From Sphaerolaimus hirsutus (Eukaryota > Nematoda > Chromadorea > Monhysterida > Sphaerolaimidae): 64,000 bases of DNA. The position numbers and the translations under genes are program-made. Positions 1-64,000 of the stretch are shown here, piece by piece. Position 1 is the first letter of the stretch, and the number at the start of each line of letters is the position of its first letter. The notes under the pieces are model-generated. The model saw only the letters and a list, made by a program, of their open reading frames with translations. It made no database searches and was not told the origin of the DNA. Where the stretch lies: assembly GCA_964036195.1 (NCBI GenBank), contig OZ038452.1, forward strand, positions 11,898,704 to 11,962,703. The letters are read 5' to 3'.

Positions 1-12
1 GACAGGCCAAAA

Positions 13-2544
13 TTGTTGCGCCTGCTAAATGTGCTAATGCAGTTTCGCGTTAACGATGGCGAGTGGCCCACGATTAGCGATCCGCCCCGCCTAGGAACTG
101 GGCGATTGATCCAGCATGTGTGGAAGTGCATGGACCTGTATTTCACAGATCCAGATACTATCGTGGAATTGGTCCTCGACCTTGAAGATCAAGTACCGCC
201 CAGAGGCATTGGGAACGACCCCATGCCGCCTCAAGGCGTTGCGGTCTCCCAACCACCTGTGGCGCTGACTGTGGACAACCTTTTGCCTGTTCTCCAGCAA
301 CTGCTATCTAGCAATCCGGCATTTGTCCAACAATTTACTTCATCGTCAGTGCAGGCGCACACAGCACCAGTGCAAAACGTGCCCGTGGGGACGCAATCGA
401 TACCGGCGCCTGGCACAATCAATCGCTGTCCATCAAGGACCTCTTCCGCTTCTACGGACCAGTTGGTCGATTCAACTGAAGCTAGGCTGCAGGCCATTTC
501 ATTGTTACCTGGTGGTTTGATTGGTCAAATTGCTGCCTACATTGACCAATATGTCATGGTACCGGCCGATGGTTTTCCGTCCCTCGTGGATACGCTGGGG
601 CAATTGTCGTCTCGCGATCGCATGGGCGGTGGCCATGTGGCCAACGTAGCCAGCAAGCAAACACCGTTCAATGGGGATTCGAGCGCGCCGTCGGGGCCAT
701 TTAAATTTTGGCTTCACAATGTGGCGCTACAGGCTCTGAATGTCCCGCCGGCATACCAACACTTGTTTTGGACTAATGTGTTCCAACAGTGCCTGAAAGG
801 TAGTGCCCAGGATCACTATGCATCTATCCGCCTGGACAAGCGTAATTCAATACTCTACGTTCTGGACAAGTTGGCACGTGTGCATCGTCTCGACCGCAAG
901 GCGCATTCGGTTGCCGAGTGGTATAGAATTTCTGCTAAATCTTCTGATACGGTGTCTTCCCTGTACCGCAAGCTGTGCAGCTCGTTCCACTATATCAGCG
1001 AGCAAATCGACGATTCACAACGCGAGAAAATGATTGGGGATAAATTATTCCTCGAAGTCGAAGACATGGTGCCGACAATGTGTTGGTATCGCTGGCGCGA
1101 CAAATGGCGGGACGGTGAGATCGAGTTAGCCGACGCTGTTAGTCGCCTCGATATTGCCCGCGAGGAAAACTCGCATCGCCATGTTGAACAGAATAAAAAT
1201 CGCAATACTAATTGGAAGCCAAAGTCGTCAACGGGCAGAAATGCTGGCTGGGGCAAGACTCCATCGGCTGAAGCTGCATTGCGAAGCGCCCCAGGCCGAT
1301 CTAATGGCCAGAAAGGCGGTTGGGATAGGCAGTCTAAATTTGACCCGACGACACATCAGGGTCCATGGTGCACCTATTTTTTGCATTGTGCACCCATGCC
1401 GCACGAGCCGGCGAAATGTTTTTTGAATCCGGCGTCGCCTGCCTACCAACTGGATCGGGCTGAACGGGCCCGAGAATTTTTGGAAAAGGCTGGCAAAACC
1501 AAGCACGACGCTCGGGAAAGGATGCGCACTGAGTGTAAAAAGCTCAACCTGACATTTGATGAGCAAATTTACAGCGCTCCGGAATCAGATAATGAATCTG
1601 CTAAAAATCCGGCTACAAAATTGACTAAAAATGTGTCTAATCCATCATCTGATTCCGAGCCCGAGCCCGATTTTGAAACGTGGTTCCCTAGCGGCTATGC
1701 AGCTCACAAGCAGATGGGTTGCGCCATGAACCCACCAAGCATGCGACACGCCCGCTGTGATCGCCCGCTGGCCAAAGTGGATTTCATGGGCTGCACGCTC
1801 ACAGGCACACTTGATAGTGGCTGTGAGGAGGGGATCATCATCGAGGAGCATCTGCTCGAGGATGTATGGAAACGCGCACAGTGCAATGCCAGCACAGAAA
1901 AGGCAAAGTACCGGCCATACCCTGATTCAGGTTTGGGGACTACTGGCGAGCCAATTCCGGGACATCACCTGGCACTCTACAAAATGCATTTGCTGCATAC
2001 CACACCCGGTGGACAACAGCAATCGGCAGACATCTGGGCTGTGGTCAAACAGAAACCACACTTCCCGCGCACATCGAGCCCGCTTTTATTTGGCCACGAG
2101 GCTCTCTATGGCACACTAAAAATGAATCGCACTGCCATTTCTGAGCTTCAGCGACTTGAGGCCAATTTCGTGCCCAAAGCCATGGGCAAATCGATTCGCA
2201 CCCGCCGGTCCCCAACTAAAGGGGAAATGCTAACACCATTGGTGGTCACTAAGCTACCACACGATTTAGCGCCAACTGTGGGCCATCCGAAATCACACTT
2301 ATCGAGGCCCGTGACACTACCGCACGCAAACTGCACCAAGGTATACGGCAGACCCCCACGGAAAAAGTCTGACACCAGATATTTTTACAACTCTGCCAAA
2401 TACATGCCACCACATGCCGAGTTCATGTTGGTGGACGTTGCAAAATTCGATGGTCGACCGGTGACCAACTATCGGGGCGAGCTGAGCATGCGTCGCAAGC
2501 ACAAAGCCAGGCTCAGTTCCAGTGCCCGATGGAATCCAGGCTGA
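13..2544 (+). CDS. Gag-protease polyprotein of a partial LTR retroelement
   Basis: An 843-residue open frame runs from near the left window edge to a stop at 2544; the true start may lie outside the window. Residues about 215-390 look like a gypsy-type Gag capsid region (helical, W/L-rich, preceding a basic N/K/R/G-rich stretch). A Cys/His cluster near residue 455 (C-x5-C-x4-H-x4-C) resembles a degenerate zinc knuckle. Near residue 600 the motif LDSGCEEG fits the active-site loop of a retropepsin (DSG instead of DTG). No reverse transcriptase, RNase H or integrase follows: the frame stops and about 270 bases later a polypurine tract and probable LTR appear. This may be a Gag-protease-only, non-autonomous element that uses enzymes in trans, or an element whose pol is lost. 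Assignment to Gag-protease is by motif; the remainder is inference. Confidence 0.6.
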   Translation: MLRLLNVLMQFRVNDGEWPTISDPPRLGTGRLIQHVWKCMDLYFTDPDTIVELVLDLEDQVPPRGIGNDPMPPQGVAVSQPPVALTVDNLLPVLQQLLSSNPAFVQQFTSSSVQAHTAPVQNVPVGTQSIPAPGTINRCPSRTSSASTDQLVDSTEARLQAISLLPGGLIGQIAAYIDQYVMVPADGFPSLVDTLGQLSSRDRMGGGHVANVASKQTPFNGDSSAPSGPFKFWLHNVALQALNVPPAYQHLFWTNVFQQCLKGSAQDHYASIRLDKRNSILYVLDKLARVHRLDRKAHSVAEWYRISAKSSDTVSSLYRKLCSSFHYISEQIDDSQREKMIGDKLFLEVEDMVPTMCWYRWRDKWRDGEIELADAVSRLDIAREENSHRHVEQNKNRNTNWKPKSSTGRNAGWGKTPSAEAALRSAPGRSNGQKGGWDRQSKFDPTTHQGPWCTYFLHCAPMPHEPAKCFLNPASPAYQLDRAERAREFLEKAGKTKHDARERMRTECKKLNLTFDEQIYSAPESDNESAKNPATKLTKNVSNPSSDSEPEPDFETWFPSGYAAHKQMGCAMNPPSMRHARCDRPLAKVDFMGCTLTGTLDSGCEEGIIIEEHLLEDVWKRAQCNASTEKAKYRPYPDSGLGTTGEPIPGHHLALYKMHLLHTTPGGQQQSADIWAVVKQKPHFPRTSSPLLFGHEALYGTLKMNRTAISELQRLEANFVPKAMGKSIRTRRSPTKGEMLTPLVVTKLPHDLAPTVGHPKSHLSRPVTLPHANCTKVYGRPPRKKSDTRYFYNSAKYMPPHAEFMLVDVAKFDGRPVTNYRGELSMRRKHKARLSSSARWNPG

Positions 2545-2812
2545 GCAGTGCTAGCATGATTTTAGGGCATAGATTTGTGCGCTGTGAAAATGCACCCTTC
2601 AAATTGTTTTTATAATTATACTGCAATCTGATCCATTTGTGATTCTGGATGTTTTTTTAGTTACTGGTCATATTATATTTGGGTAACTTGAGAATTCCAC
2701 TTAGTACAATGTGGTTGCAAGTTTTTGTAGCTTTTTATGTAAGCTTTTGTCTGACTTCCAGTTCCACTAGTGTTTTTTTTGTAGGTAGTGTAACTGTTGT
2801 CATGGGAGGGGC
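2545..2812 (+). other. 3' untranslated region and polypurine tract of the left retroelement
   Basis: A non-coding T-rich stretch after the Gag-protease stop, ending in a purine run (GGGAGGGG at about 2804-2811) directly before the probable LTR start. No gene is seen here. Confidence 0.45.
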
Positions 2813-3420
2813 TGTTATGCCACCATTTTGTAGGCATTTATTTCTCTATATTTCTATTCATTTTCTTATGGTAGGTGTTTGAATGCAACGTAAGTGTTCG
2901 CTCGCCCATGTAGTTTCCCCCCCATGCGCCGCTCTATTGTTTTAGGTGCCCTATGTATTTGCGTATGCACTATGTACTCGCGCGCCGTGGAACGTTGCGT
3001 CGCGGCGGTTTTTTAGGTGTTCGTTTTGCGTGCGCTATGTATTCATGTATGCGTTGTGTACTCGGCGCCGTGTAGTAAACTGTTTGGCGCCATTCTATTG
3101 TGACATTTTTGGGTAGGTATCCCCCCATATCTTGTGTATGTCCAGCCGATATTTTGAATCGGCTGGCAGTCAATGTTTTCGCTATTTCCGCGTGAATATT
3201 TTCTCTTTTTTCCCGACCTATGTTATTAAGTATTCCACCCAATTTCTACTATTATTATGAACCGATTTAGCTAAATAAACAGCACCGGTTCTGAATTTGG
3301 ACCCTGGAATTCATTTTGGCACTTGCTCGCGCACTTTCAAAGAGTGTAATTAGGGCCGCTGTCTAATAAACCAACCCCCACCAAGCAATCTTCAATGACC
3401 GCAACTGCGCGGTCATTACA
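2813..3420 (+). repeat. Probable 3' LTR of the left retroelement
   Basis: The stretch starts TGTTATGCC right after a polypurine run and ends in ATTACA, the usual TG...CA form. It carries polyadenylation-type AATAAA signals near 3273 and 3366, and a hairpin at its end (AATGACCGC pairing with GCGGTCATT, 3394-3417). The start resembles the LTR start TGTGATGCC of the giant element at 20490. The partner LTR lies outside the window, so the limits are inferred. Confidence 0.5.
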
Positions 3421-3422
3421 CT

Positions 3423-3530
3423 TAGTACTAAACATTTTGGCCGATGTTAAAAAAAAAACGTTTCGGACCTCGTGTTTAAAAAAAACGTTTTAAAAATAAA
3501 ACGTTTGAAAAAAAACATCGGCCAACCCTA
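3423..3530. mobile_element. MITE, CGTTT-cored family, copy 1
   Basis: An A/T-rich block with runs of AAAACGTTT and inner inverted ends GGCCGATGTT / AACATCGGCC, closing with CCAACCCTA. Near-identical blocks lie at 56047-56159 and 56361-56473, so it is a dispersed repeat. Confidence 0.6.
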
Positions 3531-4005
3531 GGCAAGGGTTGTCACTCAAAGCGTGCCCGCTCAGGCCACTCTCAAAGTTTCAAATGCAATTTTCACAAAA
3601 CTGAAAAACATGGAGTTATCGAGTTTCGGAAGAAAAACTCCTCAATTGCCAGTGGCGTCATTGACACTTGTTGCGAAGTCTACGAAAAGCGCTAAGGCAA
3701 AGTGCTGGCAGTTGTGCTTTACGTTGTACTGTTGCTTTACATAGGATTGAAGCATCTAAACGTTTGTGTACAAATTTGCGTTCAAATTGGACAGAAGAAT
3801 TTGCTCATATGCCTAAAGGGGAAGAATATTCAAGGGGGAATAATATTTTTTTCAAACATCTAACAGTGGGGGGGGGATTATTCAAAAGGGGAATTATTTT
3901 TTGTTCAAACATTTAACAGGGGTGGGGGAATTATTCAAAAGGGAGGATTATCCAAAGGGGGACTATTCAAGCAAATACGGTATGCACAAGGACAACCCCC
4001 TGAAC
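3531..4005. other. Intronic or intergenic stretch with Tc1-like repeat remains
   Basis: No gene seen. Positions 3825-3980 hold a degenerate run of 'ggggattattcaaaagggg' type followed by 'aatacggta', related to the TACCGTA-ended elements elsewhere in the window. Confidence 0.35.
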
Positions 4006-4232
4006 CTTGTTGGCGACTTCGTGTAGCAATGTGGCCAGGCCATCCAAAAGTATGCCATCGAGCATGGCCGTCCAGCTGGCGTGCCGGCGCAGCTGCGCCC
4101 AGGGCACGTTGCACTGCTGCAACAGCTGCTGCACGCTGGCGCTCCACTGCGCGCAGCGCTGCTCCAGTTGCGCCGGCGTGAGTGCGCCGTGCGGCGGCGC
4201 GACCAGTTCGTCAGTCGCCTGCGCAAACGGAC
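4006..4232 (-). CDS. Host gene, exon 13 (last found)
   Basis: 227 nt, phase 1 to 0, encodes PFAQATDELVAPPHGALTPA and a helical segment rich in Gln, Leu and Ala. Acceptor AAATACAG; donor either AACAAG|GTTCAG (4005) or GGGG|GTTGTC (3996). Downstream exons would lie to the left of the window. Confidence 0.7.
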
Positions 4233-7200
4233 CTGTATTTCATGTGAAATGTATTTCACGAGTTTCCTGCTGACCCAATTCAGCCCGCAAATTCTGAATC
4301 CAGCCCCAAAATTAGTATTTACTCAGTACGCAGGTTTACAGTACAGACACATATTTCAGACTTAACGTAAATACCTGTAATTAAGTAAACGTATCAACTG
4401 TGCTGTCAAACATAGTTGTTAAAAAGCATTTATGTTTACTCAATAAATATGTATACTCGACTACTACGAAAATACATTTAGGATCACTTTCGAAAAAGAT
4501 ACCGGTACTCACGTACTCGTGTACGCTTTGAAAGTACGCGACTGTCGAATAGGGTTCAAACGGGATTGACTTTTCGGGATCGGGATCGGGATCGGGATTC
4601 ACTTTTTGAGATTTCGGGATCGGGATCGGGATCGGGATTGGGGTCTCGGGATCGGGATCGGGATCGGGATTGGTTTTTTGAGATTTCGGGATCGGGATCG
4701 GGATTGGCCGGGATTGGGGTCACGGGATCGGGATCGGGATTGGGATAGGCATTTCTCCGGGATCGGGATTGGGTTCTAGGGATAGAGATTTTGGCCATTT
4801 TTCTGGCATTCACAGTTGTTCATAAAGGTCTCAAAACACTGTTGGATGCCAGAAAAGTGGCATAAAATTGACGCTGGGGGTTTGCATCCACTTTTTTGCA
4901 TGCAAAAACGTCATTATTTCACTTTTTATAATTTCCACTAATTTTTCCGGGATCGGGATCCCGGACTTGGGAGTTTCTCGGGATCGGGATCGGGATTTGA
5001 AAACTTTCGGGATCGGGATCGGGATCGGGATCGGGATTGGTATTTTTGAGATTTCGGGATCGGGATCGGGATCGGGATTGGGGTTTCGGGATCGGGATCG
5101 GGATCGGGACTGGTAAATCCCGGAATTTCACGGGATCCGGGATCGGGATCGGGATCCCGTTTGAACCCTACTGTCGAATACGTATTTCGTAAATGCTTTT
5201 ATATCATCACTTACTTTGAAAAAGCACCTCTGCAGTACTTAAAACATCTCTGCCGTCAAAAACCCATGACCAATGCTATCAAATGTCAAATGTCATGCAA
5301 ATCATTAAAAGTCATGTAAGTGCAGAGTTAAACGTACAGAAAGTATTTCAAGGTAAACGTAAATGTAAAGTATTTTATTTTTACTCATATCCTGAGTACA
5401 GAAATTGTAAAGTAGAATATTTTACTTTTACACTGCATAAAAGGTAAGTAACGGAAAAACCTGTATTTTTACTCAGGTAACATGAAAAGCAAGCATTTTT
5501 TCCCGATTTTGTACCCAGAGAAGCATAAAAGTGAGTAAAAGTACAACCTGAGAGTCGTCGCTTTCCCTACCCAATCATTTCCGCTGCGATTTTCACAGCC
5601 ATTCCTTTGAGTAGTTTTTGCTTTTTATGTACATGATTAATTTTCCTAGATTACGTTTTCTGTACTCGCGTACTTTCGAAAAGTGCGGTAAAGGTGAGTA
5701 CAGGTTTTTCCAGAGGAAACGTAAACGTATTTACTCAGTACTCGAGTATACTTATTTTTAGGGTAAACTTAAATACGTTTTTACAACTACGGTAAAATGC
5801 TGAAAAATGTTAAATCTTCTTTTATTCATTTTCTGATCGTTTTACAGTTTACACTTTACAAAGTGTGGGAATGGCTGCGGGGGGATAGTTGTAAAAAGTA
5901 TTTAGTTTTACTCGATTGATACGTATACTCGAGTACAGTGTAAATATGTTTACGTGTCCTCTGACTAAAGTTCCACTAAAGTGTACTTGCATTTACGTAT
6001 ACTTTTGAAAGTACTCGAGTACAGAAAACGTATTTTTATAGGTTTTTCAGGGCATGGAAGGAACAAAAAAATGGTAACGCTAAAAATAGAGGAAAATGAC
6101 CACAATTGATTCCGTAAATTCCATATTTTCGAGACACCCCTGCAATAAAGCGACTCCTCCAATATTTCGACCCCTTGGTAGGCATGTTGTGTCAGTATAA
6201 TGCAACCCCCTGCAATAATACGACCCCCCACCTGTGTCTCATAGTTCCTGTGTCTCACTGCCTTTTTTCAGCATACCTAGTTCTTATATTCCTACATATT
6301 TATGTTTAGCTGTTTTTCGTCTACTTTGAGCAATTTGTCTCCCTTTTCTTCCTTCTCAAAATTGAAAAAGCCGTAACAATGTCATGCTCACGCTTGGATT
6401 ATGTGGACGATGTTGAGTCGTTGAGTTGAAGCTAAATAGAATGCGACCCTCCCTATTCATCCGACCCTCCAATAGCGTGACCCCTAAAATTTGCTGAAAA
6501 AAAACACGTAACAGTCGTATTAATTGATAATTTACGGTATATTATTGTGAGGGGGTATTTTAGCTTAGCTCGCTCACATCTGGTGGTTTTTCGAGGGGGG
6601 GTAATTCGAGGGGTTATTTTGAGGAAATATTTCGGTTGGTAGGCAAATACTTCCCAATGCAGCGAAACGATCGCCTCTGAAAGGCATCAAACGAACCTTC
6701 TCAAGGTGGTCGGTGGCGCGGTGCTGCGCGGGGCGCTTGCGGGACTGCGCCGGGGCCGCGCCGCTGCCCGACGGCCCTCCATCCACATCCATGGGCTCCT
6801 CGCCGGCCGCCTTTTGGCCCCGCTCTTTGGCGCCCAGCTTGCTGAAATGCATTCGCGTACAATACGCACCCAATTAGGGCGTAAGGCAGACAGGTGTGTC
6901 AAATGTCCCGCACCCTGTGTGTCAAATGTCGTGTGAATAGTCCTGCAAAATGCAAAAGTTGAGTAATAATATATTTCTTTTTATCATTTTTTGTTGTCAT
7001 TTTACATGGCACTTGACACTTTACAGGGTGCAGGACTGCGCCCAGGCGTGCAGAAATCCTTCAAAATGGCAGTGCGACGAACCAGCTAAAGTCCCTTGAC
7101 AGCTGGTCGCACTTGCCCTTCATCCTGGCCAGAACGGCGTGCATGTTGGCGCACGTCTCCGGTGCGCGTAGGCCGGCTGGCAGGGGGCCAAGTTTCTCCG

Positions 7201-10200
7201 CCCTGCCAACAATCGCCTCCAGGCGCTGGAGCCGCTGCGGCAAGTCGCCATCGCCGGCGCGCTCCACCTGTCGTTTGGGCGGGCAAAGTTGACGAAAAGT
7301 GCCATATTGGGGACATCGCTGACTTTTATAATGGAGAAATTCAGTCACTAGTCCCAACGTTGATGGGAAATCGCCAAAAGAATGGCATCATTTGCGAACG
7401 GCACCACAGAAAAAGGGCGCCATGACAATTGACTGACACTTTGACAAGATTGACAATTTGGCGATTTTTCAACAGAAAGGCAAAAGAATGCTTTTTTACA
7501 CTTTAGTTTTTTCCATGATTTCAACGTCATCCGGATACCTTGTTGGCACCATTCTGGCGCCATTGCAGGACTGCGCACCAGGCGCCAAGAGTGCCACATA
7601 AAAATGGCGCCAGGGCCATCCGTGGCGCCATTTCATCACAAGCCTCAACTCCTGAAGGCAAACGGGCCAGGAAGATTGAATCCATTTAAATATTTACCAT
7701 TACTTTACACTTATTTATTTTACTGTTTTGGCAAATTACCTAGATGCATGCAGAGTTGTGAAAATTACCGAACTTTTTCAAAGTATGCGTATGCGTAAAG
7801 TATTTTTTACTCACCCCGAGTACAGAAAGCTAAAGTAAATTTTTTTTTACTTTTACACACAAGCAAATGAGAGTAAAATACTTTTTCCCAGAGAGCGTAA
7901 ATGCGAGTATTTTTTTCTCAGAAAGTATAAAAGCGAGTAAAATTACTTTTCCTTTCTGGAATACATAGGCGCCACACAAGCTAATTTTCATGGTTCGAAT
8001 TTGAAAACTGGATGAAAATCTTGTCAATCTCCTTCAAAAGTAAATAGTTAATGGACTGATCATTTCTTAAAACTAATAATTGCATTCTAATACTAGTGCG
8101 CTGAGTGATCAGTTACGGAGTGGTGGGAGTGTCAATCAGCGTTCGCGTCACCATTCAGTTTCTGAATCAGTTTTCAAATTGGAACCATGAAAACTACCTT
8201 GTGTGGCCAAATAGAAAAGAGCATTATGGATATTTTACCCACAAACACAAAACAAAATTAGCCACAAGTGGACGACAAAAAATGCTTTCCTTTTATTAAT
8301 GAAAAGCAGGGGTCTCGAATTTCTATAGTTGCTAAAAAATACTCTTTCTGTACTAACAAAAATCACTTGACTGTACTCGAGTACTCTCAAAAATAAAGCA
8401 TTCAGGCGGGTACTCTTTTTAAACGTGGCATTTAACCGTGGCATGCGTATTTAACCGGTACTCATGTATGTGTACTTTTTGAGTAAAAGTAAATACGCAT
8501 TAGCAACTGTGTTATGTTGGCGACATTGTGTCACCCTTTTAAGGCCTGGCACCAACGGCGAGGTGCGTTTGATTAGGAGTCTAAATATACGCAAATGCGA
8601 TAAAAAGTGATGCTGTGTAACGGGTGATTTATTAGCATAATTCTAGCATAGCACTAGTGTAGTCTACCGACTACACTTTTTACATAGAAACCAGGAAAAA
8701 AACAAATGCTATGATTTAAGTCATCAGGAATATTCACACTGTTCTACTACGGGATGATTAGGCACATGATTTTTATTTTCCCTCTATTCTTTAAAAACTG
8801 CAAAAAAATTAAAAGCGTGCATCGCGGCCGGTATTAGCGACCAATCGAAAAAAAATCAAACCACAAATAACTGACAATCTGTTCCAGTTTGGCCAGATGT
8901 TCGTTACCCTTGGCCGAGTCGTTTTCAAATTGGACCCAGTCCTCGGCGAACTTGAGCGAATCCGACAGTTGGCGCCGGGCCTGGTCCAATTTGCCCTGGA
9001 TCGTTGCCAAGTTGTTGGCAGTCGGCCATTTGTCCTTGATGTCCTGGGCCTGCACACTAAGCTCCTGCAAGATGGCAAGCACGTTTGTATACTGTATTTT
9101 TTCGAAATACTCCATCGAATTAACCGCCCCCCCCCAATTGTTGTGCTTTCGTAGGTTTGATTGTTAGGCAAAGCGAGTCTTAACGCGCTTATCCCTGCTA
9201 TTGTTGAATTTTTACTTCTGAGAATGGGCCCACACACGCTAGTTGACATCGACACCAAATGTCAACTGGTGCCGATCCCGATTCGGAGCTTGCTGACGAG
9301 TGGACGAACGACGTTCAAACGCAATCTTATCAGGAACGGAAACAGTTGACATCTGATGTCGATGTCAACTAGCGTGTGTGGGCCTATGTTATAAACAAAT
9401 AGAAATACAAATAATGCATAGATAGGTAAGTGAATTTCATAAAATTTATGCTGAAATAATAGTCCCCTCGAATAAGCCCCTTGCATAAAACCCCCCCCTC
9501 AAAAATTTGCTGGCGAAATATCGGAATAGTTAACAGCGTTTTATGTCTCTGAAAACGATGCAATTGCAGTTAAAACTTCCAAAAAATAGCACAACTCTCC
9601 AGTCCTGTGCAAAAATAAATTTATGGGGCAAACCTGGATCCTTTGATTGCGGTGCGCAATTTCATCGCAGCACGGCCGGCTCACGTTCACTACGCTGTCG
9701 ATTTCGCTGGCTAGCTGAGCCAACTTCGCGTTAGCCGCTTCCAACTGCCGAGCGGCATCCTGAAAAGTTCGGAAACCGGAGTGCTGTGTGCGTGCGAATA
9801 TCACCGTGCGTGCACCTCAAACCATCAACTTTTTAATAACATTTTTTTTAATAGTTCCCCTGGAGGCCATATGTCGAAGTTTGCCACAACCAGGGTTGGT
9901 TTTAGTAAAATTCTTTTTACTAAAATTGTATTTTATTTTAATTTTATTCATGTTTCATTTTATTTTATTTTATTCTGAAATGTCATTAATAAAATAAAAT
10001 GAAACCATTTTACAAAAAAATTACAAATATTTTACAAAATTTTTACAAAAAATCAGAATCTTGCACGCAAGGCCATAAAACAATGCATGCTTGAAGCAGG
10101 CAGATGAATACATTTTTTTGAATGTTGACTTGTGGCATAGGTTGCAACATAGGTACATGGTACGGCTGAAAAGTCCCCGGGCAGTGCGCGCCATTCGCGC

Positions 10201-13200
10201 TAGGGCTTAGCTACGGTCATAAAATTTTGTCAGGTTAAGATAGCAGTTGTTTTGAGTTACCACCCAAAATTTCACTCCTCTAGCTCCGCCCACTGCGGAT
10301 CTGTGGGGGTTACAATTTCGGTCATTTTGTACTGATGTACACATGGTGCTCCAGCTCGATGCTGCTTTAAGTTGTGATCTCAAAACTTTGGTTAGTGTAA
10401 GCCACCAGTGTTGGTAATGTGCTGATAATATTCAACACTTTTATCAACATCATTGCTATTAAGGTAAAATTAATATGCAGATCAGGGTGATGTGCAAGAA
10501 ACGTGGGAACTGTGATGGATGTTTTTGGTGATCATCTAAGATCATGTTGTAATGCAGTGATTTTAATGTTGTTTTGAAATGTGCAGTAAGTGAGTTATGT
10601 GTTTAAAATTTCCCTATGTTTCATTACTTATCTGTAGTGGACAAATTACCTGTGTTCAACAGCAGTGTGCATGCAAAATGCATCCTGTATTAACCACTTT
10701 TTGAGAAGGAGAGGCAGAATGATGAATTTGGTAGTGAGAGTAGTGACTAGGGTTGGAAAAAAATCGTTTTTTTTAAACACCTTGATTTTTTTAAAATCAG
10801 ATTTAAAAAAAAATAAATTAAAAAATCAAGTGCCAACCCTAGTAGTGACAGTAATGACAATATGAACTCGGCTTATGATATCATAGCTAATGTTGTTTAG
10901 TGCTGGCACATTGCCAACATTGGTGGCTCACACTAGCCAAAGTTTCATGATCACAACTTGAAGCAGCATTGAGCTAGAGCACCATTTGTACATCAGTACA
11001 AAATGACCGAAATTGTAGCCCCCACAGATCCGCAGTGGGTGGAGCTAGAGGGGCGAAATTTTGAGTGAAAACTCAAAACACCTGATATCTTAACCTGTCG
11101 AAATTTTATGACCGTAGCTAACCCCTAGCGCGAATGGCGAGCACTGCCCAGGGACTTTTCAGCAGGACCATGTATATTGAAATTTGACCCTCGCAGGTCA
11201 GGATAGATACATAGCTAATTGCTCCTATGGAGGGAAAGTTATCTAAAAAATTTTCATTTTTGGGGGGTGTCAGGGGCTTGAGGGGGTTCAATATATTGGC
11301 TTGTTCAAGGTATGTAATCAAGAAAATTGGCAAAATAACATGAATTAGTGCTTTTTAAGGTGAAAATGTATTTAAAAAAATGGAAAAATTGCAATTTTGA
11401 GCAAAAATATATTTAAATCACAACAATGAAAGCAACAACAAGGCACTAGGTTCTGCAAATTGGCAGCTAGAAACTAAAGCAACATGACAGAAAACTTATA
11501 TAGTAAGAAAACTTTGACATACACTTGAGTTTTTGTAAAATTTTACTAAAATTTTACAAAAATTCAAATTTTAGTAAAATTGTATTTTTTTATATTAATT
11601 TTCCATTTTATTTTATTTTATTCTTCAATTTTCCATTTTATTTTTATTTTTTTTCTGAGATTTTGCCAACCCTGGCCACAACCTGCAGCCTTTGGCAATT
11701 AGCTACGTTCTATTTACACTGATTTCGAGGGGGGGGGGGGTTCGAGGAAATACGGTACGTCCATATTTGATCAAGCCAATACAAATAAGATTCACTACCC
11801 ATCTACACATTCATTTCCTACAGCAAAGAATTAAAAATGTGTCAAAAAACCCGGCACACTCACGGCCCGAGTTGTGCCCGTGTCGTGGTGCGTCCGTTTA
11901 CTGCTCTGCGCCGTGGCCGACTGCGCCCCGTCCACTTGCGTCCCACCCTGCGAGCGATTGTTTGCATTCATTTTGCACGCGTAGTTGATGTTTTGCAAGA
12001 AAAAATGACGATTTTTATCGTGTATTCGTGTAATTTGAATTTACTCGAAAAATGGCTCCCACTGGAATAATGCCCCCCCCCCCCGTTAGTTGATTGATGA
12101 AAACAACAATCCCCCTTGCATAATGCCCCTCGCTGATGCAGATGAATATCAACTTTATGTATATATATATATATATATTTGTTTTGTCCAATTTGAACAA
12201 TAATTGCTTGTTAATTTTGTTATCCCTCGAAGTTCGCCTCGAAATTCCCCGCCCCCTGATAATAGCCGTTATGAATTTATAAACCCGCAAATAACACTTT
12301 CACATAATTGGTGGCCATAGGCGGCGCAAGGTCCCAATTTGCGCTTGTGACATTCACATTAGTCAAAATTTTCCCTTGTGACACATTTCCATCGAAGCCC
12401 TTATGAGAAGTTGGCAGCCAGCCAAAATTTTTGAAATCGCTATAAATATAATTCAAATGAGCTACAAATAGGTATATCACCATGCAAATAGATGAAAATA
12501 TTGATTATATAGGTGAAAATTGGCAAAATGGAGCCAATCTTAGCGATTTTGAAGTATTTTTGAGATTTCACTCTCGTTTGTACAATACACGCTTGTTAAT
12601 GTCACAATGTGACAGTGAAAGTTCTGCTTGTGACACCAAAAATTCCGCTTGTGACATTCACAAGCGTAAATACAAGCACTTACGCCGCCTATGTTGGTGG
12701 CCCACACACTAGTTGACGCACGTGGCTCCATTCCAACAGAAGAGAACTTGGCAGCCGGCCAAAATTTCGAAATCCGCTTTTAATATGAATAAAATAGCTC
12801 ACAATAGCTATATAACTATGTATATAAACAAAAATAGCGATTATGAAGGTGGAATTTGGCAAAGCGAAGCAAATTTTAACGATTTTTAGCTAACTTTCAG
12901 TTTTCACTCACATTTGTATAATACGCAACTGATAACTGGGATTAGGGCCAAGTTTTCATACGTGACCCGATCTATTTCAATGGTTAAAATATTGCGTCAC
13001 AACAATACCTAATGCCGTCATGCACTCTCCACTGGAGAGACTGACGCAAATGTTTGTAGGGCGATACGTCTGCCGACTTTAGTATATTTATGGTTTGGAA
13101 GGGTTTTCAGTAGGGTTCAAACGATATATCGTATCGAATATCGGATATCGATCATTTTTTCATATCAAATATCGAATATCGATATCGAAAATTTTGAAAA

Positions 13201-16200
13201 AATATCGAATATCGATATCGACTATTTTTTCGATATATCGAACCTGTATTGTGTCCTTCAATAAAGTTTTCATTTTCATTTTGAGATATTTATGATTGAT
13301 CTGATTTGCTTATAGTATTGTATTTAATGAGTAAAAATACAGTATTTATAATGTCATTTTTGTTGGAGTGCTAAAATTGAAGCTAAAATGCTGATATGCT
13401 ATTTTTTGCAACATGCCCTTAAGCAATTAGGTAATAAGTATAAACTGTAATATCTACCAATTGTTATTTGTCTGATACACTTTGATTCTACTTTTGAGTG
13501 ATGTAAACCTTGTTAAAATCACTTGTACCATTCACATTTCAGTAAAGAGATGTTAACCATGTGTGCAACCACATGAAAATACACCACTTGAATATGCCAC
13601 TTGAAATATGCCTTGCTATACCAAAAGCAAATCGCAATATCGAATATCGAAAATATCAAAATATCGAATATCGAATATCGACCATTTTTCAATATCGAAT
13701 ATCGAATATCGATATCGAGGTTCCATATCGTATCGATATCGAATATCGAGTTTCAGAAAAAAATATCGAATATCGATATCGAAAAGTCATATCGTTCGAA
13801 CCCTAGTTTTCAGGCTGTTGCCGCAAAGTATCTTCAAAGCTTTGGTTTTCAGTCGATTAGATTGAAAATTTAATTTCAATTGTTTATCGTAAATTCTCGA
13901 CTTGAAATATTTGACCATTGTAGATGAACACACCAAATTTCATTTATTTTCAAATAATAAAGATTTTGTCTGCCAACACCATGGCCACCGTATTTCCTTG
14001 GAATAGTCCCCTCGAAATACCTCCGCCCAAAATGAGTAATTATAAAGAGAATGTAATTGACAAAAACTGCAGTTTGTGTGATCTGTTTGATGCAGAATAC
14101 ACGCTAAAAACAGTGACTGAGTTACGTTAGGACAGGGAATACGTTTACATCTACATAAGTCGTACATTAGTCGGACACCTATTAAGCGTGTCGGTTTTTG
14201 TTGCATCCTTCTACTTCTGCATACGTTACAAACAATTCATACGTATACTTGGGTTCAAAAAGTCCTGGCGAAATAATAAACCCCCTTCGAAGTATTGCCT
14301 CCATCGGATTAACCCCCCCTAAAACTTTGCACTCTGAAAAAATAAACCCGAAATACGGGGTGAGGGCCCATTCCGCATCAAAGCCCATTCCGCATGTAGA
14401 CCCATTATAGACACATTATGCCTGCAGGGGTAAGAAAGGCGGGTGGGTAACAATACCCCAAAGCGCCCAGCTATCTATCTATCCCTGGCGCAATTTTTGT
14501 TGGCTACATTCCCTTGAACACCCCCCACACCCGCAAATTGCCTAGCTATCTAGCTATCTGGAGCGCTTTTGAGCAATTTTACCCTAATTTTCACCAAAAT
14601 TCCCTAATTTTCCTACTTCTTATAGATTTTCACCTTCAAAATAACTAGGTCATGTGTTTCATTACCTATTTTCAACATGCCAGGTATAATTAAATGTGTT
14701 CCGGGTCAACATGCGGGATGGGTTTAGATGCGGAATAGTGCACTGTCAAATACGGTATGTAAAAATGTGCGCCAACTATTTAATTTACAAGTAGCATATG
14801 TAAACAATCAAGATTAAGCTAAATACACCTGGAAAAGGTCTTCATCTAGTTGGCACTGCGCCATGGCCATTGTATCCCTCAATTGTGCCGCGCTCAATTT
14901 CAATTTCTCACTTTCCAAGTCCAATACCGGCATCAGCTTAGCCACGTATTAAACACAAGCGTCAACACAGTCAGTTTGACCCATGACAGTTTCCAATTCA
15001 GTCACGACCTTTTGCGCCGATTCGAGCGCCTTGTGGGCGGAGTCGATTCTGACCGTCGCGGATGCGTTCATGCTCATCAGCGCATTTAGGGCCGCCGTGT
15101 CGAACTGCGCGTTTAGCCGTTCTTACTAGTGATGGAGAAAGCGCCAGACTTTTGGCGCCAAGCGCCAAAGGCGCCATGACGCATCTCCCAGGTGAAACGC
15201 CAAGCGCCAGAGGGCAATTGCGCCAAGAGCCATGGCGCTTTTCCATCACTAGCTGTTACGTACGCGCATTGATAGAGACTTTCAATGTGGTAAACAATTG
15301 GGGCCAAATCCGCAAGTGGAGTAGTAACAAAACATCTTGCGCGGATTCGTAATTTGGCATGAAAACACAACAAAACAAAAAGAAAACGTAAGTGACAAGT
15401 AATTGTTTAGAAATTTACTTGTCACTTATAGGCTCACTTGCCACTTGACTTACCAGTCATAACTCCACTTATAACCCACCACATTTCTTGTCACGTCTCC
15501 ACTTGCCAAATTGGCACTTTGATTCCACACTGCACAACTAAATTTATATTAAGATGCAACGAACATTCAGTTGCTCTTGCAGGCTGGCCGATTTCGCACA
15601 CAGATCAGCCAATTTGTGATGTTGCCATGGAAAAATGGCAGCCTTCATGCCTTTGTCCAATTCGCCATCTATCTCACTCAATTCCCTCGATACTTGGCCC
15701 AACATCCCCAAAAATTCCTCAATTTTTCCCTTGGGCCAGCCAACATTGGCCGTTAACTCCGCGTGAATCAGATCTGGCATTTTTTCGTTGGCTAGCAGCT
15801 GCTGGCTCGTAGCCGCCGCGCATTTTCGCACTTGCTCAATGCTTTCCGATACGCTGAAATGGAAAAATACTTACCATATTTCCTCGAAATACCCCCCTCT
15901 CGAAATATTCCCCTCAAAATGAGCACTATGAATTTTTAAGCCCCCCCTCGAAATACCCCCTCAAAAATAGGCACTGTGAATTTAAAAGCCCCTCCCCCTT
16001 GAAATACCCCCCTCAATTGAGTGAAAAGAGAACGTAGATGACAAAAGCTGCGGTTTGTGATCCAGACAATGTTGTGTGTCAACTGGTCTGTGTCAACTCA
16101 GATTTCGGCTTCACGTGTCGCAGAGCGATCTCCAAATCCACATGCGAAAGAATAAACATTCAGGCAAGTATTTACATTGGAAGATCGCTCTGCAACACGT

Positions 16201-19136
16201 GAAGCCGAAATCTGAGTTGACACAGACCAGTTGACACACTACATTGTCTGGATGACATGACACACGTGCGTCAACTTGGTCTACCAATTATGTGAAAGTC
16301 TTATTTGCGGGTTTATAAATCCATAACCGCCATTTTCAGGGGGGGGGGTGATTGCAATCTAACCGCTGTCCCCGTTTTTACAATGCAGCGAATGTGCAAG
16401 CCGACCTGTGCACATCCTGCGCCACCTCGCGGCTGCGCTCTTCCAATTCTTGCAAACCTTCGCTCGCCGAAATGCACTTTTCTCGGGCATACACGCATCT
16501 CAGCAGGGAGCCTTGAGCCGCGTGCCTGGCTTCTTCAACCATTGACTTCAGACCGGAAATGCGCCCTGGGGGCAGTCCCAGACCCTGTAAATTGTCAAAT
16601 GTCATTCAAAGTGCCTAAAGTTATGGAAAATGTCGTGCAAAGTGTCACAAGGACGTATTTAACAGGGCATTTTACATGACTTGGCACACTGCCTGAGATT
16701 GTCTTTTTACAGGGTCTGGAACTGGCACCGGGAACGTCGTTTATGAGCCAGTCGTCACAGTTGCCGATCGGCTCCGCGTACAGCCCAGTGCGCTCAGTGT
16801 CTCCAGCGTCGCGGACACACTGCGATTGGTGTTTCATTAAAATACTCAGTGGGTTTGATACTCTGCGCTATCACTTGTTTATCTGCCAGGTTTAAAGTTG
16901 CCAACTATAATTACCTAATGCATCTGGTTTGTGTAAAAATATAAAAAAAAATTTATCGTGAATACCGTATTTCTTCGATTTTATTGACCATCAATGTATT
17001 GTTTCATAGGTTATTTTTGAGGGGCAATGTTAATGAGCACGGCAAAGTCAATGAACATCGTTATCCAGATTGTATTTTTCGTCTGTATTTGTAAAGTAGG
17101 TAAGTATGAATGCTGCCAGAAAAGCGCCAAGCGCCAAGAGCACTATGGCGCTTTTTGGTTTGGTGCTAGCGCGAGCCAGGCGCCAGCGCCATAGCGCTTT
17201 TTACCTATACCTATATCGTTGGCACACTTCCAGCGTGAGCCACGGTGCAAGATGTCAAGACACTGGAGTATGCTAAATTTGTTAAGTGATTGGAAATTAG
17301 AATCATTATTGCACCAAGCCAAGGGCGCCATTCAAGTGTTTCGGCTGAGCGCCAGTGACAGCGGCGCCACTGATTCACGAAAAGGTCGGCGCCATGGTGT
17401 TGCATATTTTTGAACACTCGAGCAAACCGCATCAAACGCGTCATCCCATGACTAACGATGTCATACCCTCAGGAAAAAAGTACTTCAATTTATAGGTGTT
17501 TTTTTTCGAAAATTACTCTTCAATATTTTGATTTTTTTCTTCAAAAATAATCTTTTCATATTTTCAAATAAAAAAATTTACCGTAAATCCTCGAATAAGT
17601 CCTCCCCCTCGAATAACTCCCCCCCTCGAATAACTCCCCCCTCTTGCGAGCATGAGGAAAAAATAACTCCCCCCCTCGAATAACTCCCCCCTATGATCGA
17701 TGCAAATAAGTCGTGTCACATTAAAAAACATTTCGATGAAGCCAGACAGATCAAAAACGCCATGGTCTGGTTCATTGACTGCAAAGGCAGTGCAGCGTAA
17801 GCAACGTAAACACAAAATAATGTTTTACCTAAAGCGGCGATGTTCGTACTTATGCACTGAATATTCTGACGAAAAAACAACTCCCCCCCTCGAATAACTC
17901 CCCCCCTCGATTAACTCCCCCCTCAAAATATTCTGACGAAAAAATAACTCCCCCGGGGACTTATTCGAGGATTTACGGTAGATACTTTTAAATTTTTCCA
18001 CAAAATTATTGCATTTTCGAATTATTCTTCAGAATTTTGGATACATCTTTACATATTGCGGCCTCCCTAGCTGTTACCGCAAACACATCTGCATCGCAAA
18101 CACATTTTTCAGACGCTGCAAATATCTTCGATGTGAATCGTTGTTTTTGTGTTTCTGCATATTATATGCATTGTCAACCAAAAATATGGAGACAAAACTT
18201 TGATTCGAAAAACCTTTTTGAATTTTCAAAATTCTCTAGAAAACAATATGTTTTTAGTGCTTTTTCAAGGGGTGAAATGAAAATTCAAACGTTTTCGAAT
18301 TTTCAAAAACATTTCCCTTCGTTACCCATAACCCGCATAACGAGTACCTAATGCTTATAATAACATCGTCTGAACTCACCTTTCGACACGAATTGAGATG
18401 TTTTTTCGTCTGGAAGTACAAGGACCAAAATTTGTCCATCAGCTTAATGAAATCCTGTGAATCATTGAAGCTTTGCGTGGCCTTTTTCAACTTGTCTCGG
18501 GTTTCGGCCAACTGGGGGCAGTCCCGGACCCTGTAAAAAGCCCTGTATAATGTCAAATGTAATGCAAAGTGTGAAATTCGTGTAAAATACTCTGCTAAAT
18601 GGCAAGTTTGCCATTTTGCAGGGCATTTTACATGACTTTTGGCACTTTGCATGACATTTGACATTGTGCAGCGCTTTTTACAGGGTCTGGGAGTGGCACC
18701 TGGTGCGCCACTGCGCCATTTCCGGGCGACTCTTCGTTTATTGGCCGCACATATTGGCCTTCGATGTCATCCAGCATCGTGCCCAGAGCCTGTAAAAGTG
18801 GCAATGCGATTTACAGGATGAAACTCGACGGCATTCTACTTTTATGGCGAAATATGGCGCCATTTTTGCCGGCGACAACCAGTAACTGGCGTGGCGTCAT
18901 CATTTTACATTTCGTTACAAATGTGTTGAGAAAGTATCTGACACTATTTTCTCTTGAATTCAAATTTGGCATGCAGCCAATAAAATTTGACAGTATTCTA
19001 ACAACGGTTAAAAAACACCTTCCCAGACCTCCAATCTTGAGGTGTGCTCCTCGCTGGGCTGTTCGACGTTCGATAATAATTGATCGATTTCTCCGTCCAC
19101 CCTGGATAACTTCTCCATAGCCGCATTTGTCAATTT
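4006..19136 (-). CDS. Multi-exon host gene for a helix-rich protein (13 exons, partial)
   Basis: Thirteen coding blocks on the minus strand join at GT-AG sites with matching codon phases, giving about 688 codons without a stop. In transcript order they are 19029-19136, 18700-18789, 18380-18511, 16729-16819, 16382-16565, 15565-15853, 14988-15104, 14829-14936, 9634-9759, 8876-9091, 7083-7267, 6651-6841 and 4006-4232. The product is rich in heptad-like helical segments (for example QLEAANAKLAQLASEIDSV) with one acidic, Gly/Pro/Ala linker followed by a basic patch (exon 12). It looks like a coiled-coil or spectrin-like structural protein, but I do not recognise the family. The first and last exons of the gene are not identified. 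Introns range from 51 nt to about 5.1 kb and are filled with transposable elements; two short introns are introner-like. Continuous phase across all 12 junctions argues for a live gene, not a relic. Confidence 0.75.
4550..5170. mobile_element. hAT-like MITE, GGGATC-cored, copy 1
   Basis: 621 bp with inverted ends TAGGGTTCAAACGGGAT / ATCCCGTTTGAACCCTA and a perfect 8-bp target duplication CTGTCGAA (4542-4549, 5171-5178). Both flanks are long runs of GGGATC; a unique centre (4800-4945) is shared with the copies at 47468, 55211 and 57910. Confidence 0.93.
5180..6050. repeat. Intronic GTACTCGAGTAC repeat block
   Basis: Many degenerate units of 'actcgagtacagaaaacgta' type interrupted by A/T-rich sequence. 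No open frame. Confidence 0.4.
6051..6650. other. Intronic AT-rich sequence with degenerate repeats
   Basis: No coding region seen. 6120-6240 and 6440-6640 hold 'aataaagcgaccccc' and 'cgaggggg' TACGGTA-type remnants. Confidence 0.3.
6651..6841 (-). CDS. Host gene, exon 12 (linker with basic patch)
   Basis: 191 nt, phase 2 to 1. Encodes KLGAKERGQKAAGEEPMDVD, then a Gly/Ser/Ala/Pro linker and a basic patch SRKRPAQHR that could be a nuclear localisation signal. Acceptor CATTTCAG, donor GGAA|GTATTTG. Confidence 0.75.
6905..7035. mobile_element. Introner-family element inside an intron (copy 3)
   Basis: Inverted ends CAGTCCTGCACCCTGTAAAG (minus strand) and the complement near 6905-6916, with the same 'catggcacttgacactttac' interior as the two introner-like introns. 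Here it sits within a larger intron between exons 11 and 12 and does not itself define the splice sites. Confidence 0.55.
7083..7267 (-). CDS. Host gene, exon 11
   Basis: 185 nt, phase 0 to 2, begins VERAGDGDLPQRLQRLEA. Acceptor AACGACAG, donor GCTG|GTTCG. Confidence 0.75.
7770..8520. repeat. Intronic GTACTCGAGTAC / AAAGTAAA repeat block
   Basis: Degenerate tandem units of 'gagtaaaatactttt' and 'gtactcgagtac' type, with no open frame. Similar blocks lie at 5180-6050, 19200-19365 and 48640-48760. Confidence 0.45.
8876..9091 (-). CDS. Host gene, exon 10
   Basis: 216 nt (72 codons), phase 0 to 0, begins YTNVLAILQELSVQAQDI and ends KLEQI. Acceptor AAATACAG, donor ATT|GTCAGT. Confidence 0.75.
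9225..9388. mobile_element. MITE with ACGCTAGTTGACATCGACA inverted ends
   Basis: Ends CCCACACACGCTAGTTGAC and its reverse complement (9362-9384), about 29 bp each, enclose a further internal inverted repeat (GTCAACTGG...). A partial copy lies near 58690-58720. Confidence 0.7.
9634..9759 (-). CDS. Host gene, exon 9
   Basis: 126 nt (42 codons), phase 0 to 0, begins DAARQLEAANAKLAQLAS. Acceptor CTTTTCAG, donor ATCCAG|GTTTGC. Confidence 0.75.
10160..11165. mobile_element. Foldback element nested in the hAT-like element
   Basis: Arms of roughly 250 bp are reverse complements: the left starts GGCTGAAAAGTCCCCGGGCA (10163) and the right ends TGCCCAGGGACTTTTCAGC (about 11143-11162). Complementarity continues through 'gtacatcagtacaaaatgac'. 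No coding capacity seen. Confidence 0.8.
10748..10841. mobile_element. 94-bp hAT-like MITE with TTTTTAAA core
   Basis: Ends TAGGGTTGG / CCAACCCTA and a perfect 8-bp target duplication GTAGTGAC (10740-10747 and 10842-10849). The core is runs of A, T and AAATCAGATTT. It is the innermost of three nested elements. Confidence 0.9.
11675..12276. other. Intronic sequence with simple repeats
   Basis: No gene seen. Holds G-run and C-run repeats of the 'cgaggaaatacggta' type (11725-11756) and a (TA)n run at 12159-12178. Confidence 0.3.
12277..12720. repeat. Intronic repeat with CTTGTGACA inverted units
   Basis: Inverted 'gcttgtgacattcac' / 'gtgacattcacaagcg' units bracket a 400-bp block ending in CCCACACACTAGTTGACG, the end type of the element at 9225-9388. 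A degenerate element is likely. Confidence 0.4.
13111..13805. mobile_element. hAT-like MITE with ATATCG core
   Basis: 695 bp with inverted ends TAGGGTTCAAACGATAT / ATATCGTTCGAACCCTA and a perfect 8-bp target duplication GTTTTCAG on both sides. The two ends are built of tandem ATATCGAATATCGAT units around a non-repetitive centre (13260-13630). Its first 12 bases match the GGGATC-cored family. Confidence 0.9.
14362..14745. mobile_element. Repeat element with ATTCCGCAT ends
   Basis: Starts around CCCATTCCGCATCAAAGCCC and ends around 'gggtttagatgcggaat', with tandem 'agctatctatc' inside. Related copies lie at 60737-60900 (reverse) and 63405-63640. Confidence 0.5.
14829..14936 (-). CDS. Host gene, exon 8
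   Basis: 108 nt (36 codons), phase 0 to 0, begins LMPVLDLESEKLKLSAAQ. Separated from exon 7 by a 51-nt GT-AG intron. Donor TTCCAG|GTGTAT. Confidence 0.75.
14988..15104 (-). CDS. Host gene, exon 7
   Basis: 117 nt (39 codons), phase 0 to 0, begins FDTAALNALMSMNASAT. Acceptor ACGCGCAG, donor ACT|GTCATG. Confidence 0.7.
15127..15251. mobile_element. hAT-like MITE, GGCGCC-cored, copy 1
   Basis: 125 bp with terminal inverted repeats TAGTGATGGA... / ...TCCATCACTA and an interior of GGCGCCAAGCGCC units. Flanks GTTCTTAC and GCTGTTAC match at 6 of 8 bases, an aged 8-bp target duplication. Sits in the intron between exons 6 and 7. Confidence 0.7.
15565..15853 (-). CDS. Host gene, exon 6
   Basis: About 289 nt, phase 2 to 0, the longest exon found. 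Begins VSESIEQVRKCAAATSQQLL and ends LQEQLN. Acceptor CATTTCAG, donor AAT|GTTCG. The left edge may be one base off. Confidence 0.75.
15854..16063. repeat. Intronic TACCGTATTTCCTCGAAATA-type repeat
   Basis: Several short units 'cctcgaaatacccccctc' repeat here. The same family is scattered through the window (for example 9450-9500, 11725-11755, 13985-14035, 60610-60690). Confidence 0.5.
16064..16252. mobile_element. MITE with long inverted arms
   Basis: Two arms of about 70 bp (16064-16135 and 16184-16252) are near-perfect reverse complements, including CAACTGGTCTGTGTCAACTC and its complement, with a spacer of about 50 bp. It lies in the intron between exons 5 and 6. Confidence 0.65.
16313..16381. 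other. Intronic TACCGTA/poly-G repeat remnant
   Basis: A G-run and 'tataaatccataaccgcc' remnant between exon 5 and the upstream inverted repeat. No gene seen. Confidence 0.3.
16382..16565 (-). CDS. Host gene, exon 5
   Basis: 184 nt, phase 1 to 2, encodes GRISGLKSMVEEARHAAQ and further helix with several Cys. Donor CATT|GTAAAAA. Confidence 0.7.
16566..16728 (-). mobile_element. Introner-like element forming a whole intron (copy 1)
   Basis: A 163-nt intron that coincides with an inverted-repeat element of the same family as 18512-18699: it opens GTGCCAGTTCCAGACCCTG and closes CAGGGTCTGGGACTGCCCCC plus AG. Excision restores the frame (phase 1) between exons 4 and 5. Both splice sites are supplied by the element's terminal inverted repeats. 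Confidence 0.75.
16729..16819 (-). CDS. Host gene, exon 4
   Basis: 91 nt, phase 0 to 1, begins CVRDAGDTERTGLY. Acceptor AATCGCAG; donor CCCG|GTGCCAG, which opens the next introner-like element. Confidence 0.65.
16820..18379. other. Intron between exons 3 and 4
   Basis: About 1.56 kb holding GGCGCC-type repeats (17115-17200, 17325-17400) and the TA-flanked element at 17579-17980. No other coding block was found. Confidence 0.5.
17579..17980. mobile_element. Tc1/mariner-like MITE with TACCGTAAATCC ends
   Basis: 402 bp with inverted ends of about 24 bp (TACCGTAAATCCTCGAATAA and complement), TA at both borders as expected for Tc1/mariner insertion, and inner tandem 'cgaataactccccccct' units. 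Confidence 0.75.
18380..18511 (-). CDS. Host gene, exon 3
   Basis: 132 nt (44 codons), phase 0 to 0, begins LAETRDKLKKATQSF. Acceptor CCCCCAG at the introner end; strong donor AAAG|GTGAGT. Confidence 0.8.
18512..18699 (-). mobile_element. Introner-like element forming a whole intron (copy 2)
   Basis: This 188-nt intron is an inverted-repeat element from end to end. On the minus strand it opens GTGCCACTCCCAGACCCTG and closes with the near-complement CAGGGTCCGGGACTGCCCCCAG, whose last bases are the acceptor. Removing it joins CACCAG to TTGGCC and keeps phase 0. The inside carries inverted copies of 'catgacatttgacattgtgca'-like sequence, also seen at 16566-16728, 6905-7035 and about 61218-61385. 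Confidence 0.75.
18700..18789 (-). CDS. Host gene, exon 2
   Basis: 90 nt (30 codons), phase 0 to 0, begins ALGTMLDDIEGQY. Acceptor TTTTACAG, donor CACCAG|GTGCCAC, which is the first base of an introner-like element. Confidence 0.7.
19029..19136 (-). CDS. Host gene, exon 1 of those found
   Basis: 108 nt, phase 0 to 0. Acceptor ATCATGCAG, donor GAG|GTCTGG. Encodes a helical stretch beginning KLTNAAMEKLSRVDGE. Confidence 0.65.
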
Positions 19137-19367
19137 CTGCATGATTTTTGGATTTTGGCAACTGTTGGTGTTGGTGTTCACAGTTAAAATGTATTTACAT
19201 TTACCCTCGAAAAATACATATACATAAATATACCTTGAGTACTGTGTCATTACATTTACATATACGTTTACATTTACTAAGTACTCGCTTTTACATTTTC
19301 CGTGGAATAACGTATTCGATTTGACATTTTTTGGAAAAAAAGTATTTTACTCACGTGTACTCATGGG

Positions 19368-20130
19368 CAGGGTTGGCAAAATCTCAAAAAAAAATAAAAA
19401 TAAAATAAAAATAAAATGGAAAATTTGACAATAAAATAAAATAAAATAAAATGGAAAATTAATAAAATAAAAATACAATTTTACTAAAATTCAAATTTTT
19501 GTAAAATTTTAGTTAAATTGTACAATAATTCAAATTTTTGTACAATTTTAGTAAAATTTTACAAAAACTCAAGTGTCTGTTAAATTCTATAGAAAGTTTT
19601 TCTATCACATTGCTTAAGCTCCTAGCTGTCAATTTGCAGAACTAGTGCCTTGTTGTATTTTTCATAGTTGTGATTGAAACATATTGTTGCTCAAAATTGC
19701 AAATTTTCACATTTTTTAAAATATTTTCACCTCAAAGATCACTAATTTATGTGATTTGTTTCCCATTTTCTTCGTTCCATACCTTGAAAAAGCCTATATA
19801 TTGAACCCCGCAAGCCTTCCCCCCACCCAAAAAACCCCCAAATTTTAGGTATCTTCCCTTGGGAGGAGCTATTAGATGCATATATCCAGGACCTCCTGCG
19901 GGTCAAAATACAAAATGCCTACCTCACAACTCGTGTCAAAAGTTTACATAAAATTTTTTGTATTCATCTGCATCTAGCATGCACATTGTTTTATGTCCTT
20001 GCATCCAAGATTTCCGATTTTTTGTAAAATTTTTGTAAAATATGGTTTCATTTTATTTTATTAATGACATTTCAGAATAAAATAAAATAAAATAAACTGA
20101 AACATGAATAAAATCCGCACATGAATAAAG
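19368..20130. mobile_element. hAT-like TTTTA-cored element, truncated by the giant retroelement
   Basis: Begins CAGGGTTGGCAAAATCTCA and runs as the reverse of the 9891-11674 family, but stops after 'gaaacatgaataaaat' without its last 60 or so bases, where the retroelement LTR begins. The break suggests a deletion at the retroelement border. Confidence 0.65.
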
Positions 20131-20181
20131 CATAGCGCCATCGATGTACCGTTCTATGGTAATTCGCACTGAATCACCGTC

Positions 20182-20199
20182 CCAGAGACGTAGGTCTGG
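20182..20199 (-). other. Shared-loop hairpin 1 (3' LTR)
   Basis: Inner stem CCAGA/TCTGG, loop GACGTAGG (+ reading). Outer stems ATCACC/GGTGAT and an 11-bp pair CTATGGTAATT/AATTACCATAG; the whole fold spans about 20131-20247. Repeated in the 5' LTR at 45879-45896. Confidence 0.85.
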
Positions 20200-20389
20200 C
20201 ACTTTGGTGATCTGGCGCCAATTACCATAGCTGGCGTCCACTGCGCCGTAAGTCTCCTACAAGTTAGGTTTCATATAGGGCGACGTCGAAATGACGTCAC
20301 TTGGTCTAAGGATGGCCCGTGTGGCATTTCAGGCGGCTAAAGCGCCATAATTAGGGTTTGGTAGCGTTAATTGACGCTGGGTCACCATC

Positions 20390-20407
20390 CCAGAGACATA
20401 GGTCTGG
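20390..20407 (-). other. Shared-loop hairpin 2 (3' LTR)
   Basis: Inner stem CCAGA/TCTGG with variant loop GACATAGG; outer stem GGGTCACCA/TGGTGGCCC. Repeated at 46087-46104. Confidence 0.8.
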
Positions 20408-20490
20408 CACTTTGGTGGCCCGCCGTCGATTCTCGCATTACATACTATACCGACCTTTTGAGCGCTGGCTCAGCGCGAACAGGCATCACA

Positions 20491-20502
20491 CTTCCTCCCC
20501 CC
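20491..20502 (-). promoter_or_regulatory. Polypurine tract (plus-strand primer) of the giant element
   Basis: Minus strand reads GGGGGGAGGAAG immediately upstream of the LTR start TGTGATGCC. The same tract with its adjoining LTR start is found again at 32921-32965. Confidence 0.75.
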
Positions 20503-21357
20503 TTTTCTAAAAGTGCGGGTTAGCTAGCGCAGCAGCGGCGAAGAGTGTGTTATCTACTGTTTCAAGGAATTGTCGACTGATATTGATATTTTCATGTATT
20601 TAAAGCGTTGCGGTGTATTGCAGGTAAATGTTTGAGGTGAATTACAACTACTACGAGGTCGCAAGTGGAACCCTGGAAAAATACGCAAACATGTGCACTG
20701 GAAGCACCCTAATAAAGCGTCGAAACAGAATCTAAAATTATGGCAAGAAAAATTTTAAGGCAAGAGTCATGAGAACCGTAAGTGAGACCGTAAGACAAGT
20801 GGAATGCCACTTAAAAGAAAAGATCAGCTAAACGTGACTAAATGAGACCAACTACAAGGCTAGAAAATATTCACAACAATACGAAATACAACAATTCACA
20901 AAAGGGATCCCGGTAGAAAACATTCAGCTAACAGTTCTCAGTCTAATCGCAAGCACAAACAATGACATTTTTCTGGGTGGCACAAACGCAGCTACTAATC
21001 AATTCGCGGCTAACTTCACAAAACACGTGGCTCAAGCGGTTTACCTCCACACAATTACCAAAAATCGCCGCGTGCAACTGATTGACTGCACTTACTAAAA
21101 GGAAATTTCAGAAAAGCGATATCAAAACGTACACAATGGGTGCTTTGGTCAGTCCCAGGGACGTAGGCTTGGCACTTTAGACCGCTGCACCCAATTTACA
21201 CTAGAAACTAAATTACTACGCGTCGTGGTTCACCTGTACCATAGTAAAAGAATGATAGCGAATACAAAAATAGCTTTTAACAATTATTGTGTTGAAATTA
21301 CTACGGTTGGCCTAAAGCAGAGAATCATACTCAACGCAGCATTGTAGCCATTGGCAT
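20503..21357. other. 3' untranslated region of the giant element, distal part
   Basis: No open frame. Lies between the stop of the spliced small gene and the polypurine tract, and contains hairpin 3. Confidence 0.5.
21155..21172 (-). other. Shared-loop hairpin 3
   Basis: Inner stem CCAGG/CTTGG (one G-U), loop GACGTAGG; outer stems GGTC/GACC and TGGGTGC/GCACCCA, all perfect. Confidence 0.88.
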
Positions 21358-21956
21358 TTAAAATTGTAACTTAATATCTACAAAATTGCCAGTTTGTTCC
21401 AGAGTGATAATGATAGGAATACTATTTGGATTAATAACTCGCGTGGTCACATGCATGGGAGGCCCAACGGGAAGATGCGGGTCATAAGTGAAATCAGTTG
21501 GTGAAATGGACGGCTCCCTATTCGGTAGGCAGTGGGCCGCTACTCGCATTGGGATGCCAGTGCCATGAATTTGACATTGTTGGATCGGTGCCACATGGCC
21601 AGTTACTGCCAACAGTGGCTGGTCATTTCCAAAAGCCGTATTTCCCCACAGAAGGACAGACTCGCTCAAGCTGAAAGGAGTTTTCAGTCATTGTGCACAA
21701 TTCTACACTGAACCCATGAAAATTTCTCACTTTTCACGACGGGGATCTTACCAGTCAAGCTCACGTTGAAGTGGCTGTGTGAGCCGCATTTCCCCAGCGG
21801 TCACACGCATGACAATTTCGTTATCTCCTTGGTACATAAATTCATGGAAATTTATATTTGGTGAACCAGTCATGACAGACATTGTCAAGCAATGAGTGTG
21901 GCCAGCATTTTGATTTTGATCCATTGTCAAGAAGGATAGGTGCGGAAAAATGTTTC
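21358..21956 (-). CDS. Spliced small gene in the 3' region of the giant element
   Basis: Two minus-strand blocks, 21752-21956 and 21358-21670, join through an 81-nt intron with strong sites (donor GACTG|GTAAGA, acceptor CTCCTTTCAG) and continuous phase 2. A start at ATG 21924 (MDQNQNAGHTH) gives about 161 residues; an acceptor-like GTGCACAG at 21957 suggests an upstream exon may exist instead. The protein is beta-rich in appearance with conserved-looking turns (NPNSIPIIITLEQTG) and no signal peptide or membrane segment. It is in the sense orientation of the retroelement, where elements often carry env or accessory genes made from spliced RNA. I do not recognise the family. Confidence 0.55.
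21671..21751 (-). other. 81-nt intron of the small spliced gene
   Basis: GTAAGAT donor and TTTCAG acceptor on the minus strand; removal keeps an open frame across both sides. Confidence 0.6.
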
Positions 21957-22513
21957 CTGTGCACAAAAAATGTTCCGTTAAAGTTTCAAGGAAAAACATG
22001 AGGAAATTTTGGAAAAAACATGAAGATTGAAGTGAAATTGAACTAAACTGTTTTTCACTAATATGGCCATTGTGTGGCTGCAAGAATTTGTTCCCAGCCA
22101 TAACCAGCAAAAATTATTGGTGATTACTTTAAATGTGGGAAGCAAAAAGTCTTTATCCAGGTGGCTGTTTAAAAGAAAGTGTTCAAGGTCACTGGAGTTT
22201 TAAAGGAAAACTGTGTGCACAAGATTCCATGAGTCCAGTCCCAAACCATTACACAATGACCGGGGGGCCGTCCTGACATTTCTCAATACACATGTAAAGC
22301 CAGGGCCCCTCCTTAATGCGACCACGCGGTTTAATTTAAGCACAAATTTAATCAAATGCGAAAAAAATAGCATAGCGTTACAAGAAACTAAAGTAATTGC
22401 CCGCAGCGATATTAAATGCGCTTGAAGTAAATCTGCTAAAGAGCGGCTAAAAATACGCAATAACAAGAAATGCGAGATTCGCGCTGCCTCTGGGTCCAGG
22501 CCACGGGATAGTC

Positions 22514-22531
22514 CCAGGGACGTAGGCTTGG
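22514..22531 (-). other. Shared-loop hairpin 4
   Basis: Inner stem CCAGG/CTTGG, loop GACGTAGG; outer GGG/CCC and CCAGG/CCTGG. Confidence 0.8.
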
Positions 22532-22654
22532 CACTTTAACCCCTCAACCTGGCCCTCAGAGACGTGACGCTAAAAATATGTGCAAAGTTGCAGTCAAAAA
22601 TATAACATTTCCTTTTATTTAAAAGAGTTAGGTGGGTGTGTATCGGTACCAACC

Positions 22655-22672
22655 CCAAGGACGTAGGCTTGG
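22655..22672 (-). other. Shared-loop hairpin 5
   Basis: Inner stem CCAAG/CTTGG, loop GACGTAGG; outer arms of GTGTGT/ACACAC type with internal bulges. Confidence 0.8.
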
Positions 22673-22942
22673 CGCTTTAGGTCCCAACCCACACACACCG
22701 CACTCCCACAAATTACTACCCATCACACAAGAATAAAAATGGCAACTCAAAATGGCGAGAACAAGGGAAAAAGTCCCAAAACTGCAGGAGAATTGACAGA
22801 AAAATGCGCGAAATGGGGAAATACAATTTCCAATTACAACAAAATAGTGACATAACTGTTGAATCCTGAGGTTGCTAATTTATTTCCTGAGATAGCTTAG
22901 GCCCGTTTTACGCACCACCACGCTACACGACTGGTGACAATC

Positions 22943-22960
22943 CCAAGGACGTAGGCTTGG
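22943..22960 (-). other. Shared-loop hairpin 6
   Basis: Inner stem CCAAG/CTTGG, loop GACGTAGG; outer stem CTGGTG/CACCAG. Confidence 0.85.
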
Positions 22961-23140
22961 CATTTTAGGCACCAGGCCGCATTGCGAAGTGACACTGTTT
23001 CCGAAGAATAATTGATTACCATTGTTGGTTTCAAGGCATTTGGTTGAATTGCGCAATCCAGTGGGGTTAAAGGACGAAACAAATGATTGTCAATTTGAAA
23101 AAGACCAGCAATGCCGTGCCGTGTGCCACCAGTGACAGTC

Positions 23141-23158
23141 CCAGGGACGTAGGCTTGG
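23141..23158 (-). other. Shared-loop hairpin 7
   Basis: Inner stem CCAGG/CTTGG, loop GACGTAGG; outer stem GTGCCA/TGGCAC with further pairing inside. Confidence 0.85.
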
Positions 23159-23260
23159 CACTTTAGCCACCGATGGCACATTACACAGTAAAGCTGTCAA
23201 TAAGGGTATAATATCCTGGCTTGGTAGAGAGGGTTTGGTGTGTGTGTGTCGATGCCAACC

Positions 23261-23278
23261 CCAAGGACGTAGGCTTGG
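23261..23278 (-). other. Shared-loop hairpin 8
   Basis: Duplicate of hairpin 5: inner stem CCAAG/CTTGG, loop GACGTAGG; outer GTGTGT.../...ACACA arms. Confidence 0.8.
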
Positions 23279-23544
23279 CGCTTTAGGTTCCAACGCACAC
23301 ATACCGCGCCCGTATAAATTATTACTCATCACACCAAACATAAAAATGGCAGCTCAACATTGACAAGAATAGGGGAAAAACCCCAAATGCGGAAGAAATT
23401 GCAGCAACATGCATAAAAATGAAGAATAAAATCGTAAACGAGGCAGACGGTGTGACTATTACATCCTGAGATCATTTAATTTTATTCCCTGGGAATAATT
23501 GAACCCATTCTACGCACCACAACGCTACACGGCTGGCGACAATC

Positions 23545-23562
23545 CCAAGGGCGTAGGCTTGG
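23545..23562 (-). other. Shared-loop hairpin 9
   Basis: Duplicate of hairpin 6 with variant loop GGCGTAGG; inner stem CCAAG/CTTGG, outer CTGG/CCAG. Confidence 0.78.
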
Positions 23563-23737
23563 CATTTTAGGCACCAGACCGCATTGCGAGGTGGCACTGT
23601 CTAAAAATGAACAATTACAGTTGTTGGCTTCAGGTTGCTTGGTTGAATTCCGCGACCGAAGAAATTTTAAGGGCGAAACGAGTGATCTCAAGTTGAAAAG
23701 GCCAGCAATACCATGCCGTGTGCCACCAGTGACAGTC

Positions 23738-23755
23738 CCAGGGACGTAGGCTTGG
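23738..23755 (-). other. Shared-loop hairpin 10
   Basis: Duplicate of hairpin 7: inner stem CCAGG/CTTGG, loop GACGTAGG; outer arms GTGCC...GTGAC / GTCAC...GGCAC. Confidence 0.85.
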
Positions 23756-23844
23756 CACTTTAGTCACCGACGGCACATTACACAATAAAGCTGTCAGTAA
23801 GGGTATACTATTCGGGCGACTATGCGGCTGGCCTTAGAATAATC

Positions 23845-23862
23845 CCAGGGACGTAGGCTTGG
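23845..23862 (-). other. Shared-loop hairpin 11
   Basis: Six-pair inner stem CCCAGG/CTTGGG, loop GACGTAGG; outer CTGG/CCAG and CTATG/CATAG. Confidence 0.78.
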
Positions 23863-24020
23863 GACTTTAATTCACCAGTCAGTCATCATAGCGCACAGGC
23901 AATGCAAGAGAAAGGAGCCCTTTTGTTTCAGAAATAAGTAGCGTTCGAAGATTGCACAACTGTGTGAGGCATTATAACAGTACCTCGTCAGTACGTCGCC
24001 ACGCAGTGCTGGGGGCAATC

Positions 24021-24038
24021 CCAGAGACGTAGGTCTGG
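24021..24038 (-). other. Shared-loop hairpin 12
   Basis: Inner stem CCAGA/TCTGG, loop GACGTAGG; outer TGGGG/CCCCA and GTG/CAC. Confidence 0.85.
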
Positions 24039-24128
24039 CACTTTAGACCCCAACACCGCATTGCGTCGTCATGACAAGGATAACTGCGTAGTTAAATTTC
24101 AAGAATCTGGCATCGCCATTGGATAATC

Positions 24129-24146
24129 CCAGGGACGTAGGCTTGG
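24129..24146 (-). other. Shared-loop hairpin 13
   Basis: Inner stem CCCAGG/CTTGGG, loop GACGTAGG; outer GGAT/ATCC and GCC/GGC. Confidence 0.82.
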
Positions 24147-24266
24147 GACTTTAATCCTCCGGCTTGATAAGCTCACATAACAGTATAACATTTGCCATCA
24201 ACACAGTTGCCAAAAATACAATCGATCAGACATCGAGGAGTTGGGTGTATTTGCGCCGGGACAATC

Positions 24267-24284
24267 CCAAGGACGTAGGCTTGG
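24267..24284 (-). other. Shared-loop hairpin 14 (just after the ORF3 stop)
   Basis: Inner stem CCAAG/CTTGG, loop GACGTAGG; outer GGGAC/GTCCC and GGTGTAT/ATACACC, all perfect. Confidence 0.9.
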
Positions 24285-24334
24285 CACTTTAGTCCCAACG
24301 CCCATACACCGCGCTCCCCTGTGTCTGGTAGGTG

Positions 24335-27300
24335 CTACTTGGTACGAGCCTGGCGCAGGCGATGCATCCTGCGAGTTGCCTTGTTTGCGCCTCGCGGCCC
24401 ACTGGGTTCACGCTCGATTATTGCGAGCTGCGGAATGGGACGCCGGCCCAACGCCACTTGCTGTTTAGTCAATATACGTGGGTCTTGACCTTCAGCGAAA
24501 GGAACGGTCAAAATGGTCACCGGGGCGGCGCCAGGGGCGTAGCGCCCAACCGCATCACACCGAGCAATTTCATTCAGCAGGGCAGTGGGCAGCGGCCGGA
24601 CTGGCGCTGGGCGCTGAACAGCGCCCTTACACTTTGCCAAGATTGACACCACCAATTCATTCAGACTCAGGACGGGCCACGGCCGTTGGGCAGCCCCACG
24701 GGCCAATTGTCCCGCCATTGCCATATGCAACCGGCCTAACCAGTTGGCACCCCACGATTCTACTTTCGTCCAGAGAACAGGGCTGGTCATACCTTGCCCA
24801 ATACCCCAAAACGGGTCATACGGGCTTGCCTCAATAAACACCGTATCCGGGTTATTTGCCAGGGTGTCTCGATAGGCGGGGCAGGTCGCCAATTTGAGTC
24901 GCAAGACAGCGTGCATGGTTGCGACGGCGAGGCCGCATTCGTGCCACTCCCGCTGTCTTACTCTCCACCTGGCGATCGTACCCGCCCTACGCCAGGCCGT
25001 CATCTGACGCTTGCAGTCAGCGGGGTCGGAGTGTTGGAGAAGGGGTACGATTAAGTCGTGATCCCCGCTAAAAATCAGCTGCAAAACTTGATACAAGTGC
25101 TCGGATGACGGTACATGCAAATCACCCATCAACGGAATTTGGGCGCGAAAAAAGTTCCCCAGCGGACTGTCTCCGGAGAAGAATAGATACACGTGGTGGC
25201 GGTCAATCGATATAGTACCCTTGCCTGCGTGCACTCTCGGCCTTATCAGACCGCGACTATCGTCCAATGCGAGCAGGCGGAGGATATTCAACCGAAAGTC
25301 CAGCCAACGGCCTAGCGCCGTCTGCAGAGTGGACTGCAGAACAAGGTCGGAGGATCCCTTACTGGTGGCGCACAAAATTTTGGCGCGCAACAAGAATCTT
25401 GTGAACACGTCCTGAGTCTCGCGTAGCCTCAACCGCAGCTGGTCCAGGGACTCGTGGCGGAACTGGTCCTGCCACCTAGTCCAGCTTGCCGGTGCACCCG
25501 GGAAGCGTACGCGATACTCCGCCCATTCTTCGTTCGAAAGTACGAGCACCCGCAGGAGCTCCCATTGGTTGCGCCATGAAGTCAACCAGTTGAGGATGCA
25601 CCTAGTCAGCGACGAGTTTGCCCCAGTGCTGAAGTACTTATGACCTATTGGCAAGGTGGGACGTACCTGCGCCGGATGGGGGAAAACACTCGGCGGGACC
25701 GGCACTTCGAAATTCTTGTCCGGTCCGCCGTCCTCAAACTCGTCGAGAAAGTGAATCAGACTGCGCCCCACCGTCGGAACGTAGTTGAATTCATCCAAAC
25801 TGTGACTCATCAGCATCTCAGTATAGAGAGGGCGGAGCGGAAGGGGTACGTTCTGCACGTGCACCCGTTCCCAGCCGGGTGTATAGGTACCTTCCGGCCG
25901 GAGCCACTCGCTCATGGGTCGTCTCAACGGGTGTTGCGGGGACCAACCTGGGTCGTAGTGCCCGCGTGTCCTCGCGATAGCCTGCAGCCGGGCGAGCTCA
26001 GCCTCCCCAAAGGCCTTATTCAGCCAGTGGTCCGGCTGGTCGTCCAGGGGCCCAGCGACTGGGACGCCCACATTACTCACCAGTTGCAATTCTTCTTCTT
26101 CTACGTTGAAGAATGGGCGGACATCTACTCCCCGGACCGTCGCTGCAATGTACTGCTGGAACAACCCTAGCAATGCGTCAACATGTGACGGTGTCAGGTC
26201 CTCATACCGCTGCGCCATTGGATACCAAGCCTCCCGGCGCCAAACGTGAATCGCACGACCCTCAACGGGCCTATTGTAGTAAAAGTAGGGGATGCTATTC
26301 TCGATACCCAGCACCAAGTCCGTGTCAAAAGTGATATATTTCGCCTGGCGGTCGCGGAACCAACGCAGCGCCTGCTCGCAAGTAGGAAAACTGTTCTCAG
26401 GTAGTCTAATCGAGGCGACTTGGATTTCCCCGCCGGGTTGAACAAAGGCGGCCGGAGGAACGTACTCGTCGCGTACCGGAATCGGGCCGAGGTTGTCAAA
26501 GGGGCCCTCTCCTACCTCAGGGACATGGTACGCCTCCGGCTCGAGGGGCTCGACCAAACCGAAAGAGGACCACACCGCCGTGCCGGAGAAACCCAGCGCC
26601 TGCAATCTCTCCGTCCCTCTTGCGTAGTCGTGGCTAAGCAATGTCCTCGCCGTAACACGAATCGTCTCATCAATTTCGTGTTCGGACACTTCTTTCGCGA
26701 GTTGGTTGCATACCGGTTGGAGGGGTACGATGCGTAGTCTATAGGCGCCCTCGGCCCGGTTCGCTGCCTCCACTTCTTGGAGCCAGTCGTCCGGGACGTG
26801 GTCGGCCGAGACACCCGCATCGGACGCCCCCCCCTCGGCAGCGATCTCCATTGGGAGCGCAATTTCTAACGGTCCCGCTTCACTAGCGGCGGCCGAGGAC
26901 ATCCCTTCGTCCACAGACTCATTAGGGCCGAGGATGTGCCGGCGGGGGTCATCCGGGCCCGGCAGAGCGCGGGGTTCGACCAAACCGAAATCCCAGGTAC
27001 ACACACCCGACTCTAATCGCTGGACGGGGCGCGTGTGCGGGTCGAAGAAAGGGTCAACGAGGCGGTTGGGCGCAGAAGAGTATCGTGCGTCCCGGAACCC
27101 CTCAACGTCCTCCACGGTGGCGTTCTCGTCGAAGTAGCTGTTAAGCCAAGTGCGAACGGGGTTAGGGTCACGAGCCTCTCGCGACTGGATTTCCTCCTGG
27201 GGCGACGCATTTGCGTCCCCATAGGTGCGCAGGCGCTGAACCCACTGATCCGCGTTGTGGATCACATCAAACCTTGCCGGTACGGGGCAGGCCGCCAGGG

Positions 27301-30300
27301 AGGGCTGATCCAATTCCGCAGGGGCAACCTGGTCCCTTACGGCGCTCAGCATGTTCCACGCATCTTCGAACGAGAGCGTCGGCCGTGCGCGGGACAGCTG
27401 GTAGGGCACCGAGGCGCCAAACCGAACTGAAACGTCAGACTCGCATGCGGGGGCTCTTAGTAGCATTCCAAAGTATTGCTGGCGAAGGTCCCATGCCTGC
27501 TGTTGGCCAAAAATTATCCTATCGAGGGTGGACTTAGCCGGAACCCCGGAGGGCAACGGGCACTCGCTATAGGGTTGGAAAATGCGCATGTTCCGCTCAA
27601 TCGAGCGGGACGTCAAATCGCGCGGACACCAATCGGTGACCAGGAGCACCGCCAGTCGGCTCGTCTCATCCGCATAGTTGCACAAGGGCGAACCGAGCGG
27701 CACTGCACCGATGTTCGCCGGTTGTTCCGGCCGCGCGATTCGCGGTCCTACCAGCCCGACATGCATGATCAGCGCTTGGAAGTAGTTCAGCGCTCGAATT
27801 TCGGCGGGGGACGCTCCCTGCACCTGCAAATCACGCAGGGCCTTCTCCAGAGGGCACGCCTTAGTGGCCAGCGTGGACAACAGCGTGTCCTCCGGTGGGG
27901 CTACCCAACCGTAATGAATTCTATTCAGCTCGCACACCAGTGTCCACACCGTCCACTCGACAGTGGCCCCCTGGGGTTGACCGCGGCTATAGTGCGAGAT
28001 CGAACTGTGGTTGGCGGCAATGCGTTCGAGGGTATCCTGAGGCAAGTTAGCCTCATCGAGAATGTGCGTTTCGACCAGGCCTGTGCAGCGCCCGCGCGGC
28101 GACACGCAACGGACTTGTCCAAACTCGATGTCGTGCAGGTACCAATCGTCACCCACCACCACGACTACGGCACACTGGCAATGCAAAGCGGTTTGAGTGC
28201 CATGCCCGTAAATGCTAAAAGCATTCGGGGGCGTGCTGTTTTCAGAGTACAGCATCACAGTCGGGATGCCGTAGTGCACTGCCAGGGCGCTAAGCCAGCA
28301 CCTGCGGTGGATCTTGGCTTTACCCATTACGACATCGAGCCATTCGACCTTTGCCATGGCGCTCACGGTGGCCACGAGGCGGGCCGGAAAGTCCGCGGAG
28401 GGGGCATGCGCCTGTCGCAGGATGTGCATGCAGGCCAGCAACGGGGAGAGGGTGCCGGCACACAGCGGCAATAAATAGAACACCCCTTCCGAGGCGGCGA
28501 CCGTATCCCACGCACCGCGACCGTGGTTCATGAACGCCCAATAATTACTATCCAGCACCCATCTGGGTGGAACTCCGTGGTGCGTTATCCCGAAGTCGGA
28601 AGGTGGCCTAAACCAAGGGATAGTCGGTCGTTGCCAGCGCAAAAGCGGGTGCTTGGCCGTGTCCTCAATGTTCGCGAGTGGTAATGGCCCGTACACATTG
28701 GCCCTAGAGGACTGTTCCAGCGCGTCCAAAAGCGGCGTGGTGTCGCAAAGCCTGCCGGTCCCTACCGCCTCAAGATGAGCACGGACATTACCGTAGTACA
28801 CCGCACGATCAATGCGCGGTATACCACGAAGCTCGTTGTCCGACAATTTTCCCTTCAATCTTAGTTCCGGCTCATCGTGGCGATAGGGAGGGGGGCCTTG
28901 CCAGAGCAAAAACGTGGCGCGCGTATACACGTGCGCCTTCAGCAAGGGGAGCGGCCGCGGCTTGTACTCGATGTTCGCGAGCTGTTGGTTGCGCGTGTAA
29001 TTTACCCATTCCAAGAAACACTGCGTGTAATCCAGGAGCGCGCGCGAAAGTGGTGCCGCCAACTTCCACCGGAGGGTGCTCATAGGGGCATCGGTTGTTA
29101 CAAAAATGCCATCCTGGCTCAAATCCAGCGACATGGCTAGCCTAGGGGGGCTACCATCCCCCAGTGTCACTTGTCTAGCAAACTTCAATTTGCGCCACAG
29201 GGTGCGCATGCACACACTCATCATGGTCTCCATTGAAGGTTCGTCGGACCTGGTCAACATCAAAAAGAACCAGTTGACGTATTGGAAAACCCGAGGTAAG
29301 AGTACCACCAGCGTCTTAAAAGACGCTTGACTCCCCGCGGCTAGATAGCTCGCCAAAGTGGAAGTCAGCACACCCGGCACAATTTCGCGCAGGCGCCACA
29401 GAACACGCAGCGTCGTATCCGAAAATTTAAAGGCCTCTCGCAAGCGCGTTAGCCAGTCGCACCACTCAACGCCGTTCGCCGGCGACCGATTAAAAGGCGA
29501 CAGGCACCACTGCCGCTCCACAGATGACCCGGTTGCTAAAAGTCGGTACAGGATCTTGCCCAAATACGTCACGACCACGTCCTCTAGCCAACTCAGGCGA
29601 GGATTTAACGGGGCCGGTCTTTGGTTACGCTCGCCAAAAATGAGCGCCGACTGGCGCAGCTGTTTCGGCGGGTACCTTTGCGAAAGCCTATGACCGGCTA
29701 AGTCCATGTCGTGTGTGGGCATGAATCCTGTACCCCCGTCGTCACCGATAGCGCGGAAGTGGTCGACCGCGACAATAGGTCGAGCGACCGGGGATCGAAT
29801 GGGGTTCCAGCAAGCAAAAATGAAGAGGTCCAAGATTGTTTGCGCACGATACCCTTGGAGCTCCAAAACAAACGGGAGGTCCGTGGGGACGGGGCTCGAA
29901 GCTCCCACGCACCAGGCATCGTCTACCGGCATAGTCACGGTCCCAAAAGGGGTATGCCTCGAGCCGATGGGGCATCTGAGCATCTGTCCCGAAAATAGTT
30001 GCCACGCAGCGGCAACGAGCGCTTCAACCGAGATGTCCGTACAATCGTCCCCGTAATCCACGCGGAATTCGTCAACAGTCAACAGCACGTTCTCCAATAC
30101 TGGAATCGCGCTCAACCATTGCGTAGTGGTCGTGGTGACCCCAGTGGTATTGCATTGGGGAAACGATGCACTGGTCATCTCGGCTATAGTCGCCCGCTCC
30201 GCTTCAGACGCGTACAATCGGACAGAATTTGCGTTATCGTGTGCAAACAATAGTTTCCTAGCTAAGGGCGTCCAACTGCCCACGGAGTCGCGCAGCAATG

Positions 30301-31156
30301 CGATGGGGCAGTGAACCACGACACGGTTCGGAAAACAAAACGAAGCCAGAAAAGGGTGTTTCTCAAGCCCATTACGCAACTTCCCATAGCCGAGCGAAAT
30401 CGCAATGGCGTCCGGCTGGCCCTCGCCCACGGCGGGCAACCGTTCACCCAGGTTGCTCAATTGGCGGGCATTCTGGATGAACACCTGCACAATGGGGTCG
30501 CCAGGTCGGCACGCCCAAATCTGTCTGAATTTGCGTACAAACGCAGCGCGCGTGTGCATCCAACCGTCAAAAGGATCCTCCGAGACGTAGTCCACAAGAC
30601 TTCGGAACCCGAAGCGCCGGTCACCCGGCGCTTTCACAGGGTACACAAACATTTCCGGTGTGAGAGTCGCGATAGCTTGCACGACCTCCTCGTTGGGATT
30701 TTTGACGGTTGACACGTGGCTCTGCACGGCAAAGAGCATTCGCTCAGCTAGTTGAAGTCCCGCAACGTCCGCCAAGTACCAGTCATCGTTGCGCCGCGGC
30801 GTTAGAAACAACTTTGGAGGCAAACCGTTACCCGCGTTAAAGGTCAGCACCTCACAGAGCCTGTCGGCCGTATCGCTAAGGGTGGGCAGTTTGCAGTTTC
30901 GCAACAGCATATTTCCGTCCTTGAGGAGGGCCTGATCCAGCAGCCGGTGATTGCCGCTGCGGAGGGCCTCCCCAAAGGCCATCGGCGAAAAACTGGCAAA
31001 GTGGTTCTCTAATTCAAACGGTTGTGGCGACACCTTCACCGAACTAGGGGTATCTAACACACCCTGGTCACGGCGAATCAGGCCGGCACTGTGAGAAACG
31101 TCCCACAACACACCCGCATCATTATATACAGGCGGAGAAGCGTGCGCTTGTGCCAT
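24335..31156 (-). CDS. ORF3: 2273-residue protein with C-terminal NADAR domain
   Basis: One unbroken frame from ATG at 31156 to the stop at 24335, third gene of the giant element. Residues about 1980-2145 match the NADAR (YbiA-like) family: a start of YLFFSGDSPLGNFF type, then SSEHLYQVLQL, DPADCKRQM, the motif EASPYDPFWGIGQG, and GANWLGRLHMAM, in the family's order. NADAR proteins act on ADP-ribose compounds, and some remove ADP-ribose from guanine bases. The other 1,970 residues are unrecognised. Near residue 177 GDRRFGFRSLVDYV looks like the start of an OTU protease fold without its catalytic Cys, and near residue 950 CWLSALAVHYGIPTVML may be another OTU-like segment; both are guesses. The frame is visibly more GC-rich than ORF1 and ORF2 and ends in a basic tail, hinting at a separate origin. 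No signal peptide or transmembrane anchor supports an envelope role. Confidence 0.85.
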   Translation of the reverse strand: MAQAHASPPVYNDAGVLWDVSHSAGLIRRDQGVLDTPSSVKVSPQPFELENHFASFSPMAFGEALRSGNHRLLDQALLKDGNMLLRNCKLPTLSDTADRLCEVLTFNAGNGLPPKLFLTPRRNDDWYLADVAGLQLAERMLFAVQSHVSTVKNPNEEVVQAIATLTPEMFVYPVKAPGDRRFGFRSLVDYVSEDPFDGWMHTRAAFVRKFRQIWACRPGDPIVQVFIQNARQLSNLGERLPAVGEGQPDAIAISLGYGKLRNGLEKHPFLASFCFPNRVVVHCPIALLRDSVGSWTPLARKLLFAHDNANSVRLYASEAERATIAEMTSASFPQCNTTGVTTTTTQWLSAIPVLENVLLTVDEFRVDYGDDCTDISVEALVAAAWQLFSGQMLRCPIGSRHTPFGTVTMPVDDAWCVGASSPVPTDLPFVLELQGYRAQTILDLFIFACWNPIRSPVARPIVAVDHFRAIGDDGGTGFMPTHDMDLAGHRLSQRYPPKQLRQSALIFGERNQRPAPLNPRLSWLEDVVVTYLGKILYRLLATGSSVERQWCLSPFNRSPANGVEWCDWLTRLREAFKFSDTTLRVLWRLREIVPGVLTSTLASYLAAGSQASFKTLVVLLPRVFQYVNWFFLMLTRSDEPSMETMMSVCMRTLWRKLKFARQVTLGDGSPPRLAMSLDLSQDGIFVTTDAPMSTLRWKLAAPLSRALLDYTQCFLEWVNYTRNQQLANIEYKPRPLPLLKAHVYTRATFLLWQGPPPYRHDEPELRLKGKLSDNELRGIPRIDRAVYYGNVRAHLEAVGTGRLCDTTPLLDALEQSSRANVYGPLPLANIEDTAKHPLLRWQRPTIPWFRPPSDFGITHHGVPPRWVLDSNYWAFMNHGRGAWDTVAASEGVFYLLPLCAGTLSPLLACMHILRQAHAPSADFPARLVATVSAMAKVEWLDVVMGKAKIHRRCWLSALAVHYGIPTVMLYSENSTPPNAFSIYGHGTQTALHCQCAVVVVVGDDWYLHDIEFGQVRCVSPRGRCTGLVETHILDEANLPQDTLERIAANHSSISHYSRGQPQGATVEWTVWTLVCELNRIHYGWVAPPEDTLLSTLATKACPLEKALRDLQVQGASPAEIRALNYFQALIMHVGLVGPRIARPEQPANIGAVPLGSPLCNYADETSRLAVLLVTDWCPRDLTSRSIERNMRIFQPYSECPLPSGVPAKSTLDRIIFGQQQAWDLRQQYFGMLLRAPACESDVSVRFGASVPYQLSRARPTLSFEDAWNMLSAVRDQVAPAELDQPSLAACPVPARFDVIHNADQWVQRLRTYGDANASPQEEIQSREARDPNPVRTWLNSYFDENATVEDVEGFRDARYSSAPNRLVDPFFDPHTRPVQRLESGVCTWDFGLVEPRALPGPDDPRRHILGPNESVDEGMSSAAASEAGPLEIALPMEIAAEGGASDAGVSADHVPDDWLQEVEAANRAEGAYRLRIVPLQPVCNQLAKEVSEHEIDETIRVTARTLLSHDYARGTERLQALGFSGTAVWSSFGLVEPLEPEAYHVPEVGEGPFDNLGPIPVRDEYVPPAAFVQPGGEIQVASIRLPENSFPTCEQALRWFRDRQAKYITFDTDLVLGIENSIPYFYYNRPVEGRAIHVWRREAWYPMAQRYEDLTPSHVDALLGLFQQYIAATVRGVDVRPFFNVEEEELQLVSNVGVPVAGPLDDQPDHWLNKAFGEAELARLQAIARTRGHYDPGWSPQHPLRRPMSEWLRPEGTYTPGWERVHVQNVPLPLRPLYTEMLMSHSLDEFNYVPTVGRSLIHFLDEFEDGGPDKNFEVPVPPSVFPHPAQVRPTLPIGHKYFSTGANSSLTRCILNWLTSWRNQWELLRVLVLSNEEWAEYRVRFPGAPASWTRWQDQFRHESLDQLRLRLRETQDVFTRFLLRAKILCATSKGSSDLVLQSTLQTALGRWLDFRLNILRLLALDDSRGLIRPRVHAGKGTISIDRHHVYLFFSGDSPLGNFFRAQIPLMGDLHVPSSEHLYQVLQLIFSGDHDLIVPLLQHSDPADCKRQMTAWRRAGTIARWRVRQREWHECGLAVATMHAVLRLKLATCPAYRDTLANNPDTVFIEASPYDPFWGIGQGMTSPVLWTKVESWGANWLGRLHMAMAGQLARGAAQRPWPVLSLNELVVSILAKCKGAVQRPAPVRPLPTALLNEIARCDAVGRYAPGAAPVTILTVPFAEGQDPRILTKQQVALGRRPIPQLAIIEREPSGPRGANKATRRMHRLRQARTK

Positions 31157-32105
31157 CGTAACACGCTCTCACAGCAAAACGAGTTTTCTACCGGGATCCA
31201 AACTTGCAACAAAAGGTTACGACATTAACAATTCGCGCGAAAAACAAAGAAGATACGGCAGAAACAAATTTACAACAAAACAAAAATAATCACACACCCC
31301 TTTCCAAGGGGACACAACCAGTGGTCCCAACTCGACCGGAGCACGGCAGAAAACGGGCCGCGCGTCGATCGCAAACGCGCACACGTTGCACGATCGTGAA
31401 AACGCTGCGGTGTTCAAAACTGATGGTTCACACTGTTCCCACTACCGGCTACACCGCAACTGAATTATTGCACAACAGAAAGTAAATAAGTCACCTCAAC
31501 AACAAAACTGGAGGCAGCGAACTAGAAGGCGCTCAGCGAGCCACTGCCGACACAATCTGTGATCAAATGGCTAACATCAGTACACCTCCCAACATGACAA
31601 GTCTTCACAAGGGTAACCGTGTCCACTCACCAAAAAGCAACAGAACAGTGACTAGCACGCCCGAATGGCCACGAAATAAAGCGGGGGGAAGCTGGTAGCG
31701 GGCAAGGTCGCCCTCCGAGAAAAATAGAATTACGGGCCGGGTGCAGGGGCGGGAAAGTTTAGTACCCAAGTCTGTGTTGAGAGGGGTTTTTGTCAGAAGT
31801 TGTATGCAATGAAAAAGGTGCAAAAGGTAGCGGGAAGCAGCGCTTATCTCACTAAGTGCAGCGGGCCAGAGCGAACTACCGCGCTTGGGGAGGTTACAAC
31901 TTTAATACAAAAAATTGGGTGTCAGGTTGTCTAACGAGTCCGCGGTGGAGACCTATGGGGCGCGGTCTAAGGCGAACAGGGTGGTAAGCATAGTGGGGCT
32001 CAATCAGGACGGAGATGATCTTTTCTCCGTAATGTGGGTGGATATCTTTTACCCAAAATATCAGAGCCAAAACACAACGGCGTAAAGTGGCTGATGAACC
32101 CAATC

Positions 32106-32123
32106 CCAGGGACGTAGGCTTGG
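32106..32123 (-). other. Shared-loop hairpin 15
   Basis: Inner stem CCCAGG/CTTGGG, loop GACGTAGG; outer CCC/GGG and GCTGATGA/TCATCAGC, all perfect. Confidence 0.9.
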
Positions 32124-32395
32124 GACTTTAGGGTCATCAGCAACCTATAACGCACGCCCCACATGGCACGTCTTCATACTGTAAAAAGGCAAGGTTATAA
32201 TCACATGCGAGTTGGACAATGGTTAGAAGGACACGGGGATCACAACATGAGTAGGGTGGTGTTAGTGCACTACCAGCTGCGCGCTTTCAGACAATGAACG
32301 GACAGTGGTAAAAAGTAGCCGTGGGTACGGACAATCAACATGCATGGAGAGTCTCACTCAGACGGCCACTTCTCAAATTGCCGATGACAACGTCT

Positions 32396-32449
32396 GTCCT
32401 CGATGGGCAAGAGACACGAGCAAGCACGTGTCTCTCGCGCATCGAGGAC
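32396..32449 (-). other. Long hairpin of a different type
   Basis: GTCCTCGATG pairs with CATCGAGGAC (10 bp) and, after a 4-nt internal loop on each side, AGAGACACG pairs with CGTGTCTCT (9 bp), leaving an 8-nt loop. It lacks the shared loop. Confidence 0.75.
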
Positions 32450-32920
32450 ACCGCAGCACCCAAGCGACCTCACAACAACGTGCTCTCACCTTTTGCATCA
32501 CTACCGTGTTCCCAACAACTTAAGTATACCACTCACACAGCCTAAATGAGAAAGCGACAATCTTTTTAGCTGGGCCTCACAATCTTTTGAGGAGGTGCAA
32601 CTTTTTCTTTACTCACCCGTAATAGTCTACAAGGTGTCCTATATCACGCAACAGATAACCCACATGAACGAAGTAAGATGTATAAAGGTGCAGTAGCAAG
32701 ACGTTTCCCGGTGCCTGTGGTCGACACCTAGGACGCGTTACTTCCAACCTGACTATTAAAATTTATAGTGACATGTCCATACCGGGATGTTAGCAACATG
32801 CTCAATGGTTGGGTTATGATGCCAATGGTATCATACAATCCAAGAGAAGATATCTAATTTTTTTGAAAAACGTTAAGAGGAATTACATAAAGAAGTTGCA
32901 TAAAAAGATTACGTATGAGA

Positions 32921-32965
32921 ATTACATACTATACCGGACCTCTGGCATCACACTCCTCCCCCCTT
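32921..32965 (-). promoter_or_regulatory. Second polypurine tract with attached LTR-start sequence
   Basis: Minus strand reads GGGGGGAGGAG followed by TGTGATGCC, then AGGTC-GGTATAGTATGTAAT, matching the 3' border at 20437-20504 apart from a 28-bp hairpin insertion there. It may be a central polypurine tract or a relic of an older 3' end directly after ORF2. Confidence 0.7.
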
Positions 32966-33082
32966 GCGTGGTCTAACCACAGGTTGTTTGGAAACTAACG
33001 CGAAACTTAGACAAAAGAGAAACTTAAACTACGGTCTCACATATATTACTTATTACTTAAAATTTATAACTTCCAGGGTGTC

Positions 33083-36000
33083 TTATTTTGAATTAGCGCG
33101 CACACGATTACCACTTCTGAGTACCATGCCATCATCTGACAGTGGCTTGTCGCCAGGCGTCACACCAGCGTCAGCTTTCTCACCAGAAACATCGTGTGTC
33201 GGCAGTTCACTCTCCAAGGGGACCTCACGCACCTTGCGCAGTGCGCGACCGGTCCAAATCGCACCAGAAGCTACCGAATCCTTTACCGGAAGCAGCTTGT
33301 CCAGATTAACGCGAATTGCTGCCGCATCGCATTGGTCGATGCGTTTAATTTTGGCTGTCTTCCCTTTTAGTTCTAAAATGCGATAAGGACCGATGTACGG
33401 ACGGGCAAGTTTATACGCAGGACCAGTCACGACACCTTCTGCTAAGTACCACACACGCTGCCCTACTTCAAAAGTCAGAGGCTTACATTTCTTATCGTAC
33501 TGCACTTTCTGTTGTGCTTGCGCCAAATCGATCAACTCTTTGGCAATTTTCCAAGCCTCACGCGTATACTGGATGGTCCGCTCATGGTACTTTGGATGTT
33601 CATTATACACAAGTTGCGACGTTTCCAAAAACGACGTGTCACCCGGAAGCGGCATGTCGCGACCCGTTGCTAAAAAGTGCGGAGATTCACCAGTACTTGC
33701 ATGAGGTATGGCTCTATACCAGTACAGGGCAGGGGCGAGCCACTCATCCCAGTCGGTGGGGCGCAGAGTGCACATTTTAGCCAACATGTCTAACAGAGTG
33801 CGATTAAAACGTTCTACTAATGCATTCGCTTGTGGTCGATACACGGTTGTCTTGCGGTGGTCCGTTCCCCAAAATTGAGTCAACCCGTGTAAGATTGCAT
33901 TGCAAAATTCCGAACCATTATCAGTAACAAGTACGCGCGGAACACCATGGTCTGAAACAAATTGCATGAAATGGTATGCCACTGTTTCCGCGTCTTTTAA
34001 TCGAAGAGCATACGCACAAGGGTATTTTGTAAATGCATCTTGCAAGACCAAAACGTACTGATAACCATTTTGCGACATTGGCATTTTTAGAACGTCCATA
34101 TGGATACGGAAAAATGGTTCTGCCACCACTGAAATAGGAGTGAGCGGGTTGAGACGTTTACGACCCTGCCCTGTCCTAGTGGCGCACTCCAGACATTTAT
34201 CCACAGCACGATGAGCGTCCATGGTCAGTGTGAACCACCAAAAGTAAATTCTTAGCCACATGGACAACTTGAGACCAGCTGGGTGTCCCCAGGAATGAAA
34301 CCTTTCGCAAAGTTCTGAAGTAATTTCTATTGGAACCACCAGACACGCACGACGACTAGCATTCCCCATAAACCACAATACATCATGCGCCACACAAAAC
34401 CCAGTATAGTTGCGATCTAACCAAGTATTGAAGCGCGCGTGTTTTGTGTATTGCCTAGTGGTCAGAAACAGTTTAATGGACTGAGTATCGGGGTCGTCTT
34501 CCTGACCTTTTATAATCCGTTGCCAAAATTTTTGGGTTTCCTCAGCGACGGATTCTAGCGTAGAACCCACGATACCGTCTATCGTGAGACCTGCATCGCG
34601 AATTACATCAACATCCTTACCGGTCATGTTAAATCGTTCAATGGGGGTGGACTTAGCTTCGAAGATTGAGGGGGTGTTCGCTTTTGGTGTTCTATCCTGA
34701 TTAGCTGGGTGAGGTATATTATCCAAGGACTGAATATGGCCTACACCGAGCGGGGGGTGCCATTCGTAGTGAATTTCGTCAGAAATTTTCGTAATCTCAA
34801 CGGCAGAATATTCAGACAAATCGGGCTCAGGTTGGTTCAACGGGTGCGCTTGCCACTTATCAGTAAAAGTGGACAGGGGGCAGATACCGGCGGGTACCTC
34901 TTCGGGGTCGAATTTACCTTGTAAATGATCCTCAGTCCACTTATGGAAATTAACCGACTCGGCAATACGCGACAACGCATCCGCCACACTATTCTCACTA
35001 CCACGCTTAAAAATGATCTTAGGTTGGTAAGCCATTAAAAACACATACCACTTGTCTAAACGAGGGTTCTCAGAACGGTTTTCCAGTGCCCATGTAAGCG
35101 TACGATGATCCGTTACAATAATCACTTCTTGCTGTGTTAAATAATGTTTCCAGTATTTCAACGACCAGACAATAGCTAAACATTCCAATTCCGTGGTATT
35201 GTAACGTTTCTCAGCACCTTTTAACGCGCAACTACCATAAGCGACCACGCGATGGCGGCCCGCATCGTCCATTTGACTCAAAACCGCACCTAAGCCACTG
35301 CGCGAAGCGTCCGTATGCAAAATAAATGGGCGACCCTCTTTAGGGTAGGCTAAAATTGGGCCTTCTACTAAACGTTTCTTAAGTTCTTCGAAGGCAGCCT
35401 GACATTCGTCATCCCAAGTAGTCTTAGCACCCTGGATCTTTAAATGCAACGGTCGTGTAATAAAGGAGAAGCCCTCAACCCAGCGACGGTAAAAAGAACA
35501 CATGCCCAGGAATCGACGGATTTCCTTAGTGGTTACTGGGACTGGGTAATTTTGGATAGTGGTGATTTTCGACTGTTGCATTTCGATGCCTTCCCTCGTT
35601 AGGACACAACCCAGAAAATTGACACGTTCTTTGAAAAATTCGCATTTCTTAATACCGACTTTGAGGGTGTATCGGTCGAAACGAGCAAAAACATCATCCA
35701 AAAGTGAGTACATGCGTTCCTCAGTTTCGGCACAGACCAAAACGTCGTCCAGATAAAAATGCACACGGTCCGGGTCTAAACCCGCAAGTACGTTAGCGAT
35801 GAGCCGACTAAATGAGGCTGGTGCGTTAACTAGGCCAAACGGCATGAATTTATACTGAAACAAACCGACATGGCTAGTAAATGCAGTTTTTGGAATATCC
35901 CGAGGGTCAATACGCATCTGCAGATACCCAGACGCTAAATCAAGCGATGAAAAATACTGGGGGTGGACAAGTCCAGCCATGTCAATCAGATCAGCACAAT

Positions 36001-39000
36001 TTGGCAATGCAAAACAGTCACGCTTGGTCACTAAGTTCACACGACGGTAATCGACGCATAATCGCAGCGCGCCATTTTTCTTACGCACCGGGACAATCGG
36101 GGATGCCCAAGGAGACACTGACGGCTCGATTATCCCTAATTTCAGCCACAGCTGCACTTGGCGTTCAACTTCCTTACGTAACCCGATAGCTAATCTACGG
36201 ACTTTCTGTTGGATCGGGGGGGAGTTTCCAGTTTCGATAGGGTGGTAAATTATATCGCCTGTGTCTCCCATATCAAAATCGGACAGTGAAAAGATGTGAT
36301 GGCGTTCTAATAGCCATTCACGCAACACCTGTTGCTTTTCCAAGGGGAGGTGACTAAGTACTCCTTCGTCCAGAATTTTCCCAAGCTGATGCAATCGAGT
36401 CTCAGGGGGTGATTGGGCGGTAATTACGGGGTCCTCAGGGGGTTCTACATGCGTGGAAGCCAAGTTGGCTTCACAGAGAGCCTTACACAGAGGTGTCTGC
36501 ACTGTTTGCCACCACACATCGGCAAATTCAACTGCGAGTTCGTTCATATGGAAGTCATTAGTCGGTTCAACCACTACCTCTTCGGCCCAGCCAAGAGACT
36601 GGCAGGCAAATAAGACCATCTCCTTATCCGAATGGTTTGCAAAGGGGACAAAGAGCTCATTCCCGTTCTCTAATGGTAGCAAGGTGTTTTCGAAATTTTC
36701 GGAGAAGTGTGCATGTGGGCTGAAAAGAACCGTGGTGAGTATCTCCTGGGGATCACCTGTCAACTCAGCGGGCACATAAGACACAGAGCGCGGTGGGCAT
36801 ACCCAGTTTTCCGTTGCAACAACCCCAACCGCGCCGGTGCCCTTACTTGGCGAAAAATAGGGAACCGGTGACGAAGAGCAAAGCCTATTTACATCTGTTT
36901 TCGGGGTCAAATACGGCTCTAAAAGTGATCCTACAGTGTAAATATTGCTAGATTGAACTCGTTCAATTGCTTCTGGGATATTTTCACCTGATCTTGCAAT
37001 GGCGCCTGTACGTAACCCGGTGTCTACGTAGGGGATTTCCCCTTCATAGAGCAAACAAGGTTCATCGCCCGGGATGAGATACCGTTTATTGCTGTGCATA
37101 ACCGGTCGAGTCATACAAGCGCCAGGACAAATAGGTAGGAACCAAAATTTAGCATAATCACCAATACCTATAATGCACTGAGTGCCTTCAAAGGAAATTG
37201 CGAAGTTTATGCGTCGTGTTTCCGTACCGATCGAGACTGTCAATTGGATCGAGTACAGTAACGTATGTTTATGTCCTGTATAGCCTTTACAAACAAGGGG
37301 TTTTTCCAATTGAAAGATTCGACGGTCTAAACATTTCCCTGAAAGGCTCTCAATTTGCTCTAATAAAGACACGGGAATGGCACTTAATTCTGCGCCAGTA
37401 TCAGCTAATACTAAATAGGGTCCTACACCTTGGATTACGGCGCGGTGGTAAATACTAGGTGTAATTAAATCGCGCACAGTGTGCTTTGGACGCGTCATTT
37501 TGCCACTTTGCAAGCGAGCACCCAATGGTTCGGTTACTACCACTTGTGCGGCATTACATTGGTATTCCATGCGCTTAACACCTAAATCCGGGGAGAGTTG
37601 TTCCCAATAGTATTTCCTACGGTCACGACAAGTTTCTCGGCCAGCATCCGAAGTGCTGAGATCTAGGGCGGCAACTACAGACGTGTGTGTCGCGGGGTTG
37701 ATAGGACGAAACATATTAATAGATGGTGTCCAGGTAGACGTTTGTGTTTGTACTTGCGCACTTTTTGGACTACTCAGTACTACATGCTCCAGGTCATCAG
37801 TGCTCGCGATATCACGAATCCCAGGGACGTAGGCTTGGGACTTTTGCGTGGTTACCGCGAGGGCTGAGGTCTGGTCAGGTTCGCAAGATTGAATGCGAAT
37901 TTCCGGAATACTTAGGTGTGGAATCGAATCGCAAACATGATCGACCTGGGGAACACCAGTCAAGGTTTTACAGAAGCTTACAGTGGGTCTCCTACCAGTC
38001 ACTGAGTCACTGAGCGCGCGTGCCGTCCCAGGGACGTAGGCCTGGCACTTTGGCGCGGCGCCCTTTGGCTCAGTGGTAGACGTGTCCACCCACTGCGTAA
38101 CGCAAACGTCAAAATAACTTATTGGAGTTGAGTCAGAATGGTTATAAAGTTCTGGACAGGAACCCAGAAAGTTTACACGCACGTCGTTCTCCTCTTCGGC
38201 TAATGCGTCTGTCTCTGGTGGTACCATATCCGAGTAATCATATTGGTACTGATGCATGGTTTCCGAAGGGTATTCGTTATAATAGCCTTGCAAGTCGTTA
38301 GGGTCTGCTACCCCATCAACTAAATCATCTTGCAAATCAGTGTAACCAATTTGATCGTCAGGTATGATATCATACTGTGCGTACAGTTCATTGACATTCT
38401 GCGCAGGCGTGTTTTCGGGACACTCACGCGAGAAATGGCCAGGCTTATTGCACTTAAAACACTTAAGTGGCTCACGCGGCGTTTGGGCTGGTGCAGGGCC
38501 AGATGAAGTAGGGCCGGTTGCACGACGACCACACTCTTCAGTGGTATGGCCGGACATTTTACATTTGTCGCAAAAATAGCTCTTATAAGCATTGGGAGGC
38601 TGTCGACCGGGCTTGTCAATAGCTACCACAGGTGGCCCTACATCAACTGTTGGACGCGGAGCAAAGCGCGGGCCTTGTACGGCAGGAGGTAGACGCATAG
38701 GCGGAATATCCCGTTGCGGTCTAAACGGCATGCGCTGTGCATTGAACGGGGGTTGAGCACTAGGCTGCGCTTGTGGCGGAGGGAAAGCAAATCGCGGGTT
38801 TTGGCGCATATCCATCGGTGGTCGAAACATTGGCCGTTGGCCAGCTAGCATACCGCCACCCAACTGCTGACGGTTATCGCCCATGCGTGCACTAGACATT
38901 TGCTGCCGCAGTTGCGAGAGTTCATCGCGCATGCGCTTAAACTCAGTATCCTTAGCTGAGCGGTCTTGCTCGAGCTTACGGTTTTCCAAGGACTGTTGAG

Positions 39001-39094
39001 CGACTTTGGCATGCTGGATCAGCTTGTCGAAAGACTCAAGTGCAGCAGAGTTTAACTCCACTAATTGACGCAACTCAGAGTTATGCTGACCCAT
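33083..39094 (-). CDS. pol: ORF2: Gag nucleocapsid-Pol polyprotein, 2003 residues
   Basis: Gypsy-type polyprotein. In order: N-terminus MGQ (possible myristoylation site) and a short coiled coil to about residue 65; a Pro/Arg/Gln-rich linker; two CCHC knuckles near residues 175-190 and 210-225; an acidic and variable linker; retropepsin with DTGAE near 565; reverse transcriptase about 940-1180 with YLDD (instead of YVDD) near 1113; RNase H with HTDAS near 1257; integrase with an HHCC zinc region near 1600 and catalytic D, D and E near 1664, 1722 and 1758 with 35 residues between the last two; a GPY-type motif near 1898. No capsid domain is evident, so ORF1 may supply it. The start ATG overlaps the end of ORF1 by 34 nt; a stop lies 9 nt upstream in the ORF2 frame, so fusion by -1 frameshift is unlikely and re-initiation is more likely. 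Two shared-loop hairpins lie inside. Confidence 0.93.
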   Translation of the reverse strand: MGQHNSELRQLVELNSAALESFDKLIQHAKVAQQSLENRKLEQDRSAKDTEFKRMRDELSQLRQQMSSARMGDNRQQLGGGMLAGQRPMFRPPMDMRQNPRFAFPPPQAQPSAQPPFNAQRMPFRPQRDIPPMRLPPAVQGPRFAPRPTVDVGPPVVAIDKPGRQPPNAYKSYFCDKCKMSGHTTEECGRRATGPTSSGPAPAQTPREPLKCFKCNKPGHFSRECPENTPAQNVNELYAQYDIIPDDQIGYTDLQDDLVDGVADPNDLQGYYNEYPSETMHQYQYDYSDMVPPETDALAEEENDVRVNFLGSCPELYNHSDSTPISYFDVCVTQWVDTSTTEPKGAAPKCQAYVPGTARALSDSVTGRRPTVSFCKTLTGVPQVDHVCDSIPHLSIPEIRIQSCEPDQTSALAVTTQKSQAYVPGIRDIASTDDLEHVVLSSPKSAQVQTQTSTWTPSINMFRPINPATHTSVVAALDLSTSDAGRETCRDRRKYYWEQLSPDLGVKRMEYQCNAAQVVVTEPLGARLQSGKMTRPKHTVRDLITPSIYHRAVIQGVGPYLVLADTGAELSAIPVSLLEQIESLSGKCLDRRIFQLEKPLVCKGYTGHKHTLLYSIQLTVSIGTETRRINFAISFEGTQCIIGIGDYAKFWFLPICPGACMTRPVMHSNKRYLIPGDEPCLLYEGEIPYVDTGLRTGAIARSGENIPEAIERVQSSNIYTVGSLLEPYLTPKTDVNRLCSSSPVPYFSPSKGTGAVGVVATENWVCPPRSVSYVPAELTGDPQEILTTVLFSPHAHFSENFENTLLPLENGNELFVPFANHSDKEMVLFACQSLGWAEEVVVEPTNDFHMNELAVEFADVWWQTVQTPLCKALCEANLASTHVEPPEDPVITAQSPPETRLHQLGKILDEGVLSHLPLEKQQVLREWLLERHHIFSLSDFDMGDTGDIIYHPIETGNSPPIQQKVRRLAIGLRKEVERQVQLWLKLGIIEPSVSPWASPIVPVRKKNGALRLCVDYRRVNLVTKRDCFALPNCADLIDMAGLVHPQYFSSLDLASGYLQMRIDPRDIPKTAFTSHVGLFQYKFMPFGLVNAPASFSRLIANVLAGLDPDRVHFYLDDVLVCAETEERMYSLLDDVFARFDRYTLKVGIKKCEFFKERVNFLGCVLTREGIEMQQSKITTIQNYPVPVTTKEIRRFLGMCSFYRRWVEGFSFITRPLHLKIQGAKTTWDDECQAAFEELKKRLVEGPILAYPKEGRPFILHTDASRSGLGAVLSQMDDAGRHRVVAYGSCALKGAEKRYNTTELECLAIVWSLKYWKHYLTQQEVIIVTDHRTLTWALENRSENPRLDKWYVFLMAYQPKIIFKRGSENSVADALSRIAESVNFHKWTEDHLQGKFDPEEVPAGICPLSTFTDKWQAHPLNQPEPDLSEYSAVEITKISDEIHYEWHPPLGVGHIQSLDNIPHPANQDRTPKANTPSIFEAKSTPIERFNMTGKDVDVIRDAGLTIDGIVGSTLESVAEETQKFWQRIIKGQEDDPDTQSIKLFLTTRQYTKHARFNTWLDRNYTGFCVAHDVLWFMGNASRRACLVVPIEITSELCERFHSWGHPAGLKLSMWLRIYFWWFTLTMDAHRAVDKCLECATRTGQGRKRLNPLTPISVVAEPFFRIHMDVLKMPMSQNGYQYVLVLQDAFTKYPCAYALRLKDAETVAYHFMQFVSDHGVPRVLVTDNGSEFCNAILHGLTQFWGTDHRKTTVYRPQANALVERFNRTLLDMLAKMCTLRPTDWDEWLAPALYWYRAIPHASTGESPHFLATGRDMPLPGDTSFLETSQLVYNEHPKYHERTIQYTREAWKIAKELIDLAQAQQKVQYDKKCKPLTFEVGQRVWYLAEGVVTGPAYKLARPYIGPYRILELKGKTAKIKRIDQCDAAAIRVNLDKLLPVKDSVASGAIWTGRALRKVREVPLESELPTHDVSGEKADAGVTPGDKPLSDDGMVLRSGNRVRANSK
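37821..37838 (-). other. Shared-loop hairpin 16 (inside ORF2)
   Basis: Inner stem CCCAGG/CTTGGG, loop GACGTAGG; outer CACG/CGTG and CTCGCG/CGCGAG. Read in ORF2 as KSQAYVPGI. Confidence 0.88.
38028..38045 (-). other. Shared-loop hairpin 17 (inside ORF2)
   Basis: Fully Watson-Crick inner stem CCAGG/CCTGG, loop GACGTAGG; outer GCGC/GCGC and CACTGAG/CTCAGTG. Read in ORF2 as KCQAYVPGT. Confidence 0.9.
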
Positions 39095-42000
39095 GCTGAC
39101 TTAAGTTGATCTAGAGCCGAAGTGGGTGCTACAGAAGAGCTGGGGTGTGCTGGTGGAACCGAGAGCCTACCGGTGTGCTGGTGTCCCGTATGATATAATC
39201 GCTGGGGCGCCTGCACAGCGGCGGGCACAGGGGCTCCACCAGCCGAATCAGGCTGCTGATAACCCTGGTGCGACAACAGAAAGTCGTATTGGTTGTCCCG
39301 CGTTCCTACATCATCCGGCTGAATCATATCTACGTTAGCATCATAGCTGCCACTATTCGTTACCCGGACCATCTGTGAGTGAGCGTTTTGAGCGGTAGGC
39401 AACTGTAAGCGACGGCGAGAATGCTCGAAGCGATTATTTCGGTCAATTGGAAGCATCGGAGTAGTGTGCACGGGCACCGCCCCGTATCGTCGTGCCAACT
39501 TATTGTAGTTAGCCCCAACTTGTGTGTAATCGCGACGGGCATCACTAGCCAACTTATACAAAAAGCGGCCATTAATATGGTACTGTTCGGGTAGCGGATA
39601 GGTGTCTGTTATGCCTACCGTTTCACCATGCTTAATAGAGCGATCAAGCGTGTCAACAAGCTTTTGCACAAGGAAGGCGCAGCGCTGAAATGCAGTGAGT
39701 AAGCTATCCGGGAACCAGCCATAACGAAACACGAGTTGAAAAATGTATTCAGACTCAAAATACGCGGCGATCAACAACTTAGAATACGCGCGCACGAGAT
39801 CGGTGTTCCGTGGATCAATGATGGCCCAGGGTGTGTCCATAATACCGACTGTAGGCAGAATACGACCGACCCAAGTGGTTTTGACATCCAGCTCAGCCAC
39901 TGGGCCAACAGAGAACTCCGGCCCTACAGGTTCTACCCAAGCGTGCATGGATAAGTCAGTCAGTACAATGCGCGGCGGGTCAGTTTGCACTTTGATAGAA
40001 GGATCAGGCGGCCACTGATGTGTCGCCAAGCGCCGCATAGGATCGGGGCTCATTAGATGGGCTACTAAGACATTATTCCAGGCGGGGGGTAAAGTTGAAA
40101 TGCTACGGTTCAACGGGGTAGTATACATTGATGGTTGGTGCGCACTCTGGTGTGGCTCGAGTACTCTCGAAGGTTGTGGTTTGGGTGTCGGAACAGGGGT
40201 TTTTCCACGCAACTGGTGTAGCCAGTCTAATCCAAAACCAATATTGTTCAGCAGATTCTGACACACCAACCGACATTTCTGGGGGGTACACCTGTCTGAG
40301 ACCCGACCGATATGCATTACACAGAGGGCATTGTACTGCGCAAAATCCAAATTCTCTAAGCGGCACAAGAGGTCCCGGGCAGAGTCCAGGGTATTACCAA
40401 GATGTGCCAGTAATTCTTTCCTTGTCTTACGAGCAACAGGGCCATTAACTTGGCGCTTAATCTCAGGTAATATATCCGCAAACGCATGGTTGAGGCGAAT
40501 GCCTTCAGCTATGCACCCATGAAATTGTGCCATAGCGTACCGAGCTGTTTCTGGCAAGGTGCCAAGCAATGGCATGTACGTGCTAAATCCGGTTCGGTGC
40601 ACATCGAGGTAAACCCAGGCTTCTGTCAAACTACGCAGAGCTGCAGCGCGCACTGTTTGGGATACTCCCTTATTTTCTAGGCCAAAAACACCAGCCGTTG
40701 ATTTCGACTGAATCTGAGAACGAAGGGTAGTCCAATCCCTTGCTGACTGTGCAGAAACGAGCAAAACGGATTGCACAAACGCAAGTGCACACTGAACGGG
40801 GTAGGCGCGTGACTGTGGGCGCGCGGGGCCAGGGTCTGACGCTGCCAGTACTTGCTGGTTCACTTGTCTCTGAGCCAGCGTGGACACATCCACGGGGGGC
40901 TTAGTTAGGGCATTCGCATCAGCACAAAAGTTACTCAGTAGGGACTGTAAATCACCCGCTAGGGAGTCAACCCGGGGTTTCAAGTGAACACTTAGAGTAC
41001 GGTCAATGGAGTCTTGCAGGGATCCACGGAATGGCAACATTGCCTGTGACCACGTTCGGAGGGTCATCAGGGCCGAGGTAACATTATCCAGAGTGGTTTG
41101 CTGGGATGGGTCAGAAGGTGTCACAGTGGCAAGGTCAAACAATAGCTGGTCTAACTTATTTATCTCGGGATCAAGTTCGCTTAGAAGTTTTTCAAAGGGT
41201 TGTAACACATCCCCAATGCACTGATCTGAGGGTTTCAGGTGATCCCATAATTTAGTAGGTTCACATGCTTGTTGCAAGGGGGAAATCATAGTATCAATCT
41301 CTGATTGGTTATTCGTCAGTAATTCTCGATGTTGTCTTACCAGCCCAGTGAAGGGTTGGGGTTGAGGGCTATTAACGGGGTTAGAAGGTGGTGGTTTCAC
41401 GGGGGTGCTTAGGTCACAGACAGAGGTGGGGGGTCTGCTAGGAGATTGAATGCTCAAGCAGGGGGAACTAGTAGCGTGAGGGAATTCTTCGTCGGGTCGT
41501 CTTAACACTGTATCCCGGGACTCGTTGACATATGACATCCCTGGCTCAGCGGTATATGCTGGGGTGGCCAGGTCAGACATCCGGCCCCGAGAACCCACAG
41601 AATCGCCAACATCACTACACGTAACGCCATGGCGGCTAGTACTGGCCCATTGACCGACAGGGCGCGCGCGTTCCCTACCGTCTAGCTCAAAGAAGCTTTG
41701 CTGGTTAGAATTGCCGCGGCGGCGAGTAACCACGCCCAGGGATGAATTATACTGCAACATATTAATATCCGCGGCATGAACCATGTAATTCTCATTGGCA
41801 TCTGGCGTCGTGTGTGCTCCACTCAGTGCAGCGGGGTCGGCCATATAATCGTCAATAATTTCAAAAGAATTGAGTGAGTCCTCAATGAACACTGTTTGAA
41901 ACGATTGGGCTGCAGACAAGGTAGTGGAGCACACATGTTCCAAAGCCACATCCGTGTCACAAGTAGAGTCATCTAGAGTACTAGACTGGCTAGCTGCCAA

Positions 42001-43704
42001 GTCAACACTGTGCTCGAATTGACCGTGACCCACAATCCCAGAGACGTCGGTCTGGCATTTTAGTGAGTCACTGTCAATTGAAGCATGCGATGACAAGCTC
42101 CATTCAGTTGAAAACTCAAAGTCATCAGAAGACCCTGATGCACCACCATCAGCTGGCAAATACGAATACTGGCCAGCTGCCAATTCCACATCATGCTCGA
42201 ATTGACATTGGTCCACAATCCCAGAGACGTAGGTCTGGCATTTTAGTGAATCACTATCAATTGAAGCACATGATGACGAGCTTAGTACAGTTGATTGCTC
42301 AGAATCGTCAAAGGACCATGGTGCACCATCGTCAACTGACAAATATAAGTATTGATAGTCAAACGAGTCATAAGAGTAGTCAGTGGTCACGTATTTTTCA
42401 CATGATTGACATAGCTCTGGCTCAACATCAAAAGTTTCGAGAGTTTTGAATTGACAATTGACTGACGCGGGACATGAAAGGTTTTTCGGAAATTTCAAAA
42501 TTCGCATCAAAAATCGCCGCCAGGGCATGGTGTATCGTAGTTTCTCAAATTTGGAAATTTGACTCTGGTGCATCATGAGTGGGGCAGTGTGCCAAGAAAT
42601 CAAACGGTAATAAGCGCGTGATACACATTTCAAACGTTCAAAACGCTTACGCAAAAGCCAACATTTGTGGTTCCAGTATGTGCACGGTAGCATAGGGCTA
42701 AGCTGAAACACTACGCCCTGTACGCGTGGAGGGTGGCTATGTGTGCTGTGTGAAGGGGGGGTAAAAGGGGGGTGCAACACGGTGCCGTGACCCGAGGTGG
42801 GACCTCCAATATAATAAAGTGACCCCCCGGGTACTGCAACTTCACTTCTGATCCCATTATGGGCCAAATAGCAACACCTTGGACAGTGTCCAATTCCGTC
42901 AGAACTTTCAACGATGCGCTCATGCAGTCCATCCTGCCTAATTACGCCAAATGTACAGCACCTAACAGGGGACTTGGTTACCTTTTGCACGTGTGGAACG
43001 ACAAACGATGGCAACACGCCAACTAGATAATCGCACAACTCTGATAATTCAACGAGTGGCATGATGTCCACCGGACGATCAACAATTGCCCTACAAGCCC
43101 TACGCTTGCCGCGTGCGCGGGAACCCTGCCTGCCAAACTTCACCAGCTTGGTGCCTTTCGACCTAGCTACTCCGAAGGACGTAGGCTTCTGAGCTTTTCG
43201 GTCTACTTGGTTGCCACAGCTAACAAAGTCCGGTCGCGCAAATTGCAAAAGCTTGCGGCGGATAACGTGCGGCTGTAATTTCCCTCTCTTACCCACCAAA
43301 TACCAAAGGTTTCTAGGCTGCACAGTTTTCTTCAGCCTTTCAGCGGTTTTCTCAAAAACGCCACAAATTCCGGGCTCAATAAAAGTCGGCCCTATGATCA
43401 AGTGATCAAGCAACCACTGCTGAGAAGCATCGCAAATCACTTCGCCATTGGGCAAAACAGAATCAACAACGAAATCACCAGCGCCCTGAACCTTTTCCGC
43501 ATACGTGGCCCTTCGCTGAATTTGAAACATTTCCGACACGGGCTCAAAACTATCCAAAACAGGGCCCATTTCCAAATTATCAACCTCCCAGAAACCTTCA
43601 GAACTTGGCGCACTTCCAGAAACAGAAACAAGATTTGCCCACGCTTCGAAAACCGACAATTCAACCTTATTTGAATGCAAGCAAACAAAAGCGACTTCCA
43701 TCAT
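39061..43704 (-). CDS. ORF1: 1547-residue protein, first gene of the giant element
   Basis: Unbroken from ATG at 43704 to the stop at 39061. I do not recognise a domain. Visible parts: a basic region near residues 180-220 (RARGKRRACR); a Cys/His cluster near 265-280 (HCPRCCYLAH) that may bind zinc; an acidic Ser/Asp-rich region about 430-640 that contains an in-frame 61-residue duplication carrying hairpins 18 and 19; a Ser/Pro-rich linker; a long helical part about 830-1450; and a Pro/Gln-rich tail. Its place before a gag-pol frame that has knuckles but no evident capsid suggests it provides the structural Gag function (inference). It overlaps ORF2 by 34 nt. Confidence 0.75.
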   Translation of the reverse strand: MMEVAFVCLHSNKVELSVFEAWANLVSVSGSAPSSEGFWEVDNLEMGPVLDSFEPVSEMFQIQRRATYAEKVQGAGDFVVDSVLPNGEVICDASQQWLLDHLIIGPTFIEPGICGVFEKTAERLKKTVQPRNLWYLVGKRGKLQPHVIRRKLLQFARPDFVSCGNQVDRKAQKPTSFGVARSKGTKLVKFGRQGSRARGKRRACRAIVDRPVDIMPLVELSELCDYLVGVLPSFVVPHVQKVTKSPVRCCTFGVIRQDGLHERIVESSDGIGHCPRCCYLAHNGIRSEVAVPGGSLYYIGGPTSGHGTVLHPPFTPPSHSTHSHPPRVQGVVFQLSPMLPCTYWNHKCWLLRKRFERLKCVSRAYYRLISWHTAPLMMHQSQISKFEKLRYTMPWRRFLMRILKFPKNLSCPASVNCQFKTLETFDVEPELCQSCEKYVTTDYSYDSFDYQYLYLSVDDGAPWSFDDSEQSTVLSSSSCASIDSDSLKCQTYVSGIVDQCQFEHDVELAAGQYSYLPADGGASGSSDDFEFSTEWSLSSHASIDSDSLKCQTDVSGIVGHGQFEHSVDLAASQSSTLDDSTCDTDVALEHVCSTTLSAAQSFQTVFIEDSLNSFEIIDDYMADPAALSGAHTTPDANENYMVHAADINMLQYNSSLGVVTRRRGNSNQQSFFELDGRERARPVGQWASTSRHGVTCSDVGDSVGSRGRMSDLATPAYTAEPGMSYVNESRDTVLRRPDEEFPHATSSPCLSIQSPSRPPTSVCDLSTPVKPPPSNPVNSPQPQPFTGLVRQHRELLTNNQSEIDTMISPLQQACEPTKLWDHLKPSDQCIGDVLQPFEKLLSELDPEINKLDQLLFDLATVTPSDPSQQTTLDNVTSALMTLRTWSQAMLPFRGSLQDSIDRTLSVHLKPRVDSLAGDLQSLLSNFCADANALTKPPVDVSTLAQRQVNQQVLAASDPGPARPQSRAYPVQCALAFVQSVLLVSAQSARDWTTLRSQIQSKSTAGVFGLENKGVSQTVRAAALRSLTEAWVYLDVHRTGFSTYMPLLGTLPETARYAMAQFHGCIAEGIRLNHAFADILPEIKRQVNGPVARKTRKELLAHLGNTLDSARDLLCRLENLDFAQYNALCVMHIGRVSDRCTPQKCRLVCQNLLNNIGFGLDWLHQLRGKTPVPTPKPQPSRVLEPHQSAHQPSMYTTPLNRSISTLPPAWNNVLVAHLMSPDPMRRLATHQWPPDPSIKVQTDPPRIVLTDLSMHAWVEPVGPEFSVGPVAELDVKTTWVGRILPTVGIMDTPWAIIDPRNTDLVRAYSKLLIAAYFESEYIFQLVFRYGWFPDSLLTAFQRCAFLVQKLVDTLDRSIKHGETVGITDTYPLPEQYHINGRFLYKLASDARRDYTQVGANYNKLARRYGAVPVHTTPMLPIDRNNRFEHSRRRLQLPTAQNAHSQMVRVTNSGSYDANVDMIQPDDVGTRDNQYDFLLSHQGYQQPDSAGGAPVPAAVQAPQRLYHTGHQHTGRLSVPPAHPSSSVAPTSALDQLKSAWVSITLSCVN
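42038..42055 (-). other. Shared-loop hairpin 18 (inside ORF1)
   Basis: Inner stem CCAGA/TCTGG, variant loop GACGTCGG; outer GTGAC-CAC/GTG-GTCAC and TTGAC/GTCAA. Read in ORF1 as KCQTDVSGI. Confidence 0.85.
42221..42238 (-). other. Shared-loop hairpin 19 (inside ORF1)
   Basis: Inner stem CCAGA/TCTGG, loop GACGTAGG; outer arms AATTGA/TCAATT and TGCT/AGCA with further pairing. Read in ORF1 as KCQTYVSGI; 183 nt from hairpin 18. Confidence 0.82.
43174..43189 (-). other. Shared-loop hairpin 20 (inside ORF1, other frame)
   Basis: Inner stem changed to GAAG/CTTC with the same loop GACGTAGG; next pair block CTC/GAG, outer GACC/GGTC. The loop is read as KPTSFG, a different frame from hairpins 16-19. 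Confidence 0.75.
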
Positions 43705-45827
43705 GATTCACAAATTAGAATTAGAATTAATTAGATCCACTAGCTGGAATGAGCCAATAGACTAAGTAGAGAATTAGTTGCACCAGAGTAAGCTTGAATT
43801 ACACTAATTGGGTTTCTCGAATAACGTTTGCAAATAAAGTTTCCAAAGTATTTAAATATTTCCAATTTACCTTTCCACTTTCCAAATCAAAACATTAACA
43901 TAAAAAATGACTAAATAACACTCAGGGTCATATAAGTTAAACCAAACAGGTGAGGATAGCAGTACGATGCACTGGTAAGAGACCACACAAGACCAGGTAC
44001 TTAAGTCCTAGCTTGGCACAGCACCACTATCAAAAGTAATCTACAACGACGTAGCACAACTGTTTGGGCCCTTACGAAAGCCTAGAGCGAGTCAATAGGT
44101 GTACAGCCTACTTCAGCTTATACTACGCCTAAAACAAGTCCACAGAGGTCCAGACGTACAGTAAGCATCACAGATGGTGGGTTCTCCCCATACAACACCC
44201 TATCTTAGCTATACCGGCAGCTCCGTGTGGCCACTCCTGCCCCTGTGAACCTAAATGTCACCGTGCAGAGGGAAGAGAAGGCCTATGCCAGAGTTAGCAG
44301 AGAATGAATAACCAAGGGTAGGCTCATTTCAGCTGGTAAATCACTGACTTAGTAATTAGGATTGGATTGAATAGACTGATGACAATCACAAGATTGGGGC
44401 TCTCTTTTATGGGTTTGAAGTGCCCAAAACTGGTTTGCAGCTGGGCGGAGCCAACCAATCACGAGAGTGCATTCAAAAATGTACCGAAAATAAGTGACTT
44501 CAGTTGAACAGAGCCATGTTACCACAAGGGTTACTTTTTTAATGGAACAAAGGGAATGGTGACTTGACATTCAGGAACACCTTTCTTCTGGCACTCAGCC
44601 AGCTAAAACCAAACCTGGAACTGTGCCAAACTAGAAGATAAAAATACCTACAGTAACCTACCGAATGTAAACGCACAAACTAACTGCTTAAAGTGACTAA
44701 ACTGAGCGAGACTCTCAAACTAAGCGTGATTCAATTAAAAACATACCAAGTAAATGCACAGCTACTCGAACTGCAAACACAAACAAAAGGGACCAAAAAA
44801 ACGCAAAACAACCGTAATTTTTGCTCAAACGTGAGCGCGTCCAAAACCAGCGTACCAATCGGCCGACGTGAAGCTAAACACAAAATGCAAAAGTGCAAAA
44901 CACAGAAATAAGTGCAAAACATAGAAACACGTGCGAAACACAGAAACAAATGCGAACGTAAAAATACAATCACAAACACATGCAATTATCACAAACTAAG
45001 GGGGGTTAGGTGGGTAATTAAGTGCAAATAAATACATATACATACGTAATAAATCACATACCGCGGCACCTACCGCGAACCTACAACCTAAGCCTACCTA
45101 CAACCTACAAAATCACAAAACTCCTCCCTGTGGCAGCAGTGGCTACGGGATATGCGCCAAACTACACACAAAAACTGCCCTTTTGGCATTCTTCCAACTT
45201 CTTTTACTAATTTTTAACCTAAGGCACATATCCCTCCAGAAGGGTTGACCCGTCTCTACTCCGAAGGGCGTAGGCTTCAGGAGCTATCGGGGCCCTCCCT
45301 TCCGGTGGCCACTCCCACCAAGAACTCTGAGCGGCCGAAGTCTGTCGCTCCGCGGACGTTTCCGGCGGCCAACGCTGTCGACGCTCACGGGGACTGGATA
45401 GGGGGTGAATTTACAAGTTTCGAACGATAAACTGTCGCCACAGTACGGCGACAGCGCCTAGCCCCCCTCAAAATACGTCTGGTGCCATTTTCGGGAAGTT
45501 GGCACTCGGCCAAAAGTGGCCGACTCGCACTTTCACGAAAGTTCCCAAAATGACCCAAAATCCCCTTCTCCCGGGTTCCGGCGGTCGGCGGGTGTCGGAT
45601 GGCGGCGGCGCGGCGCTGTCGCGGCCGTCGAAGTCGTTCGCCGGCGCTCGTTCGACCGTCACACTCGGGAGACACAGTTTTAACTCGGCGCTGCTTTTCT
45701 TTTTAGTGAAAGCGCCGTAACTATCGCAAAAGTTAGGTTTCGTTCCCGGAGGTGCCAAATGACGTCACCCGGGCTTTTCACGACTAGAAACGGCTAATTA
45801 GGCCGTTTTGCTACTCAAGGCCGGCGG
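43705..45827 (-). other. Leader of the giant element
   Basis: About 2.1 kb without a coding block, between the 5' LTR and ORF1. The part 45300-45760 is GC-rich and may still be LTR or U5/leader; it holds hairpin 21 and a second TGACGTCA (45757-45764) in a context similar to the LTR (aagttaggtttc ... aaatgacgtcac). No tRNA-complementary primer site was recognised. Confidence 0.5.
45263..45278 (-). other. Shared-loop hairpin 21 (leader)
   Basis: Inner stem GAAG/CTTC, loop GGCGTAGG; adjoining CTCC/GGAG pairs. Same stem variant as hairpin 20. Confidence 0.75.
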
Positions 45828-46140
45828 CATAGCGCCATCGATGTACCGTTCTATGGTAATTCGCACTGAATCACCGTCCCAGAGACGTAGGTCTGGCACT
45901 TTGGTGATCTGGCGCCAATTACCATAGCTGGCGTCCACTGCGCCGTAAGTCTCCTACAAGTTAGGTTTCATATAGGGCGACGTCGAAATGACGTCACTTG
46001 GTCTAAGGATGGCCCGTGTGGCATTTCAGGCGGCTAAAGCGCCATAATTAGGGTTTGGTAGCGTTAATTGACGCTGGGTCACCATCCCAGAGACATAGGT
46101 CTGGCACTTTGGTGGCCCGCCGTCGATTCTCGCATTACAT
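45828..46140 (-). repeat. 5' LTR of the giant element (outer end missing)
   Basis: By eye identical over 313 bp to 20131-20443, including both hairpins (cores 45879-45896 and 46087-46104), the TGACGTCA site and TATA-like box. The first 47 or so bases expected from the 3' LTR (TGTGATGCC start) are absent and replaced by a minisatellite. Confidence 0.85.
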
Positions 46141-46308
46141 TAGTAGGCCTAAGCTTAAAATGGTTGGTAGGGCTAAGCTTAAAATGGTTAGTAGGCCTAA
46201 GCTTAAAATGGTTAGTAGGCCTAAGCTTAAAATGGTTAGTAGGCCTAAGCTTAAAATGGTTAGTAGGCCTAAGCTTAAAATGGTTAGTAGGCCTAAGCTT
46301 AAAATGGT
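46141..46308. repeat. 24-bp minisatellite, 7 copies
   Basis: Unit TAGTAGGCCTAAGCTTAAAA plus TGGT, seven near-perfect copies, followed by CCTAAG repeats at 46328-46345. It abuts the 5' LTR directly. Confidence 0.9.
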
Positions 46309-46734
46309 TAGTTGGGCTAATTTTTTACCTAAGCCTAAGCCTAAGCTTAAGCCCAAAATAGTGAATTTTCCTAGAAAACAGTTGGTAGAATTCTTTTAAG
46401 CTTTTTACCATTTCAATATATGACGTTACAGTGCATTGGCATCGTGCCACCTTAAGCACGCATTGGCAACGTACCAAAAAGAGTCTATTTTCCAACGCAC
46501 GAGCATGAATAAGCCCGTCGCAGGTTTTCGCTCAAATTCATGCATGATTTTTTCGTAATTTTATCCACACGCGGTTGTGCGTCTTCGCTGGGCGCCACGT
46601 TTCCCACTGAAACGTCTGGCCTTCGCTCATTGGTTGGTTTTGAAGGGAATTGCTTCATTCTGAGAGTTATTATATTCATGGCTTTCGATTTTCGAACTGC
46701 GCGTTTAGGCTATCATATCTGCCAACTGATCATT
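46309..46734. other. Non-coding stretch
   Basis: No gene or clear element seen. Confidence 0.3.
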
Positions 46735-46972
46735 GGCGCACCGCACACTGCAAAGTGGTACGGGCGGTTCGGACGTTTTTAATTTCCGCGCGGGCGGAAT
46801 TTTAAAGTCTGTTCGGACGATTTTATTTACGACAAATCTAAAAAACTACTGAAATTTGGGTCGGTTCGGACGATTTTTAACTCCACCCCTCTTTTGAATT
46901 CCGCCTTTGAATTCCGACCATGCAAAAAAAACGTCCGAACCGCCCGTGCCACTTTGCAGTGTGCAGTGGGCC
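46735..46972. mobile_element. Harbinger-like MITE, copy 1
   Basis: Inverted ends GGCGCACCGCACACTGCAAA and near-complement, interior of 'ggttcggacgattttt' units, and ATT on both sides (3-bp target duplication). A relative with the same ends lies at 56838-57054. Confidence 0.7.
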
Positions 46973-47467
46973 ATTGGCGCTACGCACACTGAAGCCGAAA
47001 TATTCGGCATACGCACGTTTTCATCTGCCGAATCCGAACTAAAAAAATGCTGTTCGGACGGTTTTAGACCAGCATTTTTGGGTCCAGACATTCAGCAACC
47101 GTACAAATTCGGACAAATTCGGACGGATTTAGATGATTTTCCAGCATTTTTGGTCATATGCTGAATTTAACATTTCAGCATCTTGTGAAAAAATTGTATC
47201 CAGACACTTTCATTTCAGCAAACCAGTTCAGCAATTGGCAGAAAATCTACTGCTGTGAAATGATCCAGATCTCATCTAGTTTTTCATACATCTTCATGAA
47301 ACATTTTTTATGAACATGTATGAACATGATCTTCAAAAATGAAGACCATAAATTTTTTTTAAAAACTGCTCATTCTTGAGATATTGTAGTTCAGCACAGT
47401 TCAACAGTGTGTAAACAGAAAAAACGTACGAACCATTTTGGGAATTTGGGCAATGTGTGTACATGAG

Positions 47468-48002
47468 TAGGGTTCAAACGGGATTGACTTTTCGGGATCA
47501 GGATCGGGATCGGGATTCACTTTTTGAGATTTCGGGATCGGGATCGGGATTGGTAATTTGAGATTTCGGGATCGGGATTGGCTGGGATTGGGGTCACGGG
47601 ATCGGGATTGGGATAGGCATTTTTCCGGGATTGGGATTGGGTTCTAGGGATAGAAATTTTGGCCATTTTTCTGGCATTCACAGTTGTTCATAAAGGTCTC
47701 AAAACACTGTTGGATGCCAGAAAAGTGGCATAAAATTGACGCTGGGGGTTTGCATCCACTTTTTTGCATGCAAAAACGTCATTATTTCACTTTTTATAAT
47801 TTCCACTAATTTTTCCGGGATCGGGATCCCGGACTTGGGAGTTTCTCGGGATTGGGATCGGGATTTGAAAACTTTCGGGATCGGGATTGGTATTTTTGAG
47901 ATTTCGGGATCGGGATCAGGATTGGGGTTTCAGGATCGGGATCAGGACTGGTAAATCCCGGAATTTCACGGGATCCGGGATCGGGATCCCGTTTGAACCC
48001 TA
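47468..48002. mobile_element. hAT-like MITE, GGGATC-cored, copy 2
   Basis: 535 bp, ends TAGGGTTCAAACGGGAT and complement, perfect 8-bp target duplication TACATGAG (47460-47467, 48003-48010). Confidence 0.93.
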
Positions 48003-48046
48003 TACATGAGCGAATAGTAATGATAAACATTGGAACAGCGCGTGCC

Positions 48047-48611
48047 TAGGGTGTCAAAAAAATTGTGTTATGGAAAATGGAAACGGAAATTTTTTTGCAC
48101 TTGCCAGAAAACGGAAATAAAATTTCAGCAACAAGGAAAACAAGGCCAGAAAACTGGAAATGGAAAAATGAAATTTTGCCAGAAAACAAAAAAAATTGTG
48201 GAAATTTCCTGGAAATGCTAAAAATTGCTGAAATTTTGATGGAAAATGGAAAAAGTCACATAATTGAAAACCTGCATGCATGTTTACCAGTTTGGCTGAA
48301 ACAGAAAACAGACAATTGAGCCAGAAAAGGGGAATATGAGGCTGAAAAACTGAAAATTGAGCCTGAAAACAGGAAAAAGGCGGAAAAACTGAAAATTCAG
48401 CCGGAAAAACTGAAAATTCAGCCGGAAAAAGGCAGAAAAACTGAAAATTTAGCCAGAAAAGGGATAATTAGCCAGAAAAACAGGAATGGAAATGGAAAAA
48501 AATTTTGTAGTCGGAAAACGGAACGGAAAAATTAATTCAATTACCGGAAAACGGAATGGAAAATGGAAAAAATTTGCCTGCAGAAAACGGAAACAGAAAT
48601 TCGTCACCCTA
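48047..48611. mobile_element. hAT-like MITE with GGAAAA core
   Basis: Ends TAGGGTGTC / GTCACCCTA around a run of 'ggaaaatggaaa' units. Flanks CGCGTGCC and AGCATGCC agree at 6 of 8 bases. Confidence 0.6.
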
Positions 48612-48866
48612 AGCATGCCTGCAAACCAGATTGTTGAAAGTAATCAATGTTTTCAAAGTTAATGTAAAATATTCATTTTTAGTCACTCCTGAGTGCAGAA
48701 AACGTATAGTAGAATTTTTTACTTTTATTTCCATGGGAAAATGTAAAAGTAAGTATTTTTGAAAACGATGACCATAATTTTCACTAGAAGTCACCCTTAA
48801 CCCCAATTTTCATCCTTTTTGCCACTGCACACATGAAGTTGTGCATACACTGTAGCGTCTGCCAAG

Positions 48867-49139
48867 CAGGGTTGGTTTTAGTAAAATTATTTTTACTGAA
48901 ACTGCAGTAAAATTGTAAATAAATTATATTTTATTTTTATTTTTTCTTCAATTTTCCATTTTTATTTTATTTTTTTATTCTTCAATTTTCCATTTTTTAA
49001 TTATTTTTTTATTATTTTATTTTTATTTTTTATTCTTTGTGACCAGGATTAGTTTTTGTGAAATTCTTTTTACTAAAATTGTAGTAAAATTGTATAAAAA
49101 TTGTATTTGATTTTTTTTTCTGAGATTTTGCCAACCCTG
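48867..49139. mobile_element. hAT-like element, TTTTA-cored, copy 2
   Basis: 273 bp, ends CAGGGTTGG / CCAACCCTG, perfect 8-bp target duplication CTGCCAAG. A shortened relative of 9891-11674. Confidence 0.9.
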
Positions 49140-49203
49140 CTGCCAAGTAAAACCAATAATTATCCAAAATTTAGTTGACACAATTTTTGATGTCAACTAG
49201 TGT

Positions 49204-49673
49204 CAGGGGTATTCTAGTTTTCGGCCCTCCTGGGTGTTGGATAGATAGCAAATCACTCCTCCGGAGGGATAGATAGCTGAAAATTTTTCTGGGGGGGGGG
49301 GTTCGCGGGGGCTCAATATATAGGCATAGAAGGGAGGAAAAGGAGAAAAATTGCTGAAAGTAGGTGAAAAATGGGTATATAAGGACATATAGTACTAAAA
49401 ATAGCTCAAAATAGGCAGTTAGATGCACGAACTAGTGATTTTGGAGGTGAATATCTATATATAGGTATGAAAATAGCAATTTTGAGCGAAAATTAGGGTA
49501 TAGTTTCCCAAAAATCGCTCCAGATAGGTAGATAGCTGGCCGATTGGGGGGAGGGGTTTAGGGGATAGTAGCCCAAAATTTTGCCTCCGGGATAGATAGA
49601 TAGCTGAGCGGCCTCTGGAATAGATAGATAGCTGGGCGATTTGGGGGGGGGAACCCCCCCTTTCCTACCCCTG
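49204..49673. mobile_element. hAT-like MITE, CAGGGG-ended, with GATA-type core
   Basis: 470 bp from CAGGGGTATTC to CTACCCCTG, 8-bp target duplication ACTAGTGT on both sides, interior 'gatagatagct' and G-runs. Confidence 0.85.
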
Positions 49674-49805
49674 ACTAGTGTGTGTGACAAGATATAATTG
49701 ATGACAATTTTTGATGTCAACTTTATGACAAGATATAATTAGTTACATTCTCTGTACAGCATCAACTTCGGTCAATAGACAATAGTGATTATGTATATTG
49801 GATAG

Positions 49806-51000
49806 GGTTGGCACTAGGGTCGCAACGGAATCCCGATCCCGATCCTAAAACATTTCGGGATTTGGTGGTCCCGATCCCGATCCTGAAACCTCAATCCTGA
49901 TCCCGATCCCGAAATCTCAAAAGCCAATCCCGATCCCGATCCAGAAACTTTCAAAATCACAATCCCGATCCCGAAAAAATTTATACAATCCCGATCCCGA
50001 TCCCAGAAAATTTGGTCAACCTCATTAAATGCCCTTTTTGCATTAATAAATTTTAACCAATGTAGTGATGGAAAAGCGCCAGAAAAAAGGGCGCCAAGCG
50101 CCAATGGCGCCATGGCGCCATTTGGAAACAGGGCGCCAAGCGCCAAGGGCGCCACAGAAAAAGGGCGCCAGGCGCCAAGGGCGCCATGGCGCCATACGGA
50201 ATGTGGGCGCCAGGCGCCAGGGGCGCCACAGAAAGAGGGCGCCAAGCGCCAAGGGCGCCATGGCGCCATTTGAAGAATAGGGCGCCAGGCGCCAAGGGCG
50301 CCAGGCTAAATAAGTGTGTACAGCACCGTAAGTGTGCTAAAAACATCTTTCTAGCACTCTAGCGCGCACATTCATGAATTTATACACGTAATCAACAAAA
50401 ATGAGACTACTGAGGTAAAAATTTGGCATTTACCTAATCATACCCCAATACATTCAATTTGAACACAATGAAAATTGTGCATTTGAAAAAAAGATTCGTA
50501 CAGTTCGTACAGCGCAAATAATGTTTTATTGCTTTCTGATAGCAAATGTTGTCTTGAAGTGTACAAAAACGGAAAAACAATTTGAATCCATTGATTCATG
50601 GGTTTGCAAGTTCGACGGTTCATCGTTCTTTGCTTCTGATCATTTAGACGCATATGATGAACCGTTGGACGGTAAAAATTTCATGCCAATGGCGCCATGG
50701 CGCGGCGCCCTTTGGCGCCCTCAAATGGCGCCAGCGCCATGGCGCCATTCCATCACTAAACCAATGTCCACTTTATGCCTCTTTTCTGGCATCCAGACGT
50801 GTTTTTGAGCCTGTTTTGTGAAAACATTGGCAAAAAACGTGTATATTAGAATGTTTTCAAAAATGCCATTACCGATCCCGAAAAATGCCAATCCCGATCC
50901 CGAAAGGTCAATCCCGATCCCAAAATCTCAAAAACCAATCCCGATCCCGATACCAAAAGGTCAATCCCGATCCGATCCCGAGATCTCAAAAACCAATCCT
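49806..51000. repeat. Degenerate GATCCC-cored repeat split by a younger MITE
   Basis: Runs of 'cccgatcccgat' at 49830-50020 and 50875-51000, in reverse orientation to the other GGGATC copies, separated by the GGCGCC-cored element 50063-50758. Confidence 0.6.
50063..50758. mobile_element. hAT-like MITE, GGCGCC-cored, copy 2, with internal unique part
   Basis: Ends TAGTGATGGAA / TTCCATCACTA and a perfect 8-bp target duplication AACCAATG. GGCGCC units fill 50080-50310 and 50690-50750; 50310-50685 is unrelated sequence. Confidence 0.9.
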
Positions 51001-51233
51001 CGTTTATCTTTGCATTTCAGCATTTGAGATTTTATCCTATTGCTGAATGTTTCCGCATGAAAAAGTGTACGCATCTTTTGAATGCTGAAATACATGCTGA
51101 ATTGACAAACCGCCTAATTTTCAAGAGTACGGACGATTTGAGTTCAGCAAGTTTTTTTCTATTCAGCATTTAATTCGGCATTTGTCAAAAACGTGCGTAT
51201 GCCGAATATTTCGGCTTCAGTGTGCGTAGCGCC

Positions 51234-51904
51234 ATTGTGCCCCAACAAAAAAATAATCGCTTGCGGTTAACTTACGGATCGAAAAATGCTTCTTTAACGA
51301 CCCAGTTTTTTTTATAAAAAAGCTAATATTGCGCATAATGTTGTGTGCGTGCCGTGCCGGATTATCTGTCGGCGGATTTTGTGCTGTGTCCACGCAAAGG
51401 GCTGTGCCGCCAGCCCAAATTAAAAGTGAAGGCCGCGAGTGAATGTACACTTTGGGGGACTCTGGGTTATTTGTGATGTGAGCGCATCGACTCAGCGGCG
51501 ATGCGCAGGTTTGCATGGCGTCTGTTACCCCACCTGCGAAAGAGTCACCCAACCGTCACTTTCCCTGGGGTGGGTAAGTGCATAGATTCTTTTAAGTCGT
51601 TTTTTTATAATTAAAAAAAACAATAGTTTTAGCAAGCTCCCACATATGGCTATTGGTCACCTTCTATTGGAGACGCCCTTCTAATAGTGACCCGCCCTTC
51701 TATTAGAAGAAATACGGTACCTAGTTTCAATGCTTGCATTTTCAAAAAAAAATTTTAAACGTTTCTTTTCTAAACGTGTTTTTTTAAAATTTTAAACGTT
51801 TCTTTTTTAAACGTGTTTTTTTTTAAAAGCTCCCAGATATGGCTCTGGGTCAACATATACAGGTATATCAGACAAGTGACAATGCTCTGTGATGTTATAT
51901 AAAC
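51234..51904. other. Non-coding stretch
   Basis: No gene seen. 51640-51840 holds inverted 'ttctattagaag' units and 'aaacgttt' runs. Confidence 0.3.
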
Positions 51905-52078
51905 TGGGGACACGCCAGGTCCGGCACCTAATTTCTGAGTTGGTGCCAGACGCCATATCTTTAGCAGTAGTGGGTGGATTTATTCGAAACTACTATTTAT
52001 ATACGAGCTTAGGATGGTCGGCGACCCACATGAGTGTGGGCCGCCGTATACATGAAGATTTTTGTTTTGAAAAAATCG

Positions 52079-53136
52079 CCGTCCACGCGAGGTCCAGCAC
52101 CCCGTGTTTCTACACTATAACGGCTTCCAATCTAAAACTGTTGGGGGGAATTGATCGAAATTTGAAGGGGGTGTACACGACACCCCACACTACTTTTCAT
52201 GGAAGTTTGAGCCCCCTGGCGACCCCCTTAATGGTGGACTGCTGGAAAATAAAATGATATTTTTGAGAATTCGCTGTTCAGGTTTGGCACTGGACAGCAA
52301 AAACAAAAATTGCATTAGAATGTCCCTTAGATGACAATGTATACCACTGTAAAAAATGTGTATTGAAAAAGCAAATTTTAAAATGAACATTTGATCTGGT
52401 ACAAAAGTGTATTTGACACCCATACACATGTTCCAGATTAAATTTCAATTTAAGTCAAATCTTGAATAAACACTTTTAAAGCTGGTTTACAATGCCTTCT
52501 AGGAGATGATTTAAGGTAAAAATTCACATAAACAACATTGCCCCAAAAATCAACCATGGAGGAGATTTGATGGGGGTCAACACAAAAGCTGTCCCACAAG
52601 GCGAATTTTGTTCCTGGAATGACATCATTACAGTGACTGCCATTGAAACTCCTCCATGGTTGATTTTTGGGGCAATGTTGTTTACACGAATTTTTACCTT
52701 AAATCATCTCCTAGAGGACATTGTAAACCAGCTTATAAAGTGTGTATAAAAGATCTGACACAAATCGAAATTTTATCTGGAACATGTGTATTGGTGTCAA
52801 ATACACTTTGGTACCAGATCAAATTTTTGTTTTGAAAATTGCCTTATTAATACACACTTTTTGCAGTGGTATACATTGTCCTCTAATGGACATTCGAATG
52901 TAATTTTTATTTTTGCTGTCCTATGGCAAATCTGGACAGGGAATTCTCAAAAATATCAGTTTATTTTCCAGCAGTCCACTCTCAGGGGGGTCACCAAACG
53001 GACCAAACTTCCATGAAAAGTAGTGGGGTGTGTCGTGTACACCCCCTCAAAATTTCGATCAATTCCCCCCAACAGTTCTAGATTAGCAGCCTGTTAAACT
53101 GTAAAAACAGGGGGTGCTGGACCTTGCGTGGACGGT
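52079..53136. mobile_element. Large foldback element with arms of about 490 bp
   Basis: 52079-52575 is a near-perfect reverse complement of 52640-53136, with a spacer of about 60 bp. Matching pieces include CCGTCCACGCGAGGTCCAGC at the left and its near-complement at the right end, and 'catggaggag' against 'ctcctccatg' at the centre. Confidence 0.88.
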
Positions 53137-54270
53137 GAATAACCGCTAGGCAACAAACACCGCATGGCAACCGCGACACGCGCGCATGCATACCGCTGCC
53201 ACAGGGCGCCCACCCAGCCGGCGCCAATGGCGCAGCGCATGTCTACATTCTGCCGCGTCGCCGCCCAAAGTTGCGGTAGACGAATAGACGCCAGCCGTAC
53301 TGCGGAGCGGGGGCAGTATATCAGCGTGCCGCGTGTGTTTTGCGGGTGCAAAAATGCCGCGAAATAAATTGCGCCGCGGTGCACAGCTGAATCATAGTAA
53401 AAAATATAGACATTCTGTGTGCCATCATCAGCACTGTACCAGAATGTCATGAATTTTCCATTGGTTTTGCACGTTAAATGAACGCAGTCGCATACATGAA
53501 AATGCTCATGCGCAGACACGGCTGCACGTTTGATAATGCAAGGGGCGGGTTATGCGGCTGAGGTTTGCTCCCGGTTTGCCGCCTGGCATATCGCGGAGCA
53601 TACTTAGGTCGCGTGCTCTTGCGTCACAGTATTATTTTGTCGCAGCGGCTATTAGTCTTTGAGGATTTTTGGCTTGGGGAATCATTGGATACATGTGATT
53701 TGCAATTTTTTGTCTCACATGCAATTTATGAGTATTCATGGATTTATTGAGTAAAAATTTTACTCAAAGATGGTATTTATGTAAGTATATGTAACATATG
53801 TGTAAAAATATATATGTAAATTGTCATGTGTCTGATATTTTGATCAAAAATTATCAGCGCTGTGTGTATTTTGGGGCGTATGACATGGAGACATGATGAA
53901 TTCTGACAATCTGACTGTAAGTCATTGGGACTGCGACGAAATGGCACGCGGCGGATCAGCCCGCGTCATACTGCCTGGCGGCAAACAAAATCCACACCGC
54001 GGCTGAACCACAGGCATGACTGCGCAGCTACGGCAAAGATAGGTGTGAATGCAGCGGCGTGCCTTTTACAAAAAATAGCGTGGAAGTGGATTCTGCCGCG
54101 CGGCAGGAATGTCGCCAGTCGGACGTGAGCGCAGCGGCCGCTCATGTGGGCGCCTATGGTCAGTGTGCGCGTGCCGCGGTGATTGTGGCCTACTGAGCGC
54201 ACGCAGTTACACTATGAGCGCTGTTGCCATGCGGTGTTTGTTGCCTACAGCTGCTGGGTCGCGTGGACAC
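53137..54270. other. Interior of the TIR element
   Basis: GC-rich pieces (53150-53400, 53930-54260) contain short frames on both strands. They read as diverged inverted repeats (for example 'tgccatgcggtgtttgttgcct'), not as a gene. Confidence 0.35.
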
Positions 54271-54692
54271 CTGTTTTTTCAAAAAAAATATTCACGTATA
54301 TGGCGGCCCACACTCAGGTGAGTCGCCGCCCCCCCCCCCCTGCTGTGTATAGTCAAAGGGGGGTTTAGTGAATATTCCCCCAAAATTTCAAATGTTTACC
54401 CCCCCAGAACCGGAGTTCCCCCCCCTAGAATTAGGCTCCAGAACCGACTCACTTTTTGGGTGCCGGACCTGGCGTGTCCGCTGTTTATGACCATATAATG
54501 GCTGTGGACCCTGGGATAGCATTAAAAGTGGTGGTTTGTGTCAAAAATGTCCATTTTTTGTCGACATGTTCGTATATTGTCTTATAGTCAAGTGAAGTTT
54601 CGCACGGAATAGTGATCAAACAAGGTTATAAAAGGAGGTGATGTTACACACTGTGCAGGTACATGGAAGCACACTACCTGAATATTATATAC

Positions 54693-55176
54693 CAGGGGTC
54701 TCCTGGGGGGGGGGGCTGCCCCCCCCCAAATCCGCTAGCTATCTATCTATGCCAGAGGCCGCTCAGCTATCTATCTATCCCGAGGCAAATTTTTTGGCTA
54801 CTACCCCCAAAGACCCCCCCCCCCCAAATCGCTCAGCTATCTATCTATCTGGAGTGGTTTTTGAGAAATTTTGCCCCAATTTTTGCTCAAAATCGCCAAT
54901 TTTCGCACCTTTTTATAGTTTTTCACCTTCAAAATTGTGCTCTCCAGCTATATGCATGGTTATATGCCATTTTAAACCTACTTTTGACCACTTTTAACCG
55001 ATTATTAGCGATTTTTTCCACTTATGGCCTTCTATGCACTGAAAAAGCCTATATATTTTGCCCCCGCGAACCCCCCCCCAGCCCCCCCAGAAATTGTTTT
55101 CAGCTATCTATCTCTCCGGAGGAGCGATTTGCTATCTATCCAGCCCCCGCGAAGGCCAAAATCTTGGAGACCCCTG
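54693..55176. mobile_element. hAT-like MITE, CAGGGGTCTCC-ended
   Basis: 484 bp, ends CAGGGGTCTCC / GGAGACCCCTG, perfect 8-bp target duplication TTATATAC. The duplicated segment at 55890-55900 shows the uninterrupted empty site. Confidence 0.93.
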
Positions 55177-55210
55177 TTATATACTACAGCGACATATGAC
55201 AGCTTATTTA

Positions 55211-56220
55211 TAGGGTTCAAACGGGATTGACTTTTCGGGATCGGGATCGAGATTGGTTTTTTGAGATTGCGGGATCGGGATTGGCCGGAATTGGGGTCAC
55301 GGGATCGGGATTGGCATTTTTTCGGGATCGGGATTGGGGTCCTGGGATAGAGAGTTTTGCCAATGTTTTGGCATCCACAGTTGTTCATAAAGGTCTAAAA
55401 AAATTGTTGGATGCCAGAAACGTGGCATAAAATGAACGCTGGGGGAGGGGGGGGGCGGCGACCCCCCCTAAAACTTGACCGTTGTGGTAAAGGAATGGTC
55501 CTTGGCGCCAGCGCCATTAGTAGGCGCGACTAGAGTTGGAAAAAAAACGTTTTTTTTTAACTCGATGTTTTTTTTTAAAGCTCCCAGATATGACCTAGTG
55601 TCAACATATATAGGTATATCAGACAGTGACAATACTCTGTGATGTTAAATATGACCATATAATGGCTGTTGAGCCATGGGATAGCATTATAAGTGGTGAT
55701 TTGTGTCAAAAATATCCATTTTTTTGTCGATACATTCGTATATTGCCTTATAGTCGAATGTTCGTGACTTCAGGTAAAGTTTGGCACAGAATAGTGATTA
55801 AACAAGGTTATAAAGGAGGTTGTTACTTTGGGAGTGAAGTTACACACTGTGGAGGTACATGGAAGCACATTACCTCAATATTATATACTACACCGACATA
55901 TGACAGCTTATTAACCCATGGTAGCATATATAAATGGATACTTTGATACTAAAAATGCCACAAAACCAATGAAAACAACCATCAATGTCAATTTGTGTGT
56001 GAAATTGCATGCTTGCGCGCAAAAATTTTGCAAAATACCTAGTGCTTAGTACTAAAAATTTCGGTTGATGTTTAAAAAAAAACATTTCGGACGTCATGTT
56101 TAAAAAAAACAACGTTTTTTTAAAATAAAAAACGTTTAAAAAAACATCGGCCAACCCTACTGCTAAATCCCGGAATTTCACGGGATCCGGGATCGGGATC
56201 GGGATCCCGTTTGAACCCTA
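55211..56220. mobile_element. hAT-like MITE, GGGATC-cored, copy 3, interrupted
   Basis: Left end at 55211 and right end at 56220 share the 8-bp target duplication CTTATTTA. The centre (about 55449-56159) is replaced by another copy of the surrounding repeat plus a CGTTT-cored MITE. Confidence 0.8.
56047..56159. mobile_element. MITE, CGTTT-cored family, copy 2
   Basis: Closely matches 3423-3530 and 56361-56473; ends in CATCGGCCAACCCTA. Confidence 0.65.
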
Positions 56221-56360
56221 CTTATTTACCCATGGTAGCACATAGAAATGGTTGCTTTGGTACTAAAAATGCCACAAAACCAATGAAAACAACCACCAAT
56301 GTCAAATTGTGTACGAAATTGCGCGCTTGCGCGCAAAAATTTTGCAAAATACATAGTGCT

Positions 56361-56473
56361 TAGTACTAAAAATTTCGGCCAATGTTTAAAAAAAACGCTT
56401 CGGACCTCGTGTTTAAAAAAAACAACGTTTTTTATTATTAAATAAAACGTTTAAAAAACATCGGCCAACCCTA
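56361..56473. mobile_element. MITE, CGTTT-cored family, copy 3
   Basis: Same structure as the copy at 56047, in the same flanking context. Confidence 0.65.
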
Positions 56474-56837
56474 GCTATCACACTGAAATTTTTACACAAT
56501 AGAGTAGACTCCATAGGACACCTATGCTGAAGTTTGCAAAAAAAATGCAAAATACCTAGTGCAAGTCTACCAGAAATTTTGGCTTTTGATTAAAAAAAAA
56601 TTAAAATCAGTTCCCACCCTTTGATATTTTTTTAAATCAAATTTCTTTCAAGTTGAAAAAAAATCAAGTGCCAACCCTAGATGGGATATGGTAGATTTTA
56701 TTGTAAGGTGTAATGTCGCTGGAGTATACATCTCTACATTTTGAAAAAACAATCACTTTTTACCTTAATAACCGTTTTTAAATCGTCTCGTTAAAAACCA
56801 CATTTCTTCCCATTGCCGTCCGCTTACAGTACCCATT

Positions 56838-57054
56838 GGCGCACCGCACACTCAAAATTGTCAAGGGCGGTCCGAGCCTTGGCGGAATTCTAAAGTCGGT
56901 CCGAACGATTGTTTTACGACAAGACTGAAAAACTACTGAAATTTGGGCCGTTGCGGACGATTTTGAATTCCACCCTTTTTAATTCCTACTTTGAATCCCC
57001 GCCTGGCAAAAATGGTTCGAACCGCCCTTTCCAATTTTGAGTGTGCGGTGCGCC
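56838..57054. mobile_element. Harbinger-like MITE, copy 2
   Basis: 217 bp, ends GGCGCACCGCACACTCAAAA and complement, ATT on each side. Confidence 0.7.
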
Positions 57055-57909
57055 ATTCGACGCAGATGCACCGGTCCATGTTTTCTGCAACGTCCCATTG
57101 ACGTGCATTATTCTACATAAAATCCCGATGCGGGAATTTCGTGCGCCAATTTCTACCGTTTGTTGGCTGGATTTCGGTTCATTGAAGTTGGTTTTTGAAT
57201 TTTTTTAAGTTGTCATTTTTCAGTCCGTTTGTAAACTAAGGATTGTTGGACGGTGACGCCTGAATAAAATGCATTATCGGGATAATTCATAGATTCAATA
57301 GATTCTCAGATAGAAACCGAAATTGTTAAATCTGTTTCCACTTTTAATGACTGACTGCTGAATTAACCACAATCAGGTTTTATGCTCTTATTTCGTATTT
57401 GGAACAGCGCCAGAATTGTTGTCTTTAGAGTTTTGGGTTGTTTAACATTCTCTCAGTTCAGAATTTCAGCCCCCGAATCTCTCAGCTGTCTATCTAACTT
57501 GTGAAGAAGTCCCGATTTTTGGATTTTAAGGATTTACGAATAGCTGATCACATTTTTAAAGGTGGTGCAATGCATTTTTTGCATTTCGCACATGTAATTG
57601 AAGGAAATCAACACGAAATCACACTTGGGGGTGAAACAACATGGGGGTTTCGAGCCTGTGTTCGCGGTCATCTAAACCTGGTGCACATCTAGGCCAGCTG
57701 AATCCCGAATAATTTCGGGATTTTGTGTTCCCGACCCCAAACCTCAAGTTCGATCCCAATCCTGAAATCTCAAAAAACAAATCCCAATCCCGAAACTTTT
57801 GAAAACCCAATCCTGATCTTTTTTGCGGTGAATTAGAGAAAATCCTTCAAAATGAATTTTTTTTCAAACATCCCGATCGCCCGCAAAAATGCCAATCCCG
57901 AGCCTGAGA
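57055..57909. other. Non-coding stretch
   Basis: No gene seen; 57700-57830 is a degenerate CCCGATCC-type repeat. Confidence 0.3.
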
Positions 57910-58355
57910 TAGGGTTCAAACGGGATTGACGTTTCGGGATCGGGATCGGGATTGGTTTTTTGAGATTTCGGGATCGGGATTGGCCGGGATTGGGGTCACG
58001 GGATCGGGATCGGGATTGGCATTTTTTCGGGATCGGGATTGGGGTCTTGGGATAGAGCTTTTGGCCAATGTTTTGGCATCCACAGTTGTTCATAAAGGTC
58101 TAAAAACACTGTTGGATGCCAGAAGCGTGGCTTAATATGAACGCTGGGGGTTTGCGTTCAAATTTTTGCAGGCAAAAACGTCGTTTTTTCACTTTTGATA
58201 ATTTCCACTAATTTTTCCGGGATCGGGATCCCGGACTTTGGAGTTTCTCGGGATCGGGATCGGGATTTGAAAAGTTTCGGGATCGGGATCGGGACTGCTA
58301 AATCCCGGAATTTCACGGGATCCGGGATCGGGATCGGGATCCCGTTTGAACCCTA
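57910..58355. mobile_element. hAT-like MITE, GGGATC-cored, copy 4
   Basis: 446 bp, ends TAGGGTTCAAACGGGAT and complement, perfect 8-bp target duplication GCCTGAGA (57902-57909, 58356-58363). Confidence 0.93.
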
Positions 58356-58363
58356 GCCTGAGA

Positions 58364-59640
58364 CACTAATCCCGATCCCGAAATCTCAAATAACCAATGC
58401 CGAAACGTCAATCCATTTGAACCCTAACCACCCCCCCCCCCTCCCCCCGGAGCCGACAGATATCATATTTACGTGTGGCGACGGCGGCGGCACATGTCAA
58501 AGCGTGTTTGCGACGGCGCAGGAAATCGGCGCGTTGCACTGGTTGTCGCAGCCCAAGCTGCCAGCGACGCCGACAAATGAGCTAAGTTTTAATTAGTAAT
58601 AGATTTTTATCCGTTGGCCGCGTGTAAAATCGTCGCTGAAACGCAGCCCGATGGCCGATAACGATCGCAGTGGCACAATTGAACAATGGCCCCACACGCG
58701 CTAGTTGACATCGACCGAGGATGGAAGAACGAATAAAAGGGAGAAAAATTGCTGAAAGTATACTCGGCGGACAGCACACCTAGTATGGAAACCTACCATA
58801 ATTTTTTGAATAAAATCTTGTGATTAATTTCGTAATAAATTATTCGTCATTAAAAACGAAATATTATGATGAAAAATTGTATAATTTTTGGTTCATTATT
58901 CGGATGGTTTATGGTAGGTTTTTGCACTAAGTGTGATGTCCACCGAGTATAGGTGTAGAAAGCTCAAAATGGGTATACAAGAGCATAAAGTACTAAAAAT
59001 AGCTGAAAATATGCAGAAAGGAACAAGAACTAGTGATTTTGGCGGTGAAAATCCACAAAAATGTATGAAAAATACCGATTTTGAGGAAAAATTTCGGTAA
59101 CGATTATCAAAAATGGCTCCAGATAGGTAGAAAGCTGAGGATTTGGGGGGGGGGGTTTGGGGGTAGTAGCCCAAAATTTTGCCAACGGGATAGATAGATA
59201 TACTCCTGGTATACTCCGCGTACGTGATACTCTGCCCTCGCACTGATTTATTTCTCGTGTTGGAAGCGTGCCAATGATTATTAAATCATGCGATTTCCGT
59301 AAAAATATGAAAAAAAATCATGTATGTGAATATTTTAATGAATAACATTATAACAACAATCAATTTTGTCATCTTTTTATGAAACTCGGACGCGTTAACC
59401 ATCGTTGGCACACTTCCAGCGTGAACCACGCGTGCAGGGTGTAAAGTAACCGGAGTATAAATGTATTTACGTTGTAAATGTACCACGTCTAAACTAAGGT
59501 GCCTTTGGCTGTGAATGAAGGGAAAAATCTGTGGCTGTTGGCAGTGTGCCAAGTGATTTGGATATTTGTTTTTTGTTGATTTTTCTCTCTAATCTGCTGG
59601 CTTTTCGCAGTGATTTTCGTGCCATATTTAACTAGCTGTG
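58364..59640. other. Non-coding stretch with repeat fragments
   Basis: No gene. Holds a fragment of the ACGCTAGTTGACATCGAC element (58690-58720) and a GATA/G-run MITE fragment (about 59020-59215). Confidence 0.35.
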
Positions 59641-60110
59641 ACCAACGATGGGTAAGTTCTCAAAATAAAAGCACTTTCTGTTAGAGTTTTTCAAAAATTA
59701 ATACATGTGTTTTAAGTTGTTGTTTTTTTCATGAAAAAACTTGAGTTTCTGGGTTTTATTTCTTGTTTTTGTTTGTAAAAAATCAAGTTATTGGTAAAAA
59801 TTCGAGTTTTTTATGTAAAAACTCAGATTTTTTCTTCAAAAAGTAGCATTTTACAGTATTTTAATGTGGAAACAGTGGCTTTCTTTTCAAATTTTGGTTT
59901 TGTGAACGTTTAGGTAGACCTCACAGCATCTGGGTATTCATTCAAGTGTCGAAAAAGTCCACAGCTTGGGAGGTGAGGAGCCCTCAGCTCCATCGTATGA
60001 GCTGCCGGACTCTGGTGGACACTCCTCAACACTTGGATCACAGTCCCCATCATTGTCGAAACCACCAGGAGATGCGGACACTATTTTTTCAATACTTATT
60101 TCATCGTTAA
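59641..60110 (+). pseudogene. Possible 5' exons of a decayed gene, perhaps BED-type
   Basis: ATGG|GTAAGT at 59649 can splice to TTTAG|GTAGACC at 59912, giving a short frame MGRPHSIWVFIQVSKKSTA that loosely resembles the start of hAT transposases with a BED finger, then a stop. The alternative frame of the second exon is also open (GGEEPSAPSYELPDSGGHSS). Evidence is weak. Confidence 0.22.
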
Positions 60111-61200
60111 GCTTTCACCTAATGTATGTATTTACATACTATAAATACATGTATAGCTTTGTATGCACATACTCACACTGTTCAATTCAAATCATGTGCC
60201 AGAAAACAAACACAAAAAAAAACCTTTCTGTATTTTTTGTGTTACTGTGTTTCCGTGTTCACCAAAAAAACTCATTTGAGTTTCCGTGTTTTTCAAAATT
60301 GTTGATTTTCTGTGTTTATGTGTTAAACAAAAAAGCAGAAACTCAATGAGTTTGTGTATTCAAATAATATGTGTGTTTTTGCCATTGTCGGCTTGGAGGC
60401 ATTCCTTGTTGTTTTTCCCCACCCATTTTCATGTGCTTTGCAAATATAACGAAGAGAAAGAAAGGAATGAAACATTGGAAGGTATTGAATTTGGTTGGAA
60501 TGACGACTGAGATGTACATCACCGGTTTACAAATAACCCATTTGAATATATTTATGTGCATTTATCCTATCGCTATTTACTTATTTTTTCATTGTTTATT
60601 TATGGGTACCGTATTTCCTCGAAATACCCCCCTGGGGTGATTCTTTCAGAGTGAGAATTTTGAGTGGAGTCAGTTCGAGGAAATGCGATATTTTTTATAC
60701 ACCACGCACTTTATGGGGCCATTTCAACATTTCACTGTGGGGCGGTGTTCAGGGGAATGTAGCTAAAAAAAATTTGCACCAGAGATAGATAGATAGCTGG
60801 GCGGTTTGGGGTGGTGTTACCCACCCCCTTACTTACTCCTGCAGGCATAATGTGTCTATAATGGGTCTACATGCGGAATGGGCTTTGATGCGGAATGGGC
60901 CTGAACCATGTAAAAACGCCATGGCACTTGGTGCAATTTTTGCATGGCGCCAGGAGCAAAACGTCTGGCGCTGACGCTTGGCGGTATTTTGCTCTGGCGC
61001 TTTACTCCAAAGTCCTGGCGCACCAAAGTTAGGTCATGGTAAACTAATAAGTGTGAAGGAAGTGTATAAAAAATTGCTTGTCGCAAGTTTACTTGACACA
61101 CTTTTCCACTTTTCTTGTCACTTGTGGAATTTACCCCTGATGCTTATGATGTATGAAAAAGCCTATGAAATATAGGATTTATACTTTCCTGCGTCCGGGT
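60111..61200. other. Non-coding stretch with repeat fragments
   Basis: 60610-60690 is of the CCTCGAAATACCCCCC type, 60737-60900 a reverse copy of the ATTCCGCAT element, and 60905-61025 GGCGCC-type repeats. No gene seen. Confidence 0.35.
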
Positions 61201-61217
61201 GCCACTCACAGTCCCTG

Positions 61218-61385
61218 TAAAATTTCACATGTCATGCAAAGTGGCAGAAGTAATGTAAAATGTGCAAAAAAATCTCGATGTTTGCCATTATATATTTTTT
61301 TTTTTATACCAGCAGGCATTTCACATGACTTCAGACACTTTGCATGAGCTTTACATGACATTTTACACGGCCTGGGAGCTTACAC
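61218..61385. mobile_element. Introner-family element, copy 4 (diverged)
   Basis: Begins CACTCACAGTCCCTGTAAAA and ends near 'ttttacacggcctgggag' with the same 'catgcaaagtg' interior as the introner-like introns. The GC-rich stretch after it (61386-61512, ending GCGACAG|GTACAT) could be an exon on +, but no partner exon was found. Confidence 0.45.
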
Positions 61386-61512
61386 GAACCCCGCAGGGGT
61401 CCAAATCTACAAGACCCCTGGCCCTTCCATACTCGCAACCTGAAATTACAGGTGCGACCTCAGCCAAACTTCAGTGCCAAACGGCGGCTGCAGCTGCTGC
61501 GTCGGCGACAGG

Positions 61513-62500
61513 TACATATTTTATATGAATGCCTTTTTGGATTCCACGTGTGGAGGTTGGATAATGGTTGGTCTGATTTAGAATGTTGCTTTTTTGTTTT
61601 GTTTTTGTTTTTTGAACTTTTTTTATCGGGTCGCGCATTAGAATTGAGACAATGTCTTCCATTCGGCTGACTAAATCAGTCAATATAATCTAGAGTTTAA
61701 AATTCTTTTCTGGATTGTCATCATTGGGACTGATATTTTGGAATGCCAGTGGTGTAGTGGAAAGTGGTTGGTGTTTGGATCGATACAGTGCAAAAATTCA
61801 TGTGTTGGGGTGGGCTGGATGCCCATCAACTAAGCCTCTGTCAACCAAGGACGTATCCAGGGGGGCGGGGGGGGGGGGCTGCAGCCCCCCCTTCCCGGGG
61901 TGAGACCTCAAAAGTCCCGGAAAATGCAACTTTTCATGTATATTTTTCTATGTTTCTCAAAAATTTTGCACGCAAGCGCGCAGTGTCTTCCCCATGCATT
62001 GTATTTTCAGCGGATCGGTCCCTGTAAACAAAGATCCTCGGAAATGAGCATATTTTTGAGAATTTCGCTGTGTATGTATGCATATTTACATACATATAAA
62101 GCGGTTCCTGGCGCAGGCGCCAACGCCAATAGCACCATGGCGTGGCGCTTTTGTATGGCGCTAGCGCCAAAACGCCTTTCCGTCCCTATATAGGGAAAAA
62201 TTTTAGGGGGGGGGGGCTGAGCCCCCCCCCCCCCGTTCGCCGGGCTCCGTAAACAAGCAGCCCCCCCGCTCAAAAATCCTGGATACGTCCCTGCTGTCAA
62301 CAATTCAAAGATACTTTGGCACAAATAGAACTGGGCAAAAAGCGATTCATTAGCACGAGTTCGGAGTTGGCAAACATCATTCTGAATCAAACAAAACTCA
62401 AAAGTGAAACTCAATCTGTGTCTCTCATCATCACTGCTAGAATGCACTGTTTGATTTGTGCCAATATTTTTGTCTTGGCACACTTCTGGCCACTTTGATT
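61513..62500. other. Non-coding stretch with repeat fragments
   Basis: No gene; 61848-62300 holds paired G-run and C-run sequences ('gggggctgcagccccccc', 'ggacgtatccag' inverted at 62280), likely a degenerate MITE. Confidence 0.35.
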
Positions 62501-62507
62501 GTGTCGT

Positions 62508-62990
62508 AGGGGTCTCCTAGATTGTGACCATCCGGGGGGTTCGATAGATCGCAAATTGCTCCTCCGAAGGGATAAATACCTGAATTTTTTTGTGGGGGGG
62601 GGGGGTTGTGGTGGTTCAATATATAGGCTTTTTCAAGGTGTAGGAAACAGAAAGTGGACAAAATCGCTAAAAAAATAGATGAAAAATTTTCTAAAAATAG
62701 GTATATAAGCACATAGACCAGAAAATAGCTGAAAACAGGCAATAAGGGACATGAATTCGTGATTTTGAAGGTGCAAACTATAAAACGGTACGAAGATATG
62801 TTATTTTGAGCAAAAAAATGGGGTAAATTTTCTCAGAAATAGCACCAGATAAATTAACAGCTGGTCGATTGGGGGGTTCATGGAATAGTAGTCAAAAAAA
62901 TTCACATCCGGGATTGATAGCTGACTGGCGATTTTGGGGGGGGGGGTGACACGCCACCCCCAAACCGCCCTCCCTTTGCTACCCCTGGAT
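62508..62990. mobile_element. CAGGGG-ended MITE, diverged copy
   Basis: Starts TAGGGGTCTCC and ends CTACCCCTG with interior resembling 49204-49673 and 54693-55176. Flanks GATTGTGT and GATTGTCA suggest an aged 8-bp target duplication. Confidence 0.55.
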
Positions 62991-64000
62991 TGTCACTGCA
63001 TGCATGTACAGGGTGCATAGATGCGCTAAGGGTTTAGATGTGCTGAGGCACAGTACACTGCCACCATATCTTCCACCATACTACCACCCCAACATTTGTC
63101 AGTGTCAGGTTGCAACATATTCTGAAGGTGTTTTATTCACTCCACTCTGCTCCACTGATCTATCGTTTTCCCACACTGTCTGCCTGTGGTACATTCGAAC
63201 TGGGTGCGAGTGTTGCATATTAGCATTGGGTAACTAGCAGTGCCATGTACTTGCTCAGCTGTCTGCACACAGCAGCACATGGGTTCAGTACTGTGGGGTG
63301 TTGCATTCTCTGTGTGTCTACCCAACAATGGTCAATGCAACATATCTTCCACTCGGCTTTTACCCATTGTTCTGCTGTGTGCACCAGCTCCACACCGGCT
63401 AGGGACTATTCCGCATCAAAGCCCATTCCGCATGTAGACCCATTATAGACACATTATGCCTGCAGGGGTAAGAAAAGGGGGGTGGGTAACACCACCCCAA
63501 ACCACCCAGCTATCTATCTATCCCTGGCGCAATTTTTTTTGGCTACTTTCCCCTGAACACCCCCCCCCCACCCTGCAAATCGCCTAGCTATCTAGCTATC
63601 TGGAGCGCTTTTGAGCAATCTAGCTATCTCCACACCTGCACCCACTTTTCTGCATTTTCCCATATAGGTTATTGGGTTTATTTTGCTCAAAATGCTGACT
63701 TGTGTGTTTGCTGATCTATTAACTGAGGGATTGAAAAACAGTTCTAATGTAGCCTGTTTTTATTTGCAAAATCACCTAGAAGAGATAGAGTGGATATGTT
63801 AAAAAGATTGAGACACTTGTTTCATTAGTTGTGACTCCACTGCGCATGCAACATTGTGTGATGTACACTGCTGCCCTGCTTCAGGAGAGGCTTGTGAACT
63901 GTGTAATAGCAACATGATTGTGTGCAATCAGCTGGCTGCAATGCTCTCAGGGTCCAATCCCAGTGGATGGTTAGCATGTGACTGTGGTCTACCCACCCAC
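62991..64000. other. Non-coding right end with one repeat copy
   Basis: 63405-63640 repeats the ATTCCGCAT element of 14362-14745, including 'agctatctatc' units. The remainder shows no gene. Confidence 0.35.

What the first reader, a model, noticed from the sequence alone, without database searches (positions are those of the whole stretch)
20131..46140. A dispersed family of at least 21 covarying hairpins with one shared loop in a giant retroelement
Each has an 8-base loop (usually GACGTAGG on +), an inner stem in several compensated forms (CCAAG/CTTGG, CCAGA/TCTGG, CCAGG/CCTGG, GAAG/CTTC), a fixed asymmetric bulge (CACTTTAG or CATTTTAG opposite ATCC), and outer stems unlike each other but self-complementary, up to 11 bp. 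All point the same way, so one RNA strand is probably the functional one. I saw none outside 20131-46140. Multiple copies with a constant loop recall dispersed packaging signals bound by a coat protein; dimer contacts, translation control or RNA processing are other options.
Basis: partly seen in the sequence, partly recalled or inferred. Interest (0 to 1): 0.95.

Follow-up and report, generated by a model that had tools for sequence, protein, structure and literature searches.

The report
Repeated RNA hairpins in giant retrotransposon
A 26-kilobase jumping gene carries about twenty copies of one RNA hairpin, scattered along its length and kept almost unchanged at the tip, which looks like a set of docking sites by which a protein recognises the element's own RNA.

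Summary
A covariance model of 19 distinct sites finds 21 hairpins in the window (E <= 2.3e-12), all on the minus strand and inside a 26.0-kb Ty3/gypsy-type LTR element (20130-46126) whose genes run on that strand; nothing outside it reaches E 0.5. Two divergent relatives (43178, 45267) share the loop. Core in the presumed sense RNA: UAA 5' bulge, 3 bp, G.G, 5 bp, octaloop CCUACGUC, on a rod of 20-30 layers of unrelated sequence.

The window's own genome (348 Mb) was reachable. The core pattern occurs 577 times (reversed control 0); the places I checked are copies of this element. Most sites recur in register in the copies fetched. In coding sequence, third codon positions vary at 5 of 70 core sites against 573 of 2019 elsewhere: the constraint is on nucleic acid. 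Paired arm columns vary less than unpaired ones (34 of 582 against 46 of 247).

Best reading: a multivalent protein-docking signal on the element's RNA, most likely for packaging; host-mediated export or translation is a close rival. No partner protein was identified. G.U counts lean to the sense strand without proving it.

The parts
20130..20429 (-). 3' LTR (in coding sense), 300 bp, identical to the other LTR; carries two hairpins
45827..46126 (-). 5' LTR (in coding sense), 300 bp; carries two hairpins
39061..43704 (-). ORF1, 1547 aa, gag position, no Pfam match
33083..39094 (-). ORF2, 2003 aa: CCHC knuckle (Pfam) and a second one read by eye, DTG protease motif read by eye, RT, RNase H, integrase
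24335..31156 (-). ORF3, 2273 aa, NADAR domain at residues 2012-2147
20165..20216 (-). hairpin core, 3' LTR
   Evidence: 58.5 bits
20373..20424 (-). hairpin core, 3' LTR
   Evidence: 60.6 bits
21138..21189 (-). hairpin core, 3' UTR; present in 12 of 12 fetched 3' loci
22497..22548 (-). hairpin core, 3' UTR; 11 of 12 fetched 3' loci
22638..22689 (-). hairpin core, 3' UTR, paralogue of 23244-23295
22926..22977 (-). hairpin core, 3' UTR, paralogue of 23528-23579
23124..23175 (-). hairpin core, 3' UTR, paralogue of 23721-23772
23244..23295 (-). hairpin core, 3' UTR
23528..23579 (-). hairpin core, 3' UTR
23721..23772 (-). hairpin core, 3' UTR
23828..23879 (-). hairpin core, 3' UTR; 11 of 12 fetched 3' loci
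24004..24055 (-). hairpin core, 3' UTR; 11 of 12 fetched 3' loci
24112..24163 (-). hairpin core, 3' UTR; 11 of 12 fetched 3' loci
24250..24301 (-). hairpin core, 3' UTR; 11 of 12 fetched 3' loci
32089..32140 (-). hairpin core between ORF2 and ORF3; present in 10 of 10 fetched middle stretches (these were chosen by a pattern match at this place)
37804..37855 (-). hairpin core inside ORF2; 10 of 10 fetched 5' loci
38011..38062 (-). hairpin core inside ORF2; 10 of 10 fetched 5' loci
42021..42072 (-). hairpin core inside ORF1; 10 of 10 fetched 5' loci
42204..42255 (-). hairpin core inside ORF1; 10 of 10 fetched 5' loci
43166..43197 (-). divergent (type B) hairpin inside ORF1, borders approximate: same loop, 4+4 bp, purine mismatch, A-rich bulge
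   Evidence: (E 0.017)
45256..45287 (-). divergent (type B) hairpin in the 5' leader, borders approximate, loop CCUACGCC
   Evidence: (E 0.35)
45862..45913 (-). hairpin core, 5' LTR
46070..46121 (-). hairpin core, 5' LTR

Best explanation
A 26-kb Ty3/gypsy-type LTR retrotransposon carries a dispersed cis-acting RNA hairpin in about 20 copies per element: 2 per LTR, 12 in the 3' UTR of the window's copy (about 9-10 in the others fetched), 1 between ORF2 and ORF3, 2 in ORF2, 2 in ORF1, plus 2 divergent ones near the 5' end. Each presents the same surface to a trans-acting RNA-binding protein: octaloop CCUACGYC, and unpaired adenines in a 5' bulge nine layers below (8 pairs and one mismatch). The sequence-free rod underneath insulates that tip from the rest of a 26-kb RNA. 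I commit to a packaging and assembly role: several copies of an element-encoded gag/nucleocapsid-type protein dock on these sites, so that the element's own RNA is recognised and condensed into the particle. Shown: the hairpins as conserved self-complementary sequence, their conservation in register across copies, constraint on nucleic acid rather than protein, confinement to this element as far as checked. Inferred: that the sense RNA is the acting strand, that a protein is the partner, that packaging is the output.
For: 21 members, one strand, one element, none outside. Genome: core pattern 295 + 282 matches, reversed control 0 + 0; with the loop left free, 315 + 316 matches, control 4 + 3, and the 100 places listed all carry CCTACGTC or a variant differing at 1-3 positions (the other 531 are not shown). 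ORF and type B sites in 10 of 10 fetched 5' loci; six 3' UTR sites in 11-12 of 12 fetched 3' loci. Third codon positions in cores 5 of 70 variable against 573 of 2019, p 2.9e-5, while first and second positions are not more conserved than elsewhere. Paired arm columns with shared variants 34 of 582, unpaired in the rod 46 of 247, outside 245 of 1128. In a 600-bp internal duplication the cores match at 97 of 99 sites; gap columns are 6 of 326 in rods and 45 of 290 in linkers. MS2 packaging signals are described as sharing a (x)xYA loop and an A in the 5' bulge (PMC6281560, passages); here the loop holds U-A and the bulge is adenine-rich on the 5' side. The coding region has a CCHC knuckle and a second one by eye.
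Against: No partner is known and ORF1 has no recognisable domain. 14 of 19 distinct sites sit in the 3' UTR and LTR, where retroviral export and translation elements also sit, whereas retroviral packaging signals usually lie near the 5' end (recalled). Strand: G.U against A.C is 83:48 over the arms, but swapped arms already give 1.43:1, and a test per site group gives p 0.11. Among copies, double changes in the first 22 arm layers are few (5, all Watson-Crick, against 68 single changes). With whole arms and core stems counted, single changes to A.C (65) were nearly as common as to G.U (73), and 56 broke the pair otherwise. Arms at coding sites, outside the core, show no third-position conservation (14 of 60 against 573 of 2019). 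Six middle 3' UTR sites are matched in only 5-9 of 12 loci, and the LTR site 45884 in 10 of 12 and 8 of 10.
Confidence: 0.4

Rival explanations
1. Nuclear export, stability or translation element: a host factor (such as an export receptor) binds the hairpins, and the array makes a very long unspliced RNA export or translate well.
For: 12 of the 19 distinct sites lie in the 3' UTR and 2 more in the LTR. Multiple copies of the M-PMV CTE act additively where one is weak (PMC4829213, passages); three repeated stem-loops in the Sindbis 3' UTR confer translation in insect cells (PMC4709744, passages).
Against: Sites also lie inside ORF1 and ORF2 and are kept in 10 of 10 fetched 5' loci. Confinement to one element family, as far as checked, is less expected if a common host protein is the partner. 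No match to any Rfam family.
Confidence: 0.32
2. DNA-level signal: the motif works in the double-stranded or cDNA form, e.g. as a cruciform or in strand transfer or integration.
For: Two copies per LTR near both LTR ends. G.U is not clearly preferred to A.C.
Against: One orientation at all 21 places. Static G.U to A.C in the first 22 layers is 48:22, though p is 0.11 against the swapped-arm ratio, and shared changes lean to G.U (19:11) while private ones do not (10:19, p 0.038). Sense strand folds more stably at 15 of 21 sites.
Confidence: 0.1
3. RNA-RNA contact: kissing loops that dimerise or compact the genomic RNA.
For: The loop contains the palindrome ACGU; many copies on one RNA.
Against: Loops CCTACGCC (46 of 206) and CCTATGTC (10 of 206) lose the palindrome, and type B at 45267 has CCTACGCC in the window itself. 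The loop's complement GACGTAGG is absent from the sense strand of the window.
Confidence: 0.07
4. Processing substrates: the rods are cut by a Dicer-like or Drosha-like enzyme, giving small RNAs, or buffer host silencing.
For: Long imperfect rods, z down to -6.9.
Against: Arms have unrelated sequences and only the tip is conserved, the reverse of microRNA families (recalled).
Confidence: 0.06
5. Passive repeat: the core spreads by duplication or gene conversion inside the element and has no function.
For: Clear internal duplications (600 bp in the 3' UTR, 183 bp in ORF1).
Against: Conservation of third codon positions, of paired columns, and of register across copies; arms of a site pair with each other better than with arms of unrelated sites (mean 32.2 against 13.4).
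Confidence: 0.03

Closest known systems
Dispersed packaging signals of ssRNA viruses (MS2 TR-type stem-loops; PS-mediated assembly)
   Same: Many stem-loops along one RNA with a shared tip: pyrimidine-A in the loop and unpaired A in a 5' bulge (PMC6281560, passages).
   Different: Here an LTR retroelement; an 8-nt loop, a 3-nt bulge nine layers below it, far stricter sequence identity (recalled for MS2), and clustering in the 3' UTR; binding untested.
M-PMV constitutive transport element and related retroviral export elements (RRE)
   Same: Structured cis-acting RNA of a retroelement; multiple copies act additively (PMC4829213, passages).
   Different: Conserved tip rather than a pair of internal loops (CTE architecture recalled); about 20 copies spread over 26 kb; no Rfam match.
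Repeated sequence elements of alphavirus 3' UTRs (Sindbis)
   Same: Serial stem-loops in a 3' UTR that act on translation (PMC4709744, passages).
   Different: Three copies there, about 20 here, also in coding sequence and LTRs.
Giant gypsy-like LTR elements (Burro of planarians; Ogre of plants)
   Same: Gypsy-type pol and extra open reading frames; Burro also has an internal region of up to 25 kb (PMC6431247, passages).
   Different: Short 300-bp LTRs, NADAR-bearing ORF3; Ogre owes its size mostly to long LTRs (same passages). The passages read name no hairpin array.
Ectocarpus Gypsy lineage with a NADAR domain
   Same: A NADAR domain in a Gypsy element (PMC12477816, passages).
   Different: [quoted passage not shown] here at the C-terminus of a separate 2273-aa ORF3 downstream of pol.

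Membership tests
Ty3/gypsy-type LTR retrotransposon | RT, RNase H, integrase in this order, with a protease motif upstream | tested here: met
   Pfam RVT_1 1003-1164, RNase H 1255-1356, rve 1660-1754; best PDB match is Ty3 Gag-Pol, E 1.4e-93; DTGA motif read by eye
Ty3/gypsy-type LTR retrotransposon | Long terminal direct repeats | tested here: met
   300 bp, 100% identical
Ty3/gypsy-type LTR retrotransposon | Target-site duplication | tested here: inconclusive
   No match seen by eye at the two flanks
Dispersed packaging signals (MS2 type) | Several dispersed stem-loops with a common tip motif on one RNA | tested here: met
Dispersed packaging signals (MS2 type) | Pyrimidine-A in the loop and A in the 5' bulge | tested here: met
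   Consensus UAA AGU G CCAAG CCUACGUC; definition from PMC6281560. Loop 8 nt and bulge 3 nt, so similar in kind, not the same hairpin; holds only if the sense strand is the acting one
Dispersed packaging signals (MS2 type) | Binding by the coat protein and effect on assembly | not testable with these tools
   needs the bench
CTE/RRE-type export element | Match to a described family in Rfam | tested here: not met
   No match up to E 1 in the element
CTE/RRE-type export element | Recruits an export receptor | not testable with these tools
   needs the bench
Self-cleaving ribozyme families held in Rfam | Match to a family model | tested here: not met
   No match up to E 1 in the element
microRNA precursor | Conserved arm sequence, free loop | tested here: not met
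   Conservation confined to the core: in 15 unrelated sites, apart from offsets -13 and +17 only 2 of 101 arm columns pass the 99% level

The most novel reading that the evidence does not exclude
A retrotransposon that assembles its 26-kb RNA by a serial code of about 20 near-identical docking hairpins, read by its own structural protein: an assembly mechanism described for RNA viruses, arrived at or retained in an LTR element, with a tip that matches no Rfam family.
Probability: 0.35. Interest if true: 0.92.

Novelty: new variant of a known kind. Interest (0 to 1): 0.8.

Why it matters
Retroelement packaging signals are usually hard to see in sequence (recalled). Here a strictly conserved hairpin occurs about 20 times per element, in coding and non-coding RNA, with natural variants and many genomic copies as a ready-made mutational series. 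If the hairpins bind a gag-type protein, they would make multi-site packaging in LTR elements directly testable; if they bind a host export or translation factor, they would show how a 26-kb RNA leaves the nucleus or is translated. Either way the tip could serve as a small RNA-protein tethering module.

Tried and rejected
Rfam, E up to 1: nothing in the element; the single weak match, at 62108-62238, lies outside it. Pattern scans: 0 places in viral contigs with the stricter pattern; with the looser one 1 place in viral contigs and 1 in prokaryotic genome contigs. I take both as chance: they match only model positions 18-36 of 52, at 12.4 bits (E 0.036; its inner stem can pair) and 6.3 bits (E 3.6). 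Relatives of the three proteins in viral contigs: none confirmed. Structure prediction of ORF1 residues 720-1260 from one sequence: mean pLDDT 41, not used. PDB sequence search with ORF1 and ORF3: best E 0.45 and 0.96, not meaningful. Pfam on ten flanking reading frames: nothing at E <= 1. Pfam on the ORF1/ORF2 junction of one other copy (L023): nothing above cut-off. Strand: a first count of 101 G.U to 57 A.C looked clear, but swapped arms showed that composition gives most of it. Changes between paralogues by a strand-neutral alignment: 12 G.U against 9 A.C, uninformative; an earlier count in which every changed pair stayed paired used a structure chosen to pair in both and is not relied on. 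A second conserved motif in the arms (AAU at offset -29 or -28 in 10 of 21 sites) did not pass the column test. Diverged element families: the pol search scored only 24 of 2332 candidates, all 99-100% identical, so deeper relatives were not reached. Papers: the listings of searches (20 of 26 listed) showed no description of such an array (46 and 108 returned no paper); two failed. The library is open-access only, so this is not proof of absence from print.

Rows left out of counts: the two type B sites from A1, A2 and model R1 and; site 32111 also from 89 and, for lack of fetched copies then, from 87. One search used 20 sites (19 plus 43178), 21 (19 plus both type B), 15 (one per unrelated group). 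Identical sequences were collapsed in 89 and 104. In 87 each hairpin was given to its best-matching window site, so paralogues in the 3' UTR may be mixed; the filter at score 20 removed none (lowest 22). L003-L010 were not analysed.
Full report
Setting. The window (G000:C3:11898704-11962703 of a 348.5-Mb assembly; host not named) holds an LTR element of 26.0 kb. Its LTRs, 20130-20429 and 45827-46126, are 300 bp and identical. Coding is on the minus strand: ORF1 43704-39061, ORF2 39094-33083 with a CCHC knuckle, RT, RNase H and integrase (a second knuckle and a DTG protease motif read by eye), and ORF3 31156-24335 with a C-terminal NADAR domain. The RT region is closest in PDB to Ty3. I call the minus strand 'sense'.

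The hairpin. In sense RNA the consensus core is C-UAA-AGU-G-CCAAG-CCUACGUC-CYUGG-G-AYU-G: a closing C-G pair, a 3-nt 5' bulge, 3 bp, a G.G mismatch (C-G at 4 of 19 sites), 5 bp and an 8-nt loop. A covariance model (19 distinct sites) finds 21 members at E <= 2.3e-12, all on the minus strand between 20165 and 46121; two divergent members at 43175 (E 0.017) and 45264 (E 0.35); nothing else under E 0.68 on either strand. Thus all lie in the element and point one way.

Is it a structure? On the 19 distinct sites 85.6% of 285 pair cells are standard against 70.4 +/- 1.7% in shuffles; the covariation score is 0.463 against 0.207 +/- 0.024, 0 of 500 shuffles as high; 10 of 15 pairs have changes on both sides, against 8.0 in shuffles (24 of 500 as high). 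Slid structures reach 29.5-49.5%. In a harsher comparison, arms of one site pair with each other (mean score 32.2) better than with arms of unrelated sites (mean 13.4, sd 6.4, n 372): 17 of 20 exceed the 95th percentile, 9 of 20 exceed all swaps. Pairing exceeds the swapped level in the first 20-30 layers only (0.69, 0.73, 0.55 against 0.50, 0.49, 0.45) and is at background beyond. Folding z-scores average -3.1 (sense) and -2.1 (antisense) over 21 sites, against -0.1 for 60 random windows of the element. Three main-type sites (24134, 23850, 21160) are weak on their own, z between -0.9 and 0.0 in the sense strand.

Is it constrained? Three tests. (1) Inside a 600-bp duplication of the 3' UTR, three hairpin cores match at 97 of 99 sites; gap columns are 6 of 326 in rods, 45 of 290 in linkers, p 2e-10; base identity of the whole rods (0.81, 0.88, 0.93) is equal to or above that of the linkers (0.80, 0.79). 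(2) In the five coding hairpins, third codon positions vary among ten other copies at 5 of 70 core sites against 573 of 2019 elsewhere, p 2.9e-5; first positions (6 of 70 against 189 of 2020) and second positions (11 of 70 against 149 of 2019) are not more conserved. The loop is read as Y-V in three coding hairpins, as D-V in the fourth (same frame, one-base loop change) and as P-T-S in the fifth, i.e. in two frames. (3) Across copies, variants shared by two or more sequences hit 34 of 582 paired arm columns (first 22 layers), 46 of 247 unpaired ones inside the rod and 245 of 1128 outside (p 5.9e-8 and 3.5e-19); core columns 15 of 522. Copies share ancestry, so these p-values are optimistic.

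Other copies. The pattern CCNNGGACGTAGGCNTGG occurs 295 + 282 times in the genome, reversed control 0 + 0; only the first 100 places are listed, all on contig C1. I fetched 12 3' stretches, 10 5' stretches and 10 middle stretches around listed places. The 22 outer stretches match the element by BLAST at 78-99%; the 10 middle ones carry the hairpin in the same flanks. The model finds 203 matches at E < 0.1 in the first 22 loci, default filters. By site: 24272, 24134, 24026, 23850 and 22519 in 11 of 12 3' loci (the twelfth, L022, lacks the inner 3' UTR), 21160 in 12 of 12; 42226, 42043, 38033, 37826 and both type B sites in 10 of 10 5' loci; LTR site 46092 in 12 of 12 and 9 of 10, 45884 in 10 of 12 and 8 of 10; the six sites 22660-23743 in 5-9 of 12, where the array differs between copies and paralogues are hard to tell apart. 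Places were chosen by a match to the hairpin, so presence at the matched sites is partly by choice; the other sites are not. With the loop left free, the pattern TAAARYGCCAR-N10-YTGGGRY gives 315 + 316 matches, control 4 + 3; the 100 listed places all carry CCTACGTC or a variant at 1-3 positions. The one listed singleton checked (C1:2829490) is the LTR and leader of a further, 83% identical copy. So this stem goes with this loop, and, as far as checked, only in this element.

Strand. Orientation, and folding energies at 15 of 21 sites, favour the sense RNA. G.U against A.C is 48:22 in the first 22 layers, but against the swapped-arm ratio of 1.43 this gives p 0.11. Shared changes among copies run 19 G.U to 11 A.C, private ones 10 to 19 (p 0.038). 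In the core the G.U position at 15-38 favours sense and the A.C position at 21-32 favours antisense. I therefore call the strand likely, not shown.

Results against strong arm selection. Counting whole arms and core stems, single changes among copies go to G.U 73, A.C 65, other mismatches 56, and double changes are few (17, of which 10 Watson-Crick). Many copies may be decaying. The arms are better protected near the core than far from it, and at coding sites the arms outside the core show no third-position conservation (14 of 60).

Mechanism. A fixed loop plus fixed unpaired adenines nine layers below, on a rod of free sequence, is what one expects of a site read by a protein, and it recalls the MS2 packaging signal (loop YA and 5' bulged A; PMC6281560, passages). 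Loop-loop contacts are unlikely, since common loop variants destroy the ACGU palindrome. Many sites on one RNA, including coding sequence, and confinement to one element fit an element-encoded reader, hence packaging (my first choice, 0.4). The bias to 3' UTR and LTR fits export, stability or translation about as well (0.32): CTE copies act additively (PMC4829213, passages) and repeated stem-loops in the Sindbis 3' UTR act on translation (PMC4709744, passages).

What is new. No Rfam family matches in the element; the listings of paper searches show nothing like it. Giant gypsy elements are known (Burro, Ogre; PMC6431247, passages), as is a NADAR domain in Ectocarpus Gypsy elements (PMC12477816, passages), but none of the passages read describes a serial hairpin. 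I file it as a new variant of a known kind: dispersed cis-acting RNA hairpins, here in an LTR element.

Limits. 

Noticed in passing
window 39093-39096: The window's copy lacks about 590 bp that 10 of 10 other fetched copies have at the ORF1/ORF2 junction. In the two looked at, the frame runs through over the part fetched, and 21 of 24 listed pol matches lie in open frames of 3734-3770 aa against 2005 here. The split into ORF1 and ORF2 is thus a feature of this copy. Described only.
   Followed up: partly
window 24335-31156, residues 2012-2147 of ORF3: NADAR domain (E 7.4e-14) at the end of a 2273-aa protein with no other Pfam match; NADAR domains are reported in Ectocarpus Gypsy elements and oyster Tx1 LINEs (PMC12477816, passages).
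   Followed up: partly
window 45990-45930 and 45770-45700 (minus strand): The LTR and the leader just after it both contain GTGACGTCATTT ... ACCTAACTT ... TTACGGCGC, as if a promoter-like block were present twice (read by eye).
   Followed up: no
window 46140-46320: A tandem repeat of a 24-bp unit abuts the 5' LTR.
   Followed up: no
window 20080-20130 and 46127-46180: No target-site duplication or purine-rich tract was seen by eye at the LTR borders.
   Followed up: no
window 13-2544 (+): A separate 843-aa open frame that looks gag/protease-like by eye; no Pfam match above cut-off.
   Followed up: no
window 42021-42255, 37804-38062, 20165-20424: Hairpins tend to come in pairs 107-208 nt apart (ORF1 183, ORF2 207, LTR 208, several in the 3' UTR; positions); the four ORF hairpins of the main type share one reading frame.
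   Followed up: no
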